In this document: positions 1 through 64,000 of the stretch, in pieces
How positions within the stretch are numbered: position 1 is the first letter of the stretch
Layout: each line of letters begins with the position of its first letter
Virus record (IMG/VR): IMGVR_UViG_3300009605_000021
Span: 1 to 64,000 of that record
DNA: 64,000 nucleotides
Strand: one strand, 5' to 3'
Source: a virus
Made by a program: the position numbers and the translations under genes
The notes under the pieces: model-generated
The model's database searches: none
Told to the model about the DNA's origin: nothing
The model's input: only the letters and a program-made list of their open reading frames with translations

Positions 1-344
1 AAATCCTTTGATACTGTAGAAACTTCCTGAGAGTCTGGCACATTGTATCCTGAACCAAGCAAAAGTTCATAAAATCTTTCTGTCGTATCAGGTACGATAG
101 GATCAATAACAGTAAAACTTATAGGCTGCCATGTCACGTTACCGGGATAGTAAAATTTATGACCAAAATAACTATGTACAGTTTCGTTTACAGCATACTT
201 TGGTTTGTCTACCTTTTTTATAAGGTATGTAGGAATTCCAAATCTCCCGGGTGCGCCACCTGGCCCACCAATATATAACAGCCATCTATGCTGCCTTTTT
301 GGTTCTAATTTTGCGTCACTCCAAAATGATTGATTGCCTGCCAT
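1..344 (-). CDS. Tail tube protein, T4 gp19-like (3' part missing)
   Basis: Probable tail tube monomer, which stacks into the inner tube through which DNA passes. Only the first 114 codons are in the window; the gene runs off the left edge. The protein begins MAGNQSFWSDAKLEPKRQHR and contains HKFYYPGNVTW and DPIVPDTTERFYELL, a pattern typical of gp19-family tube proteins of T4-like phages (H-K-F-x-Y-P-G, then D-P-x-x-P-D). The ATG at 344 is preceded by AGGAGAC nine nt upstream. It lies directly downstream of the sheath gene, the same 18-19 order as in T4. A TAAATAGT box (367-374, plus strand) sits in the 53-nt gap upstream. Confidence 0.85.
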   Translation of the reverse strand, partial: MAGNQSFWSDAKLEPKRQHRWLLYIGGPGGAPGRFGIPTYLIKKVDKPKYAVNETVHSYFGHKFYYPGNVTWQPISFTVIDPIVPDTTERFYELLLGSGYNVPDSQEVSTVSKD

Positions 345-366
345 TTTTTTATTGTCTCCTCAACTG

Positions 367-374
367 TAAATAGT
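367..374. promoter_or_regulatory. Intergenic ACTATTTA box before tail tube gene
   Basis: ACTATTTA on the coding (minus) strand, TAAATAGT on the plus strand, 22 nt before the tube ATG. The same 8-mer recurs in five other intergenic gaps at 4067, 9766, 33763, 36433 and 59797. Function unknown. Confidence 0.4.
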
Positions 375-397
375 AAATGCTTTGAAAATTTCTCTTA

Positions 398-3300
398 TTA
401 ATCTTCAAAAGAAGCTCCAGAATCTGTGATAATGAAATCTAGAGCAATGAATTCGATTGAGCGCGCGGGCTTCAAGAAAATCTTAGCATACATGATGTTT
501 CTGTCAATTAAATCTGGAGTTGTGGTTGTTTCATCAAGAATAACCTTATAATCAACCAGGCCCAATTGACTCTTTACGCTACTAAGGAAGCTTTCAGCTC
601 TATTTCTGAACCCAACCCAAGTTGCACGCACGTTCTGTTCGAACAGTGTTGTCGCCGCAATTCTTGAAACTTCTTTCTTCACAAAGATAAGTAAGCGGCG
701 AACATTAATTCTATCGAGAGCAGAAGGAGTGAGTTGAAGTGTCTTCTGACCGAAGATTACAATTCCCTCTGCTGGGAAAGTGGCAATTGGGTTGATATTT
801 GCCTCATAGAGCTTGTCTCTATCTTCAGAGGTAAGTTTGTGAGTAACACCAACAACATTTAAGCCCGAAGCCCCAAATGAAAGTCCGCCACGTGTAAACC
901 CAGCTGGCGCAAACCATGGAGCCTGTTGGGCATCGCTAAATGCCATGGCACCAAGAGCAACAACAGAGGGCGGAACTTTAAGAACCGCTGCAGTTCTCTC
1001 ATCGCGGATCTGAACCCATGGATAATAAGTGCAACCATAACTTGAATTGATTTCTCTGTCTTCAAGCTTCTTCCTGAGAAGATTAATGTCCTGAGAATCA
1101 ATACGTGATCTTTCAGTATCACTGTTTTCAGTATAAGGCTGGTAATTTCCCTCACCGACTGTATTATTCTGTAGATCAATGATAGCTAGAGCGTCTGCTC
1201 TTTCTTCACATTGGTCAACAAGAAGATTTGTAAGATTTGTTTCTGTTACACCCGGAATTGTAGCAATATTGTATTCCAACAAATCGGCATCTTTAATTGA
1301 TTGAATAGCTTGTTTGACAGTGTTATAAGCATAGTTCACTGTCGCATTTCCACTTGCATCGTCTAACAGAGAATTTCGAAGTGGTTCTTTTTCTGTAATA
1401 TCGAACCCATCAAAACCTCCATGGAGAAGGGTTGTAAACCTGTTCCATTTCTTTTCGTTAACCAATTTCTTGGCACCAGTATTTCCAGTCCCAGTGTCAG
1501 AACCACTAGTAGCGGTGTAACTCGAGCCATCTTTGCGGCTGCCAGAAGCATAACGCACATGTGGGTTGACTTCGACAAGATCATCAAGTGAGAAAACCCA
1601 TGAAATCTCTGTGTAGGTCCCACCGGTGTCTCTTCCTGAATCGATTCCGCCTGGCATAGCTCGGATCAGATCGCGAACACTTTCGTCAAAAATGTTTGAA
1701 GCCGATCTTTCAGTGCGAACACCCCAAAATGCTTTCTTGGGATTGTCAATATCTCCTTCGTTAGAATTATCTCTTAGAGGCAACTCTGGGAAGTAGAATG
1801 AAGACGACATCTGCGAACCTATATGAGTGTTTGCATCGGTTTTATCAAGCTGTTTGGTATAAACACTAGATTTGACACCAGAAGAGCCGGATGCATTAAG
1901 AGAAGATGAAAACAGGCAATTATATCCCGATGTGGAACCTTTTGCATATGGAATTCCAACTGCTTGATCACCAACAATCATATGGTACCCGGTCAGACCA
2001 CCTTGGGTCTCTGCGCCGGCAGCAGTCGCGTCGTATGTTCCGAGGCCATTTTCGTTGCCTCCGGTAACATTTAATGCGTTAAGGAAACGATAAGGACCAT
2101 ACACACCGAATGGAAGTAAGCCTTCGCCCGCTCCATTATCAACATCTTCGTTCATGGCTACGCGGAGGAATTTAGACTGGTTTGGGTATTCGCCATATTC
2201 TCGATATCTTTCTTCGACAGTATTCCATTCAAGATATTTGTCACCAATTCTTCTTTTAATGTAGTTTGCTGAATGTGGGTTAAGATTTAATCCCTTGAAC
2301 ACTTCTACATATTGAGGTTTGCTGTCTCTATCGCTAATAAACCTGATTGCAACTGTAAATGTGCCGTATCTGTTATATTTGTCATTTGGGAATTTCAGAT
2401 CTTCAATTGAAATTTTGAGATTGTTTTGTAGCCATTCTCCCTGATTCAAAGAAATGAGACGAAACAGCTTTTGCACAGATTCGTTGTCGTAGTTGGTGCT
2501 ATTGCCCGTATCTTGAGAAATATACCAACCTGTCTGTGCATTTGCTCTTCCAAATCTCCAATCTGCGCCATCTTGCACAAAATTTCTAGATTTCAGAGGC
2601 AACATCAAACCGTGAGTTACGCTGCCCCATCCACCAACTTTGTCGTCAAGGAAGCCTTCGTATGATTCACCAAGAAAGTACCCTTTTTGGTTATCTGTAG
2701 TAGTAATAACTGTATTTGTTAGTGTAGGATTGGTATTGAAAACTTTTCTAACAAAATCATCCGAACTGCGATTAAACGTGAAGTCAACTTTTTCTACACC
2801 AGTGTGGAGGCCAGTAAGAGTAGTTGTATCTGCCTGATTTGAAGAGGACAAGATTTGCCCGGGAGTACCAATCAACATTGACAAGGTTCCAGGTGACGAA
2901 GCAGCTGATCCCGTTCCAATTGTCACTGCATGTGAAGCAGTATATTGTGACACAGAACCATTTGATTTATCGAAGTCAAAGGCGCCAGACAGAACCATTG
3001 TGGTGTTCTGGTCGCAATAGAAAATAGCAGCCAAAGAACCTGCAGCAGGGTTGGCGTCAGTATTCGTCCCGGGCGAAACGGCTCCCATTATAAAGTCGGT
3101 ATCAATCGCCATGGAGCCGTTGGTGTTAGCAAGAATAAGACCATCGGTGTCGTCCGCAGCCAAGACAAGATTAGATGTCGCTTTAAGAGTGACAGTAGTG
3201 GTAGTTGTACCATCTTCCGCGCTGACGCCGACAACGCCGGTGGTCGCGAGGGTGGAAATACCGGAATGATATTTAGCAACAGTGGTAGTAGCTGTGCCAT

Positions 3301-4030
3301 TGATCGCATCTTTTATATAACCTCGCGTAGCTGCCGTATCCCCTGCTAAGCCTAGCACCCAAATTTCATTGGCTGCCATTCCGCCGGCCAGTAGGGTGCT
3401 GGAGGGTTTCATTACAAATTTGTATGTAGTGCCGGTGCCTCCAACAGTTGTCGGTACATTGATTGTAAATGCTTTGTCGTCGCCGACGACACTCGCTTGT
3501 ATAGCATCAATTACAGTCGCTGTAGTTAAGCCCTGATTTTCAATTTGGTCAGAACCATTGAACAGCCAAAGACCATAAGCTCCGCCGGCGCTTTCAACAT
3601 CTTCGTTTGGAGTCGTTCGCGCATTTTGGCTTAACAACACCTTCGCAATGCCAGCGGATGTGCCGTCGCCTCCGCCCCAACCAGCTTTTCCAGCTGTCGT
3701 GGCTAGTGTGTGTTGCTCACCAAGAAGTCTAATGAATGTGAGAGGAGCATTGTTACTTAACCAAGCTTTAGCAGCATAAGAGCCGTAAGTTGGTGCTAGC
3801 TTGTTGCCATCTCTAAAAACATCACCAGTTTGAACACCAGGAATGGGTTCACCAAAAATCTCAACAAACTCGGCATAAGATCGAACTTTGATTGGAGTTC
3901 CTGCGGGCCCTTTTACAGAGCGCCCAATGACCAGTGGTCCAATAACTTCTGGTGCTGCTTCAAGAATCGACTTATCAATCTCATTCATGAAGATTCCCGG
4001 TGATACAAATTTAAACTTCTTTACAGACAT
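398..4030 (-). CDS. Tail sheath protein, T4 gp18-like, enlarged
   Basis: Contractile sheath subunit. The N-terminus (SPGIFMNEIDKS, then GPLVIGRSVKGPAGTP) and the C-terminal third (ALGAMAFSDAQQAPWFAPAG, INPIATFPAEGIVIFGQKT, DRINVRRLLIFVKKEVSR, ATWVGFRNRAESFLS) are diagnostic for the gp18 family. At 1210 residues it is nearly twice T4 gp18 (659). The extra length lies mainly between residues about 120 and 480 and is rich in Gly, Ser and Thr. Part of it (about residues 180-340, DNA 3000-3480) resembles the Ig-like domain that recurs in other virion proteins here and is visibly GC-richer than its flanks. Such insertions probably decorate the outer surface of the sheath. The ATG at 4030 has AAAGGAGA at proper spacing. 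It is followed by the tube gene and preceded by connector genes. Confidence 0.93.
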   Translation of the reverse strand: MSVKKFKFVSPGIFMNEIDKSILEAAPEVIGPLVIGRSVKGPAGTPIKVRSYAEFVEIFGEPIPGVQTGDVFRDGNKLAPTYGSYAAKAWLSNNAPLTFIRLLGEQHTLATTAGKAGWGGGDGTSAGIAKVLLSQNARTTPNEDVESAGGAYGLWLFNGSDQIENQGLTTATVIDAIQASVVGDDKAFTINVPTTVGGTGTTYKFVMKPSSTLLAGGMAANEIWVLGLAGDTAATRGYIKDAINGTATTTVAKYHSGISTLATTGVVGVSAEDGTTTTTVTLKATSNLVLAADDTDGLILANTNGSMAIDTDFIMGAVSPGTNTDANPAAGSLAAIFYCDQNTTMVLSGAFDFDKSNGSVSQYTASHAVTIGTGSAASSPGTLSMLIGTPGQILSSSNQADTTTLTGLHTGVEKVDFTFNRSSDDFVRKVFNTNPTLTNTVITTTDNQKGYFLGESYEGFLDDKVGGWGSVTHGLMLPLKSRNFVQDGADWRFGRANAQTGWYISQDTGNSTNYDNESVQKLFRLISLNQGEWLQNNLKISIEDLKFPNDKYNRYGTFTVAIRFISDRDSKPQYVEVFKGLNLNPHSANYIKRRIGDKYLEWNTVEERYREYGEYPNQSKFLRVAMNEDVDNGAGEGLLPFGVYGPYRFLNALNVTGGNENGLGTYDATAAGAETQGGLTGYHMIVGDQAVGIPYAKGSTSGYNCLFSSSLNASGSSGVKSSVYTKQLDKTDANTHIGSQMSSSFYFPELPLRDNSNEGDIDNPKKAFWGVRTERSASNIFDESVRDLIRAMPGGIDSGRDTGGTYTEISWVFSLDDLVEVNPHVRYASGSRKDGSSYTATSGSDTGTGNTGAKKLVNEKKWNRFTTLLHGGFDGFDITEKEPLRNSLLDDASGNATVNYAYNTVKQAIQSIKDADLLEYNIATIPGVTETNLTNLLVDQCEERADALAIIDLQNNTVGEGNYQPYTENSDTERSRIDSQDINLLRKKLEDREINSSYGCTYYPWVQIRDERTAAVLKVPPSVVALGAMAFSDAQQAPWFAPAGFTRGGLSFGASGLNVVGVTHKLTSEDRDKLYEANINPIATFPAEGIVIFGQKTLQLTPSALDRINVRRLLIFVKKEVSRIAATTLFEQNVRATWVGFRNRAESFLSSVKSQLGLVDYKVILDETTTTPDLIDRNIMYAKIFLKPARSIEFIALDFIITDSGASFED

Positions 4031-4066
4031 ACTTTAAAGTCTCCTTTATGATAGTATTTTCTTTAA

Positions 4067-4074
4067 TAAATAGT
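4067..4074. promoter_or_regulatory. Intergenic ACTATTTA box before sheath gene
   Basis: ACTATTTA on the coding strand, 36 nt upstream of the sheath ATG, within the 68-nt gap between the connector gene and the sheath. One of six copies of this 8-mer in gaps. Its complement TAAATAGT overlaps the T4 late promoter core (TATAAATA), but on the strand facing away from the gene. Confidence 0.4.
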
Positions 4075-4098
4075 AATTTACTTTCTCAAACTCCAATA

Positions 4099-4962
4099 TT
4101 AACTTCTATAAAATGAATCATCATCGTGCTCTGGTTCATCTTTATTGATTACTCTTTCTCTAGGTATTTTTACAACGACAGCATTTTCACGAACTACAAG
4201 TTTTGGTTGATCTTGATTATCACCTGAACCAATCAAATAACCTAGAACTTCTATGTTAACAGTTGTTTGATAAGTTTTTTCGTCTTCTCCTAGAGTCGAC
4301 ATATTATTAGTTTGTGCGAAAGCTGGCTGAACAAACGCTTCATATAAGTGTTTGTCTTTTTTAATTACAAAATGATTAATATTTCCAGGCCTCACAACGA
4401 ATGGAGTCAACAGATCATTCATTTGTTGTTGATACTCAGTCTTGAGAGTAATTGCATAGTTTATCAGCAGTGGTACAGGCATTGGAATAGTAACTGTCTG
4501 ATAAACAATTTTATCGTTTTTAAATGGATAATTTAATTGGCCAAACAAGCGATAAGTGTCCGCTCTTTTGAAGTTGCTTGTCTTATCTTGTTTAATCTTT
4601 CTCGCAACTATAATTGAACCACCTTTTTCGTCGTTGACTGGAGGAACATTTCCATAAAAAACACCTTTTTTTATAGGATTTTTTTCTATTGAGATTCTCT
4701 CGATTGTCATTATCGGAAGAATTAATGATCCATTCTTGTCTCGCAAGTTTTGATCGTTTTTGATCTGAAAAGACCTTTCTGCAGTCATCCACAAAGTTGG
4801 CACCTTCTTGAATCCTTTGTTTGTGGTCGCATGTATATTAAAAACTTTATCAATATGTTCAAAAAAAGCTTCGTCAATCTTTTCTAAAGTTGAAGGCACA
4901 ATAAGTTCTTCATGAACAACTCTTGGATCTGGAACACCTGTATTTTTATGTTTAGGTGGCAT
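4099..4962 (-). CDS. Tail completion / sheath terminator candidate (gp15-like)
   Basis: Candidate for the tail terminator that caps tube and sheath and joins the tail to the neck. I place the start at the ATG at 4962 (MPPKHKNTGVPDPRVVHEEL, 287 residues); a longer frame to 5046 exists but would overlap the upstream gene by 95 nt. The chosen start overlaps that gene by 11 nt. The segment PMPVPLLINYAITLKTEYQQ followed by QMNDLLTPFV resembles the gp15 pattern in which a pairing region and a long helix precede a hydrophobic strand. The call also rests on position (capsid, two connector-like genes, this gene, sheath, tube), which mirrors T4 13-14-15-18-19. The exact T4 counterpart is uncertain. Confidence 0.5.
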   Translation of the reverse strand: MPPKHKNTGVPDPRVVHEELIVPSTLEKIDEAFFEHIDKVFNIHATTNKGFKKVPTLWMTAERSFQIKNDQNLRDKNGSLILPIMTIERISIEKNPIKKGVFYGNVPPVNDEKGGSIIVARKIKQDKTSNFKRADTYRLFGQLNYPFKNDKIVYQTVTIPMPVPLLINYAITLKTEYQQQMNDLLTPFVVRPGNINHFVIKKDKHLYEAFVQPAFAQTNNMSTLGEDEKTYQTTVNIEVLGYLIGSGDNQDQPKLVVRENAVVVKIPRERVINKDEPEHDDDSFYRS

Positions 4963-5437
4963 CAAACAAACCCTCGCGAGCACGAATACATCTTGCAGAT
5001 ATCTCAAAACGATGATCAATCTGACCAAAGAACTGTTTCGGTTCATCTAAAGAAACAATCTCATAATGAACATCGCCGTACAGAGCAAAATCCCCAACTC
5101 GAACAATAAGATCTTGATCTTCTGTTAATCTTCTTTTATGGAAATGAAGAAGTAGTGATGAGCTTTTATCGATACCAACATTATTCATAAATTCTGTCTT
5201 TAGCCCTTCCCACTCAACTAAAACATAAACACGAATTGGGGGCAAAAATGTTTTATTAATGGCTTCTCCATAAACTGAATGAAAATCTGTATGTTCCAAA
5301 CTGATGGGGTAATATAATATTTGCTGGCCAATGACACGTTCGATTAATTCATCATTAACCTGTTTTATCAGGTCCCTCTCCTTTTTTCCAACAAAAAGAG
5401 GCGGCGGTGGCTGTGTTGGTTGTTCCCATTTAGACAT
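4952..5437 (-). CDS. Neck / head-completion candidate
   Basis: 161-residue protein, probably part of the neck between portal and tail. It starts MSKWEQPTQPPPPLFVGKKE with a proline-rich leader and has a compact alpha/beta body ending in VGDFALYGDVHYEIVSLDEP and FEISARCIRAREGLFDA. The pattern of a G-D-x-x-x-Y-x-x-x-x-Y-E-I strand followed by a short strand pair is seen in small head-tail connectors of marine T4-like phages. It is smaller than T4 gp14 (256 residues). It sits between a 436-residue putative neck gene and a putative tail completion gene. Assignment is by position and general fold; a direct match to gp13 or gp14 cannot be claimed from sequence alone. Confidence 0.45.
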   Translation of the reverse strand: MSKWEQPTQPPPPLFVGKKERDLIKQVNDELIERVIGQQILYYPISLEHTDFHSVYGEAINKTFLPPIRVYVLVEWEGLKTEFMNNVGIDKSSSLLLHFHKRRLTEDQDLIVRVGDFALYGDVHYEIVSLDEPKQFFGQIDHRFEISARCIRAREGLFDAT

Positions 5438-5446
5438 CTTTCTATA

Positions 5447-6757
5447 TTACCCCGTAAACACTGGAAGAGGAATTCTCTCTTGAAGTCTACTAACTGATTC
5501 TGCGACAGTTGCATCTCTTTCAGCCAAATTGGCATATGTCAATTCATCAAGAACGGTTTTAAGTTCATCTCTTAATGTGGCTTGCTCTGCTGTTGCTTGA
5601 GTGATCAAACTATCACCATTTAATGTTACAGATTCTCCTGGAACGGGTATTGTGCTAAATTTGCTTCTAACTAAACCTAATGTTTCTTTTGTTAACGCTA
5701 GTGAAAACCTTCGTATCCATTGTTTTCCGATAGAATTAATATTTCTATAAGGAATGTTAGCAAATGGCAGAGTATTCATGTTGTTCACACCAGAAGTTCC
5801 ACTTAATTTGTCATCATCCTCTACCCATGGATCTTCTTTTACAGTAAACTTGATCCACATTTTTTCAGGAGCAGAAGTTGTTGTTAATGGGAAGAGCCGC
5901 AACCTGTTATCTTTTATTTCAAAAGAGTAATGAGAGTTTCTCGTATAAATTGCGTCTTCAAACATCATTGCTTGTTGTTTGTTCTGCCAAACCGGAATGA
6001 TTTGGAATTGTGAATCGTCAGCCCATTGACCATAATTCTGAAGGTTACCGACAGTGTTGAGTCCTCCATAATATCCATAGAATCTCCACATCGCAGCAGG
6101 AGTTTTATAATAGACTTGTTTAACAATGATTCTTTTTTTGCCCACTTTATTATAAAATGAAGAATTGTCATTGCTGGAATCTATAGAGGCAGAATAGATG
6201 ATGGCTTGAAGATCATAATCTTGTGAATTTGTAGATGTACTAAAAGATGATGAATATTCTGTTTCGTCTCCTCCAACCCCAATACTCGCTCCGATGCCTA
6301 AAGTTACTTTTCTTGAATATTCAAATCTGTATTTAGGAAATTTTAAAGCAAGTTCTTCTGAGTCCTCGCCATATAGCGAAGATGGTAGTTCATCGGAGTC
6401 AACAAGACTGCCATCGTGATCGAAAGTTCCAGTTGCGCTTCCAAGAAGGCTTCCAAGAACATTCTTTGCTTGATGTATATTGACAATATATGAGTACTCT
6501 AAAACTGCTTCTTCATAAGCGGCAAACACATTTTCTTTTGTTAACTCTATATCTAATATGTCTCCACCAAGCTTTTTATAGGTATAAGCAACTTGATCGA
6601 CGGCGCCAGTTATAAAATTGTCAGAGTATAGTGGAGATGCTTCATTGCTATATATGTTAAACGGCAACGTTGTTGTCGTAATATCATTTAAGCTCGCTGT
6701 TTGTGGTAAAACAATTGCGCTTACAGTACTTGAAGGCGAAAGAGTAGGATAGGCCAT
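5447..6757 (-). CDS. Neck / head-tail connector candidate
   Basis: 436-residue protein, first gene after the capsid terminator. It has a helical N-terminal segment (DQVAYTYKKLGGDILDIELT, then ENVFAAYEEAVLEYSYIVNI), typical of connector proteins that dock on the portal, then a Ser-rich loop and a beta-rich region (MWIKFTVKEDPW) and a helical C-terminus (FSLALTKETLGLVRSKF; EQATLRDELKTVLDELTYAN). The family recurs in marine T4-like phages downstream of gp23. T4 gp13 occupies a similar place but is shorter (309 residues), so the equivalence is an inference from order. The ATG at 6757 has AGGAGT about 11 nt upstream. Confidence 0.5.
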   Translation of the reverse strand: MAYPTLSPSSTVSAIVLPQTASLNDITTTTLPFNIYSNEASPLYSDNFITGAVDQVAYTYKKLGGDILDIELTKENVFAAYEEAVLEYSYIVNIHQAKNVLGSLLGSATGTFDHDGSLVDSDELPSSLYGEDSEELALKFPKYRFEYSRKVTLGIGASIGVGGDETEYSSSFSTSTNSQDYDLQAIIYSASIDSSNDNSSFYNKVGKKRIIVKQVYYKTPAAMWRFYGYYGGLNTVGNLQNYGQWADDSQFQIIPVWQNKQQAMMFEDAIYTRNSHYSFEIKDNRLRLFPLTTTSAPEKMWIKFTVKEDPWVEDDDKLSGTSGVNNMNTLPFANIPYRNINSIGKQWIRRFSLALTKETLGLVRSKFSTIPVPGESVTLNGDSLITQATAEQATLRDELKTVLDELTYANLAERDATVAESVSRLQERIPLPVFTG

Positions 6758-6793
6758 TCATAGAGACTCCTATAGCTACCTTAATTAGTTTTG

Positions 6794-6838
6794 GAAAAAA
6801 GAAAACCCCAGTCTAACCTAAGTCAAACTGGGGTTTTC
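6794..6838 (-). terminator. Intrinsic terminator after major capsid gene
   Basis: A perfect 12-bp inverted repeat (GAAAACCCCAGT at 6801-6812 with ACTGGGGTTTTC at 6827-6838) encloses a 14-nt loop. On the minus strand the stem is followed by TTTTTT. It lies 22 nt after the stop of the capsid gene and before the neck genes, so it should end or attenuate capsid transcripts. It is the only strong hairpin with a U-tract that I found. Confidence 0.9.
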
Positions 6839-6859
6839 GATAAAAAGGTTAATTAAGTA

Positions 6860-8740
6860 TTAACCGCGAAGATCTTGAACTACAACAAGACCGTACATAT
6901 CAGGACGTACCATCTTTTTAGCGTAGCGAGTCATGACACCCTTACGGGGCACGAAGTCCTCTACACCAAAGATAGTAGGCGTGACCTGGAGAGGTACATA
7001 CGGAGCATATACATATCCGCTCTCGAGGAACGAACCACCTTTACGACCAATAAGAACAACGTTCCTGAGGAAGTAAGGATCTACATATATATCCCATTTC
7101 TTGCTAAGACTACCTGTCTTAATAGTACCAACTGTGCCTCTGTCAGTATCACCTGTTACGTCAGCACGGAAACCAGAGGTAAACTCTAGAATATTGGCGA
7201 CTTCAGGTCCTACTACAATGAAGTTAGCTCCGCCTCGAAGCGTCTTACGATGAATCTGAGCGGATACGTCATTGATGGTTTCGACAAGAGTCTCATACCA
7301 TTCAGACACGGTACCAGTAAAGTCAGCACCAAGAAGTGACTCATTATTGAGGTTACTAATCGGTTGACCATTGGTACGATCAAGGAACTTACCAGGTCGG
7401 CGAGACCAATGATAAGTGCTAGCAGTGGAACCCTTAACGAGATCTTCGAGGATCTCGCGGTCAATCTCAAGAGCAATTTGCTCAGAGAGAATGCCAGTAA
7501 GTTCTACTTCAGCATCAAGATTGTGGTAAGCATTGAGATCTTGACCAAGCTCTGGGGTCCATTTGGCCTTGAGCTTTTTGGTGATAGCCGTGACAGACAC
7601 GCTGTCTACCTTGATATCAATCTCAGGGATACCTTCATCTTTTTCCAGTCCCCATGGTTCGAGACCAACAACAGCACCAACTGCATTGGTTGAACCAGCA
7701 GCAACAGAAGTACTATTGAAAGCGTCTGCAAGCGCATATTCGTATTGCAGACTCAAGGGGTTGTCAGCGGCGCTAGCCAGTCCCATACCATACTGATGCA
7801 AACCAGTCTCATTGGTAGTATCAGTGGCGAAGAACAAGAGAATGTGATCTTTCTTGGAACCACTGAACTGAGTCAAACGACGAACCACCTTCATTGAGCC
7901 TGACATTCCATAATCTGTACCTTCTTTCGCAACAATGCTTTGCAAATTGGCCTCATTGAGATTCGGGAAAGTATCGGAGTTATTAGGAACTCTAATGACA
8001 CACACGTTGGTTGTTCCCGACGTGAAATCAGGGTCGAAACGACAAAGCGCATCGAACTCAGCTTGAGAGTTAACACCATCTGGCACATCATCAGAACCAG
8101 GTAGCTTGCCACCAAATGTACCGGAAGCAACAACGCCGGCGTTGGTAGCGTGATGTCCGCCGGCGACGTTGGCCCAAGTTTCAAAAGCGTGGCCGGATGT
8201 TCCGGCGGCGATGCCTCCGCTAGAACCAGTCGGTGAAGAATAGCCCTGATTAAGATTGTAAGGTCCTAAGCTGACATTCTCGTCACCAAGGTTAACACCA
8301 CCGGTGATTTCCACACCGACGACGCCGCCGCCATAAAGCGAATTCGCAGTACCGGGAGTACCTTGAATACCATCTAGGTCAGCATTCAAACCTAAGCGGT
8401 TTGAGGTATGCTGGAAGTCCAGGAAGAAGATGAGACCCGAAGGGAGACTCATCGGTTGCACTGACACAAGGTCATTTGCAATGAGTGAACCGAATACTCG
8501 GCGCACGATTGGGAATGCAACAGCAGCAAAGCCTTCTACATCACCAGTATGCATAGCGGAAGCTTCACGAAGAAGTTCCCTAGCTTGGTTTTCTAGAAGA
8601 CGAGACATGCTCTGTCGCGTAGCATCGTTAGTGAGACCTTCAAGAAGTCCAGTGTTTTCCCACTTTTCAAGTAGTGCAGCACCTTCCCTCTGGAGGTCAC
8701 GATTAACAATGCCTTCAGTTAATTTATCTAATACAGACAT
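6860..8740 (-). CDS. Major capsid protein, T4 gp23-like
   Basis: Main shell protein with the HK97-type fold. The N-terminal region (TRQSMSRLLENQARELLREA, then AFPIVRRVFGSLIANDLVSV and QPMSLPSGLIFFLDFQ) and the C-terminal part (AKWTPELGQDLNAYHNLDAE, YVYAPYVPLQVTPTIF, RKGVMTRYAKKMVRPDMYG) are standard gp23-family blocks. Residues 57-60 read L-R-E-A, a match to the (L/I)-x-E|A site cut by T4-type prohead proteases and close to the T4 cut after residue 65, so a propeptide of about 59 residues is predicted. At 626 residues it exceeds T4 gp23 (521); a Gly-rich insert at about residues 120-235, encoded by GC-richer DNA (about 8100-8360), explains this. ATCCTCCTTA (minus TAAGGAGGAT) gives a strong ribosome site. 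A terminator follows. Confidence 0.95.
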   Translation of the reverse strand: MSVLDKLTEGIVNRDLQREGAALLEKWENTGLLEGLTNDATRQSMSRLLENQARELLREASAMHTGDVEGFAAVAFPIVRRVFGSLIANDLVSVQPMSLPSGLIFFLDFQHTSNRLGLNADLDGIQGTPGTANSLYGGGVVGVEITGGVNLGDENVSLGPYNLNQGYSSPTGSSGGIAAGTSGHAFETWANVAGGHHATNAGVVASGTFGGKLPGSDDVPDGVNSQAEFDALCRFDPDFTSGTTNVCVIRVPNNSDTFPNLNEANLQSIVAKEGTDYGMSGSMKVVRRLTQFSGSKKDHILLFFATDTTNETGLHQYGMGLASAADNPLSLQYEYALADAFNSTSVAAGSTNAVGAVVGLEPWGLEKDEGIPEIDIKVDSVSVTAITKKLKAKWTPELGQDLNAYHNLDAEVELTGILSEQIALEIDREILEDLVKGSTASTYHWSRRPGKFLDRTNGQPISNLNNESLLGADFTGTVSEWYETLVETINDVSAQIHRKTLRGGANFIVVGPEVANILEFTSGFRADVTGDTDRGTVGTIKTGSLSKKWDIYVDPYFLRNVVLIGRKGGSFLESGYVYAPYVPLQVTPTIFGVEDFVPRKGVMTRYAKKMVRPDMYGLVVVQDLRG

Positions 8741-8760
8741 TTTTAAATCCTCCTTATAAA

Positions 8761-9738
8761 TTATTTAATACCTGCTAAAGTCTTCCACCTATCATTAAGT
8801 GGAGCACTTTTCCTTCCCTCTTTTCTGCGAGGAATGGTTGTTGAAGAGTTTCGTTTGACTGCTTCGCTCAGTGATTGCGGATTACGCTTGCGCGAACTTC
8901 CCACTGCGCTTTGAAGAGTTTCATAAATAACTTTACTCTCCTCAACAGAACCGGCTTTAGATAGAGCTTCGACAACTTTAATTTTTTGTCGCTCATTCAG
9001 GGAGGTGCTACCCAACACGCGATTCGTGTACAAAAGCTTGGCATTTGAAAGATTCACTTCTTCGAGTCTTTCTTTCACCTGCACAAGCAAGTTCTTATAT
9101 TTTTTGTTTTGCTCAAAAAGAGTCTTTTTATCTTTTTGGAGCTTTTTAATTGATTCTTTCAATTTTTTGTTTTCTTTCTTTGTCTCTTCGTCTTCGTCTT
9201 CATCGCCCTGTGCTTCTTGAGCAAGAGCAATGTCTTCGTTTTCTTCATCAAGAGTTGCGTTTGAAGCGCCGCCGGCTTGACCAGTTGGTACGTTTTTGGG
9301 GAGACCAGTAATTTTTTCAATGATGGAAGCTAGTTGTTCTTCTGTAAGCTCAACTGCTTCTTCGTCGTTGTCTTCTTCTTCAGTCTCAGCATCGTCCTCT
9401 TCCAATACGTCTTCATCGAGTTCTCTTGTCAATTCTTCAGCCAACTTATCCAAGTCGATATCGACCTCTTGGTCTTCCTCGAGGGCTTCTTCTTGATAGT
9501 GAGCATGTGGAACACTATCAAACTGATCTTCTGTTTCTTCTAGAGGCTCTTCACCAGGCATTGGCATTGGCATAGGCGGAGGCATCATGGGCGCCTCCTG
9601 CTCTAAAAGAGAATTAACAGCCTTTTCAACTTCAGTAGAATATCTTTCGAGAATAGTAGATTCTGCGCTTTTTAAAGCTGCTTCTTTCAAGGTTTCTGCA
9701 TCAACAATTGCTTGTTCTAACATGCTAGTATTCGACAT
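8761..9738 (-). CDS. Prohead core scaffolding protein, T4 gp22-like
   Basis: Internal scaffold around which the prohead shell assembles, later degraded by the prohead protease. The 325-residue sequence has a helical N-terminus, a Met/Pro patch (MMPPPMPMPMPGEEP, about residues 50-64), a very acidic middle (about 65-180), then a long coiled coil (KKENKKLKESIKKLQKDKKT and following) and a basic C-terminus. The C-terminal part, with LGSTSLNERQKIKVVEALSK, fits gp22 proteins of marine T4-like phages. It sits immediately upstream of the capsid gene, as in T4. The gap upstream (9739-9848) is the longest in the head region and is likely regulatory. Confidence 0.85.
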   Translation of the reverse strand: MSNTSMLEQAIVDAETLKEAALKSAESTILERYSTEVEKAVNSLLEQEAPMMPPPMPMPMPGEEPLEETEDQFDSVPHAHYQEEALEEDQEVDIDLDKLAEELTRELDEDVLEEDDAETEEEDNDEEAVELTEEQLASIIEKITGLPKNVPTGQAGGASNATLDEENEDIALAQEAQGDEDEDEETKKENKKLKESIKKLQKDKKTLFEQNKKYKNLLVQVKERLEEVNLSNAKLLYTNRVLGSTSLNERQKIKVVEALSKAGSVEESKVIYETLQSAVGSSRKRNPQSLSEAVKRNSSTTIPRRKEGRKSAPLNDRWKTLAGIK

Positions 9739-9848
9739 ATTTTGTCTCCTGATACGTATCTAAGATAAATAGTAGCATAAACGTTAAAATGCCATATTAT
9801 AATACGGTTCTACTGGTTTTCGAGTTTCGCTTCTAATTCCTCAATAAT
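9739..9848. promoter_or_regulatory. Candidate control region for scaffold-capsid operon
   Basis: 110-nt gap with three elements. An ACTATTTA box (coding strand) at 9766-9773 lies 27 nt before the scaffold ATG. A near-palindrome CCATATTATAATACGG at 9792-9807 contains TATAAT on both strands and could be a -10 element, but I see no good -35 at 17 nt on the coding strand. AGGAGAC (9744-9750) is the ribosome site of the scaffold gene. The first 36 nt after the upstream stop stay open in frame as 12 codons. Together with the terminator at 6794-6838 this frames scaffold and capsid genes as one unit. Confidence 0.4.
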
Positions 9849-10757
9849 TTATAGCGCTATCCAAGTGAGGTTCACAACTGAGTTGTCGGCGAGGTGCGAG
9901 CCGGTAGAATTATAAATGTTGATGACGAAGGAGCCTTCGACAATGGCCCAAGTGGAGAAAGAGGCGAGGGCGACGAGTGTGTCGTTGGCGGTGTCCATTA
10001 TCTGAAGCAGTACGACGTCACCATCTTTAATTTTATTGCTCACAATCTTGAGGCTCGCACTGGTGCTGGTGTCTAGTTGCGCGCCAAGAGTAATCGTAAG
10101 AAACCCACTCCTTGTGTTAGAGGTAAGTGAGCACAAGCCCCCGCAATTATTACTAGCTCCCAGATCGACAGGGGTAGAGATGATGCCGCCTTCAGACCAA
10201 GCGGTATGGCCACGCGTGTCTACACCAATGTTAAAGTTCGCACCACTAACTCCAGCCACGGTGTGGGTGATCCAATCCCATTGATCAGTTTGAAAACTAT
10301 TCGGCCCGTCAACCTCAACCATGCCTTTGACACCCATAATTGAAATTCTGTCGCCGTTGCTAAGGCCATGGCCAGCGGCTGTTATTACGCCTGGGTTAGC
10401 AACTGTTATTCCAGTAATGAGGGTGGGGGCTTTCGGCGTGTGTCCGCCGATAGCAAGGGTGGTCACTCCACCCAGCGACACGCCAGTGGACGTGGTTTCA
10501 ATCGCGGCGTCTAAGGATCCGTCTTTAAGGGTGAGAACGTTGGCGGATCCATAATCACGAATAACAAAATCATCCCCGGCGGCGTGTGAGTTTTTCACTT
10601 GCCAATATGTCTGATTGTCCTTCTGCAGCTGGAATCCTGAATCGAAGCCGGCGGCGGAGTTGATTTCGAGGAATGTGTGTGCACTACCGCTGACGATCAA
10701 CGAAGGTAAATTAGTATTACTTGGGTTCGGGCCACTGCCTCCTCCTGGTCCTGACAT
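9849..10757 (-). CDS. Putative head decoration / fibre protein
   Basis: 302 residues, starting MSGPGGGSGPNPSNTNLPSL, with AAGGAGATT before the ATG. The N-terminal third resembles trimeric fibre shafts (SAHTFLEINSAAGFDSGFQL). Residues about 118-145 (ITGITVANPGVITAAGHGLS, NGDRISIMGVKGMVEVDG) match the small FCCH-type beta domain common in phage tail and head fibres. The C-terminus is a beta-rich lobe ending in VNLTWIAL. The DNA is GC-richer than neighbouring genes, suggesting fairly recent acquisition. Its place between core genes and scaffold suggests a head-attached decoration rather than a tail part. It stops at TAA but the frame then remains open for 12 more codons (IIEELEAKLENQ). Confidence 0.5.
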   Translation of the reverse strand: MSGPGGGSGPNPSNTNLPSLIVSGSAHTFLEINSAAGFDSGFQLQKDNQTYWQVKNSHAAGDDFVIRDYGSANVLTLKDGSLDAAIETTSTGVSLGGVTTLAIGGHTPKAPTLITGITVANPGVITAAGHGLSNGDRISIMGVKGMVEVDGPNSFQTDQWDWITHTVAGVSGANFNIGVDTRGHTAWSEGGIISTPVDLGASNNCGGLCSLTSNTRSGFLTITLGAQLDTSTSASLKIVSNKIKDGDVVLLQIMDTANDTLVALASFSTWAIVEGSFVINIYNSTGSHLADNSVVNLTWIAL

Positions 10758-10770
10758 TTAATTAATCTCC

Positions 10771-11259
10771 TTATTGATTCGATTCATTCCAGTTTGGATC
10801 CTGTGGTCCCAATGTAATTCCTGAACCGGTGAGTATGTACATTTCTTCAGTAGAAATCGATGTCAATTCTGCATAGACTTCGTAGGACCCCTCAGTAGCT
10901 CCATCAGCATTATAAATATATATTTCTTTACATTTGCAACGAAATGTAAAAGAGTCGCGATCTTCAGTAAGAGTCACATAATGTAGACCATCGAAAGTGC
11001 CGCCATCTTTGCAACTACCTGGCGGTGCAGCATCTCCAAAGTACACCCTTAAAGTCGTCCCTGCTTTATTCCAAACCACAACCTCTCTCGCAACTCTGGG
11101 AAATTCGATTTTGTGTTGTGTCGTAATTGGGATACTAGCAGCACCAGTTAAATATGGGGTACCAGCAACCAAATATGATGCAGCATTCCCTAATCCAGCT
11201 CTTGGATACGAGTGCGTCCAACCTCGGTCATGTGGTGGATCTGGTGGCAAATTCGGCAT
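10771..11259 (-). CDS. Conserved virion-type protein, unknown function
   Basis: 162 residues, beginning MPNLPPDPPHDRGWTHSYPR. The body looks like a beta-sandwich (KIEFPRVAREVVVWNKAGTT, LRVYFGD, YVTLTEDRDSFTFRCKCKEI, YIYNADGATEGSYEVYAELT). No signal peptide or membrane segment. The gene is paired with the putative decoration protein downstream (13-nt gap) and follows bS21. The family is familiar from marine phage head clusters but I know no assigned role. A capsid decoration or head-fibre base is the most reasonable guess from position. AGGAGAAG precedes the ATG. Confidence 0.5.
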   Translation of the reverse strand: MPNLPPDPPHDRGWTHSYPRAGLGNAASYLVAGTPYLTGAASIPITTQHKIEFPRVAREVVVWNKAGTTLRVYFGDAAPPGSCKDGGTFDGLHYVTLTEDRDSFTFRCKCKEIYIYNADGATEGSYEVYAELTSISTEEMYILTGSGITLGPQDPNWNESNQ

Positions 11260-11278
11260 TTTCTTCTCCTATTGTTTA

Positions 11279-11491
11279 TTAATTAGTTTCTTGTTTGGCT
11301 TTCAACTTGTCCAAAGTGGCTTTTCTTCTCTTTTTCATCCTTCTTTTTATAACAGAAGGTTTCTCATAATACATTCTTTCTCGAAGGTCATCTATGATTC
11401 TTTCTTTCTTAACTTTTTTGACAAATCTCTTTATAGCTCTCTCGATGTTGTCGCCTTTTTTAATTTTTGTTTCCACGTTAGCTGGTTTCAT
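11279..11491 (-). CDS. rpsU: Phage-encoded ribosomal protein bS21
   Basis: 70-residue homologue of small-subunit protein bS21 (71 residues in E. coli). Hallmarks are ERAIKRFVKKVKKERIIDDL, then RERMYYEKPSVIKRRMKKRR, aligning with [20 protein letters not shown] and REFYEKPTTERKRAKA of the bacterial protein, including the core YEKP. In bacteria bS21 sits near the anti-Shine-Dalgarno end of 16S rRNA and influences initiation. Viral copies have been reported from marine phages, including pelagiphages. It lies inside the late head cluster (4 nt from the upstream gene, 19 nt from the downstream one), so it is probably made late with structural proteins and may bias host ribosomes towards phage mRNA. 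Not a pseudogene: full length, with intact basic tail. Confidence 0.92.
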   Translation of the reverse strand: MKPANVETKIKKGDNIERAIKRFVKKVKKERIIDDLRERMYYEKPSVIKRRMKKRRKATLDKLKAKQETN

Positions 11492-11495
11492 GTCT

Positions 11496-11927
11496 TCATC
11501 TCTTCGTTAATGCTTTCCAAGTGTTAGCATTCCCCATCAAGTTTGATATGTCCACGCCTGAATCACCTGGATCTACACCAGATAAAGGCCCTTGTGGTGA
11601 AGTAGCTTCTCCTGGTGCGCCGGCTTGCGCTACTGGCGTTGTACCTTCAAACAAATCAACCCCATTATATGAACTTTTGCCAATAGCGTCTAACATCTTC
11701 TTTCTTGTTTCGTTGATCTTTTGAGTGTTCTTTTGTTGCTGTTCCAGTTGCAATTTTTTAATTTCATCGTTGTCGCGTTTTTGTTCAACAACCACTTGCT
11801 GCGTCGATCCCAAACCTTTCACAACCTCAGAGATAATACCAGACAATATGCCCTCTTCAAAGAGAGCTTCACGAATACACTCTTTTATCATGGGTTTTAA
11901 CACTTTCTTGAGTTCTGATTTTTTCAT
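11496..11927 (-). CDS. Small head/core protein candidate
   Basis: 143 residues. The N-terminus MKKSELKKVLKPMIKECIRE is a basic amphipathic helix of the same character as the MKLTKSQLKQIIKEEL module of neighbouring genes, and is followed by A, giving I-R-E|A, a plausible prohead protease site. Next come a hydrophobic helix (LFEEGILSGIISEVVKGLG), a Gln/Lys-rich coiled coil (about residues 50-90) and a Gly/Pro-rich disordered tail ending GNANTWKALTKR. No known enzymatic motif. Position between a tagged protein and bS21, close to the protease, suggests a prohead core or internal protein. The ATG at 11927 has AGGAAA upstream. Confidence 0.5.
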   Translation of the reverse strand: MKKSELKKVLKPMIKECIREALFEEGILSGIISEVVKGLGSTQQVVVEQKRDNDEIKKLQLEQQQKNTQKINETRKKMLDAIGKSSYNGVDLFEGTTPVAQAGAPGEATSPQGPLSGVDPGDSGVDISNLMGNANTWKALTKR

Positions 11928-11938
11928 TTAATTTCCTG

Positions 11939-12847
11939 TTAGCGGAATGGATTTAGCTTTAAAAATTTTTTATGCAACGTAGTGCTGCCTCCACTATGTC
12001 TAAAAGATACAGATTCGACACTTTTATCATTCCATTTTTCTTTCGACACTTTGCCACAAGTACCTGGCTTGACAATTATGTTTTCAAACCCAGTGTCTTC
12101 TCTCACGCAAACTTTAACTTCTTCTGTCTCTAATTTTGATTTTTCCTTCAAAACGTTTTCAAGTTCTTCTTTAATAATTTGTTTAAGTTGTGATTTTGTT
12201 AGTTTCATGTTTTTATTTTCATAATATTCTCCACTAGTTGCATCCCCTTTCGCGAGACTTAAAGCTGCGCCGGTGGCGTAATCTCGCTCGTGGCCCGGGC
12301 TTGCGCCCATGGTTGCCTTTGCAAGAAATTTTTCAAGGCCCGGATATTCCGAGTAAGCTGCGACGACGATATCGTTTATTTGCTTCCGCGTGGCGTTGCG
12401 TTCCTCTACCGCTGCACTAAGCTTTTCTTTCATTGCATTAAGTTTTGCAACGTTCTCCTTATATCTAGGTTTTCCGTGTTCTTGGCGTGAGCGGTCGGTG
12501 TCGCTTTGTTGAGCTTTGATCTCACTTTTTTGAGCTTCAATCTCTTCTGCAGAAGGAGCATTATTTGCCACATCGGCGGCCTCTTCAAACCCTGGATATC
12601 CAAAAATAAGTGGGAGCCACTCCTGCATTTCTTGTGACTGCGCAATTTGTCTAGGCTGATCTTTATATTGTTTGTATAAGGCAATGGCGTTCTGGGCAGC
12701 AGGCAGCAATCTTGATAAACCTTTTCTCGCCAGACCTGCGATGCCGCGACCAACAATGCCAGGGGTTTCCGACCAGTCACGCTCCTTCAAAACGTTTTCA
12801 AGCTCTTCTTTGATAATTTTCTTTAGCTGTGACTTAGTTAATTTCAT
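11939..12847 (-). CDS. Double-tagged putative internal head protein
   Basis: 302 residues with two copies of the recurrent module: MKLTKSQLKKIIKEEL at residues 1-16 and MKLTKSQLKQIIKEEL at 214-229, each followed by ENVLKE. Between them lies a helical, Gln/Glu-rich region containing a hydrophobic stretch (GIVGRGIAGLARKGLSRLLP). After the second copy comes a short beta-rich domain with two cysteines (VKVCVREDTGF; VKPGTCGKVS) ending HKKFLKLNPFR. The second copy begins with Met (ATG at 12208), so it may be a fused second gene or have an internal start, though no good ribosome site precedes it. The first ATG overlaps the stop of the prohead protease gene (ATGA), linking the two. I infer a packaged cargo or core polyprotein. 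Confidence 0.55.
   Translation of the reverse strand: MKLTKSQLKKIIKEELENVLKERDWSETPGIVGRGIAGLARKGLSRLLPAAQNAIALYKQYKDQPRQIAQSQEMQEWLPLIFGYPGFEEAADVANNAPSAEEIEAQKSEIKAQQSDTDRSRQEHGKPRYKENVAKLNAMKEKLSAAVEERNATRKQINDIVVAAYSEYPGLEKFLAKATMGASPGHERDYATGAALSLAKGDATSGEYYENKNMKLTKSQLKQIIKEELENVLKEKSKLETEEVKVCVREDTGFENIIVKPGTCGKVSKEKWNDKSVESVSFRHSGGSTTLHKKFLKLNPFR
12143..12208 (-). repeat. Targeting-like module, second copy in 302-aa protein
   Basis: Encodes MKLTKSQLKQIIKEEL plus ENVLKE in the middle of the 302-residue protein. At DNA level it is nearly the same as the copy at 12782-12847, pointing to duplication within the gene. Confidence 0.75.
12782..12847 (-). repeat. Targeting-like module, N-terminal copy in 302-aa protein
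   Basis: Encodes MKLTKSQLKKIIKEEL plus ENVLKE at the very start of the protein, overlapping the end of the prohead protease gene by 4 nt. Confidence 0.75.
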
Positions 12848-13473
12848 TTGTCGCTCTCTCCTCTCAAGACATCATTTAAAGCACGATTAATTCGATCCGC
12901 TTTTGTAAAAACACCCTTTATAGCACCTTCATTAATCTGGGGTGTCGTCATATAAGCACCAGATGTTGAAGGCTCCGAAACCATATCAAAACAAATTAAT
13001 TGAAAGTCGTCTTCGACAATTGTGTCGCCATTCACCTCGTTCACAGAACCCATTCCTCTAGAAGAAATACCTAGTTTGACGCCGGCACTAGCAAGCTCTT
13101 TCAATACTTGACCAGCTGGAGTATTCAAAACCTGAATTTTTCCCATTACAGCGCTATCATCGCCCTTGTCCCACCAAATTTCTGTTATAAGATGAGAAGC
13201 GTTTCTAAGATTAATGACTGAATCTTCTGGATGATCTAGTTCCCCCAATGCTCTTCTTTCTTTAACAAGTTTTTGATAGTTTTTAACTTCTCTTTCTAAA
13301 ATATTCTTGCTATATACGCGGCCATTGCCATTTTTTGCATCGGCTCTTTGCATAACACCAGTAAGAAACACATGGCCTTCTTTGACCATTTTTTTCTCAG
13401 CTTCAGTCAAAAAGTCTTGGCAAACTCCGCCTTCGCAAAGTTCATAGTATTCTCTTAATAATAGTTTTGACAT
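12844..13473 (-). CDS. Prohead maturation protease, T4 gp21-like
   Basis: Serine protease that cleaves scaffold, capsid propeptide and packaged internal proteins during head maturation. The sequence GVMQRADAKNGNGRVYSKNI, then RRALGELDHPEDSVINL and GVKLGISSRGMGSVNEV, matches the gp21 blocks of T4 (rLYPKrILEkaVkDY, LGELNHP, GVSSRGLGSL). The probable catalytic His is in GELDHPE and the Ser in ISSRGMGS. 209 residues, close to T4 gp21 (212). T4-type enzymes cut after (L/I)-x-E; that motif occurs in the capsid protein and in several tagged proteins of this window. Located between core genes and a tagged protein, as expected. The start at 13473 has only a weak ribosome site. Confidence 0.9.
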   Translation of the reverse strand: MSKLLLREYYELCEGGVCQDFLTEAEKKMVKEGHVFLTGVMQRADAKNGNGRVYSKNILEREVKNYQKLVKERRALGELDHPEDSVINLRNASHLITEIWWDKGDDSAVMGKIQVLNTPAGQVLKELASAGVKLGISSRGMGSVNEVNGDTIVEDDFQLICFDMVSEPSTSGAYMTTPQINEGAIKGVFTKADRINRALNDVLRGESDK

Positions 13474-13519
13474 CAGTCACGATCCTTTACAACAATGTCT
13501 TACCGGTTGTAGCATCCAT

Positions 13520-13816
13520 TTAGCCGTCCAAATATCTGTGTTCATGTTTAACTCCGTTATCTCCAAATAATGTGCAAAAAATATAAGATGTGCCGGAACT
13601 TAGGCACCCCAGTAAGAAATAATTAATGACATTATTATCAAATGTAAATAGTTCTGTATATCTGTTTATTCCTACTAAAAACACACCAACCCAAAAGCCC
13701 ATGCACATGGGACAATGAAAAAAATGATGCTCTGGTCTTAACCTATCAAATATCGACCCATAAACTAAAATTTGCGTCATTCCGTAGGCACAAAGAATAA
13801 AATATACTAATCCCAA
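13520..13816 (-). CDS. DUF1360-like small membrane protein
   Basis: 98 residues with two or three hydrophobic segments (LVYFILCAYGMTQILVYGSI, FHCPMCMGFWVGVFLVGI, INYFLLGCLSSGTSYIF). The HCPMCMGFWVG motif is the signature of the DUF1360 family of small membrane proteins found in phages and some bacteria; the role is unknown. C-x-x-C next to a membrane segment could bind a metal or form a disulphide. It sits between the head core genes and the protease and is 1 nt from the upstream gene. A role at the membrane during prohead assembly is possible (T4 proheads assemble on the inner membrane) but is only an inference. Confidence 0.65.
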   Translation of the reverse strand: MGLVYFILCAYGMTQILVYGSIFDRLRPEHHFFHCPMCMGFWVGVFLVGINRYTELFTFDNNVINYFLLGCLSSGTSYIFCTLFGDNGVKHEHRYLDG

Positions 13817-13817
13817 T

Positions 13818-14348
13818 TTAATACCTATAATGTGAGGTCATGCCATATGGCCCACGAATATATCCAGGAATAAGAGAGCCTTTTCTATCTTCGTGTGGGA
13901 TTTCTCCAAGCTCTGTTGAGTGCTCCGTGTCGGGCGACAACAAGTCATCTTCATATGTGTCTTCAGTTTGATTTCTTGTTGAAAAGTTTTCCAATTCTTC
14001 TTTAAGAAAGTTACTTATAGAATATAAAACAGACTGCATTGAATCGATATTCTCATCGGCCGACTTCAATACTGTGGCCTCCATTGAGCCATAGATATTT
14101 CCGCCTTGTACACTTTCAAGTAAAATAACACCTTTATTTCTCAAAAATTCAAAAAGTCGATCTTGTGCTTCATATACTCTTTCTGAAAATATTTTTTTTG
14201 CAAAAGAAAGCACCTTTCCTTTTTGCGGCATTAAAACAATATCAATATCTTCATGATCAAAAATCATAAGATTGCCATCTAGACTTTTTCTAGCATTTAA
14301 AGAGATGGTTTCTTGAGTCGTGCTTCCAATAGTTATTTTAATGTCCAT
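13818..14348 (-). CDS. Unknown protein in head cluster
   Basis: 176 residues, beginning MDIKITIGSTTQETISLNAR. The N-terminal half looks like a mixed alpha/beta domain (LMIFDHEDIDIVLMPQKGKV; DRLFEFLRNKGVILLESVQG); a long helix follows (SMQSVLYSISNFLKEELENF) and then an acidic disordered tail ending YIRGPYGMTSHYRY. No recognisable catalytic motif. It overlaps the preceding gene by 11 nt and the next gene begins 1 nt after its stop, so it is translationally coupled. It occupies the place of the T4 gp67/gp68 core genes between portal and protease, but no sequence relationship can be shown. Confidence 0.5.
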   Translation of the reverse strand: MDIKITIGSTTQETISLNARKSLDGNLMIFDHEDIDIVLMPQKGKVLSFAKKIFSERVYEAQDRLFEFLRNKGVILLESVQGGNIYGSMEATVLKSADENIDSMQSVLYSISNFLKEELENFSTRNQTEDTYEDDLLSPDTEHSTELGEIPHEDRKGSLIPGYIRGPYGMTSHYRY

Positions 14349-15168
14349 TGTCTTGAATCTCTTTTGCTAAATTTTGAATTTTAAGAACTCTCATAATCAT
14401 ATCTTTGTTGACTTTTTCTTTTTTAAAATTCTCTAAAATTTGTAAAATCTTTTTTGCTTTTTTGCCCATGTCTGAGTCTTGTTTCATGTCTTCAGAGTTC
14501 AAAGAGTCAACAATAGTCTCTTTTAACCTAGAAAGTTCTTCATTCAAAAATATCTTTAGTTCGATCCCATTATCAACAAAAGAAGAAATATATTTGCCTA
14601 AAAGTTCTTTTTGTTCTGCAATCAATTTTGACGAATATTCTGAATTAAATCTTTTTATGAAAGACTTGAACACCAAATTGTCAATAGGTTTTACTTTTAA
14701 TCCATTTTCTGATAACTTGTTTGACATTTTTTTGACTAAAGCCTGTTCTAACAAAATACGTTTTTTAACTGGGGTTTCTTCATTGAATATCTGGTATACT
14801 GTTGCCAAACTTTTATAATTTGGAACAAAGTTGGAAAAAACAGACTTTGAAAGAAGTGAATTAATTTTTTTAATTAGGGTGCTCTGTTCAGTAAACAATT
14901 TTTTTCCATCAATTTTAGAATGTTCTTGCTTAATTTCATAAATTAACTTTTCCGCTATGTGCGGTTCCATATCATAAGTTTCGCAAAGCGCTTTATATAA
15001 TTTTAATTCTTTGTATAAAAGAGAATTCTTTTCAAAATGTTCTTTTACAATGGAAACAAGCTCGTCCTTTAGTTCTATATTTTTTCCTATAACCGCTTTA
15101 GTTAGTTCTTTAATCAACGTTTCATAAAGAAAAGCAGTATTACGTTTCTTGTTGTGTTTTGACTTCAT
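14338..15168 (-). CDS. Lys-rich helical protein, possible prohead core
   Basis: 276 residues, strongly helical and basic, starting MKSKHNKKRNTAFLYETLIK. It contains long helices (KELKLYKALCETYDMEPHIA; GIELKIFLNEELSRLKETIV) and a Lys-rich C-terminal coiled coil. No membrane segment or enzyme motif. It overlaps the portal gene by 29 nt and the following gene by 11 nt. Its place directly after the portal gene is where T4 has the prohead core proteins gp67 and gp68; composition and shape fit a core or scaffold role, but this is inferred. The family appears in other marine T4-like phage head clusters. Confidence 0.5.
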   Translation of the reverse strand: MKSKHNKKRNTAFLYETLIKELTKAVIGKNIELKDELVSIVKEHFEKNSLLYKELKLYKALCETYDMEPHIAEKLIYEIKQEHSKIDGKKLFTEQSTLIKKINSLLSKSVFSNFVPNYKSLATVYQIFNEETPVKKRILLEQALVKKMSNKLSENGLKVKPIDNLVFKSFIKRFNSEYSSKLIAEQKELLGKYISSFVDNGIELKIFLNEELSRLKETIVDSLNSEDMKQDSDMGKKAKKILQILENFKKEKVNKDMIMRVLKIQNLAKEIQDNGH

Positions 15169-17155
15169 TATCTTTTAACTCCAATTCCGTAATCAAATTT
15201 TTGATATTATTATTAACTTCGAATATCTTTTTCTCTTCGCTTGAGTAATTAGTCTCTTTTTCTTCGTAAATTCCTTTACCTAAGCTTAATAAATCAGAAA
15301 GTCCTTTATGAGTATTTCTTCTTGTCCCTTTCCCCGACTCATAAGAATAGTGACCTCTGTAGCTTCGTCGTCGGGCGCCCATATCTCGCTTATCAGTTTT
15401 TACAGGTATGTACCACTTAGCTTTTGATTGCGAAGTAGTGGTTTCGGGGCGTCCCATTATGTCTTTTCTTTGAAGCTTATACCAGTCTTTATCGTCTCGT
15501 TTAGCGGGCGGTGCCAAAAGAGCAGTTTCTTCTTCTTCTTCTCCACCTTCTTCTCCTTCTGGCGGAGCTTCATCTTCCGGGGGTTCACCTTCTGGAGGAA
15601 CTTCGCCTTCTCCTGCAGCGGCGGCCAAATCAGGAGGAAGGCCCGGTGGGAGACCAGCTGGTCCACCTCCCATTCCTACTTCTCCTTCTGTTCCTAGCCC
15701 TTCTAGTGCTGCAGCTGCTTCCATTGCGGCTTCGAATTTGCGATCATAAAACATTTCACGCTGAATTCTAACATATTCATCATCTGGCAAGTTAAATATA
15801 TTTCTCGCAACCCACGATCTACTAAAGAACCCTTCAGTTGCACTAGTCGCAATTTCAAATTTTATTCTCCAATTTTCAAGTTCTTGCATTTCTGCAATTT
15901 TTGACGGATTACTTAATGCTAACTTAAAAGACACCAAATCGTCATTTCTATATCCAAGAGTAAACAAGTGAATGACGCCTATTTTTTCTAACTCAGACAA
16001 CACCGATCTTTGAAGCCTTTGAATCGTTCTCGCAAAACGAATATCTTTTTGAGCAAGAGTTGTTTTATCTTCTTCAGCTCCCTCGCCTCTAAAAAGATAT
16101 GATTGAGGAATCTTTAATGCAGCAAATAATTTGTCTTTGAGATATTTAACATCATCAATATCTCCGGTGTAAGCGCCACCAGGTAAACTTTCAACTTTTG
16201 TTGAACTTCCCCCACGAACAGGAATAAAATAATCCTCTTCAATACTCATAGGATTGTAACGCAAATCAACGCGGCCAGTATCGGAATCAATAACTTGATT
16301 TCGCTTCATTTGAGTCATTGCTTTCTGCATAAACTGTTCCACGTCTTCTGGTGGTATATTGCCAACGTCTATATAAAAAATTCTTCTTTCCGGAGAGCGA
16401 ACAATGCGATAAGCCATCACTGCATCTTCTAAAAGATTAAGCTGTCTAAAAATTCGGCGAGCTGGTTCTAAAATACTTGTTCCATACGGAACCCATTTGT
16501 CATTCCCAAGAATACGAAAATGTGCAATTTGCCAATTTTCAAAAGTTATTCCCCCTGAATTCCATTGATACTGAACATAGTTTGGATTGCTTTCGTCTTC
16601 GCCCTCCAATCTCTCAACTTCACTAATCGGCAAACCAATTACATTTTTTACTCCTACTTCCTCATCGATATCCAAATAAAGAAAATAGTCACCAAACTTG
16701 CACATAGAACGACACCACCCAAAAAGATTAAATTCAACATTTAAAATATTATTAAAGAGATTATCAAGAATTCCCTTAATCTCTTCATTCGGGCATCTTA
16801 TATCTAATAAAGGTGTTAGTCCGGTTGAAGTTGTCATTTCATCTGCATAAATATCCATCGCAGAAGCAATAATTGGCTCGTACTCCATTTGATCAAAATC
16901 TGCATATCTTTCAATACGATTTTGATTAGCCATAATATTGGCTGTAAGATTTTCAAATGGGTCAAAAGAAGTTTTCTTAAACTGTTTACCAGCTGCAGAG
17001 GTAAATTTATATTTATCTAGATGTCGTCTTTTTTCTTTTCTAGGTGTTTGACTTCTGTAATTTATAATTGGGCCGGAAAAAAGCCTTGTTAATCGCTTGA
17101 ATAAGCGCGATTGTGGATTTCTTGGGTTTTTATCGTTTTTGTTCCTGCCTGCCAT
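15140..17155 (-). CDS. Portal protein, T4 gp20-like
   Basis: Dodecameric portal at the unique vertex through which DNA enters and leaves. Recognised by YADFDQMEYEPIIASAMDIY, WCRSMCKFGDYFLYLD, WVPYGTSILEPARRIFRQL, EDAVMAYRIVRSPERRIFYI, DVGNIPPEDVEQFMQKAM and the GAYTGDIDDVKYLKDKLFAA block. The 671 residues exceed T4 gp20 (524). The extra part is a C-terminal extension: a Gly/Pro/Glu-rich acidic linker (about residues 500-550), then a basic segment and a helix ending KTQQET. The linker is encoded by GC-richer DNA. It lies 5 nt downstream of the terminase gene, as in many T4-like phages. Confidence 0.94.
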   Translation of the reverse strand: MAGRNKNDKNPRNPQSRLFKRLTRLFSGPIINYRSQTPRKEKRRHLDKYKFTSAAGKQFKKTSFDPFENLTANIMANQNRIERYADFDQMEYEPIIASAMDIYADEMTTSTGLTPLLDIRCPNEEIKGILDNLFNNILNVEFNLFGWCRSMCKFGDYFLYLDIDEEVGVKNVIGLPISEVERLEGEDESNPNYVQYQWNSGGITFENWQIAHFRILGNDKWVPYGTSILEPARRIFRQLNLLEDAVMAYRIVRSPERRIFYIDVGNIPPEDVEQFMQKAMTQMKRNQVIDSDTGRVDLRYNPMSIEEDYFIPVRGGSSTKVESLPGGAYTGDIDDVKYLKDKLFAALKIPQSYLFRGEGAEEDKTTLAQKDIRFARTIQRLQRSVLSELEKIGVIHLFTLGYRNDDLVSFKLALSNPSKIAEMQELENWRIKFEIATSATEGFFSRSWVARNIFNLPDDEYVRIQREMFYDRKFEAAMEAAAALEGLGTEGEVGMGGGPAGLPPGLPPDLAAAAGEGEVPPEGEPPEDEAPPEGEEGGEEEEETALLAPPAKRDDKDWYKLQRKDIMGRPETTTSQSKAKWYIPVKTDKRDMGARRRSYRGHYSYESGKGTRRNTHKGLSDLLSLGKGIYEEKETNYSSEEKKIFEVNNNIKNLITELELKDNEVKTQQET

Positions 17156-17160
17156 TTAGT

Positions 17161-18747
17161 TTATCCTTTAAGAAGCCAAACAAACTTCTTTTGTTCTTCT
17201 ATACTTTTCTTCATTTGTTCGCTTTTTCTAATAGGCTTATAGCCTCGCATTCCTGGTATAGTCGTATTAATTATATTATCAGATTTAAACATAGAACTTA
17301 AGCATGCTTTATGATGTTCGATTTTTCTTTTGTTTTCCACAAATACCGTATCTTTTATCCAACACCCAATTGCAAAAGACATAACTAAGTCATCATTTTC
17401 TGAACGCATTGCTTGTGCTTTCCCATTATTCCAAATAAAAGTTTTAAATTCATTATAAAGTCTAGACGAGTACGTTGTAATTAGCTTGTTCCTCACAAAT
17501 TCTTCCATTTTCGCTACAATGATTGGTCTAGTTTTTAGACTAGTGGTAAAACCAGCTACTCCATTAGAAATATTTTCTGCAGTTAATTGATCAACATATT
17601 CATGAGTTGACTTAACGGAAAAATAAATATTTGGGTATTCCATTTCTTTTAATTTTTCTAGAACTGCGAACCCAACTGAATTGTTTTCGACAACTAATAA
17701 GCAATTGCCATATTCCTTGCCGGCATCAGAAAGTATATTTGAAAAAATATCTGGCGTTACTTTTCCTTGGTATTCTGCAACTATCTCTGCTGTTTCTAGT
17801 TTGAAAACATGAAATACAGAATAATCTTGTCCATCACCTCTTGCAACATCTGCAGTCAGCATGTATGTGTACTCTGATTTATATTCTTCCCAGATCCACA
17901 AATTTCTATCGAACCCAGTTCTATACTTTGGCTCTTTGACACACTGTTCGATAAAGCTTATATCGTCAGGATGGAGAACGGTTTCACCAGAAGTATTAAA
18001 ATTGCATTCCAACTCTTGAGCTACTTGCCTGATAGACATGTTCTTAGTTTCTTTCTCAAACCAAGTCTGATCACGATCCGGATGCACATCCCATAATAAT
18101 TTTACTGAGTGAAAATCATTTCTTCTCGATTCTGCATCAATATACGTTTTATAAAACCAACCACCAACACCATTTGGAGTGCTAAGTGCAATAACGCGAC
18201 CACCAGTTGAAATTGTAGGATACAAACCCGTCCATAATTCATCAAGACCATCAACATGAGCTGCCTCGTCAATGACCAACAGCGACAGAGCCTCTGAGCG
18301 GCCGGCATCAGAAGAGGTGGTAGATGCTTTAATCTGTGAACCATTATCTAGTTCAAAACTAGTTCTGTTGTCGACTATAACTTTAGAAATTTGCATCCAT
18401 TCCGGAAGACGTTTGATAATAGATTTAACCTTTTTAACAAGATTACCAGCTGTACTAAACTTTGTTGCCATAACAAGAACATTTTTATCTCGATGGAACA
18501 ACATTAACCAAACAATATAGGCTGCTGTAATTGTTGAAATACCAAGCTGTCTTGCTTTTAAAATGATGTTAAAACGATAATCATTGAAATCGTTAATGAG
18601 ATCTCCCTGATAATCATAAAGCTTAAAAGGAATCAAACCCCTCATTGGATGGGAGATTTTGCAGTAGTTGTTTATAAAATAAACAGGATCCTTCCCGCCT
18701 CTAAGGATCTCTTTTGTGACTTCTTTCTTTGTTAATTGATAAGACAT
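17161..18747 (-). CDS. Terminase large subunit, T4 gp17-like
   Basis: DNA-packaging motor with ATPase and nuclease domains, acting at the portal. ATPase domain: KARQLGISTITAAY is the P-loop region (about residues 63-76), Walker B is LLVIDEAAHVDG, and the coupling motif is ALSTPNGVGGWFYK. Nuclease domain (RNase H fold): LTADVARGDGQDYSVFHVF supplies the first Asp, LLVVENNSVGFAVLEKL the Glu-bearing strand, and ENDDLVMSFAIGCWI the C-terminal Asp pair. The P-loop lacks the usual G-K-T/S: the residue before S-T is Ile, and the Lys lies five residues earlier, a variant known in several terminase families. 528 residues, shorter than T4 gp17 (610). Confidence 0.94.
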   Translation of the reverse strand: MSYQLTKKEVTKEILRGGKDPVYFINNYCKISHPMRGLIPFKLYDYQGDLINDFNDYRFNIILKARQLGISTITAAYIVWLMLFHRDKNVLVMATKFSTAGNLVKKVKSIIKRLPEWMQISKVIVDNRTSFELDNGSQIKASTTSSDAGRSEALSLLVIDEAAHVDGLDELWTGLYPTISTGGRVIALSTPNGVGGWFYKTYIDAESRRNDFHSVKLLWDVHPDRDQTWFEKETKNMSIRQVAQELECNFNTSGETVLHPDDISFIEQCVKEPKYRTGFDRNLWIWEEYKSEYTYMLTADVARGDGQDYSVFHVFKLETAEIVAEYQGKVTPDIFSNILSDAGKEYGNCLLVVENNSVGFAVLEKLKEMEYPNIYFSVKSTHEYVDQLTAENISNGVAGFTTSLKTRPIIVAKMEEFVRNKLITTYSSRLYNEFKTFIWNNGKAQAMRSENDDLVMSFAIGCWIKDTVFVENKRKIEHHKACLSSMFKSDNIINTTIPGMRGYKPIRKSEQMKKSIEEQKKFVWLLKG

Positions 18748-18757
18748 TCATCACTTA

Positions 18758-19318
18758 TCACTGTTCTTTTTTTCTGGTTACATTTCGAGGCTTCGAAGTT
18801 TTTCCCTTGTTGAAAGCCAGCCAATCTTTAGTAATTTTATCCAATCTTTCCTTCCCGGAAGAACCTTCTTCGACTGAAACAACTCCATCAAGACCACCAA
18901 TCTTATATACACAATTAGCTTGACAAGAACTACGAACGTTGCTGATATGTTGAACATTAATGTCTACATCACCTTCCTTTGTTAATGTCAAGGTATTACC
19001 AGTAACTTTCTTATATTCTCGTTTCAAATAATTTGCAACATCATTGACAGTTGCTGAAATGTTGTTCTCAAAATTACTTTTATCGTGAGTTTCTTTTAAT
19101 TTCATTTCAGTGTGATATAGAACTCTCAATTTGTCTCCTTCAAAACGAATTTTGAAGCCATCAATTTCACGAGAATCCAATACGGGATCTCCCTCTTCTC
19201 TACGGAGTCCTATTGCTCTTTTTTCGCCGTCGGCATTATAGCGTTCATCATGCGAACCATCATAAGCATTTGCTGCAGCTTGTGAAATTCCTGTAATAAT
19301 GTCTAATACTGTTGCCAT
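18758..19318 (-). CDS. Conserved protein upstream of terminase, unknown
   Basis: 186 residues. I choose the ATG at 19318 (MATVLDIITGISQAAANAYD) with GGAGAA seven nt upstream; a TTG one codon earlier is less likely. The protein is mixed alpha/beta: an N-terminal helix with a YDGSHDERYN motif, a strand-rich part (DGFKIRFEGDKLRVLYHTEM) and a basic tail (KGKTSKPRNVTRKKEQ). Two cysteines lie in VRSSCQANCVYKIGG. Located 10 nt before the large terminase, the place of the T4 small terminase gp16, but it lacks the obvious coiled coil of small terminases. The family is frequent in marine T4-like phages next to terL. Function not known; a packaging accessory or connector is possible. Confidence 0.55.
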   Translation of the reverse strand: MATVLDIITGISQAAANAYDGSHDERYNADGEKRAIGLRREEGDPVLDSREIDGFKIRFEGDKLRVLYHTEMKLKETHDKSNFENNISATVNDVANYLKREYKKVTGNTLTLTKEGDVDINVQHISNVRSSCQANCVYKIGGLDGVVSVEEGSSGKERLDKITKDWLAFNKGKTSKPRNVTRKKEQ

Positions 19319-19358
19319 CAATCTTCTCCTGATAAATTAATCTAATATAAGTAGTTCT

Positions 19359-21245
19359 TTATTTTCTTAACACCTTCGATAAATTTTTCAAAACAACTTC
19401 AAGTTCTTCTTTTTGAACAGCAACTTGATTAAATATATTTTCCAGTGTCTCCGGAGAAGGATACCAGTAGAGATCGACACCGGTTTTATCTTCTATTCGC
19501 TTCTTCTTTTCTGCATACTCCGGGGCCGCAATTGCGCGACGATGTGGATCCAGTGTTAAGAAGAATTCAATATCTGATGGATTAATTTTGCTAACTGCGC
19601 CAAAGAGTACATTGTATCTATCACTGTCATTCTTCACAGGAATTCCTGACAAATCTGAATTCAACTCAATAAGATCATTATACATTGCTCGTTGAAGTAC
19701 AATCTCCGGAGCTGCATCGTCATGGTGTGCGAAGAGGTCTAGCTTGTTCTGAACGTCTTCTTCATTTTTGTAATCGTTTGGCAGCTTATAAGACCTTGAC
19801 ACACCCCTAACACCTGTTGCTTGTTCAAACGTTTCAGCCGGCGCATTATACGGTCCTTTACCAAGCATGTTGTCATCGCCAAGCAATGTCCCTAGGGCAC
19901 GTCCAACCGTATTTAAGAGATTTTCAAAGAATCCTTCTTTCATAAGCGACGCATTCGATATCATCTGTTGAGGTATTTCAGCTTTAATTTTTGGCAAACT
20001 TGCTTCCTTCAAAACAACTTCAAGTTCTTCTTTGACAATTTGTTTGAGCTGCGATTTTGTGAATTTGATTTTTTGTTGTTCGGTCATTGCTCGTCTTTGC
20101 TGCATATCAACTTGCACAAGAGAATTCATTTTATCTTTCATAACCTCGGGATCTTCTGAACAATCAAGAACAGTATCGAGATATGTATCTGCACCAAGTT
20201 TGCCCTTACATATATCAATTACATCGTTGGATGTAAATCCTCCACTTCCTACTCTTCTTCTAAGATCTAAGACTCTAGAACGAATTTCTGTAGGCTCTAA
20301 CATGTAAGGGCGTTGATGTATCCTGAAACTACCTTCCTCCTCGCGAGGAGTAAAGGCATTCTGTGCCCATTTGTTCAGTGCAGGACCGACCATGGAATCA
20401 ATTAAATCGTTTTGCCAATATGATAATTCTCCTCCTCCTGTAATATCAGGAGCATCCGGATCACGAAAAGAAAAATCTGTGACGTGTTCGCGTTCGTGCG
20501 TGCGCACGTGTTTTTCTTGTGGTGGGTGCAGCACATCCCCTAAAGGAAGAAGATTTAAATCTATATCTTGCCTGAGTTTGCCTGCAGTTCTTCCAGGAAT
20601 CATCGTCCCGCTCTCCGGATCAAATCTTGGTTCAACACCCGGCAAGTGCGTCATGGTGGCACGGCCGGCGAGGCGATCATGCATCTTTTTATATTCAACC
20701 GGCGTTTCATATGTCACTTTTTCTATCCATGGCAATATTTCATTTTCATATTTTTCTTTTCCAACTTTCTTTTCCCATGCTAGTCTATCAACACCTTTTG
20801 GGTCTTTGTAAGTTTTAAGATAGGCTTCTCGATGCTCATCGGAAGAAGCTTCAGGCCACTTCAGAGTGGGAAGCGGTTTGGGGGCGTTTTCCCGCTCAAA
20901 CTCGGTGCGAGGAGGTTTAGGCGGCGTAGTGTGGCGTTTAGTGAACTCTGTGAAATCGCGCATCCATGGAGTTTTTATACCGACTCTTTCGCGGGGGCTA
21001 AACTCTTTTTCTAATACATCTTGTGGTAGTGAGCGAATAGCAGCGTCGAATTCTTCGTCAGAGAGCGCTCCTGAATCTTTTTTTTTTGACGGAGATGGTG
21101 ATTTGATCTTTATCCACTCAGGTTTCTCAGGATCATGTTTAGGAAAACGACCGGCATGAGCCCCGGGGCCGGGCATTTGTTCCTTCAAAACAACTTCAAG
21201 TTCTTCTTTGACAATTTGTTTTAATTGAGACTTTGTGAGTTTCAC
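19359..21245 (-). CDS. Double-tagged protein with HExxH zincin motif
   Basis: 628 residues from a GTG start at 21245 that overlaps the previous stop as GTGA, with GGAGA about nine nt upstream; a longer frame to 21308 is unlikely. The protein opens with the recurrent module (KLTKSQLKQIVKEEL, then EVVLKEQ) and has a second copy at about residues 393-414 (IKFTKSQLKQIVKEEL, EVVLKEAS), plus a fragment (KEELEVVLK) near the C-terminus. Residues 250-254 are H-E-R-E-H followed by VTDF, a zinc-metallopeptidase HExxH motif; a downstream EPTEIRSRVLDLRRR may supply the third ligand Glu. The second part (415-628) is of unknown fold. L-K-E|A after copy two fits prohead protease cleavage. Inferred role: an internal head protein injected with DNA, or a maturation protease. 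Confidence 0.55.
   Translation of the reverse strand: MKLTKSQLKQIVKEELEVVLKEQMPGPGAHAGRFPKHDPEKPEWIKIKSPSPSKKKDSGALSDEEFDAAIRSLPQDVLEKEFSPRERVGIKTPWMRDFTEFTKRHTTPPKPPRTEFERENAPKPLPTLKWPEASSDEHREAYLKTYKDPKGVDRLAWEKKVGKEKYENEILPWIEKVTYETPVEYKKMHDRLAGRATMTHLPGVEPRFDPESGTMIPGRTAGKLRQDIDLNLLPLGDVLHPPQEKHVRTHEREHVTDFSFRDPDAPDITGGGELSYWQNDLIDSMVGPALNKWAQNAFTPREEEGSFRIHQRPYMLEPTEIRSRVLDLRRRVGSGGFTSNDVIDICKGKLGADTYLDTVLDCSEDPEVMKDKMNSLVQVDMQQRRAMTEQQKIKFTKSQLKQIVKEELEVVLKEASLPKIKAEIPQQMISNASLMKEGFFENLLNTVGRALGTLLGDDNMLGKGPYNAPAETFEQATGVRGVSRSYKLPNDYKNEEDVQNKLDLFAHHDDAAPEIVLQRAMYNDLIELNSDLSGIPVKNDSDRYNVLFGAVSKINPSDIEFFLTLDPHRRAIAAPEYAEKKKRIEDKTGVDLYWYPSPETLENIFNQVAVQKEELEVVLKNLSKVLRK
19386..19412 (-). 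repeat. Fragment of targeting-like module
   Basis: Encodes KEELEVVLK near the C-terminus of the 628-residue protein. The DNA repeats part of the copies at 20005-20045 and 21181-21221, so it is a remnant of the same repeat and not a chance match. Confidence 0.6.
20004..20069 (-). repeat. Targeting-like module, second copy in 628-aa protein
   Basis: Encodes IKFTKSQLKQIVKEEL plus EVVLKE, then A. Forty-one nt (20005-20045) are identical to 21181-21221 in the same gene. Confidence 0.75.
21180..21245 (-). repeat. Targeting-like module, N-terminal copy in 628-aa protein
   Basis: Encodes the GTG start and KLTKSQLKQIVKEEL plus EVVLKE. The direct repeat with 20005-20045 is 41 nt without mismatch. Confidence 0.75.
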
Positions 21246-21625
21246 TTGTTGGGTCTCCAGCCTGAAGTCCATCGTTCTTCTCGATCTTCCACATGCTGGA
21301 TATAACACTTATAACAACAACTAAACTTGCTCATGTAAACGTCGTCCTTAAGATCGAAAGAATAAATATCGCACGCTTCGCAAATCCTATTACTTTCTTT
21401 ATTAAGTAGTTTTTTACTAATTAAAAACCCGTCTTTTTCGATCTTCTCGACCTTCTCTTTTTTTCTGTTTTGTTTCTCTGTAAACTCTTTGAGTTGAGAA
21501 AGATATTCTTTCTCTTTGGTTTCGTCCCAATTGGTTTTTGGATGCTGAACTGCTTCTTTGCCATATTTCTTTTCTATGGCTTGTTCAATCTTTGCAACGA
21601 AATTTGGATCTTTGTTTTTCTTCAC
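21242..21625 (-). CDS. Zinc-ribbon-like small protein
   Basis: 127 residues from a GTG start at 21625. A basic, Lys/Glu-rich helical N-terminal half (residues 1-75) is followed by a cysteine cluster: RICEACDIYSFDL with C-x-x-C, then SKFSCCYKCYIQHVEDREER with C-C-x-x-C. Two C-x-x-C pairs about 24 residues apart are the layout of a zinc ribbon, so nucleic-acid or protein binding is likely. It ends RWTSGWRPNK. The stop overlaps the GTG of the 628-residue tagged protein (GTGA), so the two are translationally coupled. Similar small proteins occur in marine T4-like phage genomes; the precise role is unknown. Confidence 0.55.
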   Translation of the reverse strand: MKKNKDPNFVAKIEQAIEKKYGKEAVQHPKTNWDETKEKEYLSQLKEFTEKQNRKKEKVEKIEKDGFLISKKLLNKESNRICEACDIYSFDLKDDVYMSKFSCCYKCYIQHVEDREERWTSGWRPNK

Positions 21626-21634
21626 CTTAGCTCA

Positions 21635-23413
21635 CTATTTGTATCCGTAATACTCAATTATAACAGTTAAGGTGCCGGCTGTTGAATCTGTTGTGCCGTT
21701 TCCCCCTTCAGCATTACAAATATACACATATTGATCTGCCGACGGGGGGTTGATTACAGTGTCTCTGCATACCCAGACTTCATGTTCATCGGCCGAAGCC
21801 AAATTAATATCTTCAGCACTAGTGCTATCTGTGCTGTCGGTGTTGGCTACTCCAGCGCCCAACAATTCAGTTCCGGAAGCTATAGCAGAATCAGCACCAG
21901 TCCCAGAAGTTGCAGACATTTGAATATTCACTAGATGGGTTCCAAGGTTACTTGCAGTTCTTACTACAGCAGCAACACTTGTTATAATAGCGGCCCGTGG
22001 AATTACAACTCCTGGTAATTCAACAATAACTGTGTTATCAACATTGTGAGCATATCTGATATCCTGGTCAATAGCAATAATATGTTTTCCAGAACCAATA
22101 CTAATCTGACCTCCCAAAAGTGTAAGATCGTCATTATCGACACCGGTGTTCTTTACCGTGAATTTCATTGCTCCACTTTCTGCGTCGTCAGTAACATCTA
22201 CTGTAGAAGCATTAATCTCCGCGTAAGGTGTATAATCGGAAACTCCTTCCATGAATGCAATACCACCAAGAGTATCATTGGCTATGGGCGCACGATTTGC
22301 CGACCCGCCCCAGCCACGATGTTTCGTGAAACTTAAAAAGCCGCCGCCATGGCCATTAGTACTATTAGTAATTACTAGTTCAGGCTTATTGGCGGTACCA
22401 GTAGAAGATATAATAGTAAAGCTAGTAGATTTTGCGTCGAGTACCGGGGCCGAATAGTCCGAAGAATAACCCAACGTTGCATTGCTTGTAGTTAAACTGT
22501 CAATCCCCCAGGCAGCTTGAGTATCGCCAAACTGTATATGTTTTCCCGAGCCTAGGTATACATTTCCTAACTCATTTGTTGCCGAGCCTAAATCTAGACC
22601 CTTTGCAGTGGCTGGATATAATGCTGTTGCGCTTAATGATAATTCATCAGATCCGGCTACTTCGAACGTAATCACGTCGTCTGCAGAAGCTCTAATTGAA
22701 GTGTCATTATCTTCATCAAGATCAATTCTTCCGGCGACAGCTAAATCATCAGCAATAGTAACGTTTCCGTCGGCAATGTCCAACGCTGTTTGACTATTTG
22801 TACCAGTAATTGTCAACTTCTCTTCAGAAGAATCCCACACAAAATGATCACCAGCTGTTCCACTATAAAAAGTAACATCTTGACCTGTGCCGTCGCCACC
22901 AACCACAATTGGCTTATCAATTTGAACCTTTTCGCCTGAATTTGTAGTAACAAATGTCATATAAGCATTGCTGCCCTCTTTAATTTCAAGCGCTGCCGCA
23001 TTATTATCAGTAAGTGTTATATCAATTTGTGTGCCATCGGCAGAAATACTATCTAGAGCCACATCTCCAACATTTGTAATGCTAATGTCACTGAAACTGG
23101 TTGTTCCCGCTACAGTAAGATCGCCTGTCACAGCAAGATTGTCATTAACTGTTGTTACGGAAGTAGTATGGCCAATAGAAATAGGTATACCAGAAGTTGC
23201 AGTACCAATTGTGATCCCATTTGAAGTGTTGGAGCAATCAATATTAAGCGTGCTTGTGGAATCTAGTGAAATATTACTTCCATCGGAAACAAGAGCCCCG
23301 GAAACTGTCAAATCAGAACCTAAAGAAAAGTCTAATTCACCAACTTCTGCATGTTTCTCTGTTGCTTTGACCGCATGTCCAGAAGTTTTTTGTCGTCTGA
23401 TTTGTCGACCCAT
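21635..23413 (-). CDS. Fibre-like beta-repeat virion protein
   Basis: 592 residues, rich in Thr, Ser, Asp and Gly, with many short beta repeats (LTVSGALVSDGSNISLDSTS; NLAVTGDLTVAGTTSFSDI; NVTIADDLAVAGRIDLDEDN; LDLGSATNELGNVYLGSGKH), the style of trimeric phage fibres in marine phages. The middle (SFTIISSTGTANKPELVITN, GGFLSFTKHRGW) resembles capping domains. The C-terminal lobe (about residues 455-592) is a separate beta domain ending TLTVIIEYYGYK. The basic N-terminus (MGRQIRRQKTSGHAVKATEK) may anchor it. Tail or head fibre cannot be decided; it lies between the lysis and packaging genes, away from the tail cluster. Confidence 0.65.
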   Translation of the reverse strand: MGRQIRRQKTSGHAVKATEKHAEVGELDFSLGSDLTVSGALVSDGSNISLDSTSTLNIDCSNTSNGITIGTATSGIPISIGHTTSVTTVNDNLAVTGDLTVAGTTSFSDISITNVGDVALDSISADGTQIDITLTDNNAAALEIKEGSNAYMTFVTTNSGEKVQIDKPIVVGGDGTGQDVTFYSGTAGDHFVWDSSEEKLTITGTNSQTALDIADGNVTIADDLAVAGRIDLDEDNDTSIRASADDVITFEVAGSDELSLSATALYPATAKGLDLGSATNELGNVYLGSGKHIQFGDTQAAWGIDSLTTSNATLGYSSDYSAPVLDAKSTSFTIISSTGTANKPELVITNSTNGHGGGFLSFTKHRGWGGSANRAPIANDTLGGIAFMEGVSDYTPYAEINASTVDVTDDAESGAMKFTVKNTGVDNDDLTLLGGQISIGSGKHIIAIDQDIRYAHNVDNTVIVELPGVVIPRAAIITSVAAVVRTASNLGTHLVNIQMSATSGTGADSAIASGTELLGAGVANTDSTDSTSAEDINLASADEHEVWVCRDTVINPPSADQYVYICNAEGGNGTTDSTAGTLTVIIEYYGYK

Positions 23414-23575
23414 TTATTTTTCTTCCTTATCTCTCAATCTCTCTTCTGTCCAAAGTTTATCTATAACTTCCCACGCGTGTTCATCTCCAATGGTTTCATA
23501 CATTTCATGAAGATTCTTCCAAGCTTCATTCAAGGTTAATTTATTTTTGTTATATTCAACACAAATCAAACACAC
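23414..23575 (-). CDS. Small 53-aa protein, GTG start
   Basis: Read directly from the sequence: GTG at 23575, one nt after the stop of the preceding gene, with GGGAG ten nt upstream; stop TAA touches the ATG of the fibre-like gene. The product starts MCLICVEYNKNKLTLNEAWK and continues NLHEMYETIGDEHAWEVIDK to a charged end (ERLRDKEEK). It looks helical and soluble, with a C-x-x-C near the N-terminus. Tight spacing on both sides and a good ribosome site support a real gene. Function unknown. Confidence 0.65.
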   Translation of the reverse strand: MCLICVEYNKNKLTLNEAWKNLHEMYETIGDEHAWEVIDKLWTEERLRDKEEK

Positions 23576-23576
23576 T

Positions 23577-24032
23577 TTAATTGTTCTCCCTTATCTCTAC
23601 TGCTGCATAAAAAATAGCAATTGATGTAACAATGCCTGCTACGACTCCTCCAGCGAACCACCAATGAGAGTTTTTGTTTGGCCTGTCTAGAGCAATTTCT
23701 TGGAGCCTGTTAACTTCGTCGTCTTTAATCTTCAGAATTGAATCATATCTCTTTTGCAAAAAGTCAACTTCAATCTTTACCGTAGAAACTAAAAGATCGC
23801 ATCTTATTTTTTCTTTTTCTTCTATATGTCCAATTCTTAATCTGCATTGTTCAAAATTATATTCTTTTTCTGCAATCGATTGAGCAATTGCAGATGAATT
23901 AAAAAGGACTCCTGGAAAAGGAGCTAGTTCACCTTGATTCATTGGTTTAATTTTTGGTGCTTCCTGTGCAAACGCCAACATTGGAAAAGTCACAAGCAAC
24001 AATATTGCTATTATTTTATTCAGAAATATCAA
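23577..24032 (-). CDS. Exported, membrane-anchored protein; spanin candidate
   Basis: 151 residues. The TTG at 24032 has AAAGGAG at nine nt; an earlier TTG at 24038 would be only three nt from it. A signal peptide (FLNKIIAILLLVTFPMLAFA, then QE) is followed by a periplasmic coiled-coil stretch (NFEQCRLRIGHIEEKEKIRC; EVDFLQKRYDSILKIKDDEV) and a C-terminal transmembrane helix (WWFAGGVVAGIVTSIAIFYA). There is no lipobox. In the lysis cassette, overlapping the upstream membrane protein by 17 nt. This two-anchor layout could suit a spanin bridging the membranes or an accessory of the holin, but no homology proves it. Confidence 0.5.
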   Translation of the reverse strand: MIFLNKIIAILLLVTFPMLAFAQEAPKIKPMNQGELAPFPGVLFNSSAIAQSIAEKEYNFEQCRLRIGHIEEKEKIRCDLLVSTVKIEVDFLQKRYDSILKIKDDEVNRLQEIALDRPNKNSHWWFAGGVVAGIVTSIAIFYAAVEIRENN

Positions 24033-24420
24033 AACCAAAGGCTCCTTTAACTAATTCTGCTAATGCTTTCGGATCATCTGCATGATTTTCAACAATTTCT
24101 TTAACTCTCTTTTTTTTATTTCTATCGAGAGTTTCATTGTTCTTTTTTAGTTCTGTCTCAACTTTTTCAATTGTTTCGTTAAAAGCCTTATTTAGCTCTT
24201 CTTTCTTCTTGGTCTCGGCCTCATGAGTTTTGTTAATAACATCAATTTGTTTTTTGTAGCTGTCATTTCTTACTTCTAAGACCCCAATAGCAGCTGCAGA
24301 GTCTCTTTTAAAGAAGACCCAAAGTACAATTGTATATAACAAAGCTATTGGGAAATACCAGTAAGTTTTTAACCAAAGCCAAGTTTTTTTGATAAGAAGT
24401 TTAAAAGCAATCCAATTCAC
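24016..24420 (-). CDS. N-anchored coiled-coil protein; inner-membrane spanin candidate
   Basis: 134 residues from a GTG that overlaps the endolysin stop (GTGA). One N-terminal transmembrane helix (YWYFPIALLYTIVLWVFFKR) precedes a long Lys/Glu coiled coil (about residues 55-110) and a short globular end (DDPKALAELVKGAFGFDISE). This is the layout of Rz-type inner-membrane spanins, and the gene follows the endolysin directly as in classical cassettes. Sequence homology to a known spanin is not visible, so the assignment rests on topology and context. It overlaps the next gene, also membrane-anchored, by 17 nt, recalling nested Rz/Rz1 pairs. Confidence 0.55.
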   Translation of the reverse strand: MNWIAFKLLIKKTWLWLKTYWYFPIALLYTIVLWVFFKRDSAAAIGVLEVRNDSYKKQIDVINKTHEAETKKKEELNKAFNETIEKVETELKKNNETLDRNKKKRVKEIVENHADDPKALAELVKGAFGFDISE

Positions 24421-24839
24421 TTATAAAATCTCCCCTCTCGATCATCCTTTACACCCTTCCCAAGCCAACGAGCTTTTCTTCCCCTGACGTCATAATGAAG
24501 GAATGTCTTGTACAAACCGACTCCGCCTTGCTTCATGAGTCCTTTTTTGATAAGTTCTTCGACAATCTTTTTAATTTCTTGCGGTTCCATCCCTTTTATT
24601 TTTATATCAGCCGCAGAGGCGGTCATATGCTGGCTTCGACGGGCGCCCTTAATCTTACGATTATATTTTGGGCTCCTGTACCCACTGATCACTTTAATCG
24701 GTTTGTCAATATGTTCTCTAAGCACTTGAAGATTTTCAGCCAACTCTTTTACATTATCCATGTGTTCATCTGGGACGTTGCTTCCATCTTTACATCGAAA
24801 TTCTCCCAACGAAAAATTATTTGTAAGTTTATTGCTCAT
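24417..24839 (-). CDS. Endolysin, M15 peptidase family
   Basis: Zinc L,D- or D,D-peptidase expected to cut peptidoglycan cross-bridges at lysis. The sequence NFSLGEFRCKDG, ISGYRSPKYNRKIKGA, RSQHMTASAADIKIKG and LHYDVRGRKARW carries the M15_3 signatures: R-S-P near the substrate pocket, S-x-H with Asp in A-A-D-I as metal ligands, and a C-terminal H-Y-D-V as third ligand. I favour the ATG at 24839 (MSNKLTNNFSLGEF, 140 residues), overlapping the upstream gene by 11 nt; a longer version from 24860 is possible. No signal peptide, so it needs a holin to reach the periplasm; the small membrane protein just upstream is the candidate. Confidence 0.88.
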   Translation of the reverse strand: MSNKLTNNFSLGEFRCKDGSNVPDEHMDNVKELAENLQVLREHIDKPIKVISGYRSPKYNRKIKGARRSQHMTASAADIKIKGMEPQEIKKIVEELIKKGLMKQGGVGLYKTFLHYDVRGRKARWLGKGVKDDREGRFYK

Positions 24840-25044
24840 CGTCAGGTTTCCCATTTCCATGTTTCCAACGCGTTGCGATGTCTGCTAGACCTTGAATACC
24901 AATATACGCCAATGAAACAGCAACCCATTCATCCGGGCCTAGTTTACCTAAAGCCAAAAATGTGGTGGCTGTGGACCAAACTAAAAGTTTGCGGGATGTC
25001 CATCTTTCTAAATATTTGTCCATAAAAGCCTTTACTCTAGCCAT
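24829..25044 (-). CDS. Small membrane protein, holin candidate
   Basis: 71 residues. A basic N-terminus (MARVKAFMDKYLERWTSRK) is followed by two hydrophobic stretches (LLVWSTATTFLALGKLG and EWVAVSLAYIGIQGLADIAT) and a charged tail (RWKHGNGKPDDEQ). Size, two helices and the polar tail fit holins that use a Trp/Gly-rich second helix, and it directly precedes and overlaps the endolysin gene. AAAGGAGAA gives a strong ribosome site. Homology to a named holin family is not certain. Confidence 0.65.
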   Translation of the reverse strand: MARVKAFMDKYLERWTSRKLLVWSTATTFLALGKLGPDEWVAVSLAYIGIQGLADIATRWKHGNGKPDDEQ

Positions 25045-25074
25045 AATATTTTCTCCTTTAATATAATATTTAGT

Positions 25075-25281
25075 TTATTTGTCTAAAAACATCTCATATT
25101 CTAGTACACCTTCGCTCAATTTATCAATAACATATTGTTTTTCGTTGTATGAAGCGAATTCATCTTTATAGGTATCTAAAAGTTGAGATGCCAATTCAGC
25201 AATCCTTTCTAATTTAGCGTTCTTTTTTATAAGATCCTCTAGTGACAGTTCACTAGTAGTAAGTTTCTCAGCTGTTTGCAT
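25075..25281 (-). CDS. Small helical protein, unknown
   Basis: 68 residues from the ATG at 25281 (MQTAEKLTTSELSLEDLIKK), chosen because AAGGAGGAA lies nine nt upstream; a longer frame to 25341 would run into the Mre11-Rad50 gene. The protein is helical and acidic, with a leucine/alanine-rich central helix (NAKLERIAELASQLLDTYKD) and a second helix (YVIDKLSEGVLEYEMFLDK). No known motif. It follows the recombination gene by 16 nt, so it may be an early or middle gene. A box of the ATATTTAG type lies in the gap after it. Confidence 0.55.
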   Translation of the reverse strand: MQTAEKLTTSELSLEDLIKKNAKLERIAELASQLLDTYKDEFASYNEKQYVIDKLSEGVLEYEMFLDK

Positions 25282-25297
25282 TGTGTATGTTTCCTCC

Positions 25298-28200
25298 TTA
25301 ATAATTAACATAAGCAAAGTCACCTTTCTTCTCAATCTCAATTGTCATATCTACACAGTCTTTCAGTGTATCCAAGTGAGAAATGAGAAGAACAGTTTTG
25401 AAGTACGATTTGACCATATCTAAAATTCGTATAAAACCTTCCATGTTTTCTTCGTCCAAAGCCGTTGCAGGCTCGTCTAATATAAATAGATCTGGTTTTG
25501 GCAAACTTGACACATTTAATAGTGCCAAACGAATTGCCATCGCTGCAATTGTCTTTTCTGAACCCGATCCTAATTCAATTGGTCTCGCATCAAATTTGGG
25601 GTGTTTAATAAATATTTCAAGTTTCTTATCTTCCGCTTCGAAGAAAACCTGAAAATCGACAATGTTCGCCAACACTTTTGCAACTTCCGCATTAATAATT
25701 GGAAGCCGCTTTTTAATTATATCATAAGCAATACCATTCGAATGCACACATCTCATAAACAAATCATAAGCAGCATATTCTTCGCGGAGATCGTGAAGCT
25801 CTTGTTTGTTGTTTTCGAGATTTGTTAGCATCTGCTCAATTGAACCATGTTCTTTAGAAAGTTCAATAAGGCGATCTTGACATTCTGACAAATTTTCTTT
25901 TTCTTTTATTGTAGCTCTCAAAAGATTGTCTTTCTGAAAGTTTAAAGCTTCCAAGTTCTCAATTGACAATTTGTTCTTATTATATTCTATTACCTTTTCA
26001 TTTAGTTGTTCAATCTCTTTTTTAAATCCAACAATTTTTGTTTTATTTTTTTGTATCTCCAATTCATAAGAAGAAATTTCGGAATTTAATTGATTTTGTT
26101 TTTCAACAAGTTTATTATGTTTTTCAATGTGTTCTTCAATCTTTTCTGGGTTCAATTCTTGAATTTCATTGGAAGTTTCTATTTCTGTATTTCTTAATTC
26201 GGCAATTTCTTGTTTTACTTCATCAAGTTGTTTCAAGGCTCCGTAGGCATCCTTAATAAATTTGCAATGAGAAAATTCCTCTCCGCAAGGAACTTCTCCT
26301 AGGAGTGATGCTTTGTCTTCTTTAACTTTTAGTTTGGTTTCATGCAATTTGACATCATTGCAAATTAAATTTAGTTGATTTTGCTTTTCAATAACAATAG
26401 ATTTATTATTTTTAGTTTCTTCGATATCAAAATCATCATCTAAAAAGCTTACAATTTTATCTAAAAGCTCGTTGTTGTTTCCGATATTTTCGAAAAACTT
26501 TTTATTCCTTCCAGTTAATAAATCTTTTTCTTTCTTATTTTCTTCTAAAGATTTTTCTATTTCATCTATATCAATCATTTCGACTGGAATAATGTTTATT
26601 CTTTCATTGATATCATCGATTTGCAATTGATAGGAATCAATCTTTCCTGCTAGTTCCTCACAAGCACTTTCTTGACTTTTATTTTCATTTTCAATTGCAA
26701 CAAGTTTTTTACTAACCTCTTCGATTTGTTTATCGAATTCTGTGCCTTCTAATCTTTTAAGCATGCCTCTTAAATCGGAGACATCGTCTTTTGCTAATTT
26801 AAATTTGCGCTCAAACATTTCTAGATCAAGAAATTTAGCAAGAATTTCTTTTCTTCTCGTCGAACCCTCGCTGATAAATATAAGAGATCCCAATTGCGAA
26901 GCCATTGATGTGAAAAGAAAATCATCTATCGTCCCAAACATCTTTCTTATGTTTCTGTCAGTGTCGTTTCTTGACAAGCCATTTAAACTAATATTTTCTC
27001 CGACAACTTCATCTCGCATAGAGAAGTCTATATCTGTCTTTGCTTCAACTGTTGTGCTACCGTGAAGTTTTTTTTCATATTTTTCTGAGGTTCTTTCAAT
27101 CTCATAAATGTTGTGATCAATAACAATCTCAGCTTTGCCGCGACAATTATCTTTTGTTTGATTAATCAAATGAAGATTCTTGCGATTGTTCTTGGACGTC
27201 GAATTATAAATTGTATATAACAAACTATCGATAATGCTTGATTTGCCTGAAAAGTTCTTTCCAAATATACCAACAACTCCATTTAAATTTTCAAAATTAA
27301 TTTTATTCTTTTCGCCATAATTGAATAGATTGTCCCATTCAATGCTTTTAAGTTTCCAATTGATATTTCTCGCCACTTCTTCGTCTTCTTCAACGACAGT
27401 ACTATATTTCTTGTTAAGCTCCAGAACTTTTTCTATTACTTCATCATTGGGATCATAATCTTTAAGATAATCTTTTATAAGTCTTTTTTGAACCGCCATA
27501 TCTCGCAGATTTTCTTGAAAGATGCCCTTAATAGAATCAGACATATCGGCTCCGTCACTGGTAGCTCTATTTAAGAATGTCACACTTTCTGGTTTAAATT
27601 TGGCCTTTGCTACATCGACCGCTTTCTTTAGTATGTCCAATGAAAGATTATTGTTGGAAACCAAACGAAGGCGGGCGCTGGTTGGGATTTGTATTTTGTT
27701 TGGTATTTTCCCTTTTGGTGAAAGCTGAATTGTAATGAAGGGTTTTGGATTTACAAAGGAAACATGCTTACAAGTGAATTTGTCTTTATCTTGAATGTCC
27801 CATATCAATAAACCTTTATCATTTGATTCTCCTTGATTCTGTTGAACTGTGCTACCAGGATAGCGGATTCTGCCTTTCAGGTCCAACACTTGATTTGTTT
27901 TGTGAATATCACCGAGAAAAGCAAAATCAAATTTATCAAAAATTGATATATCATTTTCTCCATATTCCATTGTCCAGCCAAGATCAGTTTTAACTCCATG
28001 GATAGATCCATGATAAAGAGCAATGTTAATTTTGTTTTCATCAGTTGGCTCAACCCAATTGTCTTCATCAAAAATTGAAAGTACATTCAAGGCAAGTTTG
28101 TCGCCCAACATGACCTCACCAGATGCCTTCAGGAGGCACAGAAACGGGTGTTCTAGGGCCTCAACGATAGGAGTGATGGCATCTTGCCTATTTGAGTTTC

Positions 28201-28453
28201 TAAGGTTGCCATCGTGGTTTCCTGGGATTATGTAGGTGGGTGCAATATCCGCTAAATTCTTGAGAAAGTTTGATGCCATCTCGAAATATTCAGGACTCAG
28301 TTGGGTTTTTGTATGCGCGAGATCTCCACAATGAATAATATAGTCAACTTTCTCTTCTCGCAGTCTGTCGTATATCTGATCAAAAATTATACGATATTCA
28401 TAGTGGTATTTTAAGTTGCGGATATGCGTATCCGCAAGATGGGCGAACTTCAT
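25298..28453 (-). CDS. Fused Mre11-Rad50 recombination nuclease (gp47-gp46)
   Basis: Single chain of 1051 residues joining the two subunits of the SbcCD/Mre11-Rad50 complex, which T4 makes as separate gp47 and gp46 for resection of DNA ends in recombination-dependent replication. Nuclease part (1-340): ADTHIRN (Asp8, His10), HCGDLAHT, IPGNHDGN, YHGSIHG and LGDIHK are the metallophosphoesterase motifs. ATPase part (about 365-1051): P-loop GIFGKNFSGKSS (about residues 393-403), two long coiled coils, a hook-like segment PCGEEFSHCKF with cysteines seven positions apart instead of C-x-x-C, signature LGSGSEK, Walker B LFILDEPATALDEEN and LISHLD. A sigma70-type promoter lies just upstream; AGGAG precedes the ATG by five nt. 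Confidence 0.93.
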   Translation of the reverse strand: MKFAHLADTHIRNLKYHYEYRIIFDQIYDRLREEKVDYIIHCGDLAHTKTQLSPEYFEMASNFLKNLADIAPTYIIPGNHDGNLRNSNRQDAITPIVEALEHPFLCLLKASGEVMLGDKLALNVLSIFDEDNWVEPTDENKINIALYHGSIHGVKTDLGWTMEYGENDISIFDKFDFAFLGDIHKTNQVLDLKGRIRYPGSTVQQNQGESNDKGLLIWDIQDKDKFTCKHVSFVNPKPFITIQLSPKGKIPNKIQIPTSARLRLVSNNNLSLDILKKAVDVAKAKFKPESVTFLNRATSDGADMSDSIKGIFQENLRDMAVQKRLIKDYLKDYDPNDEVIEKVLELNKKYSTVVEEDEEVARNINWKLKSIEWDNLFNYGEKNKINFENLNGVVGIFGKNFSGKSSIIDSLLYTIYNSTSKNNRKNLHLINQTKDNCRGKAEIVIDHNIYEIERTSEKYEKKLHGSTTVEAKTDIDFSMRDEVVGENISLNGLSRNDTDRNIRKMFGTIDDFLFTSMASQLGSLIFISEGSTRRKEILAKFLDLEMFERKFKLAKDDVSDLRGMLKRLEGTEFDKQIEEVSKKLVAIENENKSQESACEELAGKIDSYQLQIDDINERINIIPVEMIDIDEIEKSLEENKKEKDLLTGRNKKFFENIGNNNELLDKIVSFLDDDFDIEETKNNKSIVIEKQNQLNLICNDVKLHETKLKVKEDKASLLGEVPCGEEFSHCKFIKDAYGALKQLDEVKQEIAELRNTEIETSNEIQELNPEKIEEHIEKHNKLVEKQNQLNSEISSYELEIQKNKTKIVGFKKEIEQLNEKVIEYNKNKLSIENLEALNFQKDNLLRATIKEKENLSECQDRLIELSKEHGSIEQMLTNLENNKQELHDLREEYAAYDLFMRCVHSNGIAYDIIKKRLPIINAEVAKVLANIVDFQVFFEAEDKKLEIFIKHPKFDARPIELGSGSEKTIAAMAIRLALLNVSSLPKPDLFILDEPATALDEENMEGFIRILDMVKSYFKTVLLISHLDTLKDCVDMTIEIEKKGDFAYVNY

Positions 28454-28479
28454 CGGTCTCCTATTTTGCCTCTCTTGTT

Positions 28480-28508
28480 ACTATAGCACAAAGTATTTTA
28501 CTTGTCAA
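28480..28508 (-). promoter_or_regulatory. Sigma70-type promoter for Mre11-Rad50 gene
   Basis: On the minus strand TTGACA (28503-28508) and TATAGT (28480-28485) are separated by exactly 17 nt. The predicted start of transcription is about 28473, some 20 nt before the ATG at 28453. It is the best host-type promoter found in the window and suggests early expression of the recombination gene independent of the structural genes upstream. Confidence 0.8.
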
Positions 28509-28517
28509 CTATTATTT

Positions 28518-28772
28518 TTAATAACCGCTCTTCCATGCGTCTGGATTTTCTCGGGTTTGGCGCCATTCGTTAATCATGTTTTTAAAGACATCTATGATAT
28601 TATTTTCAAGGTCTTCTCTTTGTTCTGGTGACGCTTCTTCATATAATGCACGCAATGGTTGAAACGCTGCAGAGATTTGAGGACCACGTTCAAGAAGAAG
28701 TTCATTATCGCTACTAGTACGTGCAAGTTCTTCTTGAATAATTTGTTTAAGTCTTTCAGTCGAGATCTTCAT
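28518..28772 (-). CDS. Tagged small protein (84 aa), putative head cargo
   Basis: 84 residues starting MKISTERLKQIIQEELARTS, a variant of the recurrent targeting-like module (x-L-K-Q-I-I-x-E-E-L). The rest is an acidic helical domain (PQISAAFQPLRALYEEASPE; NNIIDVFKNMINEWRQTREN) ending AWKSGY. No enzymatic motif. It overlaps the upstream gene by 17 nt and forms a four-gene set with 28756-29690. No L/I-x-E|A/G site directly follows the module (I-Q-E is followed by E), so cleavage is less clear here than in the others. Confidence 0.55.
   Translation of the reverse strand: MKISTERLKQIIQEELARTSSDNELLLERGPQISAAFQPLRALYEEASPEQREDLENNIIDVFKNMINEWRQTRENPDAWKSGY
28713..28772 (-). repeat. Targeting-like module in 84-aa protein
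   Basis: Encodes MKISTERLKQIIQEELARTS at the N-terminus. Part of its DNA (CTTAAACAAATTATTCAAGA on the coding strand) matches other copies closely. Confidence 0.65.
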
Positions 28773-28950
28773 TTTCTATTTCTTTTATTTGTTGTTGAAT
28801 GTAAGAGGCAGCTTTAAAAAAGATGCTCTTTGCTAAACTATAATCGCCATTTGTATTTTTTAGAGTTGAAGCAACAACCTCTTTTGCGAAATGTTCGACA
28901 ATAGCTTTTTTATCGCCTTCACTCAAATTATCTGTTGTGTTTAATTTCAT
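28756..28950 (-). CDS. Small helical protein (64 aa), unknown
   Basis: 64 residues from the ATG at 28950, which overlaps the stop of the Cys-rich gene (ATGA); a longer frame to 29049 would cover that gene and is rejected. It starts MKLNTTDNLSEGDKKAIVEH and has helices FAKEVVASTLKNTNGDYSLA and SIFFKAASYIQQQIKEIENE. The N-terminal MKL resembles the tagged proteins, but the module itself is absent. Function unknown. Confidence 0.55.
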   Translation of the reverse strand: MKLNTTDNLSEGDKKAIVEHFAKEVVASTLKNTNGDYSLAKSIFFKAASYIQQQIKEIENEDLD

Positions 28951-29096
28951 TTCTCTTTCCTCGGGCGGCCTCTTCGGCGTACTAATTTTATAGTATTGCA
29001 TTTGCCAACACAGTTCTTGCAAGAACAACAGCCGCAACAACAACAGCAATGACTTGAATTAAAAAGATTTGCTAATCTATGTAAAAGATTTTTCAT
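28947..29096 (-). CDS. Cys-rich mini-protein with C-terminal AT-hook
   Basis: 49 residues, read directly from the sequence: ATG at 29096 with GGGAGG eleven nt upstream, stop TGA overlapping the next ATG. The N-terminus MKNLLHRLANLFNSS could form an amphipathic helix. Then HCCCCCGCCSCKNCVGKC packs ten cysteines into residues 17-33, as in a metallothionein or metal-cluster site. The C-terminus RRRGRPRKEK is a textbook AT-hook (R-G-R-P core flanked by basic residues), which binds the minor groove of AT-rich DNA. I know no named family with this pair of features. It lies in the four-gene set between primase and Mre11-Rad50. The run of TGT/TGC codons could also be prone to slippage. Confidence 0.7.
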   Translation of the reverse strand: MKNLLHRLANLFNSSHCCCCCGCCSCKNCVGKCNTIKLVRRRGRPRKEK

Positions 29097-29099
29097 AGT

Positions 29100-29690
29100 T
29101 TATGTTGCCTCCCGATTCGTGTAAGTTGGCTCAACATCTTCTATTTCAATTCCGCGAGATTGTTCAAGAACTTGTACCACAAGTTCTTCTGTGTTCTCGC
29201 CCAAATCATATAACTCATCAACAGCTTGTTTTTCTTCGTCCGTTAATGTTACTTCTTGCCATTCACCATTTGCAAACACATTCCAACGACGTGGATGAAG
29301 TCCTAATCCGCCTTCAGACAATTTTTTAAGCTCTTCCTTAATAATTTGTTTCAATCGCGACTTTGTTAATTTTAATTTGCCTTCGGGCATAAAACCTGGA
29401 TCGAGTTCATCTTCTTCCGAACTTACAGGCATGCCTCCAGCATTAGTGTCAATAGAAATTCTGGCTTTACCTGGTATTACTTCTGGTGTCATTTCTTTTG
29501 AAATTTCCCTTGTACTGAGGTGGTCAAGTAACTCCGCAAATGAATCTTGAAATTCAGCGCGGACTCGACGGGTTTCCCCATATAAATTATTTATATCTAG
29601 TCTGTTTTGCGCAATTAACTGTGAATCAGTCATATTCTCGGAAAACGCTTCTTGAATAATTTGCCTTAGTTGCGTTTTAGTTAGTTTCAC
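29100..29690 (-). CDS. Double-tagged protein (196 aa), putative head cargo
   Basis: 196 residues from a GTG at 29690 that overlaps the primase stop (GTGA). Module copy one is KLTKTQLRQIIQEAF at the N-terminus; copy two is LKLTKSRLKQIIKEEL then KKLSEGG at residues 106-128. Both contain sites of T4 prohead-protease type: I-Q-E|A after copy one and L-S-E|G after copy two. Between them is an acidic helical region (EFQDSFAELLDHLSTREISK) and a loop; after copy two a short domain (WNVFANGEWQEVTLTDEEKQ, AVDELYDLGENTEELVVQVL). An internal ATG at 29390 just before copy two could allow a shorter product. No enzymatic motif. It sits among DNA-replication genes, far from the head cluster. Confidence 0.6.
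   Translation of the reverse strand: MKLTKTQLRQIIQEAFSENMTDSQLIAQNRLDINNLYGETRRVRAEFQDSFAELLDHLSTREISKEMTPEVIPGKARISIDTNAGGMPVSSEEDELDPGFMPEGKLKLTKSRLKQIIKEELKKLSEGGLGLHPRRWNVFANGEWQEVTLTDEEKQAVDELYDLGENTEELVVQVLEQSRGIEIEDVEPTYTNREAT
29307..29375 (-). repeat. Targeting-like module, second copy in 196-aa protein
   Basis: Encodes LKLTKSRLKQIIKEEL then KKLSEGG. L-S-E|G fits the specificity of T4-type prohead proteases. Confidence 0.7.
29646..29690 (-). repeat. Targeting-like module, N-terminal copy in 196-aa protein
   Basis: GTG start followed by KLTKTQLRQIIQEA. I-Q-E|A fits prohead protease specificity and recalls the T4 CTS, which also ends in E-A. Confidence 0.7.
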
Positions 29691-30628
29691 TTTATCTCTC
29701 CTAAAACTTTGTATAATAAGTAGTCACTAGAGCCACATAGTACCGCTTCCTTTTTTCGCTTTAGAAATTCTTCTTTTGTCATCGAGCCAATATCATCGTA
29801 ACCTGCTGTGTTAATTTTATATACTTCATTTCCATAGTTCAATAAATCTTTTATTATTCTTTTTGATTTATTCTCGGCATCACTGTCTAACCCAATATAA
29901 ATTGGTGTATCATTTTTTATAATTGTTTGAAATAAATTTGAATTCTCGCGCAAAGTAGAACCAAGAATTGGAATAGCGTTTGGGCCAGCAATTATTGCAT
30001 CAAAAATTCCTTCAACAATTATCAAGTCCTGATCAAAATCCAAATAGAGTTCATTGAATATTATATCTTTTGAAACCGGAGGGTTTAAATATTTCTTCCA
30101 ACTTCCATTGAATGTTCTCGCAACAAAATAATTTACATAACCTTCTTTGTCAAAGGATGGAATAATAATTCTGTTATTATATTCGCCTCGCATACAACAT
30201 CCAACTTTCCAACGAATTATATCTTTCTTTGTTATCCCTCTATTCTCCAAATAATTTAGAGCGGGCATCATCGCTAAAGAAAGATTTTCATTAGCAAGAG
30301 ACACAAATTCTTTTGGCAAATCAAATCTTTGTAATGGTATAATTTCAATTTCTTCTGAAAATAAATCATCAAATTTTGTTATATCTTCTCGGCCATTTAG
30401 TTTGTCCCACTTTTGGAGCGCTCGGAAGTCTCCATACTTTCTTACAAGGCGGCGAATAGAACGACCATATTGGTCACAAATCCAACATTTAAAAGCGTCT
30501 TTCTCTAAATTGATAGAAAGTTTACGCTTATGGTGTTTACATGTTGGACAATAAAAAAGATGCTCATCATTTGAATTATGATAACCACCAAATATCTTTT
30601 TTAGGAGTTGGAGTTTTTCTCCTTCCAT
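29687..30628 (-). CDS. DNA primase, DnaG/gp61-like
   Basis: 313 residues, enzyme that lays RNA primers for lagging-strand synthesis. Zinc-binding domain: FYCPTCKHH and FKCWICDQYG give C27-x-x-C30 and C48-x-x-C51. Catalytic TOPRIM domain: LIIVEGIFDAIIAGPNAIP holds the conserved Glu, and YIGLDSDAENKSKRIIKDL the D-x-D pair. The middle segment YLENRGITKKDIIRWKVGCC and NRIIIPSFDKEGYVNYFVAR is the usual core of DnaG-type primases. Length is close to T4 gp61 (342). It overlaps the RuvC-like gene by 28 nt upstream and the tagged protein downstream by 4 nt. No helicase is in the window. Confidence 0.88.
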   Translation of the reverse strand: MEGEKLQLLKKIFGGYHNSNDEHLFYCPTCKHHKRKLSINLEKDAFKCWICDQYGRSIRRLVRKYGDFRALQKWDKLNGREDITKFDDLFSEEIEIIPLQRFDLPKEFVSLANENLSLAMMPALNYLENRGITKKDIIRWKVGCCMRGEYNNRIIIPSFDKEGYVNYFVARTFNGSWKKYLNPPVSKDIIFNELYLDFDQDLIIVEGIFDAIIAGPNAIPILGSTLRENSNLFQTIIKNDTPIYIGLDSDAENKSKRIIKDLLNYGNEVYKINTAGYDDIGSMTKEEFLKRKKEAVLCGSSDYLLYKVLGEIK

Positions 30629-31140
30629 AAATTATAGCCTGCTCTTGCAATAATCAAACTGTCTGTTCGATCATATGATCCTGGTTTTGGATTTCCTTGT
30701 TTTGTATATTCTACCATAAAGTTTGGTTCATTGTCAAGAACATATTGGAAAACGACTTGTTTTGCTTTCTCTCCGCGAGGAATTTTAATTCCATTTAGTT
30801 TTCTAGCAGTTGACGCCCCAATATATTCTGGCTCAATTCCCATATCATTTTGACATATATAAGATATAATACCATTAAATTTTGCTAATGTCAATAAAAT
30901 TTTTGCTGAAGAAAATCCAGGTCTAAAGGCCTGTAAGGATTGTTCAACAAAAATATATTTGATATGAAATTTAATACTCAAATCGAGCAAACGTTCTTTA
31001 ACAAAATTTGCTTTTGAAAACAAGCTTGGGAAATGATTTTTATTCCTCGTATCCCATGCTTCACAATATAGCATTTTGCCGTTGTCATCGAGAACAGTCG
31101 CGCCAGTTATTGATGTCGATATATCCAGACCAAGAAACAC
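30601..31140 (-). CDS. RuvC-like RNase H-fold nuclease
   Basis: 179 residues. Acidic catalytic set of the RuvC family: Asp6 in FLGLDISTSITGA, Glu66 in YIFVEQSLQAF, and Asp157 and Asp160 in SYDRTDSLIIARAGY (D-x-x-D as in RuvC). The order and spacing (6, 66, 157, 160) follow E. coli RuvC (7, 66, 138, 141) with a somewhat longer last loop. A Holliday-junction or branched-DNA nuclease acting in recombination or in resolving DNA before packaging is likely; T4 uses an unrelated enzyme, gp49. It starts the replication block, three nt after the stop of the 870-residue structural gene. No strong ribosome site or own promoter was found. Confidence 0.8.
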   Translation of the reverse strand: MFLGLDISTSITGATVLDDNGKMLYCEAWDTRNKNHFPSLFSKANFVKERLLDLSIKFHIKYIFVEQSLQAFRPGFSSAKILLTLAKFNGIISYICQNDMGIEPEYIGASTARKLNGIKIPRGEKAKQVVFQYVLDNEPNFMVEYTKQGNPKPGSYDRTDSLIIARAGYNLWKEKNSNS

Positions 31141-31142
31141 AA

Positions 31143-33755
31143 CTAAAAATCTATCTTGAGCTTGAATGTTAAATTATCAATCTCTCTCTTCCTAACTGGA
31201 GTAGCCATTTTAGCTATTGCAATGAGATTTCTATTTTTATCATAAATCCCTACTTTTGAAATATATGTATGCTTTTGGAAACTAGCACTGTGATTAGAGT
31301 GAGAACTGGAAACGATATTTGTAATTGGAATTCTGGTGTTTTCAAAATAGCCTGTAGAGCCAGTTGATTGATACATGTTAGCATTAAAATCAACATAAGT
31401 TAAATTATTTGAATGATTTAGTCGACCCTTTGGAGCATGAGCAAGCATAGTTCTTGTTGGAACATAGTTTGTACCTGAAAGTGACATGTGAAAGAATGCG
31501 TCTTCTAAATCATTGATGGAGTCGTTAGGGTTACCACCTTCATCGAATGGATTATTTGCAGTTGATTGATTGGGTTCTAGTGATAAAATGTGATCGCGAT
31601 CACTTTCAAGATCTCCAGAGCCGCTAGGTATTCTTGCACCAAAGAATGTCCACTTTGGAAGTGTAGTGCTGCCATCATTCAAATAATCACTTTGAATTTC
31701 AGTGTCCAAATCCCAGCTACCAGTTAATAATATGAACCCTTCGTTATAAAGTACTGTGCCGGCAACTAAATAATTATCATCAATTTGAAAAGATCCGGTT
31801 AAACAAGAAGGAACGGCAATTGAAGTTATCCCTGTTTTCAAGTGCTTCATCCCCAGTGGAAGATATTGCGGAGGATAGTTTGTAAGATCTTCGAAGTTAC
31901 ACATATAGCCTTGCGAAACTTCGCCGGCTTTTTCGTCTGGAATTATATAATTTTCTCCATAGTTGAATATGCCCGAAAGCCCGTTAGGAAATAGCCCGCC
32001 TGGATAATTTCGTTCGAGACTGTCTCTGTCGATATCTGTCTTTTCGCCCAGCCTCCACCATGAAAGCAGTTTCGTAGAGTAAGCAGAGTGATTAATTAAA
32101 TTACATGCTTTTCCACTGTTATATATTTCAGCGACTTCTGCAGATGACAAGTCATCATTCCACAAACTAACTTCATCAATCCACCCTTCAAACGGACGTG
32201 TTTCATCAAGGTTGTTGCCAATGGTAGTGGTTGAATCATAAAAATCATACTCCGCAACATCAATGGTTGTTGGAGGGCTAGTTACTTCCGTCAAGCCAGA
32301 GCCAACAGTTTTTGCTACTCCATTAATATAAATCGTTGGGTTGTTTGCAGTATTAGAACCATCATATGAAACAGCTATATGGTACCATTGGCCGTCTTTA
32401 ATTTTTTCATCTAGATTCCATACGGCATATACGCCGGGTCCGCCCATTTGCGGAGCAAAAGTTAATACATTCTCTTCATTAATTTGAAGTATATGTTTGC
32501 CTGACAATGTCATAAGAGTTCCGATTTCTATCGGAGCTGAAGAAACTTTGTGGAACCACAACGACATTGTAAACGCAGATAAAGAATAATGATTTGAATT
32601 CTTTTGAACCTTTATAATGTCTGCACGTGCTTGCGGAGGATTAACAGGAAGCCGAAAGGTTTCGGGCGCGCCTCCGGTAATGGTGTTTTCACCCTGTACA
32701 CGCTGATCGGTGTTTGGCGGAGCCGCCACGTCCGCTCTATGAACATTGTTATTGCTGCTATTGTCAATTGTTACAGACAACTCACCGCCAGTGTCTTGGT
32801 CAGGACCAGAGGGAGTTTTTCCTCCAAAAAGTATAGATTTTTTACTAAAAGGCGCCATTGTCATGTCTAACAATTCGCCATTTTTTCTTAAATCTTGTGC
32901 TCTTCCAACTAGTTTTCCTCTAACATAAAACTTGAGATCGACAGACCCTCTTTTAATCGATTGGCCATAATAAATCGATGGAACACTAATAAGGTTCAAT
33001 TCTTGCAAATCCTTTCTCCATCCTTCGGCAGAAGAAGAAAAAGCATAATGATCACTCATACTTGTGTAATAATCTAAAGTGTTCTTTAAAGCTAAAATGT
33101 TAGGTCTAGACGTATAAATTGGTGTGCCATCTGTCAATTGAGATGGCGCGCCACTGCTATATAACGCTTTTGCTTCCCCTGTTGGATCTAAGACTGTGGC
33201 AGACCAATCTTCTGTTGGATCGAGTACTGGGCGTTCAGGTGCAACAGTTTGCCACGGAGGATCTCCAGATCTATAAGTTTCGTAATAATCAACGACAGCT
33301 GAATGCTGATCGGGATAATAATATCTTTTTATACTAGCAGACAGAGGATAACTACCAGTCATCATATCTCCTGTTCTATAGTGATCTTGCTGCTCAGTGG
33401 ATCCAATATGTTTTAATTTTTCGTACATATTGGTTGTCACAAATGGAAATATTACACTTTTTACGCCTGACTCGTTTGTTGTGACAGGGTTGCCCTGCCC
33501 TTCCGGTGGGCTTAAGCCATCATTTGCAAGCGTCGACGGAACGAACAAATGGTGATCTTTGTTCCTGTCGACATTTAATTCATATAAACTTATGTTCCCG
33601 GGAGGAACACATGGAACACTAGCTGTAAACGCTCCACTTAATTGCGGGGTGTTGTTATAGAACACCTTTCCGTTATATGCGGCGAACTCAATACCAGGGT
33701 GAGTTTTTAGAACATTGTAGAATAAATCATTTTTCTTAAATTTATAATAAGGCAT
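31143..33755 (-). CDS. Tail/baseplate protein with LamG-type domain
   Basis: 870 residues. Residues about 380-590 form a laminin-G/concanavalin-like domain (AFTMSLWFHKVSSAPIEIG, DGQWYHIAVSYDGSNTANNP, TIYINGV, PFEGWIDEVSLWNDDLSSAE), a fold used for glycan binding. The C-terminus (TYISKVGIYDKNRNLIAIAK, MATPVRKREIDNLTFKLKID) is shared with the next protein, which ends in the same way, so both may dock on the same partner. No signal peptide or membrane segment. Likely a receptor-binding or peripheral baseplate protein. An ACTATTTA box is only 7 nt upstream of the ATG and no clear ribosome site is seen. Confidence 0.6.
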   Translation of the reverse strand: MPYYKFKKNDLFYNVLKTHPGIEFAAYNGKVFYNNTPQLSGAFTASVPCVPPGNISLYELNVDRNKDHHLFVPSTLANDGLSPPEGQGNPVTTNESGVKSVIFPFVTTNMYEKLKHIGSTEQQDHYRTGDMMTGSYPLSASIKRYYYPDQHSAVVDYYETYRSGDPPWQTVAPERPVLDPTEDWSATVLDPTGEAKALYSSGAPSQLTDGTPIYTSRPNILALKNTLDYYTSMSDHYAFSSSAEGWRKDLQELNLISVPSIYYGQSIKRGSVDLKFYVRGKLVGRAQDLRKNGELLDMTMAPFSKKSILFGGKTPSGPDQDTGGELSVTIDNSSNNNVHRADVAAPPNTDQRVQGENTITGGAPETFRLPVNPPQARADIIKVQKNSNHYSLSAFTMSLWFHKVSSAPIEIGTLMTLSGKHILQINEENVLTFAPQMGGPGVYAVWNLDEKIKDGQWYHIAVSYDGSNTANNPTIYINGVAKTVGSGLTEVTSPPTTIDVAEYDFYDSTTTIGNNLDETRPFEGWIDEVSLWNDDLSSAEVAEIYNSGKACNLINHSAYSTKLLSWWRLGEKTDIDRDSLERNYPGGLFPNGLSGIFNYGENYIIPDEKAGEVSQGYMCNFEDLTNYPPQYLPLGMKHLKTGITSIAVPSCLTGSFQIDDNYLVAGTVLYNEGFILLTGSWDLDTEIQSDYLNDGSTTLPKWTFFGARIPSGSGDLESDRDHILSLEPNQSTANNPFDEGGNPNDSINDLEDAFFHMSLSGTNYVPTRTMLAHAPKGRLNHSNNLTYVDFNANMYQSTGSTGYFENTRIPITNIVSSSHSNHSASFQKHTYISKVGIYDKNRNLIAIAKMATPVRKREIDNLTFKLKIDF

Positions 33756-33762
33756 CTCATTT

Positions 33763-33770
33763 TAAATAGT
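33763..33770. promoter_or_regulatory. Intergenic ACTATTTA box before LamG gene
   Basis: One of six copies of ACTATTTA (coding strand) in gaps, here just 7 nt before the ATG at 33755. That spacing is short for a promoter -10, which argues against a simple promoter role at this site. Confidence 0.35.
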
Positions 33771-33781
33771 TTTGTTATTAA

Positions 33782-35353
33782 TTAATAATCGAGCCTTACT
33801 TTTAAAATAAATTCATCATTTGGGGTCTTTTTAAGAGGTCTCGATAATTTAGCTACTGCCAGCAAACCATTATCTGAACCATATAGCCCAACTGTTGTAA
33901 CATATGAATGAGGCAAGTCATTCGCTACAGTTTTGATCTGAATTTTACTTTCACTAAGATAGGTTGGATTAGAGCTGTAATTAAGTTGATTACTGTTAAA
34001 TCTACAAAAATGAATTGTTGAATTTAATTCAGTTGTATTTTGGAATTCGATATTATCGATTCTATGGCGAAGGGCATTGGCTGTTCCACTAATAGAGGAA
34101 GATACCAACAGATGTCTGAATGACAAATCATCATCGCTCTTTGTGTGGCCAATTGCAGAACCGGTCATTGCAAGATAATTATCATTGTCATGGTCGCCAT
34201 GGCCGCCGGTGAAAGCTTCTGTACCCTGCGCACCGCCCTTTGTGGTTTGGTTGCACAGAACATAGTCTGCATCGATTGCAGTACCTGTAATAGATTTGTT
34301 GCCTCTTGCGCCGGTGGTGTTCTGGGTAAGGGTTATGACCGTCAGTTCACCAGTGTTGTTTGCCGTGATCGCAGAGACCGTCATCTTCAAGGTTCCAGCA
34401 GTCACAGCCGCATCCAAAGCGGCCTTCACATTCGTAGCGAGGGCTGCAGTACTAGCATTGCTGCCATTGATTGCAGTTGCGCTGTTTGTAGCACCATCGG
34501 AGAACGTCCATGTGACTGAAGTGCCATCAGTATTTGTTAATATTATGGTTTTGCCTTCCAGGTCGCCAGAAGACGGAAGAGGATTTCCCGACATGAGGGT
34601 TGCAGTTGCGGATGTACCGCTCTCTAAGTTAGTTGGATCATACGGATAAAACATTGATGAGGAAAGAACAATAACGCCGGCTTGATAAAAGATGAGTCCT
34701 GCGGGCTTTCCACCCAATTCTGGGGCTGGTGGATCCACAGACATTGACAAAATAGCATAATCGCCAGATGGAGAATCAGTATAATAAGTTGTAGCACCAT
34801 AATCTACAAGCTTTCTAGCAGTTCCATTAAAATTATGTGCAGCGTTGAATTGAGATCCAGTGCCGAATTGAATAGCAAAGGAACCTTTCTTGATTTCATC
34901 TTTGACTAGCAATCTTGAGAAGTTGATAAAATAGGCCTCACGAATGAGATCGCCGCCTGGAATTTGGAAGTCTTTGATAGAACCAGTATGATCGTGACCC
35001 ATAAGAACTTGAGCCATCTGATTATACATATTTACTTTAGCTGCATTTTGGGTATTTTCGCCTTCAGCAACGGGCTCATTATTATGATTCCAAACTGAAG
35101 ATGTAGAATAGCCCATAGTAATATCGAAAAGATGATTAGCTGAAGAACTTAAATACGGATAATCATAAACTGACTGATATATACCATGAGAAAAGTTTTT
35201 AATGTTATTTTCATTTGGGAATTCTGCTGCAGTGTTTGTATCTCCGTATGTTCCCGAAAGTATTGAACCTGTTATTGGAATAGATTCATGTAATAGTTTT
35301 CTTCTTGTTACAATATCATTAGTTTCTAATTGTTGAAATGATTTAGTTGTCAT
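33782..35353 (-). CDS. Tail/baseplate protein with Ig-like insert
   Basis: 523 residues. The N-terminal region (MTTKSFQQLETNDIVTRRKL) and the C-terminal domain (SYVTTVGLYGSDNGLLAVAK, LSRPLKKTPNDEFILKVRLD) frame an insert at about residues 250-385: GKTIILTNTDGTSVTWTFSD, a helix LATNVKAALDAAVTAG, and VITLTQNTTGARGNKSITG followed by a Gly-rich end. This insert belongs to the Ig-like domain family repeated in other virion proteins here, and its DNA (about 34200-34600) is visibly GC-richer than the rest of the gene. The C-terminal domain is paralogous to that of the 870-residue protein. Probable peripheral tail component. Confidence 0.55.
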   Translation of the reverse strand: MTTKSFQQLETNDIVTRRKLLHESIPITGSILSGTYGDTNTAAEFPNENNIKNFSHGIYQSVYDYPYLSSSANHLFDITMGYSTSSVWNHNNEPVAEGENTQNAAKVNMYNQMAQVLMGHDHTGSIKDFQIPGGDLIREAYFINFSRLLVKDEIKKGSFAIQFGTGSQFNAAHNFNGTARKLVDYGATTYYTDSPSGDYAILSMSVDPPAPELGGKPAGLIFYQAGVIVLSSSMFYPYDPTNLESGTSATATLMSGNPLPSSGDLEGKTIILTNTDGTSVTWTFSDGATNSATAINGSNASTAALATNVKAALDAAVTAGTLKMTVSAITANNTGELTVITLTQNTTGARGNKSITGTAIDADYVLCNQTTKGGAQGTEAFTGGHGDHDNDNYLAMTGSAIGHTKSDDDLSFRHLLVSSSISGTANALRHRIDNIEFQNTTELNSTIHFCRFNSNQLNYSSNPTYLSESKIQIKTVANDLPHSYVTTVGLYGSDNGLLAVAKLSRPLKKTPNDEFILKVRLDY

Positions 35354-35358
35354 AGTGA

Positions 35359-36399
35359 TTACGCCTTTTTAACAATTCTAATTGGAATGTCAAGTCTAGC
35401 ACCAGTTGTTAATCCTGATACTTTAATTGTTGTGTCAATATAATGTACTTCTATTGTTGAAGCATTTGGTGTCACATCAGCAGATGTTGCGTTGGTCCAG
35501 GTTACGCCTGTTTTCCCAATCAATGAGAACAATGATGTACTTTGCTGAAGTTCTAATTTAGTTCGAATCTTAAATTCTAACTTAGATCCGCGAGGGCCTT
35601 TGATATCAGTATTAGTTTTGCTTGCTGTAGTTTCTTTAATGTCTGTAACAAAACCGCCATTACCTTCACCATTGTCTGCCATGGTTAAATAATAAACTAC
35701 TGAAAAATCATCATCGCCTCGCATACTTTCTCCAAGCCTAGTGAAATTAGGATTAGCAACGTGGCCACCACTTCTACTAACAATTGAACCTAGTCTTCCG
35801 TCCATTTCAATTGCATATTGATTTTCATATAAGTCGTCATCCACTTGAGCTGTGGGAGATTTCTCCGTGTTATTATCTATGCCTTGATCGATCCTGATCC
35901 ATCCACCAGGTTCCGTTCCTGCGTCTGTAACGCCATTAATATAACCATCATTAGGTAAGGTTTCCACAGGCATAATTCCAACGGTTGAAGTACCATCGTT
36001 TCCGGTATCTTTTACACCTTGTGCGGTAAATTTATCTGCAGCTACAACGAATCTATTAAATGCATTCGTTGTAGAGTGTAGCCTGTTTTTATCGAGGTTT
36101 TGATTTAGTTTAAGTATTGGAAGGAAAAGATGCTTGAGATAAGTGTAAGTTACAAGTTTCGACTTAAGCATTGTTGTGTTATTCGTAAACCCTTCCAATA
36201 TAGGAGTTTGTTCTAAAATAGTTATATCTTCTTTGCCAGATGCAAGTGTTTTGTCATACAAGTTATAATTAATTTCATCATCTGCAGCTGCCCATTGAGT
36301 AATCTTGAAAGAGGAATCCCCTCTTGCTAATCTCATTCGTCCCAAGTCTGTCAAGACAGCGTCAAGGATTATATCGCCGGAATCATCTAGAAATGCCAT
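35359..36399 (-). CDS. Conserved tail/baseplate protein (346 aa)
   Basis: Begins MAFLDDSGDIILDAVLTDLG followed by RMRLARGDSSFKITQWAAAD and DEINYNLYD, a highly recognisable N-terminal signature of a protein family widespread in marine T4-like phages, of unknown precise role. The 605-residue protein at 43532 opens with a related pattern (D-I-E-L-T-x-Y-G, then F-K-P-D-x-Y-A-F-F-D-D), so both may contain the same docking domain. The C-terminal part is beta-rich (STIEVHYIDTTIKVSGLTTG, ARLDIPIRIVKKA). AGGAGT precedes the ATG. Upstream lies the longest gap in the window, with two TATAARTAGT-like sequences. Confidence 0.6.
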   Translation of the reverse strand: MAFLDDSGDIILDAVLTDLGRMRLARGDSSFKITQWAAADDEINYNLYDKTLASGKEDITILEQTPILEGFTNNTTMLKSKLVTYTYLKHLFLPILKLNQNLDKNRLHSTTNAFNRFVVAADKFTAQGVKDTGNDGTSTVGIMPVETLPNDGYINGVTDAGTEPGGWIRIDQGIDNNTEKSPTAQVDDDLYENQYAIEMDGRLGSIVSRSGGHVANPNFTRLGESMRGDDDFSVVYYLTMADNGEGNGGFVTDIKETTASKTNTDIKGPRGSKLEFKIRTKLELQQSTSLFSLIGKTGVTWTNATSADVTPNASTIEVHYIDTTIKVSGLTTGARLDIPIRIVKKA

Positions 36400-36518
36400 G
36401 TTTTTTACTCCTATATAAGTAGTATTTTACTATAAATAGTCTTTTTGTTAAATAAAATCAATAAAAAATAATGTTTCAAAAAAAGATTGCATTTGGTTTG
36501 TCTAATTCCTCAAGCTTG
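36400..36518. promoter_or_regulatory. 119-nt gap with paired TATAARTAGT boxes
   Basis: Longest non-coding stretch in the window. It holds TATAAGTAGT (36414-36423) and TATAAATAGT (36431-36440) on the plus strand, that is ACTACTTATA and ACTATTTATA on the coding strand, 15 and 32 nt before the ATG at 36399. The second contains the T4 late promoter core TATAAATA, but on the strand facing away from the gene. On the coding strand TTGATT and TATTTA are 17 nt apart, a weak sigma70-like pair. No terminator hairpin seen. Confidence 0.4.
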
Positions 36519-39500
36519 TTAACCAAAAGGATTATCAGGAATGTCACCAGAAGCTAGAGCATCTAAAAATTGGTCCAGGCCGGTGTTGATTCCCTGGTTT
36601 ATAATGGATGATTCTTCTTCTTTTGTTGCATTATGGAAGTTTCTAAACCTAAAGTTGACATCAATTTTTTTGCCAGTCTTTTTGGAAGTCAAACGAATCT
36701 TAAAATATTGTTTTTGTCCCTCTTTGTCCTCTCCTTGAGATATTCCTAGATCTTGAAATATCTTATATTTCAAGTTAGGATTTCCAAGCTTTGGGATACT
36801 TTCAATGTGGTTATATTGCATATAACCTGCTGCAGTCATATTTTCATAATCTGGAGCAGCGGGCATTTCTAGGGGGTCGCCATAGAAATCGGTGAAGATG
36901 ACCGTAGACGTCAGATCCATCTCTGATTGTTCATACGTTGGAACTATATTTATATATTTTCTCATATTTTTAACTGATTGTAAGTCAGTATCTGGATCAA
37001 AATCAACAATATCTATTATTGGGTAAATTGTTCCACCATCATCAACAATTTCTACTTGATAAACTGGTGTTGGGTTGGAGAATTTTCCATACATGTCTAC
37101 AACTCTAAAAGTATAATAATACTTTTTATTTGGTTCTATCGTGTTGTCTTTGTAAGATGTTGAGCGAAGGAAGCCTATTTCAGTCTTCCCGGTTTCCTGG
37201 TTAAAATTTCTTATTCTAAGCGGTTTAAGATCTTTTTTTGTGTTGTCAATTACAGATTTATGAAAATCCCTATAAGAAACTGGTCTTTCTTCTATTCTGT
37301 AGGATTCAAATTTGTCTGGAGGCATCAATGTTTCAAAATCATATTCTGGCCATCCTTTCGTGCCGGCCTTATTTTGTATTGCTTGAAGAATATGTGAATC
37401 ATCTTCAGGGTTGATCCCAATCATAAAATCTGTGCGTTGGGTGCCATGAACAGACGACAACAAAAATAAAAGAGTTTTGTTGTCGTTTTCGAACGGAGCA
37501 ATTTCCACATTTGGAGGAGCAGGATGAGTAGAGATGACAGACACCACATTTTCGTTTTCCACGGGATCGGGATCGTCCCCTCCCGTAGCCGGTGGAGTAT
37601 ATACAATCTTATGCCCTAAGCTGTCATAAGGCACCTCAACAAATTTTATATGAGGATACGAGTTCACAGCTACAACGAGATTATATCGTTCAGCCCACCA
37701 TCTGTTCCCCATATATCCGGCTGTGGATTCCTGAGCGTCGTTGAAATCTGCAGTCTCCTCGTCAAGATTTTTCATGGCGACAAAGCGGGTAGAGCTGAAG
37801 GGGGGATATCCTTGCTCAAGGTAATGTGCATAACTAAAATTCGGGTCGTCATCATAGTCATGAATATATTTCCATAAGTGGTCGTTGATCTCTGCCGCGC
37901 CTAGGGGGGTCAGCTGAATAGGTGGGCCGGTGGGGGTCGTGGTGCTGGCGACGGTGGTACCGGTCAGGGACCCCGGGGTTTGGACAGGCGGCAGTTGACC
38001 GTCTAGACTATATGAGTATTTGGTGCCAAATATAGCTACCCATGCATATACCGAATAACTATAGTCTTTATTATAGACTAATTGGGTATCAACAAAATAT
38101 TTGGGATTAAATTCTGGTGCGTTTGGAAAATAAAAATTTTGTACAATCTTATTATCTCTGTCTTTCTTTTCGATTCTAAAAAAAACAATTTCATTAGCAG
38201 CTTTGGCGCCATTAATAATATTGTCAAAGGTCCTTGTCTGACCTTCTCCGAAGGAGTGATCGGAATAAAAAACAGGATTCCAAAAATTTATAAACTCCAT
38301 AAGGCCGCCTCTTTTTTCAGGGGTGGTCCACGAAAGCCCGGTGCCTGTTTCGCCATACTGAACAAAATTATTAAAATTTTCTTCACTTCCCTCTTCACAC
38401 GACTCTCTTTTGACATGAGGATCATAAGGATCTTCTGTGCCGGGTAAATACAAAAGACGATGATTACAATCTAAACCATAAATATCTTCTGAAATATATC
38501 TAGGCCAGTTGCCCCGAACATATCCTTCGTACCAATCCAAAAACGATTTAGTATAGTTAGTGCCCTGTCCATGGATCCCGGCCGGGGTGGGGAGTGTGGG
38601 GTCTGCGGCGGCGGAGAGAGTCTCAAAAGCTTCATAAAAATGAAATGAGTTTAACTTTTTATAATAGGCTGAGTTGCCTGTCGGGGATGATTTGTAAGTC
38701 GAGATCTGTGGATAAGTAACAACTGAATCATTGCTACTGAACAACGGCCGGCCGGTGGCAGCATTAGCTGTATACCTGCTTTTCTTCTTTTGCTCTAGTC
38801 CCAAGCTTTGTATAGAATGTGGTTCGTTTTCTACTATTGCCTTTAATACAGAATAATCCATATCCCAGCGATCTAAACCTTCGACCAAACTTCTAACTCG
38901 CAGTGGATTCATCCACGCGGCGGCCGCTGCCATGCCTGAGGCACCTGCAGGGCTGCCATGAGAATAAGAAGAAAATGGGTAATTGCAATAAAAGTATAGG
39001 TCAAGAGGATACAAATGAAAGTCATAACCTTCACCAAGTTGGTTCCAATTAGAATAATACGGGGTAATCGTCTGAAACATACTTTGCATTAGAATAACAT
39101 TTGAATTTTGAATTATGTGCCTCGTAAGATCCCAAAGAGTGTCTGGATCGTTACTGCTAAGTATAGAATCTAATCCTAATAAATATTTTTCATAATACTC
39201 TTTAATATTATTGTTTTCCAAACTGGTTTTCAACACAGGCCAATAATCATTATACATTTTGTCTAAAACATTTGTTGTGCGTGGAGTGTTTGCAAGCATT
39301 TGGTTCACATATTCTTTGTACTCTGTGTCCTTCCAAAGCTCACCCTCTGAAGCAGGTTGATTGACCTGATCTCGCCATGCCGTATAGGCAAAAAGCATTG
39401 GGAGCGCAGCTTCGCCACTTCTGCCTGTAATATTATGTGTAGAAAAAAGTCCCGCCACATCTTCTTCAACACTATCAAGTATTTTTTTGTTAGTAGGTTC

Positions 39501-40562
39501 TATAGAATAATTTACGACTCCGGCGTCCACTTTCGAAAAGGCGGCAGATAAATCAATTTCATCTGCTTCATTCCATTCCAGGGGTGTCTCTAAATCTGTT
39601 ACAAAATCATAATAATAGGTACCAGTTTGCTTATGTATTCCGACTGCAAATTGAAACATTCGTTCTCGAAAATACATACTCTGTTTCGCTATATCCGTCG
39701 AGCCGTGTTTGACGACGGAGCTGCCATAATCCTTTATTATGCGATTTTGAACCTCTGATTCGCGCGTCAGACACGTTGTCCAAAGCACATATTTGGACTG
39801 TTGTTTCATGTGTGGTATAAGACTTAACCCGCCGGTGGATGATGGCGATGTATCATATTGATGCCGATTACTCCACTGGGCGCCGGGAAAAAAGGTTCCG
39901 TCATCGGGATGGGACCATTCATCGAGATCGTTCCCGAGCCTGGTAAACTGCATTCCTACCAAGTTAATTGTGTTATACAAACCAAATCCCCCCGGAGAAC
40001 CCTCTATCTGATCAGAAAGAGTACTAAACATCTGATACCACAGTCCCCATTGGTTACCGGTGGCGTAGAACTTAGAGAGCCCCGTTTGATACGTATCATG
40101 AAGAATAAAAGGAGTAGGGTTTCCAAAAAGATCTGTTACCTTGACGAATTGCATCTTTTTGTCTACGCCCCCCAACTGCGGTGAGTGGGCAAGTTCAGTA
40201 AACGTATCACTCATATGAGGGGGAAAAGATTTAAAGTCTCTTTGGAATTTAACGCCCTCGGTCTCGTAATCGGTATACCACAGAGCACCCAATTGAGATC
40301 TTAAAAAGTCTTTTGACCAAAACGTGTTCCAGCCTAAGTGATCGGAGACTGAGTCATTGTAGCCCCAGCCAACGTTGCTGGATCCGGGTGGGTTCAGATG
40401 ACCCACCTTCAATCTCGACGCGGATCCTGGTCCACCGTCTTCGGCAATATCATGTTCGTCGGCGTACGCTGAAAAAGTCTGATAGTCGGTAAACAATGTA
40501 ACAGTGTTAGTGGCTATCGGAGATTCTTTTATATCAGGATTAGTTTTTGGTTCTTGCGCCAT
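36519..40562 (-). CDS. Large tail/baseplate protein (1347 aa)
   Basis: 1347 residues, starting MAQEPKTNPDIKESPIATNT, rich in aromatic residues (Tyr, Trp, Phe) throughout, with no signal peptide or membrane segment. The C-terminal third looks like fibronectin/Ig-type modules (YRIEERPVSYRDFHKSVIDN; NKKYYYTFRVVDMYGKFSNP; TPVYQVEIVDDGG) and ends with a basic beta segment (YFKIRLTSKKTGKKIDVNFR, FRNFHNATK). A GC-rich Pro/Thr/Gly linker (about residues 860-890; DNA about 37880-38010) joins two parts. No T4 counterpart recognised. From position in the tail cluster it is probably a baseplate or tail-tip component. Confidence 0.5.
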   Translation of the reverse strand: MAQEPKTNPDIKESPIATNTVTLFTDYQTFSAYADEHDIAEDGGPGSASRLKVGHLNPPGSSNVGWGYNDSVSDHLGWNTFWSKDFLRSQLGALWYTDYETEGVKFQRDFKSFPPHMSDTFTELAHSPQLGGVDKKMQFVKVTDLFGNPTPFILHDTYQTGLSKFYATGNQWGLWYQMFSTLSDQIEGSPGGFGLYNTINLVGMQFTRLGNDLDEWSHPDDGTFFPGAQWSNRHQYDTSPSSTGGLSLIPHMKQQSKYVLWTTCLTRESEVQNRIIKDYGSSVVKHGSTDIAKQSMYFRERMFQFAVGIHKQTGTYYYDFVTDLETPLEWNEADEIDLSAAFSKVDAGVVNYSIEPTNKKILDSVEEDVAGLFSTHNITGRSGEAALPMLFAYTAWRDQVNQPASEGELWKDTEYKEYVNQMLANTPRTTNVLDKMYNDYWPVLKTSLENNNIKEYYEKYLLGLDSILSSNDPDTLWDLTRHIIQNSNVILMQSMFQTITPYYSNWNQLGEGYDFHLYPLDLYFYCNYPFSSYSHGSPAGASGMAAAAAWMNPLRVRSLVEGLDRWDMDYSVLKAIVENEPHSIQSLGLEQKKKSRYTANAATGRPLFSSNDSVVTYPQISTYKSSPTGNSAYYKKLNSFHFYEAFETLSAAADPTLPTPAGIHGQGTNYTKSFLDWYEGYVRGNWPRYISEDIYGLDCNHRLLYLPGTEDPYDPHVKRESCEEGSEENFNNFVQYGETGTGLSWTTPEKRGGLMEFINFWNPVFYSDHSFGEGQTRTFDNIINGAKAANEIVFFRIEKKDRDNKIVQNFYFPNAPEFNPKYFVDTQLVYNKDYSYSVYAWVAIFGTKYSYSLDGQLPPVQTPGSLTGTTVASTTTPTGPPIQLTPLGAAEINDHLWKYIHDYDDDPNFSYAHYLEQGYPPFSSTRFVAMKNLDEETADFNDAQESTAGYMGNRWWAERYNLVVAVNSYPHIKFVEVPYDSLGHKIVYTPPATGGDDPDPVENENVVSVISTHPAPPNVEIAPFENDNKTLLFLLSSVHGTQRTDFMIGINPEDDSHILQAIQNKAGTKGWPEYDFETLMPPDKFESYRIEERPVSYRDFHKSVIDNTKKDLKPLRIRNFNQETGKTEIGFLRSTSYKDNTIEPNKKYYYTFRVVDMYGKFSNPTPVYQVEIVDDGGTIYPIIDIVDFDPDTDLQSVKNMRKYINIVPTYEQSEMDLTSTVIFTDFYGDPLEMPAAPDYENMTAAGYMQYNHIESIPKLGNPNLKYKIFQDLGISQGEDKEGQKQYFKIRLTSKKTGKKIDVNFRFRNFHNATKEEESSIINQGINTGLDQFLDALASGDIPDNPFG

Positions 40563-40586
40563 ATTTATACCTTCCTATAGATTAAA

Positions 40587-43532
40587 TTAATATCCACCGG
40601 ATGAACCTCCGCCCATGTTTGCGGTTCCGCCGCCAGTTCCAGTCGACGCAGTGCGTGCGCCGCCAGTAGTTTGTGCGCCGGCAGAAGAAGCGCCGGTTGC
40701 GCGGCGGGCTCTGCCAGATCTACGAGACGGCTTTACCAAAAATTGTTCGTTGTACATTGGAAACTTAGGCGTGCTAGGGATGTTAAAGTGACTGTTTTCA
40801 TAATCTACTAATCTGCAAAATGCAAATTGACCCCCTGTTATACTGTTGATTTGTGATAACTGTGTTAATTTATTAAAAATTGGCTGACTCATAATAAGAT
40901 CACCTGTAGATGTAGCTTGATATCCTTGAAATATTTGTATTTCTTTTAGATTAAAAAAGCTCATATATAAATACCCTAATGCAGAAATACCTTCATTTTT
41001 TGTTAATGTCGAAACTACAGATTTTTTAAATTCTTTTTCAATTTCTGGCATGTCGCCAATATTTTGCATTTTAGTAGCATATCCGCAATAGTGGATTAAA
41101 GCTTTTATTTGATTCGGAAGATTCAAAAAATCATTGTTAGCTCTTGTTAAGGCAAGATTATCCATATTAAATCTATTGATGACATCGTATCCTTCATCCT
41201 GAAAAACTTCAACAGACAGTATAGACAACATCAAATTAATAAAGTTAATTGGATTTAATATTTCTTCATCATACTCCTTTTTATCAATATTGGGCGTAGA
41301 GTCGTCTGAAGGATCGTCTGCATCATATAAAGCTTTAGCAACGCCAGCATCTTGTTTTAACACATCTTTAGTGATTGTAAAATTTTTGGTCATAACAAGA
41401 TACTTTTCTAAAGCACTTTGTAATATGTCATAAGTGTGATTATACGTTCTTGTTTTTTTCTTATTAGACAACACAGCAGAAATTTCTTTAAAAATTGTAA
41501 GTTTAGTGTTGTAAGCAGAAGTATTAGCTGCCCGGGCTTCGAGAGCTTTATACAAAACAAAAATATAATTATATATCATAAGTCTTTCATCATCAATATT
41601 TGCGAGAGTATCAGAACACATTTTAATTTGATGATCAGTACCCTTTCCCACTCTCCCAGAATAAGTCGGCGTTAATATAACGGATGGAGATAAATATGAA
41701 TTCCTCTGAGCGTTTAAATTTAAACCCATTGTTGTCACATTACTAACAATAGAATCAGTTGGAGGAAGAGAAATTTTGCTCTGAGGTCCAAAAGTGAACC
41801 GTTCTTCCTCTGCCTTTAACCGATTTAATAAATGATCTCCAGAGATAACATAATTTGTATTTGATTTTGTTCTTGAATTTTTAGTAGATAAATAGTCAAC
41901 ACCAACTGGCGAAGTTTCTGCGTTGTGGACGATGTCTGCCGCGTTGTGCCAAATATTATATTTTTTAGTTATTTGAGTGATATAATTAATTCCATGTGCA
42001 TCTAAATTTGCCGGCTTGCCTCCAGTCGATAATGTATCTACAAAAGTGGAACCAGTAGATAAAACATCAAAAACATCCCTTATACTTTTTTCCATCACCT
42101 CAACAAATCCAATTATAATTTTTCTCCCGGAAAAAGATTTTAAAAGACTACCAAGCCTAGAAATATAATCATTTTTTTCTTCTAGGGGTATAACTTTTGT
42201 TGAATAATATTCAAGGACATTCATAATATCGCCGGCAACAAACAAGCTTCTACGTGCTTCCCAACCACGACCTTTTGATTTTGTGATTATGTTTTTAATA
42301 ACATTTATTTTTTTAAGATCGTCATATATGTGTCCCACTATGTTGGATGTGTTTAATGTTAATGTAACTTCGTAGTAGTCTCCCATGTTATTTGGTTTGT
42401 CGTCTTCAAACCTATAATGCATAACAAATGGACTATTGCCCCTTTCTGAGCCTGCGGGGCTATGTACCGGTGCTCTTATGGCGCGAAAATTTCCTAATAT
42501 TTCGTCAGAGGCGTACGCCAAAGAACGTCTTTTTAAAATTTTTATATCGATTTTAGCGCCGCCTACAAATTTCCGTACTCTACTCAAACTTGAACTATCA
42601 AAAATTTTTGAATATATAGTGTTGTTTTTTAATATTCCTAATATATCAATGCCAAATAAACCATTGAGTTTCAACGACAAGTCTCTAGATGAAAACAATG
42701 TTGAAAAATAATTTTTATTAGTTGTTCCCCTGTTGGTAATAAGATTCGTTTGTGTTTCAGCTGATCTTGAAAGCATATGTAATAATTCATCTGTAACTAA
42801 CGATTCTATTAGCTTATCATTACTAACCACTCTTCTTTGCAAGACTGGGTTAGACCTTGTATGAAACGTGCCTCCTCGAAATCTTCCGGCGCTTTCGTAT
42901 ACGGCTTTCGGCCTAGGCCACTCCTGCCCATTTGAATAATAAAATTTTGTCCTTTTATTGTTAACGTTGCCGTTAATAATAAGTCTTTCTTCGATCATAT
43001 CCCCCACAAAAAAAACGTTTGATTTACTGTAAGATGAATAAGAGGTTTGCGTACCTAAGAAAGGAACAGCAAGAACAGTTAAATTATTAGTCCTCGGGCA
43101 TGAAAAACTTACTTCTGGCATATTAATTTTATATAATGGTTTTCTTCCAGACGAAACAATTGTATAACGTTCTTTAGCGTTTGACGGAATTTCATAAATT
43201 CCTATTAATTTGGTGTCTCCCTCCTCTTGAAATAAATAATCAATTAATTGTCTTCTGTCGCCCTCAAACGACGGAACGCTTGTGGTGCAAAAAACAGCTA
43301 TTTTAAATTTTTTACGCTTGTGAACAGCTTTCAGCATTTTAAAGTTAAAGAAATATGTATGATATGACATACTAATATTATAGGAAGTGGACATTTCTCG
43401 ATTAGAAATTTCATCAAAAAGAAGGTTTGAACTTGGATTGAAATTGGATAGTCTAATCTGATCTAAATACACTCCAGGAACTGGGGGGTGTTTAGGAACA
43501 AAAAATCCATTATAATTGATACCAGTGGCCAT
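40587..43532 (-). CDS. Large tail/baseplate protein (981 aa)
   Basis: The ATG at 43532 (MATGINYNGFFVPKHPPVPG) overlaps the stop of the upstream gene as TAATG, with GAGGAG at eight nt; the in-frame TTG at 43538 is rejected. The protein is 981 residues, basic, with mixed alpha/beta structure and many Asn/Ser/Lys. The last 45 residues are a low-complexity Gly/Ser/Thr/Ala tail (SRRSGRARRATGASSAGAQT and following, ending GGGSSGGY), encoded by GC-rich DNA and likely flexible. No recognised domain. It forms a coupled pair with the 605-residue gene. Probably a baseplate structural protein. Confidence 0.5.
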   Translation of the reverse strand: MATGINYNGFFVPKHPPVPGVYLDQIRLSNFNPSSNLLFDEISNREMSTSYNISMSYHTYFFNFKMLKAVHKRKKFKIAVFCTTSVPSFEGDRRQLIDYLFQEEGDTKLIGIYEIPSNAKERYTIVSSGRKPLYKINMPEVSFSCPRTNNLTVLAVPFLGTQTSYSSYSKSNVFFVGDMIEERLIINGNVNNKRTKFYYSNGQEWPRPKAVYESAGRFRGGTFHTRSNPVLQRRVVSNDKLIESLVTDELLHMLSRSAETQTNLITNRGTTNKNYFSTLFSSRDLSLKLNGLFGIDILGILKNNTIYSKIFDSSSLSRVRKFVGGAKIDIKILKRRSLAYASDEILGNFRAIRAPVHSPAGSERGNSPFVMHYRFEDDKPNNMGDYYEVTLTLNTSNIVGHIYDDLKKINVIKNIITKSKGRGWEARRSLFVAGDIMNVLEYYSTKVIPLEEKNDYISRLGSLLKSFSGRKIIIGFVEVMEKSIRDVFDVLSTGSTFVDTLSTGGKPANLDAHGINYITQITKKYNIWHNAADIVHNAETSPVGVDYLSTKNSRTKSNTNYVISGDHLLNRLKAEEERFTFGPQSKISLPPTDSIVSNVTTMGLNLNAQRNSYLSPSVILTPTYSGRVGKGTDHQIKMCSDTLANIDDERLMIYNYIFVLYKALEARAANTSAYNTKLTIFKEISAVLSNKKKTRTYNHTYDILQSALEKYLVMTKNFTITKDVLKQDAGVAKALYDADDPSDDSTPNIDKKEYDEEILNPINFINLMLSILSVEVFQDEGYDVINRFNMDNLALTRANNDFLNLPNQIKALIHYCGYATKMQNIGDMPEIEKEFKKSVVSTLTKNEGISALGYLYMSFFNLKEIQIFQGYQATSTGDLIMSQPIFNKLTQLSQINSITGGQFAFCRLVDYENSHFNIPSTPKFPMYNEQFLVKPSRRSGRARRATGASSAGAQTTGGARTASTGTGGGTANMGGGSSGGY

Positions 43533-45349
43533 TAGCAAGGCTCCTCAAAATCTTCAGGTGTAACTTCGATTTTATATATGTTTTCCGGTTTGGCAGCTGC
43601 AAACTCATCACAATTAAATGGAATTTGCTGATCAGCCATAATACTTTGCTTTTTATCAACTCTTTTAGACCTGCAGTAATATTTAGATGATATTTCCTCA
43701 TCAACAAGTAAATCAAAATAATAATCTACATGATATGTTCCAATATCTTCTTCTTTCCTAGGATCATAAAAATACAGTTGTTCCATATCGCGGTTTACAG
43801 TTGATTTTCCTCCGATAAAAGATTCAACTTTTCTCTGTCCGTAAGTATCAAGCCCAAATTCATCAGTACCTTTATTGTTCTGAATTATAATCGCCGCGCT
43901 ATCAGCAAGAGAGCCTTCAATTTTGACGTTGCCTTCCTTGCCGCTCTTTTGAGTTATTGTTAATCTTGTGCCATCTCCGCAATCTGTGCAACCTACTCCA
44001 GAAAAATTTCGTGCAACAGTTACATTTACTGTAGCTGTGTACCATGTCCCCGAATTTTCTTCTCTTATTCGTTCAGCCCAAGCTTCTATGCTGTTTTTTA
44101 TTGCAATAGCTAGGTATTCTTCATCGCTGAAAACGTCTTGAGTGCCTATGCGGCTGTACGTACTATCTGCAAAATTGATACTAGTATCAATTTTGCCTTC
44201 GTATACATTTCCTTGGATATCACTAAATTTTAAAGAATCTAAATTCGTTACAGCAGAGGCATCGACAACTTCTATAACAACAGAGGCTGCTGTTTTATCA
44301 ACAGTTTCAGTCACTTTAAAAACTTCAATTTCAAAATTGTCTTTTATGAAATCAGTATTCAATTCGTCGACTTCAAGTAACAAATAGTCTGTTTTCACTT
44401 GAAAAACTGTATCGTCCATAAACTTTCCAGAATCTAATTCGTTTCCTTCAAACGCAACGTTATCAGATGCATAATTTTGCACATAAGTAAGATCGTCAGT
44501 CATCTTTGTAATGTAAGTATCATATTGTATTCTTGTTTCCAACTGAGGGATTTTCATCGATGAAAAGTTTGAACCAGTATAAAAAGTTTTGGTCTTGTAA
44601 AGGTCTTCATTTAATAACTTTCCATTTAAAAAATTAACCGACCATGCAGGCGCGTACTTACTGCTTAGTGAAGAATTCCCCAAAGGAAATACATACGGAT
44701 AATATTTTACATCACCTAAAGATTTTTGATATAAGCAATCATACATTGAAGTAAAAGCAGAGTATAAACCAAAATTATTCCTCTCCTGAGAATATTGTAA
44801 CATTTCTTTGAGTGCGAAACCTAGTTCTGTTCTCTTGTCACTATTAACGATATCATACAAGTTTGTTATATAATTGTCTGTAGCGTCAATGACGCTCCAT
44901 TCCTTCCAGGCTATTTCTTCTTCGGTGGCGCCCGTTAACAACCCGAAGGCCGGCGCTGGGGGCTTACCATATTTTTCATGAATACGATCTTGTAGGTGTT
45001 CGCCCAAATCCGCTGTTATAAAATTAGGTCCACAATCAGTTTGATAATCTGCTTGTGCGATCGCAGGCCGACCACTTTTCTCTCTACTTGAAAAATTATA
45101 CTGGACTTTGAGCCTAGGTGTTTCTTTGATTCTTGTTTCTGTGTTGTTTCTTTTCTCTTTTACGAATCTCTTATCTTTAGAATCGTACATATCATTAGAC
45201 CCAGACGGGATATATCTTATGTCGTAAAGAACATCATCGTCAAAAAAGGCATACTGATCGGGCTTGAATTTTCCTATAGACAACAAATGCTTACCATATT
45301 GCGTCAATTCAATATCCATCACCTCTTCTTTTCGATCAAAAAATTCCAT
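43532..45349 (-). CDS. Baseplate-type protein with Ig-like insert (605 aa)
   Basis: Starts MEFFDRKEEVMDIELTQYGK, then SIGKFKPDQYAFFDDDVLYD, a signature of a family common in marine T4-like phages and related in pattern to the N-terminus of the 346-residue protein. Residues about 345-510 look like another copy of the Ig-like family (SVVIEVVDASAVTNLDSLKF, EEYLAIAIKNSIEAWAERIR, DGTRLTITQKSGKEGNVKIE, VESFIGG); here the DNA is not GC-rich. Two cysteine pairs occur in GVGCTDCGDG and near the C-terminus. It ends YKIEVTPEDFEEPC. The function is inferred to be structural, from position and family. Confidence 0.6.
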   Translation of the reverse strand: MEFFDRKEEVMDIELTQYGKHLLSIGKFKPDQYAFFDDDVLYDIRYIPSGSNDMYDSKDKRFVKEKRNNTETRIKETPRLKVQYNFSSREKSGRPAIAQADYQTDCGPNFITADLGEHLQDRIHEKYGKPPAPAFGLLTGATEEEIAWKEWSVIDATDNYITNLYDIVNSDKRTELGFALKEMLQYSQERNNFGLYSAFTSMYDCLYQKSLGDVKYYPYVFPLGNSSLSSKYAPAWSVNFLNGKLLNEDLYKTKTFYTGSNFSSMKIPQLETRIQYDTYITKMTDDLTYVQNYASDNVAFEGNELDSGKFMDDTVFQVKTDYLLLEVDELNTDFIKDNFEIEVFKVTETVDKTAASVVIEVVDASAVTNLDSLKFSDIQGNVYEGKIDTSINFADSTYSRIGTQDVFSDEEYLAIAIKNSIEAWAERIREENSGTWYTATVNVTVARNFSGVGCTDCGDGTRLTITQKSGKEGNVKIEGSLADSAAIIIQNNKGTDEFGLDTYGQRKVESFIGGKSTVNRDMEQLYFYDPRKEEDIGTYHVDYYFDLLVDEEISSKYYCRSKRVDKKQSIMADQQIPFNCDEFAAAKPENIYKIEVTPEDFEEPC

Positions 45350-45373
45350 AAAATAAATATTTCCTCATTAAGT

Positions 45374-48300
45374 TTATCTCACCTTGTGTGTATGCAATGG
45401 TGTCAATTCGCTTCCTGATGCTTGGACCTCCCAACTTATGATTTTATGCTCATGACAAACGCCCGGGGCGACATCCACTGGATAGCATGCTTCATGAGCT
45501 ACGCCATTACCATTAACATCAATAGTAAACGCGTGAGTATGGCCGGTATCTTTCGACGTTGTTCCAACAATTGGTTTTGGCCCATGAACTAGGTCAACTT
45601 CTTTATCTGATAAATTAATCCCTACTTCGAGCTTTGCTAATTCAACTAATGAACAGAAATCATATGGCCAGTTATAACTATAATCTGGATTCGGGTTTTC
45701 TGAATCAATATTAAAATTAAATTGAAACCTATTATCATCTTGTGAGTCAGACGTGACATTAAAATAATTTGATTCTGCTTTTTTCTTTACTTTGTATACC
45801 ATCCATTTAATATCTGGAGGAATATCGTTTTCAAAAAATCCGCCAGGAACTCCACATTCATGAGTAATTGACACTTCTTCTACTTCTGAGCTGCGTGCAA
45901 TCTTTGGCATCAAATTTTGCCAAATATTAGACAAGTCTTCTCTATCTAAAAGATGTTTAAACTCAAATACATACATGGCAAAAGGCTTAACAGATTTGTT
46001 TGTCACAAAATCATGGTGCGGCGGTATAACATATTTTTGCATATTTTCAACCATTTGGAACACCGCAGGAGAAACTATGACGCCAGTTTTCTTTAATTTG
46101 TCAACTACGCTTTTAGACGCGTGGCCTCGCGCCACATCAATATACTTTTTAGGAATTTCAAAAAACCTTTTTTTGGTAGAAGAAGTCTTTGCTTTAAATG
46201 GAATTGCAATTATCGCTTCTGAAATTTCTTTTGATTCTGCAATCTCGCCAATTCTTCTTTTCGTACTCGTTCCAGCTTGTACAAATCCGCAAACTTCAAG
46301 AAGGGAACCAGTTTTCGATGTCTCAGTAACATTTAATAAATTAATGTTATTAGCGAATGGATTGGCTGAAAATTGTTCCATAGAAGTCGTTTTTCCAATT
46401 TTATCAGGAAAACTTTCTCTTAATCTTAAAAATATACCGTTGCCATGAGAAGGCTCAGTACCATAGCCAAACCACATCCCGCGCGTAAAATGACTTTTTG
46501 CATTACTAGAAAAATTTAATGTCGGCGTTTCAAACTTAGTACTAATCGTCCAAATATCAAAAGAATCATCGGTGGAATCTTTTGCGAGAACTGGCACATA
46601 TGTGTGTTCCATGGCACTATCAAGCTTGTATTCAAGTTCTTTAACTCTCGCCTTGCCGAATAAGTTAATCGAAGAATCAATTTTCATCTTACTAACGCCA
46701 GCTAAACTTTTTTCATCAGGAACTCTGATATATCCTGCCATGTCGCCTTCGTTTATGGGCTCACCGGTGTTATCTTTAGCTTTAGATAAATTAATAGCTT
46801 GCCCATAAGATGCAGATCTATTAGGTTCGTATACTGTTTCAAGCTTTGCACCCTCCAATATCTCATCAATATAAAACTGTTGTGTGGGTTCAGATGAAAG
46901 AAGTTCTCTGTGGATATGAGGTGAAAAAGAAATTCTCGCCACAGACTCACCATAAAAATATGGCGGCGTATACGGAGCGAAAGCAGGATCTTGCATATTA
47001 GAAAGCCAATTATAATTTCCGTTATTTGTATGAGCAAAGAGGCTGGCAGCTCCACCGGAAAAATTTGTAAGAGTAAATGCAGCACCAGAAGAAGTTGATA
47101 TACTATTGGTGTTCGTCCCGGGAAGAGCGATGATTGTAACAATTTGCCCGCTAGCAGTGGCTGTAAAAGCGCTGGTTGCATTAAGAGCGCTAGCTATGTT
47201 TGCAGCTAAAGTGCTGTTAGTAGATGAATATGCAGCAGTTGGCGAAGTTGTGTCTGTGCTGGTTGTCGTGCTAGCATGGAAGGTAAGTGTGTAAGTGGTC
47301 CCGCTGGTCGAATTCATTGCTATTGTTTGATCGGCTGCAGTACTGCTGGCATCAGTAACTTCTACTACTCCAGTAGAGGACACCGTTTCTTTTGCTCCTA
47401 GCGTGTCGCAAGCTGGACCATAATGGATTCCACGGGCGCTACCAGACGAATATCTTATTACTCCACTTTTTGGGTTTGTTTCCTGCATATAAGTATGAGG
47501 GCCTTCATACATAATAAAATCTTTTGTTTTTTCTAAAACGACATCCATATAATATGTTGTACCAGATGTCATAGTAAACGGACCTCGTTTGGAGGCAAAA
47601 GTCGTTAAACGTTCACCTTTCAAGAAAAATTTTGGTATCTCTCCAAGAAAGTTATGCATTGCAAGATTATATTTGTTATCGTGCTGACCAGTCCAAATAT
47701 AGTGCGGAGCATTCGCTTCAAGTTCATATACATTTGTATCATCAGTTTGTGAGCCAGATCTATATGACGGGCTAACTACCATATTGATTCTAGACGCTGC
47801 TTCTTCAACAGTTGATTGTCCTGGCCGTAGCAACTGTTTGTCAACAGGGATATATTTTTCTGGATGAACTAACGCCTCAAACGGAAAACGTCTATTATGA
47901 TATTGTTTGTCGGCTAAGCTGCTCCCGGTTGCCAGATAACCCAAATTACCAAAAGAAGAAAGATCTCCTGCTTTTGAGGATCCAGTGATCACGGGCCAGT
48001 CGACAGCAATCCCTGATTTGATGGTATTATACATGATTCCGGGGGCGAAGAAAGGTTGGATCAAAGCTTGTGCTTGTTTACCACGTCGTTGATTTGTGTT
48101 TAAAGAAGATGTTAAATAAGGGCCAAAAGATTGAGAAAATATAGAGCCCAGCTGCACACACCTTAACACTGGATAAAATCCTTGGTATGGAAGAAGCTTT
48201 TTAATTCCTTTACATTTTAATGTTATTTGCGAAACTTTATTATCAGGATTTCTGTTCCTTACAAGTTCGAAAGAATCTAAAAAGTCAGAATGTGAATAAA

Positions 48301-51300
48301 TTTTATAAAAATCATCATTTACGGCGCTTTTTTCAGAACCTGCACTGGATGATATATGGTGAGCTACATTGAAATCATAATCATTCATAACGTTTATTTC
48401 TAAATCAACAATAGCTGTATCCTTGTTAGTCTTTGTGGCGGCGCCTGGTAAAGATAAATATTTATTATTCTTTGATAAAAATCCACTATTCAAATAGTAC
48501 TCCATATGATCTGAAACATTAAATTCTGGCAATATAGAATAATCTGGACCTATACATGTAACATCTCTAGCATAATCTTCATACGAATCATACCATGGAG
48601 CCAATCCAGAAATTGCGCTAGCGCTATATTGTGGTTTAAAATGATATAAGTGGACGGTACCGGCAGCTGCACCATCAGTAAAGTCAGGCTTATTTTTTCC
48701 CTCACCGGTTGGTAATATATAATAATCAGAAGGCCAAGTTTGAGAATCAGATGAACCAAACCAACCATAATGCTGGTAGAAAAAGAAACATTGCGAAGGA
48801 GATCCTCCAGCGGATCCGGCATCAGAACTTGAAACCAATGCTCCGTCAGTGTGCGCATAAAGTTCGCCTGTTGCGCCGACATTTCTTTTATGTACTCCTT
48901 CGTTGTGACCTTCAAATCCGCCAGACATAAAGCCGCCATGGAATGAGTCCAACGGCCAAACGCTTAAAGCTAATGGTCGCAAAGGATGTACCCAATCACC
49001 TTTAAAATAAGAGCCGCCGGCGCCGACCTGCTCTGTAATACCTCCTCCGTCAGCAGCATGATTGTAAGAAGACAGGCCAACTCCCAATGAGTTGGTAGCA
49101 TATTGATTTGTTCTCAAACGTTCCTGGGCTCTGGCTCTCCAAAACGTTCGATGTGTTCCATGAAGACGATCATAACCATTGCTTCCAGTGTGGCGAAATT
49201 CATCATACGACAACCTTCTATTGCTCTTCGCCAACGTTGTATATTCAGCTCTTGGGAAAACGATCTCTCTATAGGTAATGTCTTTTAGCTTTATAACGTT
49301 TTTATCGGCTGCCATTGTTAATGTGTCGTCCATGTCATAGCATGTTTGAAAGTTAAATTGTTCCTTGTCTAAATCACCTTCACCAATTAAAAAACTAGTT
49401 TTTAAATTTCCATGTGTATAAGAAACGTTAATCTCTTCATCATCAACTTGAAAAGTTTTTTCTAGTGGTTTATATTTGGTTGTGACAACTGGAATTATAT
49501 AATTTACCAATTCTTTAGTATCTTGATATCCTGGAATTCCATTTGTTACTTTAAGTATTTTATTATCATTTTTGAAAAAACTGTATATATTGTTTTTTCT
49601 TTGGTGCCTGGCTATCATATGATCTCCAGTTCTAATCTGTTTCCAAGTCGGCCATCCATATGGACCGTTACGGTTATGATTTATCATAGCAATATCAGGC
49701 CGTGGATATTGACCAGTGTTTGGATCAGTTTCTGCTTGAGAAATACTAAATACTGGAAATTTGCTATTTTCTCCACGTCCGCTATCACTGCTAGGAGAGA
49801 TTAAGTTATTATCTATATCAATATCATCGACATATATATTGTTTAAACCAAAAGGCATAGGAGTTCCATTTATAATAATGTCAGTAGCAACTAAAAATGT
49901 AATATCATCAGAAGCGCCGCCAAGTTTTTGGTTTGGCTTAGACCACCCAAACGGTATAGCTTCATTTTCCGTCAAGCCTCCGGAAACTTGATAGGCCGAG
50001 GCTGTAATCCATGCGTATTGCAGTTCACTTCTGGGAATCGCATGAACAACGAAACCATTGTCTTTCATGGATCCTGTAATAACCGGACTACCAATACCGG
50101 CAGACCATTCCAATTTATACAGAGGGTTTGGATCAACCTTATGATAAGAAGCACTGCTTTCATAAACCCCTAAAGGATCTACATAAGTACTATCATAAAC
50201 ACCACCTTTTGTAGCGCTATTTTTTAACAAAGTATTGTACAATCTTCTAACAGTTAGGTTTCTCCATGGCAGTGCATTATAAACTGAATATTCTTCCGCA
50301 TTTGTATCAAGAAAACCTCTTGACATAACTTCGGGACCGCCTGGTGCAGAAAAGCGATTGACAACAACTATTTCATTTGGTTTTCTCTCTGGTAACGCAA
50401 ACTCTTTTAGGTCTGGAAAATCACTAGCAACGACTGAAGCAGACATCACACCCTTAGTATCAACAAAGTAAAAATTATTTGTTGTTCTTCCGCACGTTAA
50501 TATAAGTTCATAGTCTTTAGAATAGTTTCCAACTCCGTTGTAAGAACTACTTTTTATGTTTCTAATATTAACAGGCCTTTTAGCCATTTCTTCCCTAAAG
50601 AACATAGCGCGTGGCAATTCAGGATCAAGCTGCAAGTCTGAATTTATATCTGGCGAAGTAAAATTTATTAATGCTCCATTTCCAGCATTTTTAAATACTT
50701 TTTTCTCGTCCTCTGATCCGTTTTCATAAGAAAAAGGGGTATTTGTAACATGAATTTTAAAACCTTCGGGTCTAGTTTTGTCTGTGTCCAATTCACTAGT
50801 AGTTCCAGAAATATTTAATGGTATGTGCCTATATTGAAGGCCTCCGACATATCGTTCGGTGAACGGGCCCTGCATAGATATTTCTCCACCCAAAGACATA
50901 TCATCATGAATATTTGTAATCTTTCTTCCAGCGCTGCTGGTATGAATGTTAAATGGTATAAAATGAGATGATAATATTGTTTCGTCTTCTACGTTTTGAA
51001 CATGAAAATTTAATTTTAATCTTTTTCCGGAAGTTATTCCTGGAATTAACTCATCTTTAATATCGCTTAAGACTTGAAACCCATATGGTACCTCCGCGCT
51101 AGAATCGCTAGCTGTTACTCTCAGTCGAGTTGTTGGAGAAAAAGGTTTAAGGACAGTTCTAGTGTAAGGAGATTTTGGTTGGCTATTCGAACCTTGCCAC
51201 AACCCAAAGCTAATAAACCCAGATATTTGTCCCATATCCGTGTTAGCCATAAGTTCGAACTGACCCGAAGGTTTATTTTCTTTATTGATAACTTTTCTAA

Positions 51301-54300
51301 ATGTTTCTCTTTGAGAGTCAACAGTAGAATCTCCAGATGAAATTTCATCAGTTTTATCTCTTTCTGCTCTTGTTCTCCACCATTCAGTACTTCTAGAAGT
51401 ATCGCCATAACCGTTCATGTGATCAGATGTTGGAGAGGCAGCACGATTTTCAAACGCAGCCAAAAGAGTAGAAAACTTTCTTTGTTTAAAATGAGCAGGA
51501 GTGTAACTATATAAGTCCATTGCGTCGCCCGGCGCGAATCGCGAAATTAACTGCACATCATCACGAGGTGAACGTATACATGAATTTTCTTGTTCGACTT
51601 TATCAAGTGTTCCGTCTATCTGCAGGCTTGAAGTTATTGGATCCAATAATGGATATTTATGTCTAAATTTATTTCTTTCTAAGACATGACTTTCAATGAT
51701 TGTGCTCAAATTTTCAGAAGTATTTGCTGATGCCGGCATCAATTGATGTATTATTGCATCAACCGCATTATCGATCCACTTGTAGTATTCAATATATTTT
51801 TCAACATTTGGAATATTGTCCACTTTTTCGAAAAAGAGTTGCCTCAATTTTTCCATTTGTTTATAATTTGGTCTATATGTGTTTACAGGCTCTCCAATTA
51901 AATTATTGAAGTCAGTTAAAGTTGCAAAAACTTTTAACATTTCTTCCGTTACTGATTGGTATGGACTTTTTTCAATTCCAATAAAATGAGTTATTGGTCT
52001 ACTGTTTCTAGTAAGCAAGCGATCATCGCGAGTTCTTCCTTCAACCATATTTGAACTAGCTATAATTTCTGGTGGCTGCTGTTTTGCGTTAGACAAATAA
52101 ATTCTGTCAACAACTTTTGAACTGTTGGCGGGGAAATGTTTACCCAAACCTGAGTGCTGTCTCTTAAGAGTTCTAGATAGTGGCACACCTAGAGGAGAAT
52201 CTATGCTATCACCAGAAGCTACAAACCCATATCTAATTGAATCTGCCGAACCTGAAGACATATCTGTAACAATAAACTCGCCAGAATCATCAGAACCGGT
52301 TATGCCAGCAAAATCCCAATGCAAAGCGAGTGTTTCCATATTTGGAACGTATCTTGAACCTGTGGCATAGAAATTAAATTTGTCTGGCCCTTGGAATAGA
52401 TAAGCATTTCTATATGGGTGATCGGTACCAAAATTTTCTACATCAATTGCATGTGCTCTAATAGCACTATCAGATATATCATTTAACCAATATCTAACCG
52501 AAGACACTTTTACATCTGAGCTTTCTATTACGTTTCCAGTAAAATTTTCTCTGTGGGCGCCGGCGTAAATTCTCTTTGTAGATTCTATGAGATCTCTATA
52601 TTTTTGCACAGAGATGGAAGAGGAAACTACAAATTCATTTTTAATATAATCTTGTACAGCATTAACGCCATAAAATTCAATGCTTCCAGATAAATCGTTA
52701 TCATTTTCAGCATCAACTAGCCCAGAACCACTAACTCCGGGCGAAAGAGGATATAAATCTCTATCTCCCACACGAGGAATCCCTCTCTTAATCCTAACTG
52801 CAAAATTCCACTTCTCATCATCGTAAACATTATAAAAAAGTGAAGATGTTAAAAAGCTTAATCCGTCTTCGAAAGAGTCCAAAAAATCAGATTCTAATTT
52901 GAAATAAGCATCATTGCTATTGGGATGCTCTCTAATCGCCAACACTCTTAAGTCATGATCTGGAGTTGTCCATGTAGTTGTTTCATCCTCAGTCCCTGCA
53001 GTGTGAAAACCGAATAAAGATGAAGCAGTCAGATTATATCTATAATTTGTAAGTTTGGGATGAATTTGTTTTGGAAAAATAACTTCTGCTTCCAGAGTCC
53101 TGAAAGAGCCACTAAAACTATTAATACTGCTTGTGATAAAACCAACTGAATTAGGGTTGTTGTTGTCTACAAATTGATAAACAACTGCACCATTTGTTTC
53201 ATGTGTGCTAAAGTCTGCATAATTCTTTTTTGTTATTGTGTGGCGATAATTATCTTTAATCTCGTACATCGCATTATCGCCATATATATTAATTTTAACG
53301 ATCTCATCATCAATACCAAAACAGCGGATAAGATTTCTAAAAGCTTTTTCAGTTCCTTTTGATTTGTATATGTAAGACAAATTATTATAAATGTTTTTAT
53401 AAATTAAGTTTTTGACTTCGCGAAGATCTTTGTCAAAGATACGAGTTTCATCTTGCTGCGCAAATTGTTGCAAAACAGTAGAATCAGTAAAAAGCTCTGG
53501 AACTATTAACCCATGACTTTCTAATAGTTTATCTGCGAACGGTATTGCTTTGTAGCTACTACTAGGATATGTTGGCGCCTTTAAACCTGGAAGTGCCTTT
53601 ATTTGCATTGCAAGAGTATCAAAATAATGTGAAATTATTTGAGTTAATTTAACAAGATTTTGTCCAGACTCTTGGTCTTCTGATCTTATCCACTCAGGAA
53701 TACTGTTATATATCGCAGCATTATTATTTAAATCATATTCTTTTCCTTTTTGTTTCAAAGAAGAAAGTTTGGCTTGTACATCCGGATGATCTACCCTGAT
53801 TATGGGGTCTTTAAATTCTGTAGCAGAGGCAGAAGACTGTATAAGTGCAGAACCAGTATTTCTAGAATTGCTAGAATAGCCAACCCATGTACCATTTGAG
53901 CCTCGACCTGAATAATCTAAAACAACATTGTCTATACTTGAAGTACCAGTTATTCCTTCGTTGAACTTATAATAAACTCCCAAATGCGTGTTAGCGACAT
54001 CAGTGTTTGTTCCGCCATATATATTTCTATACCAATTTCTTCCAATTTGTTGCGCACCTTTTTCCACTTTCCAATATCTAAATTCATCCAACGAAGCAGA
54101 TAATTTACCCCAGCCTACATTCGGCTGCAAACTTGTATCATCGCCAGCAATAAACGGACCTTCCGGTGAGATTGAAGCAGATGGTTTAGTTATCAAAGCG
54201 CCAATCGTCGCATTCAGCGAAGAACTCACATATCCAATTGAAGAGCCAGTTACTATTTCATTCTTGAACTCTCCATCAATATAAAGTTTCATTTTTAATT

Positions 54301-55234
54301 GGCTATTGAGATTTCTAACTGAGAAAGCATAATGATGCCATTTATTGTCTGCTATTCTAGATGTGTCAATCGAACCACTATCAAATGAAGCAGTTGCGAT
54401 GCCTTGTGTTCCGGACATATAAGTTATAAGAAATGGCGAATGAGAAGTTTCCCGAGAACCATCTCCAAGCGTAGGACCAGAATCCATTTCAACAGTAAAC
54501 CTACCATATGACACACTTGATGACACTGAAGAATGAGACCATGCATCCAAAATGACTTCTCTTCGAGTATTAGAAGCGTCAAATGCTGCTTTCTTCATCC
54601 AAAACTCAACAGTGTTGCCGTCAGCGCCACCAATTTTTAAATTACATTCTCTGTTCTGATTGAGTTTGTAAATATTTGCTTTGCCATCGTTGGATGGAAA
54701 TATATCTTTTAATTTTGTGTTGTCAGGATCTTTATGTGGCCCACCTTTTATATAAATATATTCATAGGAAGACGTTGCCGGCGCGCCGTAGCCATAAATT
54801 ACATCATCACTATCATCACTTGGTAAGCTGTAAAAACCATCACTATTTTCTACTTGTGTGCCCCATGCGCCATTATCGCCACTATCTCCAAATATTGCAT
54901 AACCTGTAGTTCTTGGATATTCATTATCGAAAATGTATTTATCGAAAAAAGAAGCGCTATTAAACCATTCTTGAACTTCGTGTCTTGAGCCATCATAAGG
55001 AAAAGTGTTATAAATTTTTACAAACGACTGCTCATAATATTCTTCCGCTAATCCAAATTTTGCAAAATTTGCAGGATCTTTGAAATCAAGTTGAGGAATA
55101 TATCTTTCCTTATCTTTAATTTTTTGTTCTACATATCTTTCTGACTCAGCATCTCTCGAAATGTTTGAAATCGAATCGCTGCTTAAAATTTGCGTTGGCT
55201 GTTGATATTTTCCAAAAAGATCTTTAATACTCAT
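45374..55234 (-). CDS. Giant modular tail protein (3286 aa)
   Basis: The largest gene here, 3286 residues without interruption. The N-terminal part has a LamG/concanavalin-like domain at about residues 185-460 (NTVEFWMKKAAFDASNTRRE, NKWHHYAFSVRNLNSQLKMK, LYIDGEFKNEI, SASLDEFRYWKVEKG). A block typical of large marine phage baseplate proteins follows (NLSYIYKSKGTEKAFRNLIR, CFGIDDEIVKINIYGDN). An Ig-like domain lies near residues 2615-2735 (SGTTYTLTFHAST; LAANIASALNATSAFTATAS; FTLTNFSGGAAS). The last 65 residues carry repeated His pairs (GHTHAF, CHEHKI, LHTHKVR) and two cysteines, likely a metal-binding tip. No signal peptide. It is adjacent to the 912-residue and gp6-like genes. Role inferred: baseplate hub periphery, long fibre or host-contact organiser. 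Confidence 0.65.
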   Translation of the reverse strand: MSIKDLFGKYQQPTQILSSDSISNISRDAESERYVEQKIKDKERYIPQLDFKDPANFAKFGLAEEYYEQSFVKIYNTFPYDGSRHEVQEWFNSASFFDKYIFDNEYPRTTGYAIFGDSGDNGAWGTQVENSDGFYSLPSDDSDDVIYGYGAPATSSYEYIYIKGGPHKDPDNTKLKDIFPSNDGKANIYKLNQNRECNLKIGGADGNTVEFWMKKAAFDASNTRREVILDAWSHSSVSSSVSYGRFTVEMDSGPTLGDGSRETSHSPFLITYMSGTQGIATASFDSGSIDTSRIADNKWHHYAFSVRNLNSQLKMKLYIDGEFKNEIVTGSSIGYVSSSLNATIGALITKPSASISPEGPFIAGDDTSLQPNVGWGKLSASLDEFRYWKVEKGAQQIGRNWYRNIYGGTNTDVANTHLGVYYKFNEGITGTSSIDNVVLDYSGRGSNGTWVGYSSNSRNTGSALIQSSASATEFKDPIIRVDHPDVQAKLSSLKQKGKEYDLNNNAAIYNSIPEWIRSEDQESGQNLVKLTQIISHYFDTLAMQIKALPGLKAPTYPSSSYKAIPFADKLLESHGLIVPELFTDSTVLQQFAQQDETRIFDKDLREVKNLIYKNIYNNLSYIYKSKGTEKAFRNLIRCFGIDDEIVKINIYGDNAMYEIKDNYRHTITKKNYADFSTHETNGAVVYQFVDNNNPNSVGFITSSINSFSGSFRTLEAEVIFPKQIHPKLTNYRYNLTASSLFGFHTAGTEDETTTWTTPDHDLRVLAIREHPNSNDAYFKLESDFLDSFEDGLSFLTSSLFYNVYDDEKWNFAVRIKRGIPRVGDRDLYPLSPGVSGSGLVDAENDNDLSGSIEFYGVNAVQDYIKNEFVVSSSISVQKYRDLIESTKRIYAGAHRENFTGNVIESSDVKVSSVRYWLNDISDSAIRAHAIDVENFGTDHPYRNAYLFQGPDKFNFYATGSRYVPNMETLALHWDFAGITGSDDSGEFIVTDMSSGSADSIRYGFVASGDSIDSPLGVPLSRTLKRQHSGLGKHFPANSSKVVDRIYLSNAKQQPPEIIASSNMVEGRTRDDRLLTRNSRPITHFIGIEKSPYQSVTEEMLKVFATLTDFNNLIGEPVNTYRPNYKQMEKLRQLFFEKVDNIPNVEKYIEYYKWIDNAVDAIIHQLMPASANTSENLSTIIESHVLERNKFRHKYPLLDPITSSLQIDGTLDKVEQENSCIRSPRDDVQLISRFAPGDAMDLYSYTPAHFKQRKFSTLLAAFENRAASPTSDHMNGYGDTSRSTEWWRTRAERDKTDEISSGDSTVDSQRETFRKVINKENKPSGQFELMANTDMGQISGFISFGLWQGSNSQPKSPYTRTVLKPFSPTTRLRVTASDSSAEVPYGFQVLSDIKDELIPGITSGKRLKLNFHVQNVEDETILSSHFIPFNIHTSSAGRKITNIHDDMSLGGEISMQGPFTERYVGGLQYRHIPLNISGTTSELDTDKTRPEGFKIHVTNTPFSYENGSEDEKKVFKNAGNGALINFTSPDINSDLQLDPELPRAMFFREEMAKRPVNIRNIKSSSYNGVGNYSKDYELILTCGRTTNNFYFVDTKGVMSASVVASDFPDLKEFALPERKPNEIVVVNRFSAPGGPEVMSRGFLDTNAEEYSVYNALPWRNLTVRRLYNTLLKNSATKGGVYDSTYVDPLGVYESSASYHKVDPNPLYKLEWSAGIGSPVITGSMKDNGFVVHAIPRSELQYAWITASAYQVSGGLTENEAIPFGWSKPNQKLGGASDDITFLVATDIIINGTPMPFGLNNIYVDDIDIDNNLISPSSDSGRGENSKFPVFSISQAETDPNTGQYPRPDIAMINHNRNGPYGWPTWKQIRTGDHMIARHQRKNNIYSFFKNDNKILKVTNGIPGYQDTKELVNYIIPVVTTKYKPLEKTFQVDDEEINVSYTHGNLKTSFLIGEGDLDKEQFNFQTCYDMDDTLTMAADKNVIKLKDITYREIVFPRAEYTTLAKSNRRLSYDEFRHTGSNGYDRLHGTHRTFWRARAQERLRTNQYATNSLGVGLSSYNHAADGGGITEQVGAGGSYFKGDWVHPLRPLALSVWPLDSFHGGFMSGGFEGHNEGVHKRNVGATGELYAHTDGALVSSSDAGSAGGSPSQCFFFYQHYGWFGSSDSQTWPSDYYILPTGEGKNKPDFTDGAAAGTVHLYHFKPQYSASAISGLAPWYDSYEDYARDVTCIGPDYSILPEFNVSDHMEYYLNSGFLSKNNKYLSLPGAATKTNKDTAIVDLEINVMNDYDFNVAHHISSSAGSEKSAVNDDFYKIYSHSDFLDSFELVRNRNPDNKVSQITLKCKGIKKLLPYQGFYPVLRCVQLGSIFSQSFGPYLTSSLNTNQRRGKQAQALIQPFFAPGIMYNTIKSGIAVDWPVITGSSKAGDLSSFGNLGYLATGSSLADKQYHNRRFPFEALVHPEKYIPVDKQLLRPGQSTVEEAASRINMVVSPSYRSGSQTDDTNVYELEANAPHYIWTGQHDNKYNLAMHNFLGEIPKFFLKGERLTTFASKRGPFTMTSGTTYYMDVVLEKTKDFIMYEGPHTYMQETNPKSGVIRYSSGSARGIHYGPACDTLGAKETVSSTGVVEVTDASSTAADQTIAMNSTSGTTYTLTFHASTTTSTDTTSPTAAYSSTNSTLAANIASALNATSAFTATASGQIVTIIALPGTNTNSISTSSGAAFTLTNFSGGAASLFAHTNNGNYNWLSNMQDPAFAPYTPPYFYGESVARISFSPHIHRELLSSEPTQQFYIDEILEGAKLETVYEPNRSASYGQAINLSKAKDNTGEPINEGDMAGYIRVPDEKSLAGVSKMKIDSSINLFGKARVKELEYKLDSAMEHTYVPVLAKDSTDDSFDIWTISTKFETPTLNFSSNAKSHFTRGMWFGYGTEPSHGNGIFLRLRESFPDKIGKTTSMEQFSANPFANNINLLNVTETSKTGSLLEVCGFVQAGTSTKRRIGEIAESKEISEAIIAIPFKAKTSSTKKRFFEIPKKYIDVARGHASKSVVDKLKKTGVIVSPAVFQMVENMQKYVIPPHHDFVTNKSVKPFAMYVFEFKHLLDREDLSNIWQNLMPKIARSSEVEEVSITHECGVPGGFFENDIPPDIKWMVYKVKKKAESNYFNVTSDSQDDNRFQFNFNIDSENPNPDYSYNWPYDFCSLVELAKLEVGINLSDKEVDLVHGPKPIVGTTSKDTGHTHAFTIDVNGNGVAHEACYPVDVAPGVCHEHKIISWEVQASGSELTPLHTHKVR

Positions 55235-55236
55235 TT

Positions 55237-57975
55237 TTATTCAACCCTAAATTTAAATATCTCAGGTTGTTCATGATAAACATTATCTCTTTTGTAAACC
55301 AATTTGATACCATAAGAAAAACCTTGTTCTAGCATGGACACGTCAAAATCAAAATAATTTCCTTTTGAGTCGTAAGACAAAAGAGTATGATTCGTGCTTC
55401 CTGTTCCATAATCAACAATAGTCAAATCATCTTGAACTCTCACAATTTTGTAATATGCACTATCAATGACACTACTGCTTATATCAGATACATATTTTGT
55501 GTAACTATTTGGACTCCAATTTTTGTCTCTCACATAAGTTCTAAAACGAGCTGTTTCATTTTGGAAATATTTTGATTTTAAATTTGTAATTTTTGTAGCA
55601 TAAGACATATTAGTGTTGTAATCGCCGGTGTCTAGACTTTTGACATTAATTGTTCCAGTGTGGAAACATGAATGATCATTGTTGATATCGCGGCCACCAG
55701 AGAAATTGCCAACAGTAAAGCCAACATTACCAGCATCTTGAGAATTAGTTTGATTCCCTGCAGTGCCATCCACGTCTTGTGTAAGCGTGATTGTTTGATC
55801 GAGATTGTCAACAGCCGATATCGGTGCTGTAGTGTAATTATTAATTGAAGAAGCAACTCGCGCAGTAATGCCTAACCTATTTGCTGATGTGTTGGAACCG
55901 CCGGCATAATCCTGAATTCCAATATTATTATTAGAAACAGTGTTGCTATCAGTTTTAAATGTGAAAGTGTGAGAAGTCCCGGTTGTATCTTTAAGAACAA
56001 ATTGTACTTCGTGGTTAAAATCATTAGAAGCGCCATCCAAAGTCCATGTCGCAGTTGCATTTACTTGATCAAACCATCTATCATAAACTATGCTTGAAGT
56101 AGTATCAAGTGCGATAGAAGCTGAATAAATTCCTGTTTTTCCCGGGACAAGACCACCTGTAACAAAATCATTAATTGCTTGGCTTGTGTTTGTTCCGGTT
56201 TTCTGTTTCATGCCGGTTAGTGGCTCGTTCCCGCCGCTAAAAGATACAGCAGTTGCCCAATCGTCAGTCTCCGTTAAGACAACTGTTGTGTTTCCTTCCG
56301 ACCCGCCGACAGATTGAGTAATGGTGACTTTAGAAACACCATCAGAAACTGCTGAAAATTTTGCATGACCATCAATGCAAGCTGCAAGATTATTAGCAGT
56401 AGATGCCAAACTAGCTCCTTTTACCCAAGATACACCTAGCGCAGGCGAAGATGAAACAACAGTAAAGTGGCTGCTAGCTATATCATCTGTAGCTAACAAT
56501 ACAACTTTATCACCAGCAGCAATATCTAAACTAGTTATAGTAACACTCGCGGTGGCGCTTGTATCAGTCTTATCCAAATAAAGTCTTACATATAACTGCC
56601 CATCTCCAACAGATGGAATATTTTTATACTGGCCTCGAACCATATTATAGAGATAAATTGTATTCATGTTATCGGATTCATTTGCTAAAGAGCTGCTGGC
56701 ATAAAAATTTGCTCTATTGTCTTTAGTCGAAGAATCCCATCTAGCTTCAATCATTGGTCTCTTGAAAAAATATTCTGATGTTCTCGAGAAAAACTTTTTT
56801 GTATAATAAGATCTGTTGGCACCCGTAAGATTATGAAGTAGAACGCCATCAACAGGTGGTTGGGCAGTCCATGCGCCATCATTATACACCAACGCAGAAC
56901 TCGAGTGATATGATTCATATTGTCCAGAAAGAAACACTCCAAGTCCGTAACTTGGCCTGTTATCCACAGAAGGACTCGCATCACCACCAGCGATCCACTC
57001 CTCCACTAATTCTGTTATATTAGCTTCTAAATCTTCATCACCGTTAGAAAACGAAACAGAGTATGTAACACCTTCAGTATCGAACACACCTCCAACAATG
57101 TCTGTGCCACCAGAGAAATCGCCAGGTGTCGGATCTGTGCCGGTGTTGCCGTTTATGGTCATGTGCGCATCGAGGACAGTCTTTGTTATGGTTGTGTTGC
57201 CGGCGCTGGCGTGGGCGGCTTGCGTCAACGTAACCACAGCGTTGACGCCGGAGACTGCCACGGCGGCCGTTATTTTTCCATTATGCCCTCCTGCAGCGTT
57301 AATCGCATCTGCTATCGCGGTTCCAACGCTTAGGGTGTTCAGATTCGGGGAAGAGAGTTGAACCCCAATCGTCGGTGCGTCGTCTCCGGAATCGTTCTCT
57401 ACGGCGTTATCAAAGGTATATACTACAGAAGTTCCGTCGGTTGATTCTATAGTAATCGTCTTTTCGTCGAAATTGGCTGTAGCAATAGTCGACCCACCGC
57501 CCGTTGCAAGCACTGTGAATGTTGCCGTAGCCTGGTTATCAGCCCATCTAGTTGTACTCGTAGCATTTAACCAGTTTGCGCCAATTCCATCTTCAGTGTC
57601 ATCTTGGTATTCTTCCATATCTAGGCCATAGCCTTCCTCCCACGATTGAGAAACAGGCGTGACTTGAAGAGTATAACTTGACGGAGTTGTATATGCATGT
57701 TCAGCGTTGAACATTCGTAAATAAAAATCTACACTACCACTAACTGGAATTGTACCTGCAACTCTTGATGCTGAAACTTCGCTTATAGGAAAATTAAGCA
57801 AAGTTCTAGAAAGTTCAGAAGTGGAACTAGAAGCTTGCGCATAAATTGAGAACACTTCGAGAACATCAGACGCACCCATATTAGAACCGGTTGCTCTTTT
57901 GGTATCTATAAGGCTAGATTTATATGCATTTGTTATTGTCGTATCTGCACTAGCTGTAAATCTTGCAATTGCCAT
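55237..57975 (-). CDS. Modular tail protein with three Ig-like domains (912 aa)
   Basis: Starts MAIARFTASADTTITNAYKS; the first 130 residues resemble DNRLRE-type carbohydrate-binding beta domains (RTLLNFPISEVSASRVAGTI, VDFYLRMFNAEHAYTTPSSY). Three copies of the Ig-like family lie at about residues 155-300 (KTITIESTDGTSVVYTFDNA), 460-590 (SVTITSLDIAAGDKVVLLAT) and 640-775 (FVLKDTTGTSHTFTFKTDSN), each with a helix and an L-T-Q-x-x-x-G-x-x-G-N motif and ending near F-S-G-G. The first copy is in strikingly GC-rich DNA (57100-57500). The C-terminal domain (YGIKLVYKRDNVYHEQPEIF, KFRVE) is separate. The start overlaps the gp6-like stop by 1 nt. Probably a surface or fibre component. Confidence 0.6.
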   Translation of the reverse strand: MAIARFTASADTTITNAYKSSLIDTKRATGSNMGASDVLEVFSIYAQASSSTSELSRTLLNFPISEVSASRVAGTIPVSGSVDFYLRMFNAEHAYTTPSSYTLQVTPVSQSWEEGYGLDMEEYQDDTEDGIGANWLNATSTTRWADNQATATFTVLATGGGSTIATANFDEKTITIESTDGTSVVYTFDNAVENDSGDDAPTIGVQLSSPNLNTLSVGTAIADAINAAGGHNGKITAAVAVSGVNAVVTLTQAAHASAGNTTITKTVLDAHMTINGNTGTDPTPGDFSGGTDIVGGVFDTEGVTYSVSFSNGDEDLEANITELVEEWIAGGDASPSVDNRPSYGLGVFLSGQYESYHSSSALVYNDGAWTAQPPVDGVLLHNLTGANRSYYTKKFFSRTSEYFFKRPMIEARWDSSTKDNRANFYASSSLANESDNMNTIYLYNMVRGQYKNIPSVGDGQLYVRLYLDKTDTSATASVTITSLDIAAGDKVVLLATDDIASSHFTVVSSSPALGVSWVKGASLASTANNLAACIDGHAKFSAVSDGVSKVTITQSVGGSEGNTTVVLTETDDWATAVSFSGGNEPLTGMKQKTGTNTSQAINDFVTGGLVPGKTGIYSASIALDTTSSIVYDRWFDQVNATATWTLDGASNDFNHEVQFVLKDTTGTSHTFTFKTDSNTVSNNNIGIQDYAGGSNTSANRLGITARVASSINNYTTAPISAVDNLDQTITLTQDVDGTAGNQTNSQDAGNVGFTVGNFSGGRDINNDHSCFHTGTINVKSLDTGDYNTNMSYATKITNLKSKYFQNETARFRTYVRDKNWSPNSYTKYVSDISSSVIDSAYYKIVRVQDDLTIVDYGTGSTNHTLLSYDSKGNYFDFDVSMLEQGFSYGIKLVYKRDNVYHEQPEIFKFRVE

Positions 57976-59777
57976 TATTTAATAGTTCCTTTGATGTCGC
58001 TTGATGGGTATTTGAATTCTATAATATGATCATCGGGAACAACCAATATTCTGCCATCTGCTGAAATACTATCTTCTATGTTAAAACTTATACTTGAATA
58101 GGACCCACCAACTGGTGAATAGATATTTATATCTATAACATCAACAACACCCGGAACATTATTAATAAGCTTGACAATATCACTTATTATTAATGGCTCA
58201 CCAATATCAAAAGTTTTATTTGGCGCTGTAATATTACTGGATAGAATCTTTGTCACGTTAGACAACACATCGTATTTATTGATTCTCATATCGCCAATAA
58301 TAGTGAAATCAATTCCAAGATTTATAATATTTGCCGGCATTATATCAATAGTGTCATTAATCATCTTATATCTGCCAATCCATGTTTTTAAATTGTCCTC
58401 TAGTGTTTGCGTGTGATAAGCTAGTTTTTTGTTTGCGTCTTCGCTAACAATAAATATATTTATATTCCTTTTAAAAGAATCATTGTCTTGTATAATATTG
58501 CATCGCTTAATCGATCCGAACGCAGAACTCATTGAATAAATCACACTCTTGTAATCTTCTTTAGTAACAGCCCTATTCTGCGCTGCATATGTTCCCTTAA
58601 TTCTGCTTTTAATTTCATCCATGGTCGGGGCACTAACATCTCCTACAATTCTTTCTTCGTTTGTAACTTCTAAACTATCAACAACTGCTTGAACTGTAAC
58701 AGAATTTAGGCCGGCTCTATCTTTAAAATTAAAAACTGGAGTAATAACTGAATTAATCGTATGGGCGGACGCATTAGAATTGCTAACTGTGTTAGTTCTA
58801 TAAGAGATTACCAATTTTGTATTTGATGGTGCTATGCCAAACTTATCAGTTGCGATTAAATTCGAAGGATCAAAGGACGTGTCAGTAACATATTCCTTTC
58901 CGTGAACCTTCAACAAGATCTTGCTTGGGTCAGCAACAGAATCATTAAATATTTCTGAGTCGGAACCATGACCAAATTGTAAAAATGTACTATTTTGTTC
59001 TTGTTCTACAACAAACCTTCTTGCAACCGCATATGCTTTCATGATAGATGGCACTTGATGCTCATCAGATCTTCTGTTGCTTACAGAACGATAAATGATA
59101 TTTTGAGTCAAATAATCAACTTCAAAGTATCGGTTACCTTCCGTATCGGTCACGGAAACTATTTCTGTAATATTTGGTGAAGCCAATTCAAGTCGCAAAA
59201 ACTTTTGAAATCCACCTACTGTAATTGTTTCTTCTGATATTTCTCCTGAAATTACTTTACCCTTTGCTTTAACAGCAAAGGAAGTGGGCGCGCCTGTTTC
59301 TGGATCTACTTTTGCGACAACAATTTCATTTGTAACTTTAGAAAAATTTATGTCTTCATTTAAAGCAAATATGCCACCGCCTATTGAAGAAAAAACAGAA
59401 CCTTTTCTAAGAATAGGATAATAATCTACATCTGGACCGGTACCAGAAGACTGAGACGGGACTATAATATATAAACTGATATCTCCATATGAAACTTGAT
59501 TCTGTCTATATTTATAGCCATATTGCCTTCCTAGTCGTAAAACATTACTATACTCAGACGCTGTGTCTATGAAACATTCATTCGTTTGATAGTCTAAATA
59601 AAAAGATAAAACATCTCCAACGTAAGATACGGTGTCCAACATTAAGGCACCGAAAGATGCTTCATTGAAATCTTTAAATGTATCTGAATAATATCTTTGA
59701 GTGTACTCAATTAAATCGCTTTTAATTGAATCAAAATCACGACTTGTGTACTTTATTGGAAAAGTTTTTTTCGCCAT
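57975..59777 (-). CDS. Baseplate wedge protein, T4 gp6-like
   Basis: 600 residues, related to T4 gp6 (660), which forms the inner ring of the baseplate wedge. Recognised by the N-terminal block FPIKYTSRDFDSIKSDLIEY, FNEASFGALMLDTVSYVGDV, LSFYLDYQTNECFIDTASEY, a hallmark of gp6 in T4-like phages, and by a baseplate_J-type core (MDEIKSRIKGTYAAQNRAVT, KEDYKSVIYSMSSAFGSIKR). The C-terminal segment (EPLIISDIVKLINNVPGVVD, VIDINIYSPVGGS) is the usual end. The gp25-like gene is just upstream, the same pairing as in marine T4-like phages. An ACTATTTA box is in the 31-nt gap before it. Confidence 0.88.
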   Translation of the reverse strand: MAKKTFPIKYTSRDFDSIKSDLIEYTQRYYSDTFKDFNEASFGALMLDTVSYVGDVLSFYLDYQTNECFIDTASEYSNVLRLGRQYGYKYRQNQVSYGDISLYIIVPSQSSGTGPDVDYYPILRKGSVFSSIGGGIFALNEDINFSKVTNEIVVAKVDPETGAPTSFAVKAKGKVISGEISEETITVGGFQKFLRLELASPNITEIVSVTDTEGNRYFEVDYLTQNIIYRSVSNRRSDEHQVPSIMKAYAVARRFVVEQEQNSTFLQFGHGSDSEIFNDSVADPSKILLKVHGKEYVTDTSFDPSNLIATDKFGIAPSNTKLVISYRTNTVSNSNASAHTINSVITPVFNFKDRAGLNSVTVQAVVDSLEVTNEERIVGDVSAPTMDEIKSRIKGTYAAQNRAVTKEDYKSVIYSMSSAFGSIKRCNIIQDNDSFKRNINIFIVSEDANKKLAYHTQTLEDNLKTWIGRYKMINDTIDIMPANIINLGIDFTIIGDMRINKYDVLSNVTKILSSNITAPNKTFDIGEPLIISDIVKLINNVPGVVDVIDINIYSPVGGSYSSISFNIEDSISADGRILVVPDDHIIEFKYPSSDIKGTIK

Positions 59778-59796
59778 TTACTAAAAGTCCTTTCCT

Positions 59797-59804
59797 TAAA
59801 TAGT
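59797..59804. promoter_or_regulatory. Intergenic ACTATTTA box before gp6-like gene
   Basis: ACTATTTA on the coding strand, 19 nt before the ATG at 59777, between gp25-like and gp6-like genes. One of six intergenic copies. Confidence 0.4.
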
Positions 59805-59808
59805 CATA

Positions 59809-60195
59809 TTAAAGACTTATATCGAGAAAATCATTAGCACCCAATGCTGGTATTGAATAATTTATTAATATTTCAAGACTATTTGGATCCGCCGTAAGAT
59901 CTTCGTGATCCGATTGAAAAATAATTTGATTTATTATTAAAAATGGCATATATAAATTAACTTGTTTGCTTATTCGCAAACTTATTCTGGACTTTAATTC
60001 ACCAGAGTTTTGTTCAAATAAAAACATTGGAAGGCCGACGCCAAATTTAGCATCCATTACTCTTTCGCCAGGAATTGTTAATAACAAATTTTTAAAATTT
60101 TGTTTTATCGACTCTCTAAGAGTTTCGTTTAGTTGATAAGCCCCAACTCTAGAATCCGTTTGTAACGGTAATTTCGGTGATATTCCTAGTGACAT
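59809..60195 (-). CDS. Baseplate wedge protein, T4 gp25-like
   Basis: 128 residues, close to T4 gp25 (132), a small wedge protein with a lysozyme-like fold that helps start sheath assembly; this fold is structural and gives no enzyme activity. The sequence ETLRESIKQNFKNLLLTIPG, ERVMDAKFGVGLPMFLFEQN and SRISLRISKQVNLYMPFLII has the family landmarks (L-L-T-x-P-G-E-R, F-G-x-G-L). It ends INYSIPALGANDFLDISL. GAGGAGA precedes the ATG at 60195. It lies between the 1257-residue gene and gp6-like. Confidence 0.92.
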   Translation of the reverse strand: MSLGISPKLPLQTDSRVGAYQLNETLRESIKQNFKNLLLTIPGERVMDAKFGVGLPMFLFEQNSGELKSRISLRISKQVNLYMPFLIINQIIFQSDHEDLTADPNSLEILINYSIPALGANDFLDISL

Positions 60196-60225
60196 TGTTT
60201 AAAATTCTCCTCAAATATAAATATA

Positions 60226-63200
60226 TTATTCTTCTAAATTTTCATCTTCTGGAAGAGGTAAATTTGAAATAAAGTTTTTAGTATTTTGAAACATGGTGCC
60301 AATACTCTCTACAATCCCGCTATCTGTAAAGGTCTTTATAGAATATGCTGTTATTAATGCCAAAACTCTTTTAATTGGGAAAAGATAATCAAATAATAAT
60401 TTAAATTCATCTTTTTTCTTCATTTCATTAAAAAGATGCTCACTATTTGTGTTAGAAGTATAATCGTTTTGTGTGTGCCAGTTTTTAGTCAACACATAAT
60501 TGACTGTTTTCTTTGTTGCATCAAAATTTTCTTCCAATAAAGGAAACAAAAATATGCCCTGACTATATGCTCCTGGGGGATATCCCATAGTTTCGTACGA
60601 ATCCCAACCCGGGTCTGGCGCGGATTTCCACCATTCTTCGTATGGAAGAGTAAGTTCTCTCAAATAATATGATTTTACTCTTTTGATATTTAAAAGTTCA
60701 AATTTTGAAGCCATGCCGCCTCCGTCTGTGTCCGGAGTGAGCTGCGGTATATATGGTTCACCTGACGCAAGGAATTGAGTAGGGAACCATGTTTCTATTC
60801 CTGCATAAAAACTAAATTCGTCATTGTCATACGCGGTGGAATTGAGAAAATATCCATAGCCCGGGAGATCTTTATTTCGTGAAAGTGGGCTCTCAGCGGC
60901 ATATGGCAGGGGCGAGACGTCACCAGTATCCTCTGGCAAGAGATATGATAATCTAACCCCGTAAGAAAACTCCTTAGCAAAGGCTTCTAGCTTTATATCA
61001 CTAAACCCCTCATTGCCGCTGGCGTAACTAATTTTTGTTTCTATATAATCAGTTATTGGACTTCCTTTTGTAAATATTGCCATTGGACTCGCAGGGATAC
61101 CAGTTTCATCGATGGTGGCTAAATAGTTGCCGTTGAACCAACCAGATTTATAAAGCTGCATAGCATTAAAAAGATCTCTTTGATAAGACGAAGTCCAAGC
61201 TCGGAAAACGGCGCCGCCTCCGGTATTGTCGGCCGGCGGAGGGTCAATGGTAGTTATAAAATCTGTCCCATTTGTAGATAGCCATGCATAAAGATTTCCA
61301 TCGGCAAAATTAGGATAGTGTGCTTTGTGCCAGATGTGATCCTCCCACACCATTTTGCTAGTGGATTTTTGATAACTAATTTTATTACCAATCCACCCCC
61401 CGAAGCCCTTTTCGGGCTTTGCATGCATGCCCACTGTAAATCCGTCCTGCGCAGCAATAAGTGAATATTTTTTGCCGGAATCGAAACCGAAAAGCAAGCC
61501 AAACAACATATATCTTTCAAACTCTTCTTGAGTCTGAAACCCTTTGACGTCAGTGGAGTCTGATTTCATCGCTTCTGCGGCATCTTGCCCCCATATAAAG
61601 GACACAAGAGGTGGTTGGAGAAGTTCTCCGGCCATGGAGGATAGGTATTTGCCTTCTATCATTGCCCATGGATCCGTAAAAAACAACCCATTTCCATCTT
61701 CTTTAGATTTCATGAACGTTCCGTTACTAGGGAAAGTGGCCATCGACGCGCCCTGCGTGGGGTTATCCGGGATCTCGTGCCCATCGACGTCCGGAGCGAC
61801 TTTCCATGTGGGTGCATCGTTGAACGTGCCATCAGAATTTTCAATATCTTCTCCGGTCCAAGAGCGCCTCACATCAAATTCATCAGGAAACATGGCCACT
61901 GCTAGACCATCTTCGCCGCCGAAATTATCGCCTGTCGTCTCCGGGGCTTTTTCACCATCATGAAAAAAAGATTGGATTATACCGGTGGTCTCTTGGCCTT
62001 TAAAAATATTATTAAGAACAATACGACCGGTGACAGTAGCTGCCATTGCATGCGGATCTTTAAATTTAAAACCTGTGAAATCTCCAAAATATCCTGCCGT
62101 ATAATATCTAAAAGCGATATTTGTTAAAAGTTTTCGGTGATTATCATCAATAAAATCAAAAATACCCGGTATTGTAAGAGGAAGTAATGCTGCGCCAGTT
62201 AAAACTCGAGCTTCAGTAATCCCGTCATCCTGAAGACCTATGCCAAGAAAATTTTGTCGCCAATACTCACTCCAAAGTAATGATTCTCTCTTGGCAACTA
62301 ATTGGGCGTTAGCCCAAACTTTCGAACCATTTAAATGATCAAGATATCTATAAGCAAGTGGTCTTGTAAGATGAAGCTTGTCGTAGTCTACATAACAACC
62401 ATGGTCTAAAGGAAGTTGGTTCAAGCCTGCATAATACCTGCCTGATATAAATTCATTATGTACAGTACTCGGTGTTGAGGTTACCTCCTTTTCGACGTCA
62501 TAACCATAAAAACCATCATACAAGTATACATTCTTTTTAGACAAGTCTGAATAAGGCAAGGGGGCGCCCGGGGGCATGTTGGTTGTTGCCTTTGTTGCTA
62601 GCGGCGTGTCGGGGCCGTCACAGGGGGAAAGAGGTCCAGTGTAACCAAAACAATCGCTAATCATGTTGTACAACTGTTCACCTGCTAGGTAAAGCGACAC
62701 GAGCAGAGCGCTTGCGAAGACGGCGGCGCCGGTGAGCTTCCAGCCGCCCAGGGCGATCAGCAAGGCTGTGAGCCCGCCGGATTGGGAGCCGATCCAGGCC
62801 CAGGTCCTCCACTCATCCCACACCGATGAGTCGGAGCCAGTCACCTTCCATGGAGTGAGTTCCCTAAGGAAATATGTATCCAACCATTGAAGTCGTCCGA
62901 AGCGGCCCAGTTGTCCGAGTGGGGGGAGGAATTCGTCTTTAACGCCCTCCTGCTCATTAGCAAAATCACTAGGATGCTCATTTATTTCTGTGGGATGTGG
63001 CACAAGCGTGCACAACTCTTCCATGAACGCTAGCTCTTCTTGTATGGTGGCTGCAACAGCGCTGTCGTAGTTGTCGTACATAACGCTAGGATCGTACATA
63101 CCATATTCATCCGTAGGTCCGAAATCAAAATTCTTTTTAGCATCTTCAATTCGTTTATCAAACTCTTCTTTTTGGCCATATGGAGGAGGAAGTTGTTTCC

Positions 63201-63999
63201 ACTCGAACATGGAGCATCCGCCAGCAGATACCATATCTCCAAAGATATCTCCATATACTCTGAAAAAATCACTCATGCTCATATAGACTGGTTCTCCTTC
63301 GATCATTTTATCCTTAAGTCCGTATCGCATATCTCCTTTATATTCAACTGGCAAGTAAAAAATTCTTAAGGCGATGTTGTCGACAATTTCTTCTTGAAAG
63401 AGAGGGTTTCCATTATCATTTTTAAGAGCTTTCAAATTTTCTCTAATTAATTCAAAAGAATGAAACTGAATTTTTACATATCTTTCTAAAATAAACCCTT
63501 CATGATCCCTCGGATGATGGATAGGCTTCATCACTTGTCCGTCGTCCCACCATTGAGCATAAGTCGGCATGTCCATTGCCGGTGACCATCGCGGGTTTGT
63601 CCAAGTTGCAAGCTCTGCGATGGCTTCTGGGAAGGTTGAGCCGGGGGAGAAGATCTGGCCGGGTTCCGGGAACCCTAAACAATGTACTGGGCTTTCAGCA
63701 AGTGCACTAAGATTATTAGCATTCCAGACCATCAAACCATCTGCCATTGAAGCTAAATCATATATTTCATCATTGTCTAAAATAACCTGGTCGATAACAC
63801 TTCGAAAACCTTGTTTTTTATAAAAATCTTTAAACAATGTTACAACATCAGACATTTCTGTTTCAATAACCTTCTTTGTTACTTTTTTTATTATATTTTT
63901 CCAAGTTATATCATCAAAATCTTTATATTGTTCAAATGTGCCTTTGCTATACATGGCCTGAATTGAACTGTGAATTTGAGACCCCAAAAAATTAATCAT
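60226..63999 (-). CDS. Large tail protein with hydrophobic island (right edge)
   Basis: At least 1257 residues. The ATG at 63999 (MINFLGSQIHSSIQAMYSKG) is at the very edge of the window; the frame may continue beyond, so the N-terminus is uncertain. Rich in Trp, Tyr and Phe like the 1347-residue protein. At about residues 400-445 two hydrophobic segments (SGGLTALLIALGGWKLTG; AAVFASALLVSLYLAGEQLY) could cross or insert in a membrane, unusual for a baseplate-type protein; the DNA there (about 62560-62900) is GC-rich. The end reads MFQNTKNFISNLPLPEDENL. No recognised T4 relative. Located upstream of gp25-like, so a baseplate or tail-tip role is inferred. Confidence 0.5.
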   Translation of the reverse strand: MINFLGSQIHSSIQAMYSKGTFEQYKDFDDITWKNIIKKVTKKVIETEMSDVVTLFKDFYKKQGFRSVIDQVILDNDEIYDLASMADGLMVWNANNLSALAESPVHCLGFPEPGQIFSPGSTFPEAIAELATWTNPRWSPAMDMPTYAQWWDDGQVMKPIHHPRDHEGFILERYVKIQFHSFELIRENLKALKNDNGNPLFQEEIVDNIALRIFYLPVEYKGDMRYGLKDKMIEGEPVYMSMSDFFRVYGDIFGDMVSAGGCSMFEWKQLPPPYGQKEEFDKRIEDAKKNFDFGPTDEYGMYDPSVMYDNYDSAVAATIQEELAFMEELCTLVPHPTEINEHPSDFANEQEGVKDEFLPPLGQLGRFGRLQWLDTYFLRELTPWKVTGSDSSVWDEWRTWAWIGSQSGGLTALLIALGGWKLTGAAVFASALLVSLYLAGEQLYNMISDCFGYTGPLSPCDGPDTPLATKATTNMPPGAPLPYSDLSKKNVYLYDGFYGYDVEKEVTSTPSTVHNEFISGRYYAGLNQLPLDHGCYVDYDKLHLTRPLAYRYLDHLNGSKVWANAQLVAKRESLLWSEYWRQNFLGIGLQDDGITEARVLTGAALLPLTIPGIFDFIDDNHRKLLTNIAFRYYTAGYFGDFTGFKFKDPHAMAATVTGRIVLNNIFKGQETTGIIQSFFHDGEKAPETTGDNFGGEDGLAVAMFPDEFDVRRSWTGEDIENSDGTFNDAPTWKVAPDVDGHEIPDNPTQGASMATFPSNGTFMKSKEDGNGLFFTDPWAMIEGKYLSSMAGELLQPPLVSFIWGQDAAEAMKSDSTDVKGFQTQEEFERYMLFGLLFGFDSGKKYSLIAAQDGFTVGMHAKPEKGFGGWIGNKISYQKSTSKMVWEDHIWHKAHYPNFADGNLYAWLSTNGTDFITTIDPPPADNTGGGAVFRAWTSSYQRDLFNAMQLYKSGWFNGNYLATIDETGIPASPMAIFTKGSPITDYIETKISYASGNEGFSDIKLEAFAKEFSYGVRLSYLLPEDTGDVSPLPYAAESPLSRNKDLPGYGYFLNSTAYDNDEFSFYAGIETWFPTQFLASGEPYIPQLTPDTDGGGMASKFELLNIKRVKSYYLRELTLPYEEWWKSAPDPGWDSYETMGYPPGAYSQGIFLFPLLEENFDATKKTVNYVLTKNWHTQNDYTSNTNSEHLFNEMKKKDEFKLLFDYLFPIKRVLALITAYSIKTFTDSGIVESIGTMFQNTKNFISNLPLPEDENLEE

Positions 64000-64000
64000 C

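Follow-up and report, generated by a model that had tools for sequence, protein, structure and literature searches.

Results

A repeated module and the head genes of the window

The stretch of DNA analysed here (64,000 nucleotides, hereafter the window) covers the greater part of a virus record of 70,975 bp. By capsid and protease its nearest named relatives are Flavobacterium phage immuto, Microcystis phage Mel-JY01, uncultured giant phages and Rhodothermus phage RM378, all with less than 60% identity. A module with the consensus M-K-[I/L]-T-K-x-Q-L-K-Q-I-I-K-E-E-L opens four proteins of the window and is repeated inside three of them. All seven copies lie where the initial annotation had placed them, with profile E-values from 8e-12 to 2e-6, and a degenerate DNA pattern matches five of the seven sites (expected 0 in 100 dinucleotide shuffles). 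The relevant features are as follows (an arrow marks the predicted cut):

29100..29690, minus strand: 196-aa tagged protein; tag at 29625-29690 (IIQE↓A, residue 14), internal tag at 29310-29375 (first residue Leu; KLSE↓G, residue 126)
28518..28772, minus strand: 84-aa tagged protein; tag at 28707-28772, possible cleavage at IIQE↓E (14) or LLLE↓R (28)
19359..21245, minus strand: 628-aa tagged protein with two cargoes; tag 1 at 21180-21245 (VLKE↓Q, residue 22), tag 2, internal, at 20004-20069 (first residue Ile; VLKE↓A, 414)
19387..19412, minus strand: partial third tag copy (KEELEVVLK, 26 nt) at the C terminus of the 628-aa protein
17161..18747, minus strand: terminase large subunit
15140..17155, minus strand: portal protein, assigned by gene order and by conservation; in phage immuto, terminase is followed by a gene annotated Gp20
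12844..13473, minus strand: prohead core protease, Peptidase S77 (T4 gp21-like); PF03420 E 2.9e-31, phrog_207 E 2.5e-53
11939..12847, minus strand: 302-aa tagged protein, encoded immediately downstream of the protease gene; tag at 12782-12847, internal tag at 12143-12208 (first residue Met)
11496..11927, minus strand: 143-aa conserved prohead-core-like protein with a tag-like N terminus; many [LI]xE, IRE↓A at residue 20
8761..9738, minus strand: scaffold-like protein, from position and conservation; conserved N-terminal site LKE↓A (residue 19)
6860..8740, minus strand: major capsid protein (Gp23), PF07068 E 6e-70; propeptide ending LLRE↓A (E59), site conserved in homologues

The gp21-like protease and the capsid L-R-E site of the initial annotation are thus both present, as are the sites that it cited in the modules of the 196-aa and 628-aa proteins. 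The protease scores 108.9 bits against PF03420 (cut-off 27) and is the presumed enzyme that removes the tag. The domains attached to the modules of the window had no convincing match in Pfam or PHROG.

In 31 genomes the order of the head cluster is terminase, portal, two small genes, tagged genes, protease, a tagged gene, the 143-aa family, scaffold and capsid, and in 15 of the 31 clusters tagged genes adjoin the protease gene on either side. Homologues of the 143-aa protein occupy the same place in 28 of the 31 clusters scanned. Its N-terminal helix resembles the tag (hhalign P 3e-5 over 12 columns), so the diverged tag suggested earlier for this protein stands as a tag-like start; the protein itself is a separate conserved head-cluster gene and not a tagged, preserved cargo. 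It resembles prohead core proteins and has many cleavage sites, and together with the scaffold and the protease of the window it is likely a counterpart of the head-internal and core proteins of T4.

The tag starts hundreds of otherwise unrelated proteins

A strict DNA pattern for the module matches 30 IMG/VR stretches, most of which encode several small proteins starting with it, and a looser pattern matches at least 120. The tag starts about 300 proteins in uncultured, mostly marine phage contigs, with 3–28 per large record. When 288 cargoes were clustered, 237 clusters resulted, 221 of them singletons, i.e. the attached domains are as unrelated as had been proposed. The logo from 340 non-redundant instances reads M-K-[IL]-T-K-x-[QRK]-L-K-Q-I-I-K-E-E-[LI] and has a sharp boundary: information is 1–5 bits per column up to residue 16, about 0.3–0.6 at residues 17–22 and almost none from residue 23. 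Conservation ends at residues 16–22.

A Pfam search of 90 diverse tagged proteins gave almost no matches. The clearest exceptions, one each, were a TseH-like effector, a GNAT acetyltransferase, pentapeptide repeats, DUF285 and DUF3293. One further protein (L329:7617-8333) consists of the tag and an AAA_33 P-loop kinase (E 2e-13). Phage polynucleotide kinases that lack the tag (Ruegeria phage RpAliso, Rhizobium phage RHph_I1_18) begin at approximately residue 24 of the tagged protein, which supports a separable tag.

The tag is nearly absent from bacteria and archaea. The loose pattern found six matches in 257 Gb of genomes, all in metagenome-assembled bins and likely stemming from stray phage contigs. 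No match to the 22-aa tag was obtained by tblastn against phage records, whereas a profile search found it in phage immuto and LR756508; tblastn missed these because the query is too short. In the literature searched, we found no published mention of this tag sequence or of the second one described below.

A cleavage motif follows the conserved core

Residues past position 15 were unconstrained by our search patterns. Among all residue pairs with spacings 1–4 at positions 19–27, past the core, the top covarying pair is L..E at spacing 2 (z ~12). I..E is also enriched, and the pairs L-N, N-E, E-A, E-G and V-L spell V-L-N-E↓A/G. More specifically, [LI]xE occurs 127 times past the core against 60 expected (z 12), with Asn enriched 6.3-fold at P2 and Ala/Gly about 2-fold at P1'. 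The signal remains at z 9–11 when each contig contributes a single protein, or when identities in the tested stretch are capped at 5/12. No enrichment was seen in the same positions for V/M/F/A-x-E or for [LI]x followed by D, K, S, N or Q, also after dereplication. It is important to note that 116 of the 262 tagged proteins have no [LI]xE at residues 18–28; in these, cleavage would have to occur at IIKE↓E or at a less strict motif.

The same motif is found in the head proteins of the same genomes. Their capsid propeptide ends with LLENQA...[LV][RK]E↓[AS], their scaffold carries L[KR]E↓A as a conserved site close to its start, and the 143-aa family has a conserved I.E. In T4, cleavage of head proteins takes place C-terminal to a Glu that belongs to a short motif, and Asp in place of this Glu in IPIII stops processing but not targeting (PMC9026906). 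The claim that the modules end at a prohead protease site is supported both by the covariation and by the motif shared with capsid and scaffold.

Cargo avoids the motif and core-like proteins do not

From residue 29 on, the ratio of observed [LI]xE to shuffled expectation is 0.81 in tagged cargo. Untagged ORFs of comparable length on those contigs give 1.27, for a cargo/untagged ratio of 0.64 (95% CI 0.56–0.73). [LI]xD goes up in cargo (1.26), and reversed or hydrophobic-swapped motifs do not decrease. In the window, all four [LI]xE of the 302-aa protein lie inside its two tags and the 628-aa protein has one outside its tags against 6.8 expected; the 84-aa protein, with three outside its tag, counts against avoidance. 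T4 IPI, IPII and IPIII have one [LI]xE each, which is the site of the capsid targeting sequence (CTS), and none elsewhere.

These numbers bear on the possibility that tagged proteins, like T4 gp67 and gp68, are expendable pieces of the prohead core: the tagged proteins would be incorporated into the core by way of the helix and then digested by the protease instead of surviving as cargo. The tag-like helix of the 143-aa core-like protein and the location of some tagged genes next to the protease gene speak for it. However, proteins of the core type are enriched in [LI]xE (observed/expected 3.6 for the 143-aa family, 2.2 for protease and 1.8 for scaffold), as expected if they are digested, while tagged cargo is depleted, hypervariable and in some cases carries enzyme domains. 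We consider this explanation unlikely. The capsid protein, whose mature form is surely exposed to the protease, is not depleted either (1.7). Avoidance is thus a mark of cargo and not of all head proteins, and it may partly reflect small or disordered cargo.

The tag is coupled to an S77 protease, and a second tag ends in the same motif

Of 49 tagged records spanning 46 kb or more, 32 have the S77 protease, compared with 6 of 49 random records (p 9e-8). This contrast partly reflects the T4-like nature of the tagged phages, and the random set also includes shorter records. Among records of at least 100 kb the difference is not significant (15/17 tagged versus 5/9, p 0.14). More telling, a strong capsid match is present in 29 tagged records and the S77 protease accompanies it in every one of them, in line with the co-occurrence asked about in the initial annotation. 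Nineteen tagged records (17 from the tagged set and two from the random set) are without the protease. Seventeen of them have no detectable terminase, and in the other two terminase is at the contig edge, leaving the place of the protease off the contig. None of the 19 has an HK97-type protease (S78). We looked for the module spread widely among genomes without a prohead protease and did not find such a distribution.

A second tag, unrelated in sequence to the first, has the same terminal cleavage motif. The cultured phage immuto (vB_FspM_immuto), which has an S77 protease and a Gp23 capsid, matches both classes, with 3 matches to the first and 4 to the second, its gp076 bearing the second tag MENFDLKKFLVENKLTTNSKILKE|N with a predicted cut at LKE↓N. 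The pattern scan for this class gave 62 stretches, and 53 proteins have M.NFDLKKFLVENKLT.NS in common. Their [LI]xE motifs are concentrated at residues 23–25 with few at 26–60, and the 52 longer cargoes form 35 clusters.

An amphipathic helix by itself names no partner, and the tag could be a docking helix for something other than the head: tail or baseplate, a phage-made compartment, a chaperone or host RNA polymerase. With such a partner there would be no reason to expect the [LI]xE site, its avoidance in cargo or coupling to the protease, and a second unrelated tag terminating in the same cleavage motif also speaks against it. We give this explanation slightly less credit still than that of core pieces.

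Discussion

The module is very probably a capsid-targeting propeptide in a lineage of T4-like myophages, which would serve head loading and S77 cleavage, with probable ejection. Proposed in the initial annotation, this interpretation is supported by results computed directly from the sequences: the tag boundary, the covarying site, the capsid and scaffold sites, cargo avoidance, protease coupling and rarity in bacteria and archaea. According to this interpretation residues 1–16 would fold into an amphipathic helix, and this helix would dock the protein to the core of the assembling prohead. The gp21-like S77 protease would cut after [L/I]-x-E, either within the helix (IIKE↓E), at the helix end (residues 19–27, typically L-[N/K/S]-E↓[A/G]) or at both places. 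Cut cargo would then stay in the head alongside DNA and is probably ejected with it to act early in infection. An internal tag would turn a gene into a two-cargo polyprotein.

The closest parallel is the CTS of T4, of which 10 residues suffice for packaging and which is cut by gp21 (PMC9026906). In IPI, IPII and IPIII it is likewise a short N-terminal peptide common to unrelated variable proteins and ending in [L/I]-x-E↓A (PMC9026906, PMC3012670), an S77 protease and a Gp23-type head are encoded in the same genome, and cargo is otherwise free of [LI]xE. The tag is a longer and different sequence, with a conserved helix of 16 residues as compared to MKTYQEFIAE, and its profile gave no meaningful score on IPI, IPII or IPIII. 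In the absence of detectable similarity we say that the module, with high probability, works like the T4 CTS, not that it is a descendant of it. Additional here are the internal second tags, the tag-bracketed cargo segments and the spread over many uncultured lineages. T4 Alt, gp21, gp22, gp67 and gp68 are also head-internal and processed by gp21 at [L/I]-x-E (PMC9026906), but they have no module and, unlike tagged cargo, contain many [LI]xE. In phiKZ-like giant phages (SPN3US, phiKZ) head-packaged, ejected proteins are cut after a Glu motif by a gp21-related protease, and the paralogues gp53 and gp54 have an identical 15-residue N terminus (PMC5694885). There the motif is A/S-x-E, propeptides are mostly longer than 100 residues, and the tag is common to paralogues, not to unrelated cargo.

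The scale exceeds that of T4: one label, probably removable, on hundreds of otherwise unrelated proteins as compared to three internal proteins. It seems to us somewhat more probable than otherwise that this is a previously undescribed and very large cargo system, in which numerous T4-like phages known only from uncultured sources would have an exchangeable arsenal of as many as about 28 proteins, packaged in the head and probably injected, under at least two unrelated tag classes, with tags as the joints for insertion, doubling and exchange of cargo. Many small dark-matter ORFs would then be virion effectors. The tag offers a rule, applicable from sequence only, that would assign a common function to hundreds of uncharacterised proteins of uncultured phages, as head-packaged proteins whose delivery at infection is probable. 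All three T4 internal proteins inhibit Type IV restriction enzymes (PMC12373910). If this role extends here, the tag is a search key to a large oceanic reservoir of phage counter-defence proteins. The old question of how T4-like phages acquire and swap their internal proteins also becomes testable.

Probable recombination between tags

Three stretches of 26 nt in the 628-aa gene (19387-19412, 20008-20033 and 21184-21209) are 100% identical to one another, and all of them are tag sequence. Tag 2 and the C-terminal partial tag bracket the second cargo of about 200 residues. In L352, a relative with 62% identity, tag 1, cargo 1 and a C-terminal partial tag are present and the second cargo is missing. 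Insertion or loss through recombination between tag copies, in either direction, would explain the difference. Since identical copies bracket the segment that is missing in the relative, tags are probably also recombination joints, and the DNA sequence that they share would allow cargo to be inserted, removed or swapped.

Such copies, and a fourfold-site identity of 0.57 within contigs (0.34 by chance), would also fit a repeat that is a DNA-level element, i.e. a shared leader, translation enhancer or mobile repeat, translated only incidentally. Across contigs, though, tag copies are 82% identical at codon positions 1 and 2 and 63% at position 3, and the 45 bases upstream are at background. This pattern means selection on the peptide, in frame from the start codon, and across contigs the copies evolve mainly under amino-acid constraint. 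A DNA element is the least probable of the alternatives and very improbable in itself.

Some cargo assignments were also considered. L328:8247-9071 has motifs (YHAT...GFYLFS) that brought a T4 Alt-like ADP-ribosyltransferase to mind, but this assignment was unsupported and was dropped. For the 414-aa HEREH segment and a tagged 275-aa protein, AlphaFold models had pLDDT values of 42 and 31, respectively, too poor for use. HEREH is a motif in cargo 1 of the 628-aa protein and is conserved in one relative; HExxH occurs three times among cargoes against one expected, with no clear enrichment, and a metalloprotease is therefore a lead only. The start of the 628-aa protein may lie 9 residues upstream (MDFRLE.QQ-VKLTK), and the same is seen in relative L352.

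A second N-terminal tag class

A second class of N-terminal tag, M.NFDLKKFLVENKLT.NS..L.E, is found on dozens of different cargoes (virus sequence stretches L358-L419 and gp076 of the cultured Flavobacterium phage vB_FspM_immuto). It is unrelated in sequence to the first tag, and the gp21-type cleavage motif [LI]xE is again concentrated, here at residues 23-25.

NC_055915 118632-118931: immuto gp076, second-class tag protein

Carboxy-terminal ends

Three proteins end in a tag-like helix, KKSKLKRIIKEELKNL-stop.

L073 11250-12033, L074 4959-5511, L106 6357-7140: proteins ending in the tag-like helix

Because of this helix, the module may be able to act from the far end of a protein as well. T4 Alt, a head-internal protein, is processed at both ends (PMC9026906).

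Short mini-domains recur at the C terminus of tagged proteins in L004, L011, L030, L069, L025, L113 and L109 (YGDDAESVMYATATK.AK; SKKQRRWACAQKDK...EEMCTGPMK; GTEGVCTG.KFGS..CPPGSKRYNLAKTFRKMAK), as if their far ends were interchangeable modules too.

Other genes

A small membrane protein gene adjoins the prohead protease gene, and its homologues occupy the same location in several relatives.

window 13520-13816, minus strand: small membrane protein (FHCPMCMGFWVG)
window 23577-24420, minus strand: overlapping gene pair

The overlapping pair resembles a spanin-type lysis pair: one protein has an N-terminal membrane segment and a coiled coil, the other a signal peptide and a C-terminal membrane segment.

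The 242-kb phage L326 carries two similar, adjacent, full-length capsid genes (13099-16963), perhaps shell and vertex paralogues.

Follow-up and report, generated by a model that had tools for sequence, protein, structure and literature searches.

The cyanobacterial metallothionein SmtA holds zinc as Zn4Cys9His2 (PMC10119931), and WhiB7 of Mycobacterium combines a four-cysteine Fe-S domain with an RGRP AT-hook (PMC10245118). The gene described here was found in a window of 64,000 nucleotides, the whole stretch of viral DNA that was analysed, and its product, the Cys10 protein, recalls both. SmtA/BmtA and the Cys10 protein are alike in being small and cytoplasmic, with 9 Cys and 2 His in the former and 10 Cys and 1-2 His in the latter. 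However, SmtA has 56 residues, spaced cysteines and a zinc-finger fold, whereas the Cys10 core has 31-34 residues, five adjacent cysteines and an amphipathic helix, and no sequence match connects the two; the resemblance is a likeness of kind, not of descent. WhiB7 is likewise a small protein with a Cys cluster and a C-terminal RGRP hook, but its four cysteines belong to a [4Fe-4S] domain with other spacings, it has a G[I/V]W[G/A]G motif, and most members of the Cys10 family are hookless. Functionally, WhiB7 is the closest analogue of the hook-bearing protein, from which its defining motif is absent. Since WhiB7 joins a cysteine cluster to an RGRP hook (PMC10245118), the statement in the preliminary description of this locus that no described family has both parts was too strong. 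The AT-hook of HMGA (PMC11354804) shows the same GRP core between basic residues (RRRGRPRK or RRGRPKK in the Cys10 proteins); the Cys10 protein differs in carrying a single hook, on a bacteriophage protein, whose minor-groove binding is predicted from sequence. By analogy with the RGRP hooks of WhiB7 (PMC10245118) and HMGA (PMC11354804), the Cys10 hook should place the protein on AT-rich minor grooves.

The locus in the window comprises the following features.

28947..29096, minus strand: coding sequence of the 49-residue ten-cysteine/AT-hook protein (ATG start, 49 codons), member of a family of 75 distinct proteins
29108..29113, minus strand: Shine-Dalgarno sequence GGGAGG, 11 nt 5' of the ATG
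29058..29093, minus strand: predicted amphipathic helix, residues 2-13, KNLLHRLANLFN, with conserved His6, Leu8, Asn10 and Phe12 (from the hydrophobic moment and the N-terminal scan)
28998..29051, minus strand: cysteine cluster, residues 16-33, HCCCCCGCCSCKNCVGKC (from the family alignment)
28956..28979, minus strand: AT-hook RRRGRPRK, residues 40-47, a clade-specific C-terminal addition
28756..28950, minus strand: downstream gene, beginning MKLNTTDNLSEGDKK, whose start overlaps the stop of the Cys gene as ATGA (28947-28950)
29100..29690, minus strand: upstream gene, beginning MKLTKTQLRQIIQEA, with internal repeats KLTKSRLKQIIKEE
29687..30628, minus strand: DNA primase (PHROG 47, E 1.2e-37), the marker of the site and the basis of the relatives' tree

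Translation of 28947-29096 on the minus strand yields MKNLLHRLANLFNSSHCCCCCGCCSCKNCVGKCNTIKLVRRRGRPRKEK, with ten cysteines and RRRGRPRK after them; the reading frame, this composition, the ribosome site and the ATGA coupling are as the preliminary description gave them. Five Cys codons in succession are found at this one place in the window and in none of 100 dinucleotide-preserving shuffles, and the gene is single copy in the whole 70,975-base uncultured virus record. The downstream gene is kept in close relatives, and no functional family was found for it. The upstream gene is missing from the corresponding site of the relative L001. Many neighbouring genes start with MKITKxQLKxIIKEE (window 28772, 12847 and 12208, minus strand; more than ten in L010, at 3086-10938) and others begin MKxLLTEWRKYLKE; these starts are possibly capsid-targeting or prohead-protease peptides, as in T4 internal proteins.

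Six short peptides of the window protein retrieved 7 loci, an alignment search retrieved 16, and the pattern HCCCCC-x-CC-x-C matched 81 stretches, almost all of them genuine members. The merged set contains 74 genes coding for 71 distinct proteins, or 75 distinct proteins with four variants added later. The Cys10 family accordingly numbers at least 75 distinct proteins of 31-50 residues, most of them 31-34, in large uncultured phages. Its consensus is MKxxLH[KR]LxNLFNxxHCCCCCGCCxC, followed by xxCxGxC, xxGCC or similar and then a stop, with 10 Cys in about 33 residues of core. A Shine-Dalgarno-like site precedes 69 of the 74 genes. Among bacterial and archaeal genomes the only match fell on a 101 kb contig from a Halobacteriovorax MAG, which IMG/VR lists, at equal length, as a virus contig (L010). 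Pfam, PHROGs, NCBIfam and the PDB yielded no family matching the protein. A tblastn search of GenBank phages and plasmids gave no match, with a low-complexity filter that may mask the Cys run, and a profile search of Microcystis phage Mel-JY01, Flavobacterium phage immuto, an uncultured phage and Rhodothermus phage RM378 found no member.

The HCCCCC-x-CC-x-C scan partly imposes the invariance of HCCCCC, CC and the next Cys, a bias of which the peptide, relatives'-site and N-terminal scans are free. Because this pattern demanded most of the cluster, the N-terminus was scanned alone as a test of circularity. A search of 2.9 million viral contigs with the N-terminus-only pattern ATGAARNNNNTNHTNCAYARRYTNNNNAAYYTNTTYAAY gave 44 matching stretches, and every one was the Cys gene: 40 belong to members already known and have the full cluster, three are cluster-bearing variants (L414, L415 and L417), and the last, L416, is the L010 contig, cut after HCCCCC at the stretch edge, with the cluster complete in L010. 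As 43 of the 44 matches read through to a complete Cys cluster, helix and cluster are one inherited unit and not a product of chance. A spurious ORF or an antisense CAG-type repeat is ruled out, because the N-terminus and the cluster co-occur and third codon positions vary; the remaining CCCCC ORFs of the viral collection are low-complexity, CAG-repeat-like noise. The Cys10 gene is thus a real, conserved and previously unnamed phage protein family. Just upstream of the full gene in L005, at about 4882-4971, lies a second, shorter poly-Cys ORF (MKKILNKKHCCCCCGCCKWPIPLRYFAHLL), probably a decaying duplicate.

Ten cysteines are present in 68 of the 75 distinct proteins and 9-11 in the remainder. 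The spacing of the last three varies, as CxxCxxxC in 36 genes, CxxxCC in 25, CCC in 5 and other arrangements, and variants with a broken run retain nine (L321 with HYCCCCGCC, L414 with HCCCCGTCSCSCC and L417 with HCSCCCETCACESCC). His16 is found in all 75 proteins and His6 in 74. At the Cys codons positions 1 and 2 are invariant and position 3 stands near 1 bit, and His6, Leu8, Asn10 and Phe12 hardly vary although their third positions are free; selection acts on the protein, which is held while synonymous sites vary. Within the clade of the window, L001, L003 and L321 the core gives pN of 0.06-0.28 against pS of 0.53-1.03, values that are indications and not rates, as sites are few and synonymous sites near saturation. 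The N-terminal segment has a mean hydrophobic moment of 0.59, and in 50 of 74 cases the value is higher than in 95% of the shuffles of the same segment. AlphaFold places a helix at residues 2-11 of the window protein at low confidence; with pLDDT 54.6 and pTM 0.27, no fold is supported.

The joining of a ten-cysteine cluster to an AT-hook, on which the preliminary description centred, holds for the window but not as a family trait, as 70 of the 75 distinct proteins are hookless. The five hook-bearing proteins are those of the window, L001, L003 and L321, all of one primase clade, and the distant L192; L001 and L002 are listed together as carriers of the RGRP tail. Each has a GRP core flanked by basic residues, RRRGRPRK in the window, L001, L003 and L192 and RRGRPKK in L321, where the tail is paired with an HYCCCC cluster. 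The best Pfam AT_hook match has an E value of 0.18, the motif being too short for significance. Hookless members end at the last Cys or a few codons later: L131 and L152 terminate at CNTL, exactly where L003 goes on as CNTLKVVRRRGRPRKKK, and no hook remnant was found in their DNA past that stop. Among the window, L001, L003 and L321, pN of the hook is 0-0.13 against pS of 0.45-1.24, which, read as indications and not rates, places the hook of these four members under purifying selection. The preliminary description had named frameshifts, stops or loss of the Cys and RGRP positions among relatives as signs against the gene; the frame shows no frameshifts or stops, and the positions are kept in L001, L003 and L321, with one Cys replaced in L321.

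In the primase tree the four primase-linked hook genes fall inside one supported set of seven rows (97/96). This set also holds L320, whose Cys gene is cut by the contig end, and L317 and L324, in which the gene is absent between intact flanks and absent anywhere in their records too. L214, just outside the set, has the core without a hook. The simplest reading would be one hook gain and one gene loss within the set, whose inner forks are not all well supported. The L192 stretch has no primase, and its hook is probably a separate gain. The hook thus appears as a late addition, a clade trait that lies outside the family core. With a hook in one clade and one other phage only, coating or silencing of AT-rich host DNA or protection of phage DNA, which the preliminary description had considered, cannot be the function of the family.

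Prohead protease, gp32 and baseplate-like genes are among the neighbours of the Cys gene in its carriers, which are large phages whose portal protein is 33-38% identical to those of Microcystis phage Mel-JY01, Flavobacterium phage immuto and an uncultured phage. The Cys gene occupies many different genome positions, and the genes downstream differ from phage to phage. IscU, IscA, cysteine synthase, an RseP-like protease and tmRNA occur as neighbours in some lineages; such associations are bound to lineage, and no proof of function is drawn from them. Phage-borne genes for Fe-S assembly (IscU, in which three Cys are conserved, an IscA-type carrier, Nfu-like) lie near the Cys gene in L150 (5595-5993), L167 (10163-10858), L184 (5212-6797, with cysteine synthase also nearby) and L010 (1782-2406). 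IscU was found in 7 of 36 long carrier contigs, in five of these within about 2.2 kb of the Cys gene, a proximity that probably reflects shared descent. Among 80 IscU loci sampled from other viral contigs, none had the Cys gene within about 6 kb. IscU/IscA are near the gene in one phage group, and membership in an Fe-S operon was rejected.

A full tmRNA is present in 27 of 40 records searched, namely 26 of 36 carriers and L317, which has no Cys gene. The tmRNA (ssrA) lies a few bases 3' of the Cys gene on the same strand in L005 (5118-5469), L024 (6108-6419), L184 (4125-4429), L189 (302-611) and L174 (5885-6194), and tag peptides such as ANDNVANYALAA were read in carrier phages. In about ten carriers the distance downstream is 0-1.8 kb on the same strand; in most the tmRNA is distant, so a partnership with the Cys gene was dropped and the tmRNA seems to characterise the phage group. 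Tubulin/FtsZ-like genes adjoin or lie near the Cys gene in two contexts (L192 6183-7034 and L021 4534-5643); Pfam Tubulin was matched at 1.8e-7 by one representative of the neighbours, but L192's own protein gave no match at E 0.01.

Metal or thiol chemistry, which the preliminary description had suspected, is the likeliest role of the Cys10 protein. Its anatomy suggests, with about an even chance of being right, a metallothionein-like metal-thiolate miniprotein that is tethered to AT-rich DNA in the window's clade. In the reducing cytoplasm the ten thiolates and His16, perhaps with His6, would bind a metal-thiolate cluster, most likely of Zn(II) or Cu(I) and less likely of the Fe-S type, which could buffer or deliver metal or thiols during infection. 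The N-terminal helix would dock the protein on the membrane or on a protein partner, and the C-terminal AT-hook added in the window's clade would most likely bring the cluster to AT-rich minor grooves. The Cys count is kept while the spacing is loose, which seems more in keeping with a metal-thiolate cluster than with a fixed disulphide fold, and the protein shares with bacterial metallothioneins small size, richness in Cys and a conserved Cys number. On the other hand, homology to a described metallothionein family was not found in Pfam to E 10, NCBIfam or the PDB chains. Five adjacent cysteines are sterically odd for known clusters, and this, together with the lack of a metallothionein or PDB match, the lack of a supported fold and the presence of metal or sulphur neighbours in a minority only, counts against the metal-thiolate reading. 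That the H-C5-G-C2 core defines a new type of metal-thiolate family, converted in one clade by the AT-hook into a DNA-bound metal/redox switch and small convergent counterpart of WhiB7, is decidedly unlikely.

An unlikely but credible alternative is a host-takeover peptide, in which the helix would recognise RNA polymerase, a thiol enzyme or a zinc protein of the host, and the cysteines would inactivate this target by removing its metal or by forming mixed disulphides with it. The gene is small, single copy, on the same strand as its neighbours, dispensable as judged from L317 and L324, and variously placed, as expected of an accessory host-interaction gene, and polar residues conserved on the helix (His6, Asn10 and Asn13) point to a specific partner. 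However, an inhibitor of a host protein would not usually keep so invariant a cluster across divergent phages, whose hosts probably differ. The amphipathic segment, with its hydrophobic moment of 0.59, would also suit a thiol peptide on the inner membrane whose cysteines serve as a scaffold or take part in redox-timed lysis. An RseP-like M50 site-2 protease lies just upstream of the Cys gene in L147 (2107-2907), with relatives in L171, L177 and L207, and in all four the Cys gene follows directly or one gene later. Yet this link is restricted to one lineage, no transmembrane segment is present and the hook-bearing members point to DNA instead, so that such a membrane role is improbable.

There is an equally slim chance of a WhiB7-like transcription regulator, whose cluster would sense metal or redox state and whose hook would grip AT-rich DNA near promoters. 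The order of a Cys cluster and then a C-terminal RGRP is that of WhiB7 (PMC10245118), and the hook is under selection, but the proposal fits only 5 of the 75 proteins, the Cys pattern differs, the G[I/V]W[G/A]G motif is absent from all family sequences and Pfam gave no match to the Wbl family. A cysteine-responsive leader peptide, with ribosome stalling on the Cys codons controlling downstream genes, is highly improbable: the ORF is short with a run of Cys codons, and poly-Cys attenuators exist in mycobacteria, but codon-level comparison shows residues 1-13 to be conserved as protein, the downstream genes vary between phages and are generally not cysteine genes, and a selected C-terminal tail can be present.

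The Cys10 gene is compact and widely kept in phages, with about one Cys per three residues, and is unannotated in the libraries searched. No phage-encoded metallothionein-like protein of this type appeared in the literature searched. Chemical synthesis of its 31-34-residue core is feasible, which opens the metal question to a direct test. The gain of the hook in one primase clade, alongside hookless and gene-less relatives, is a natural experiment on protein retargeting.
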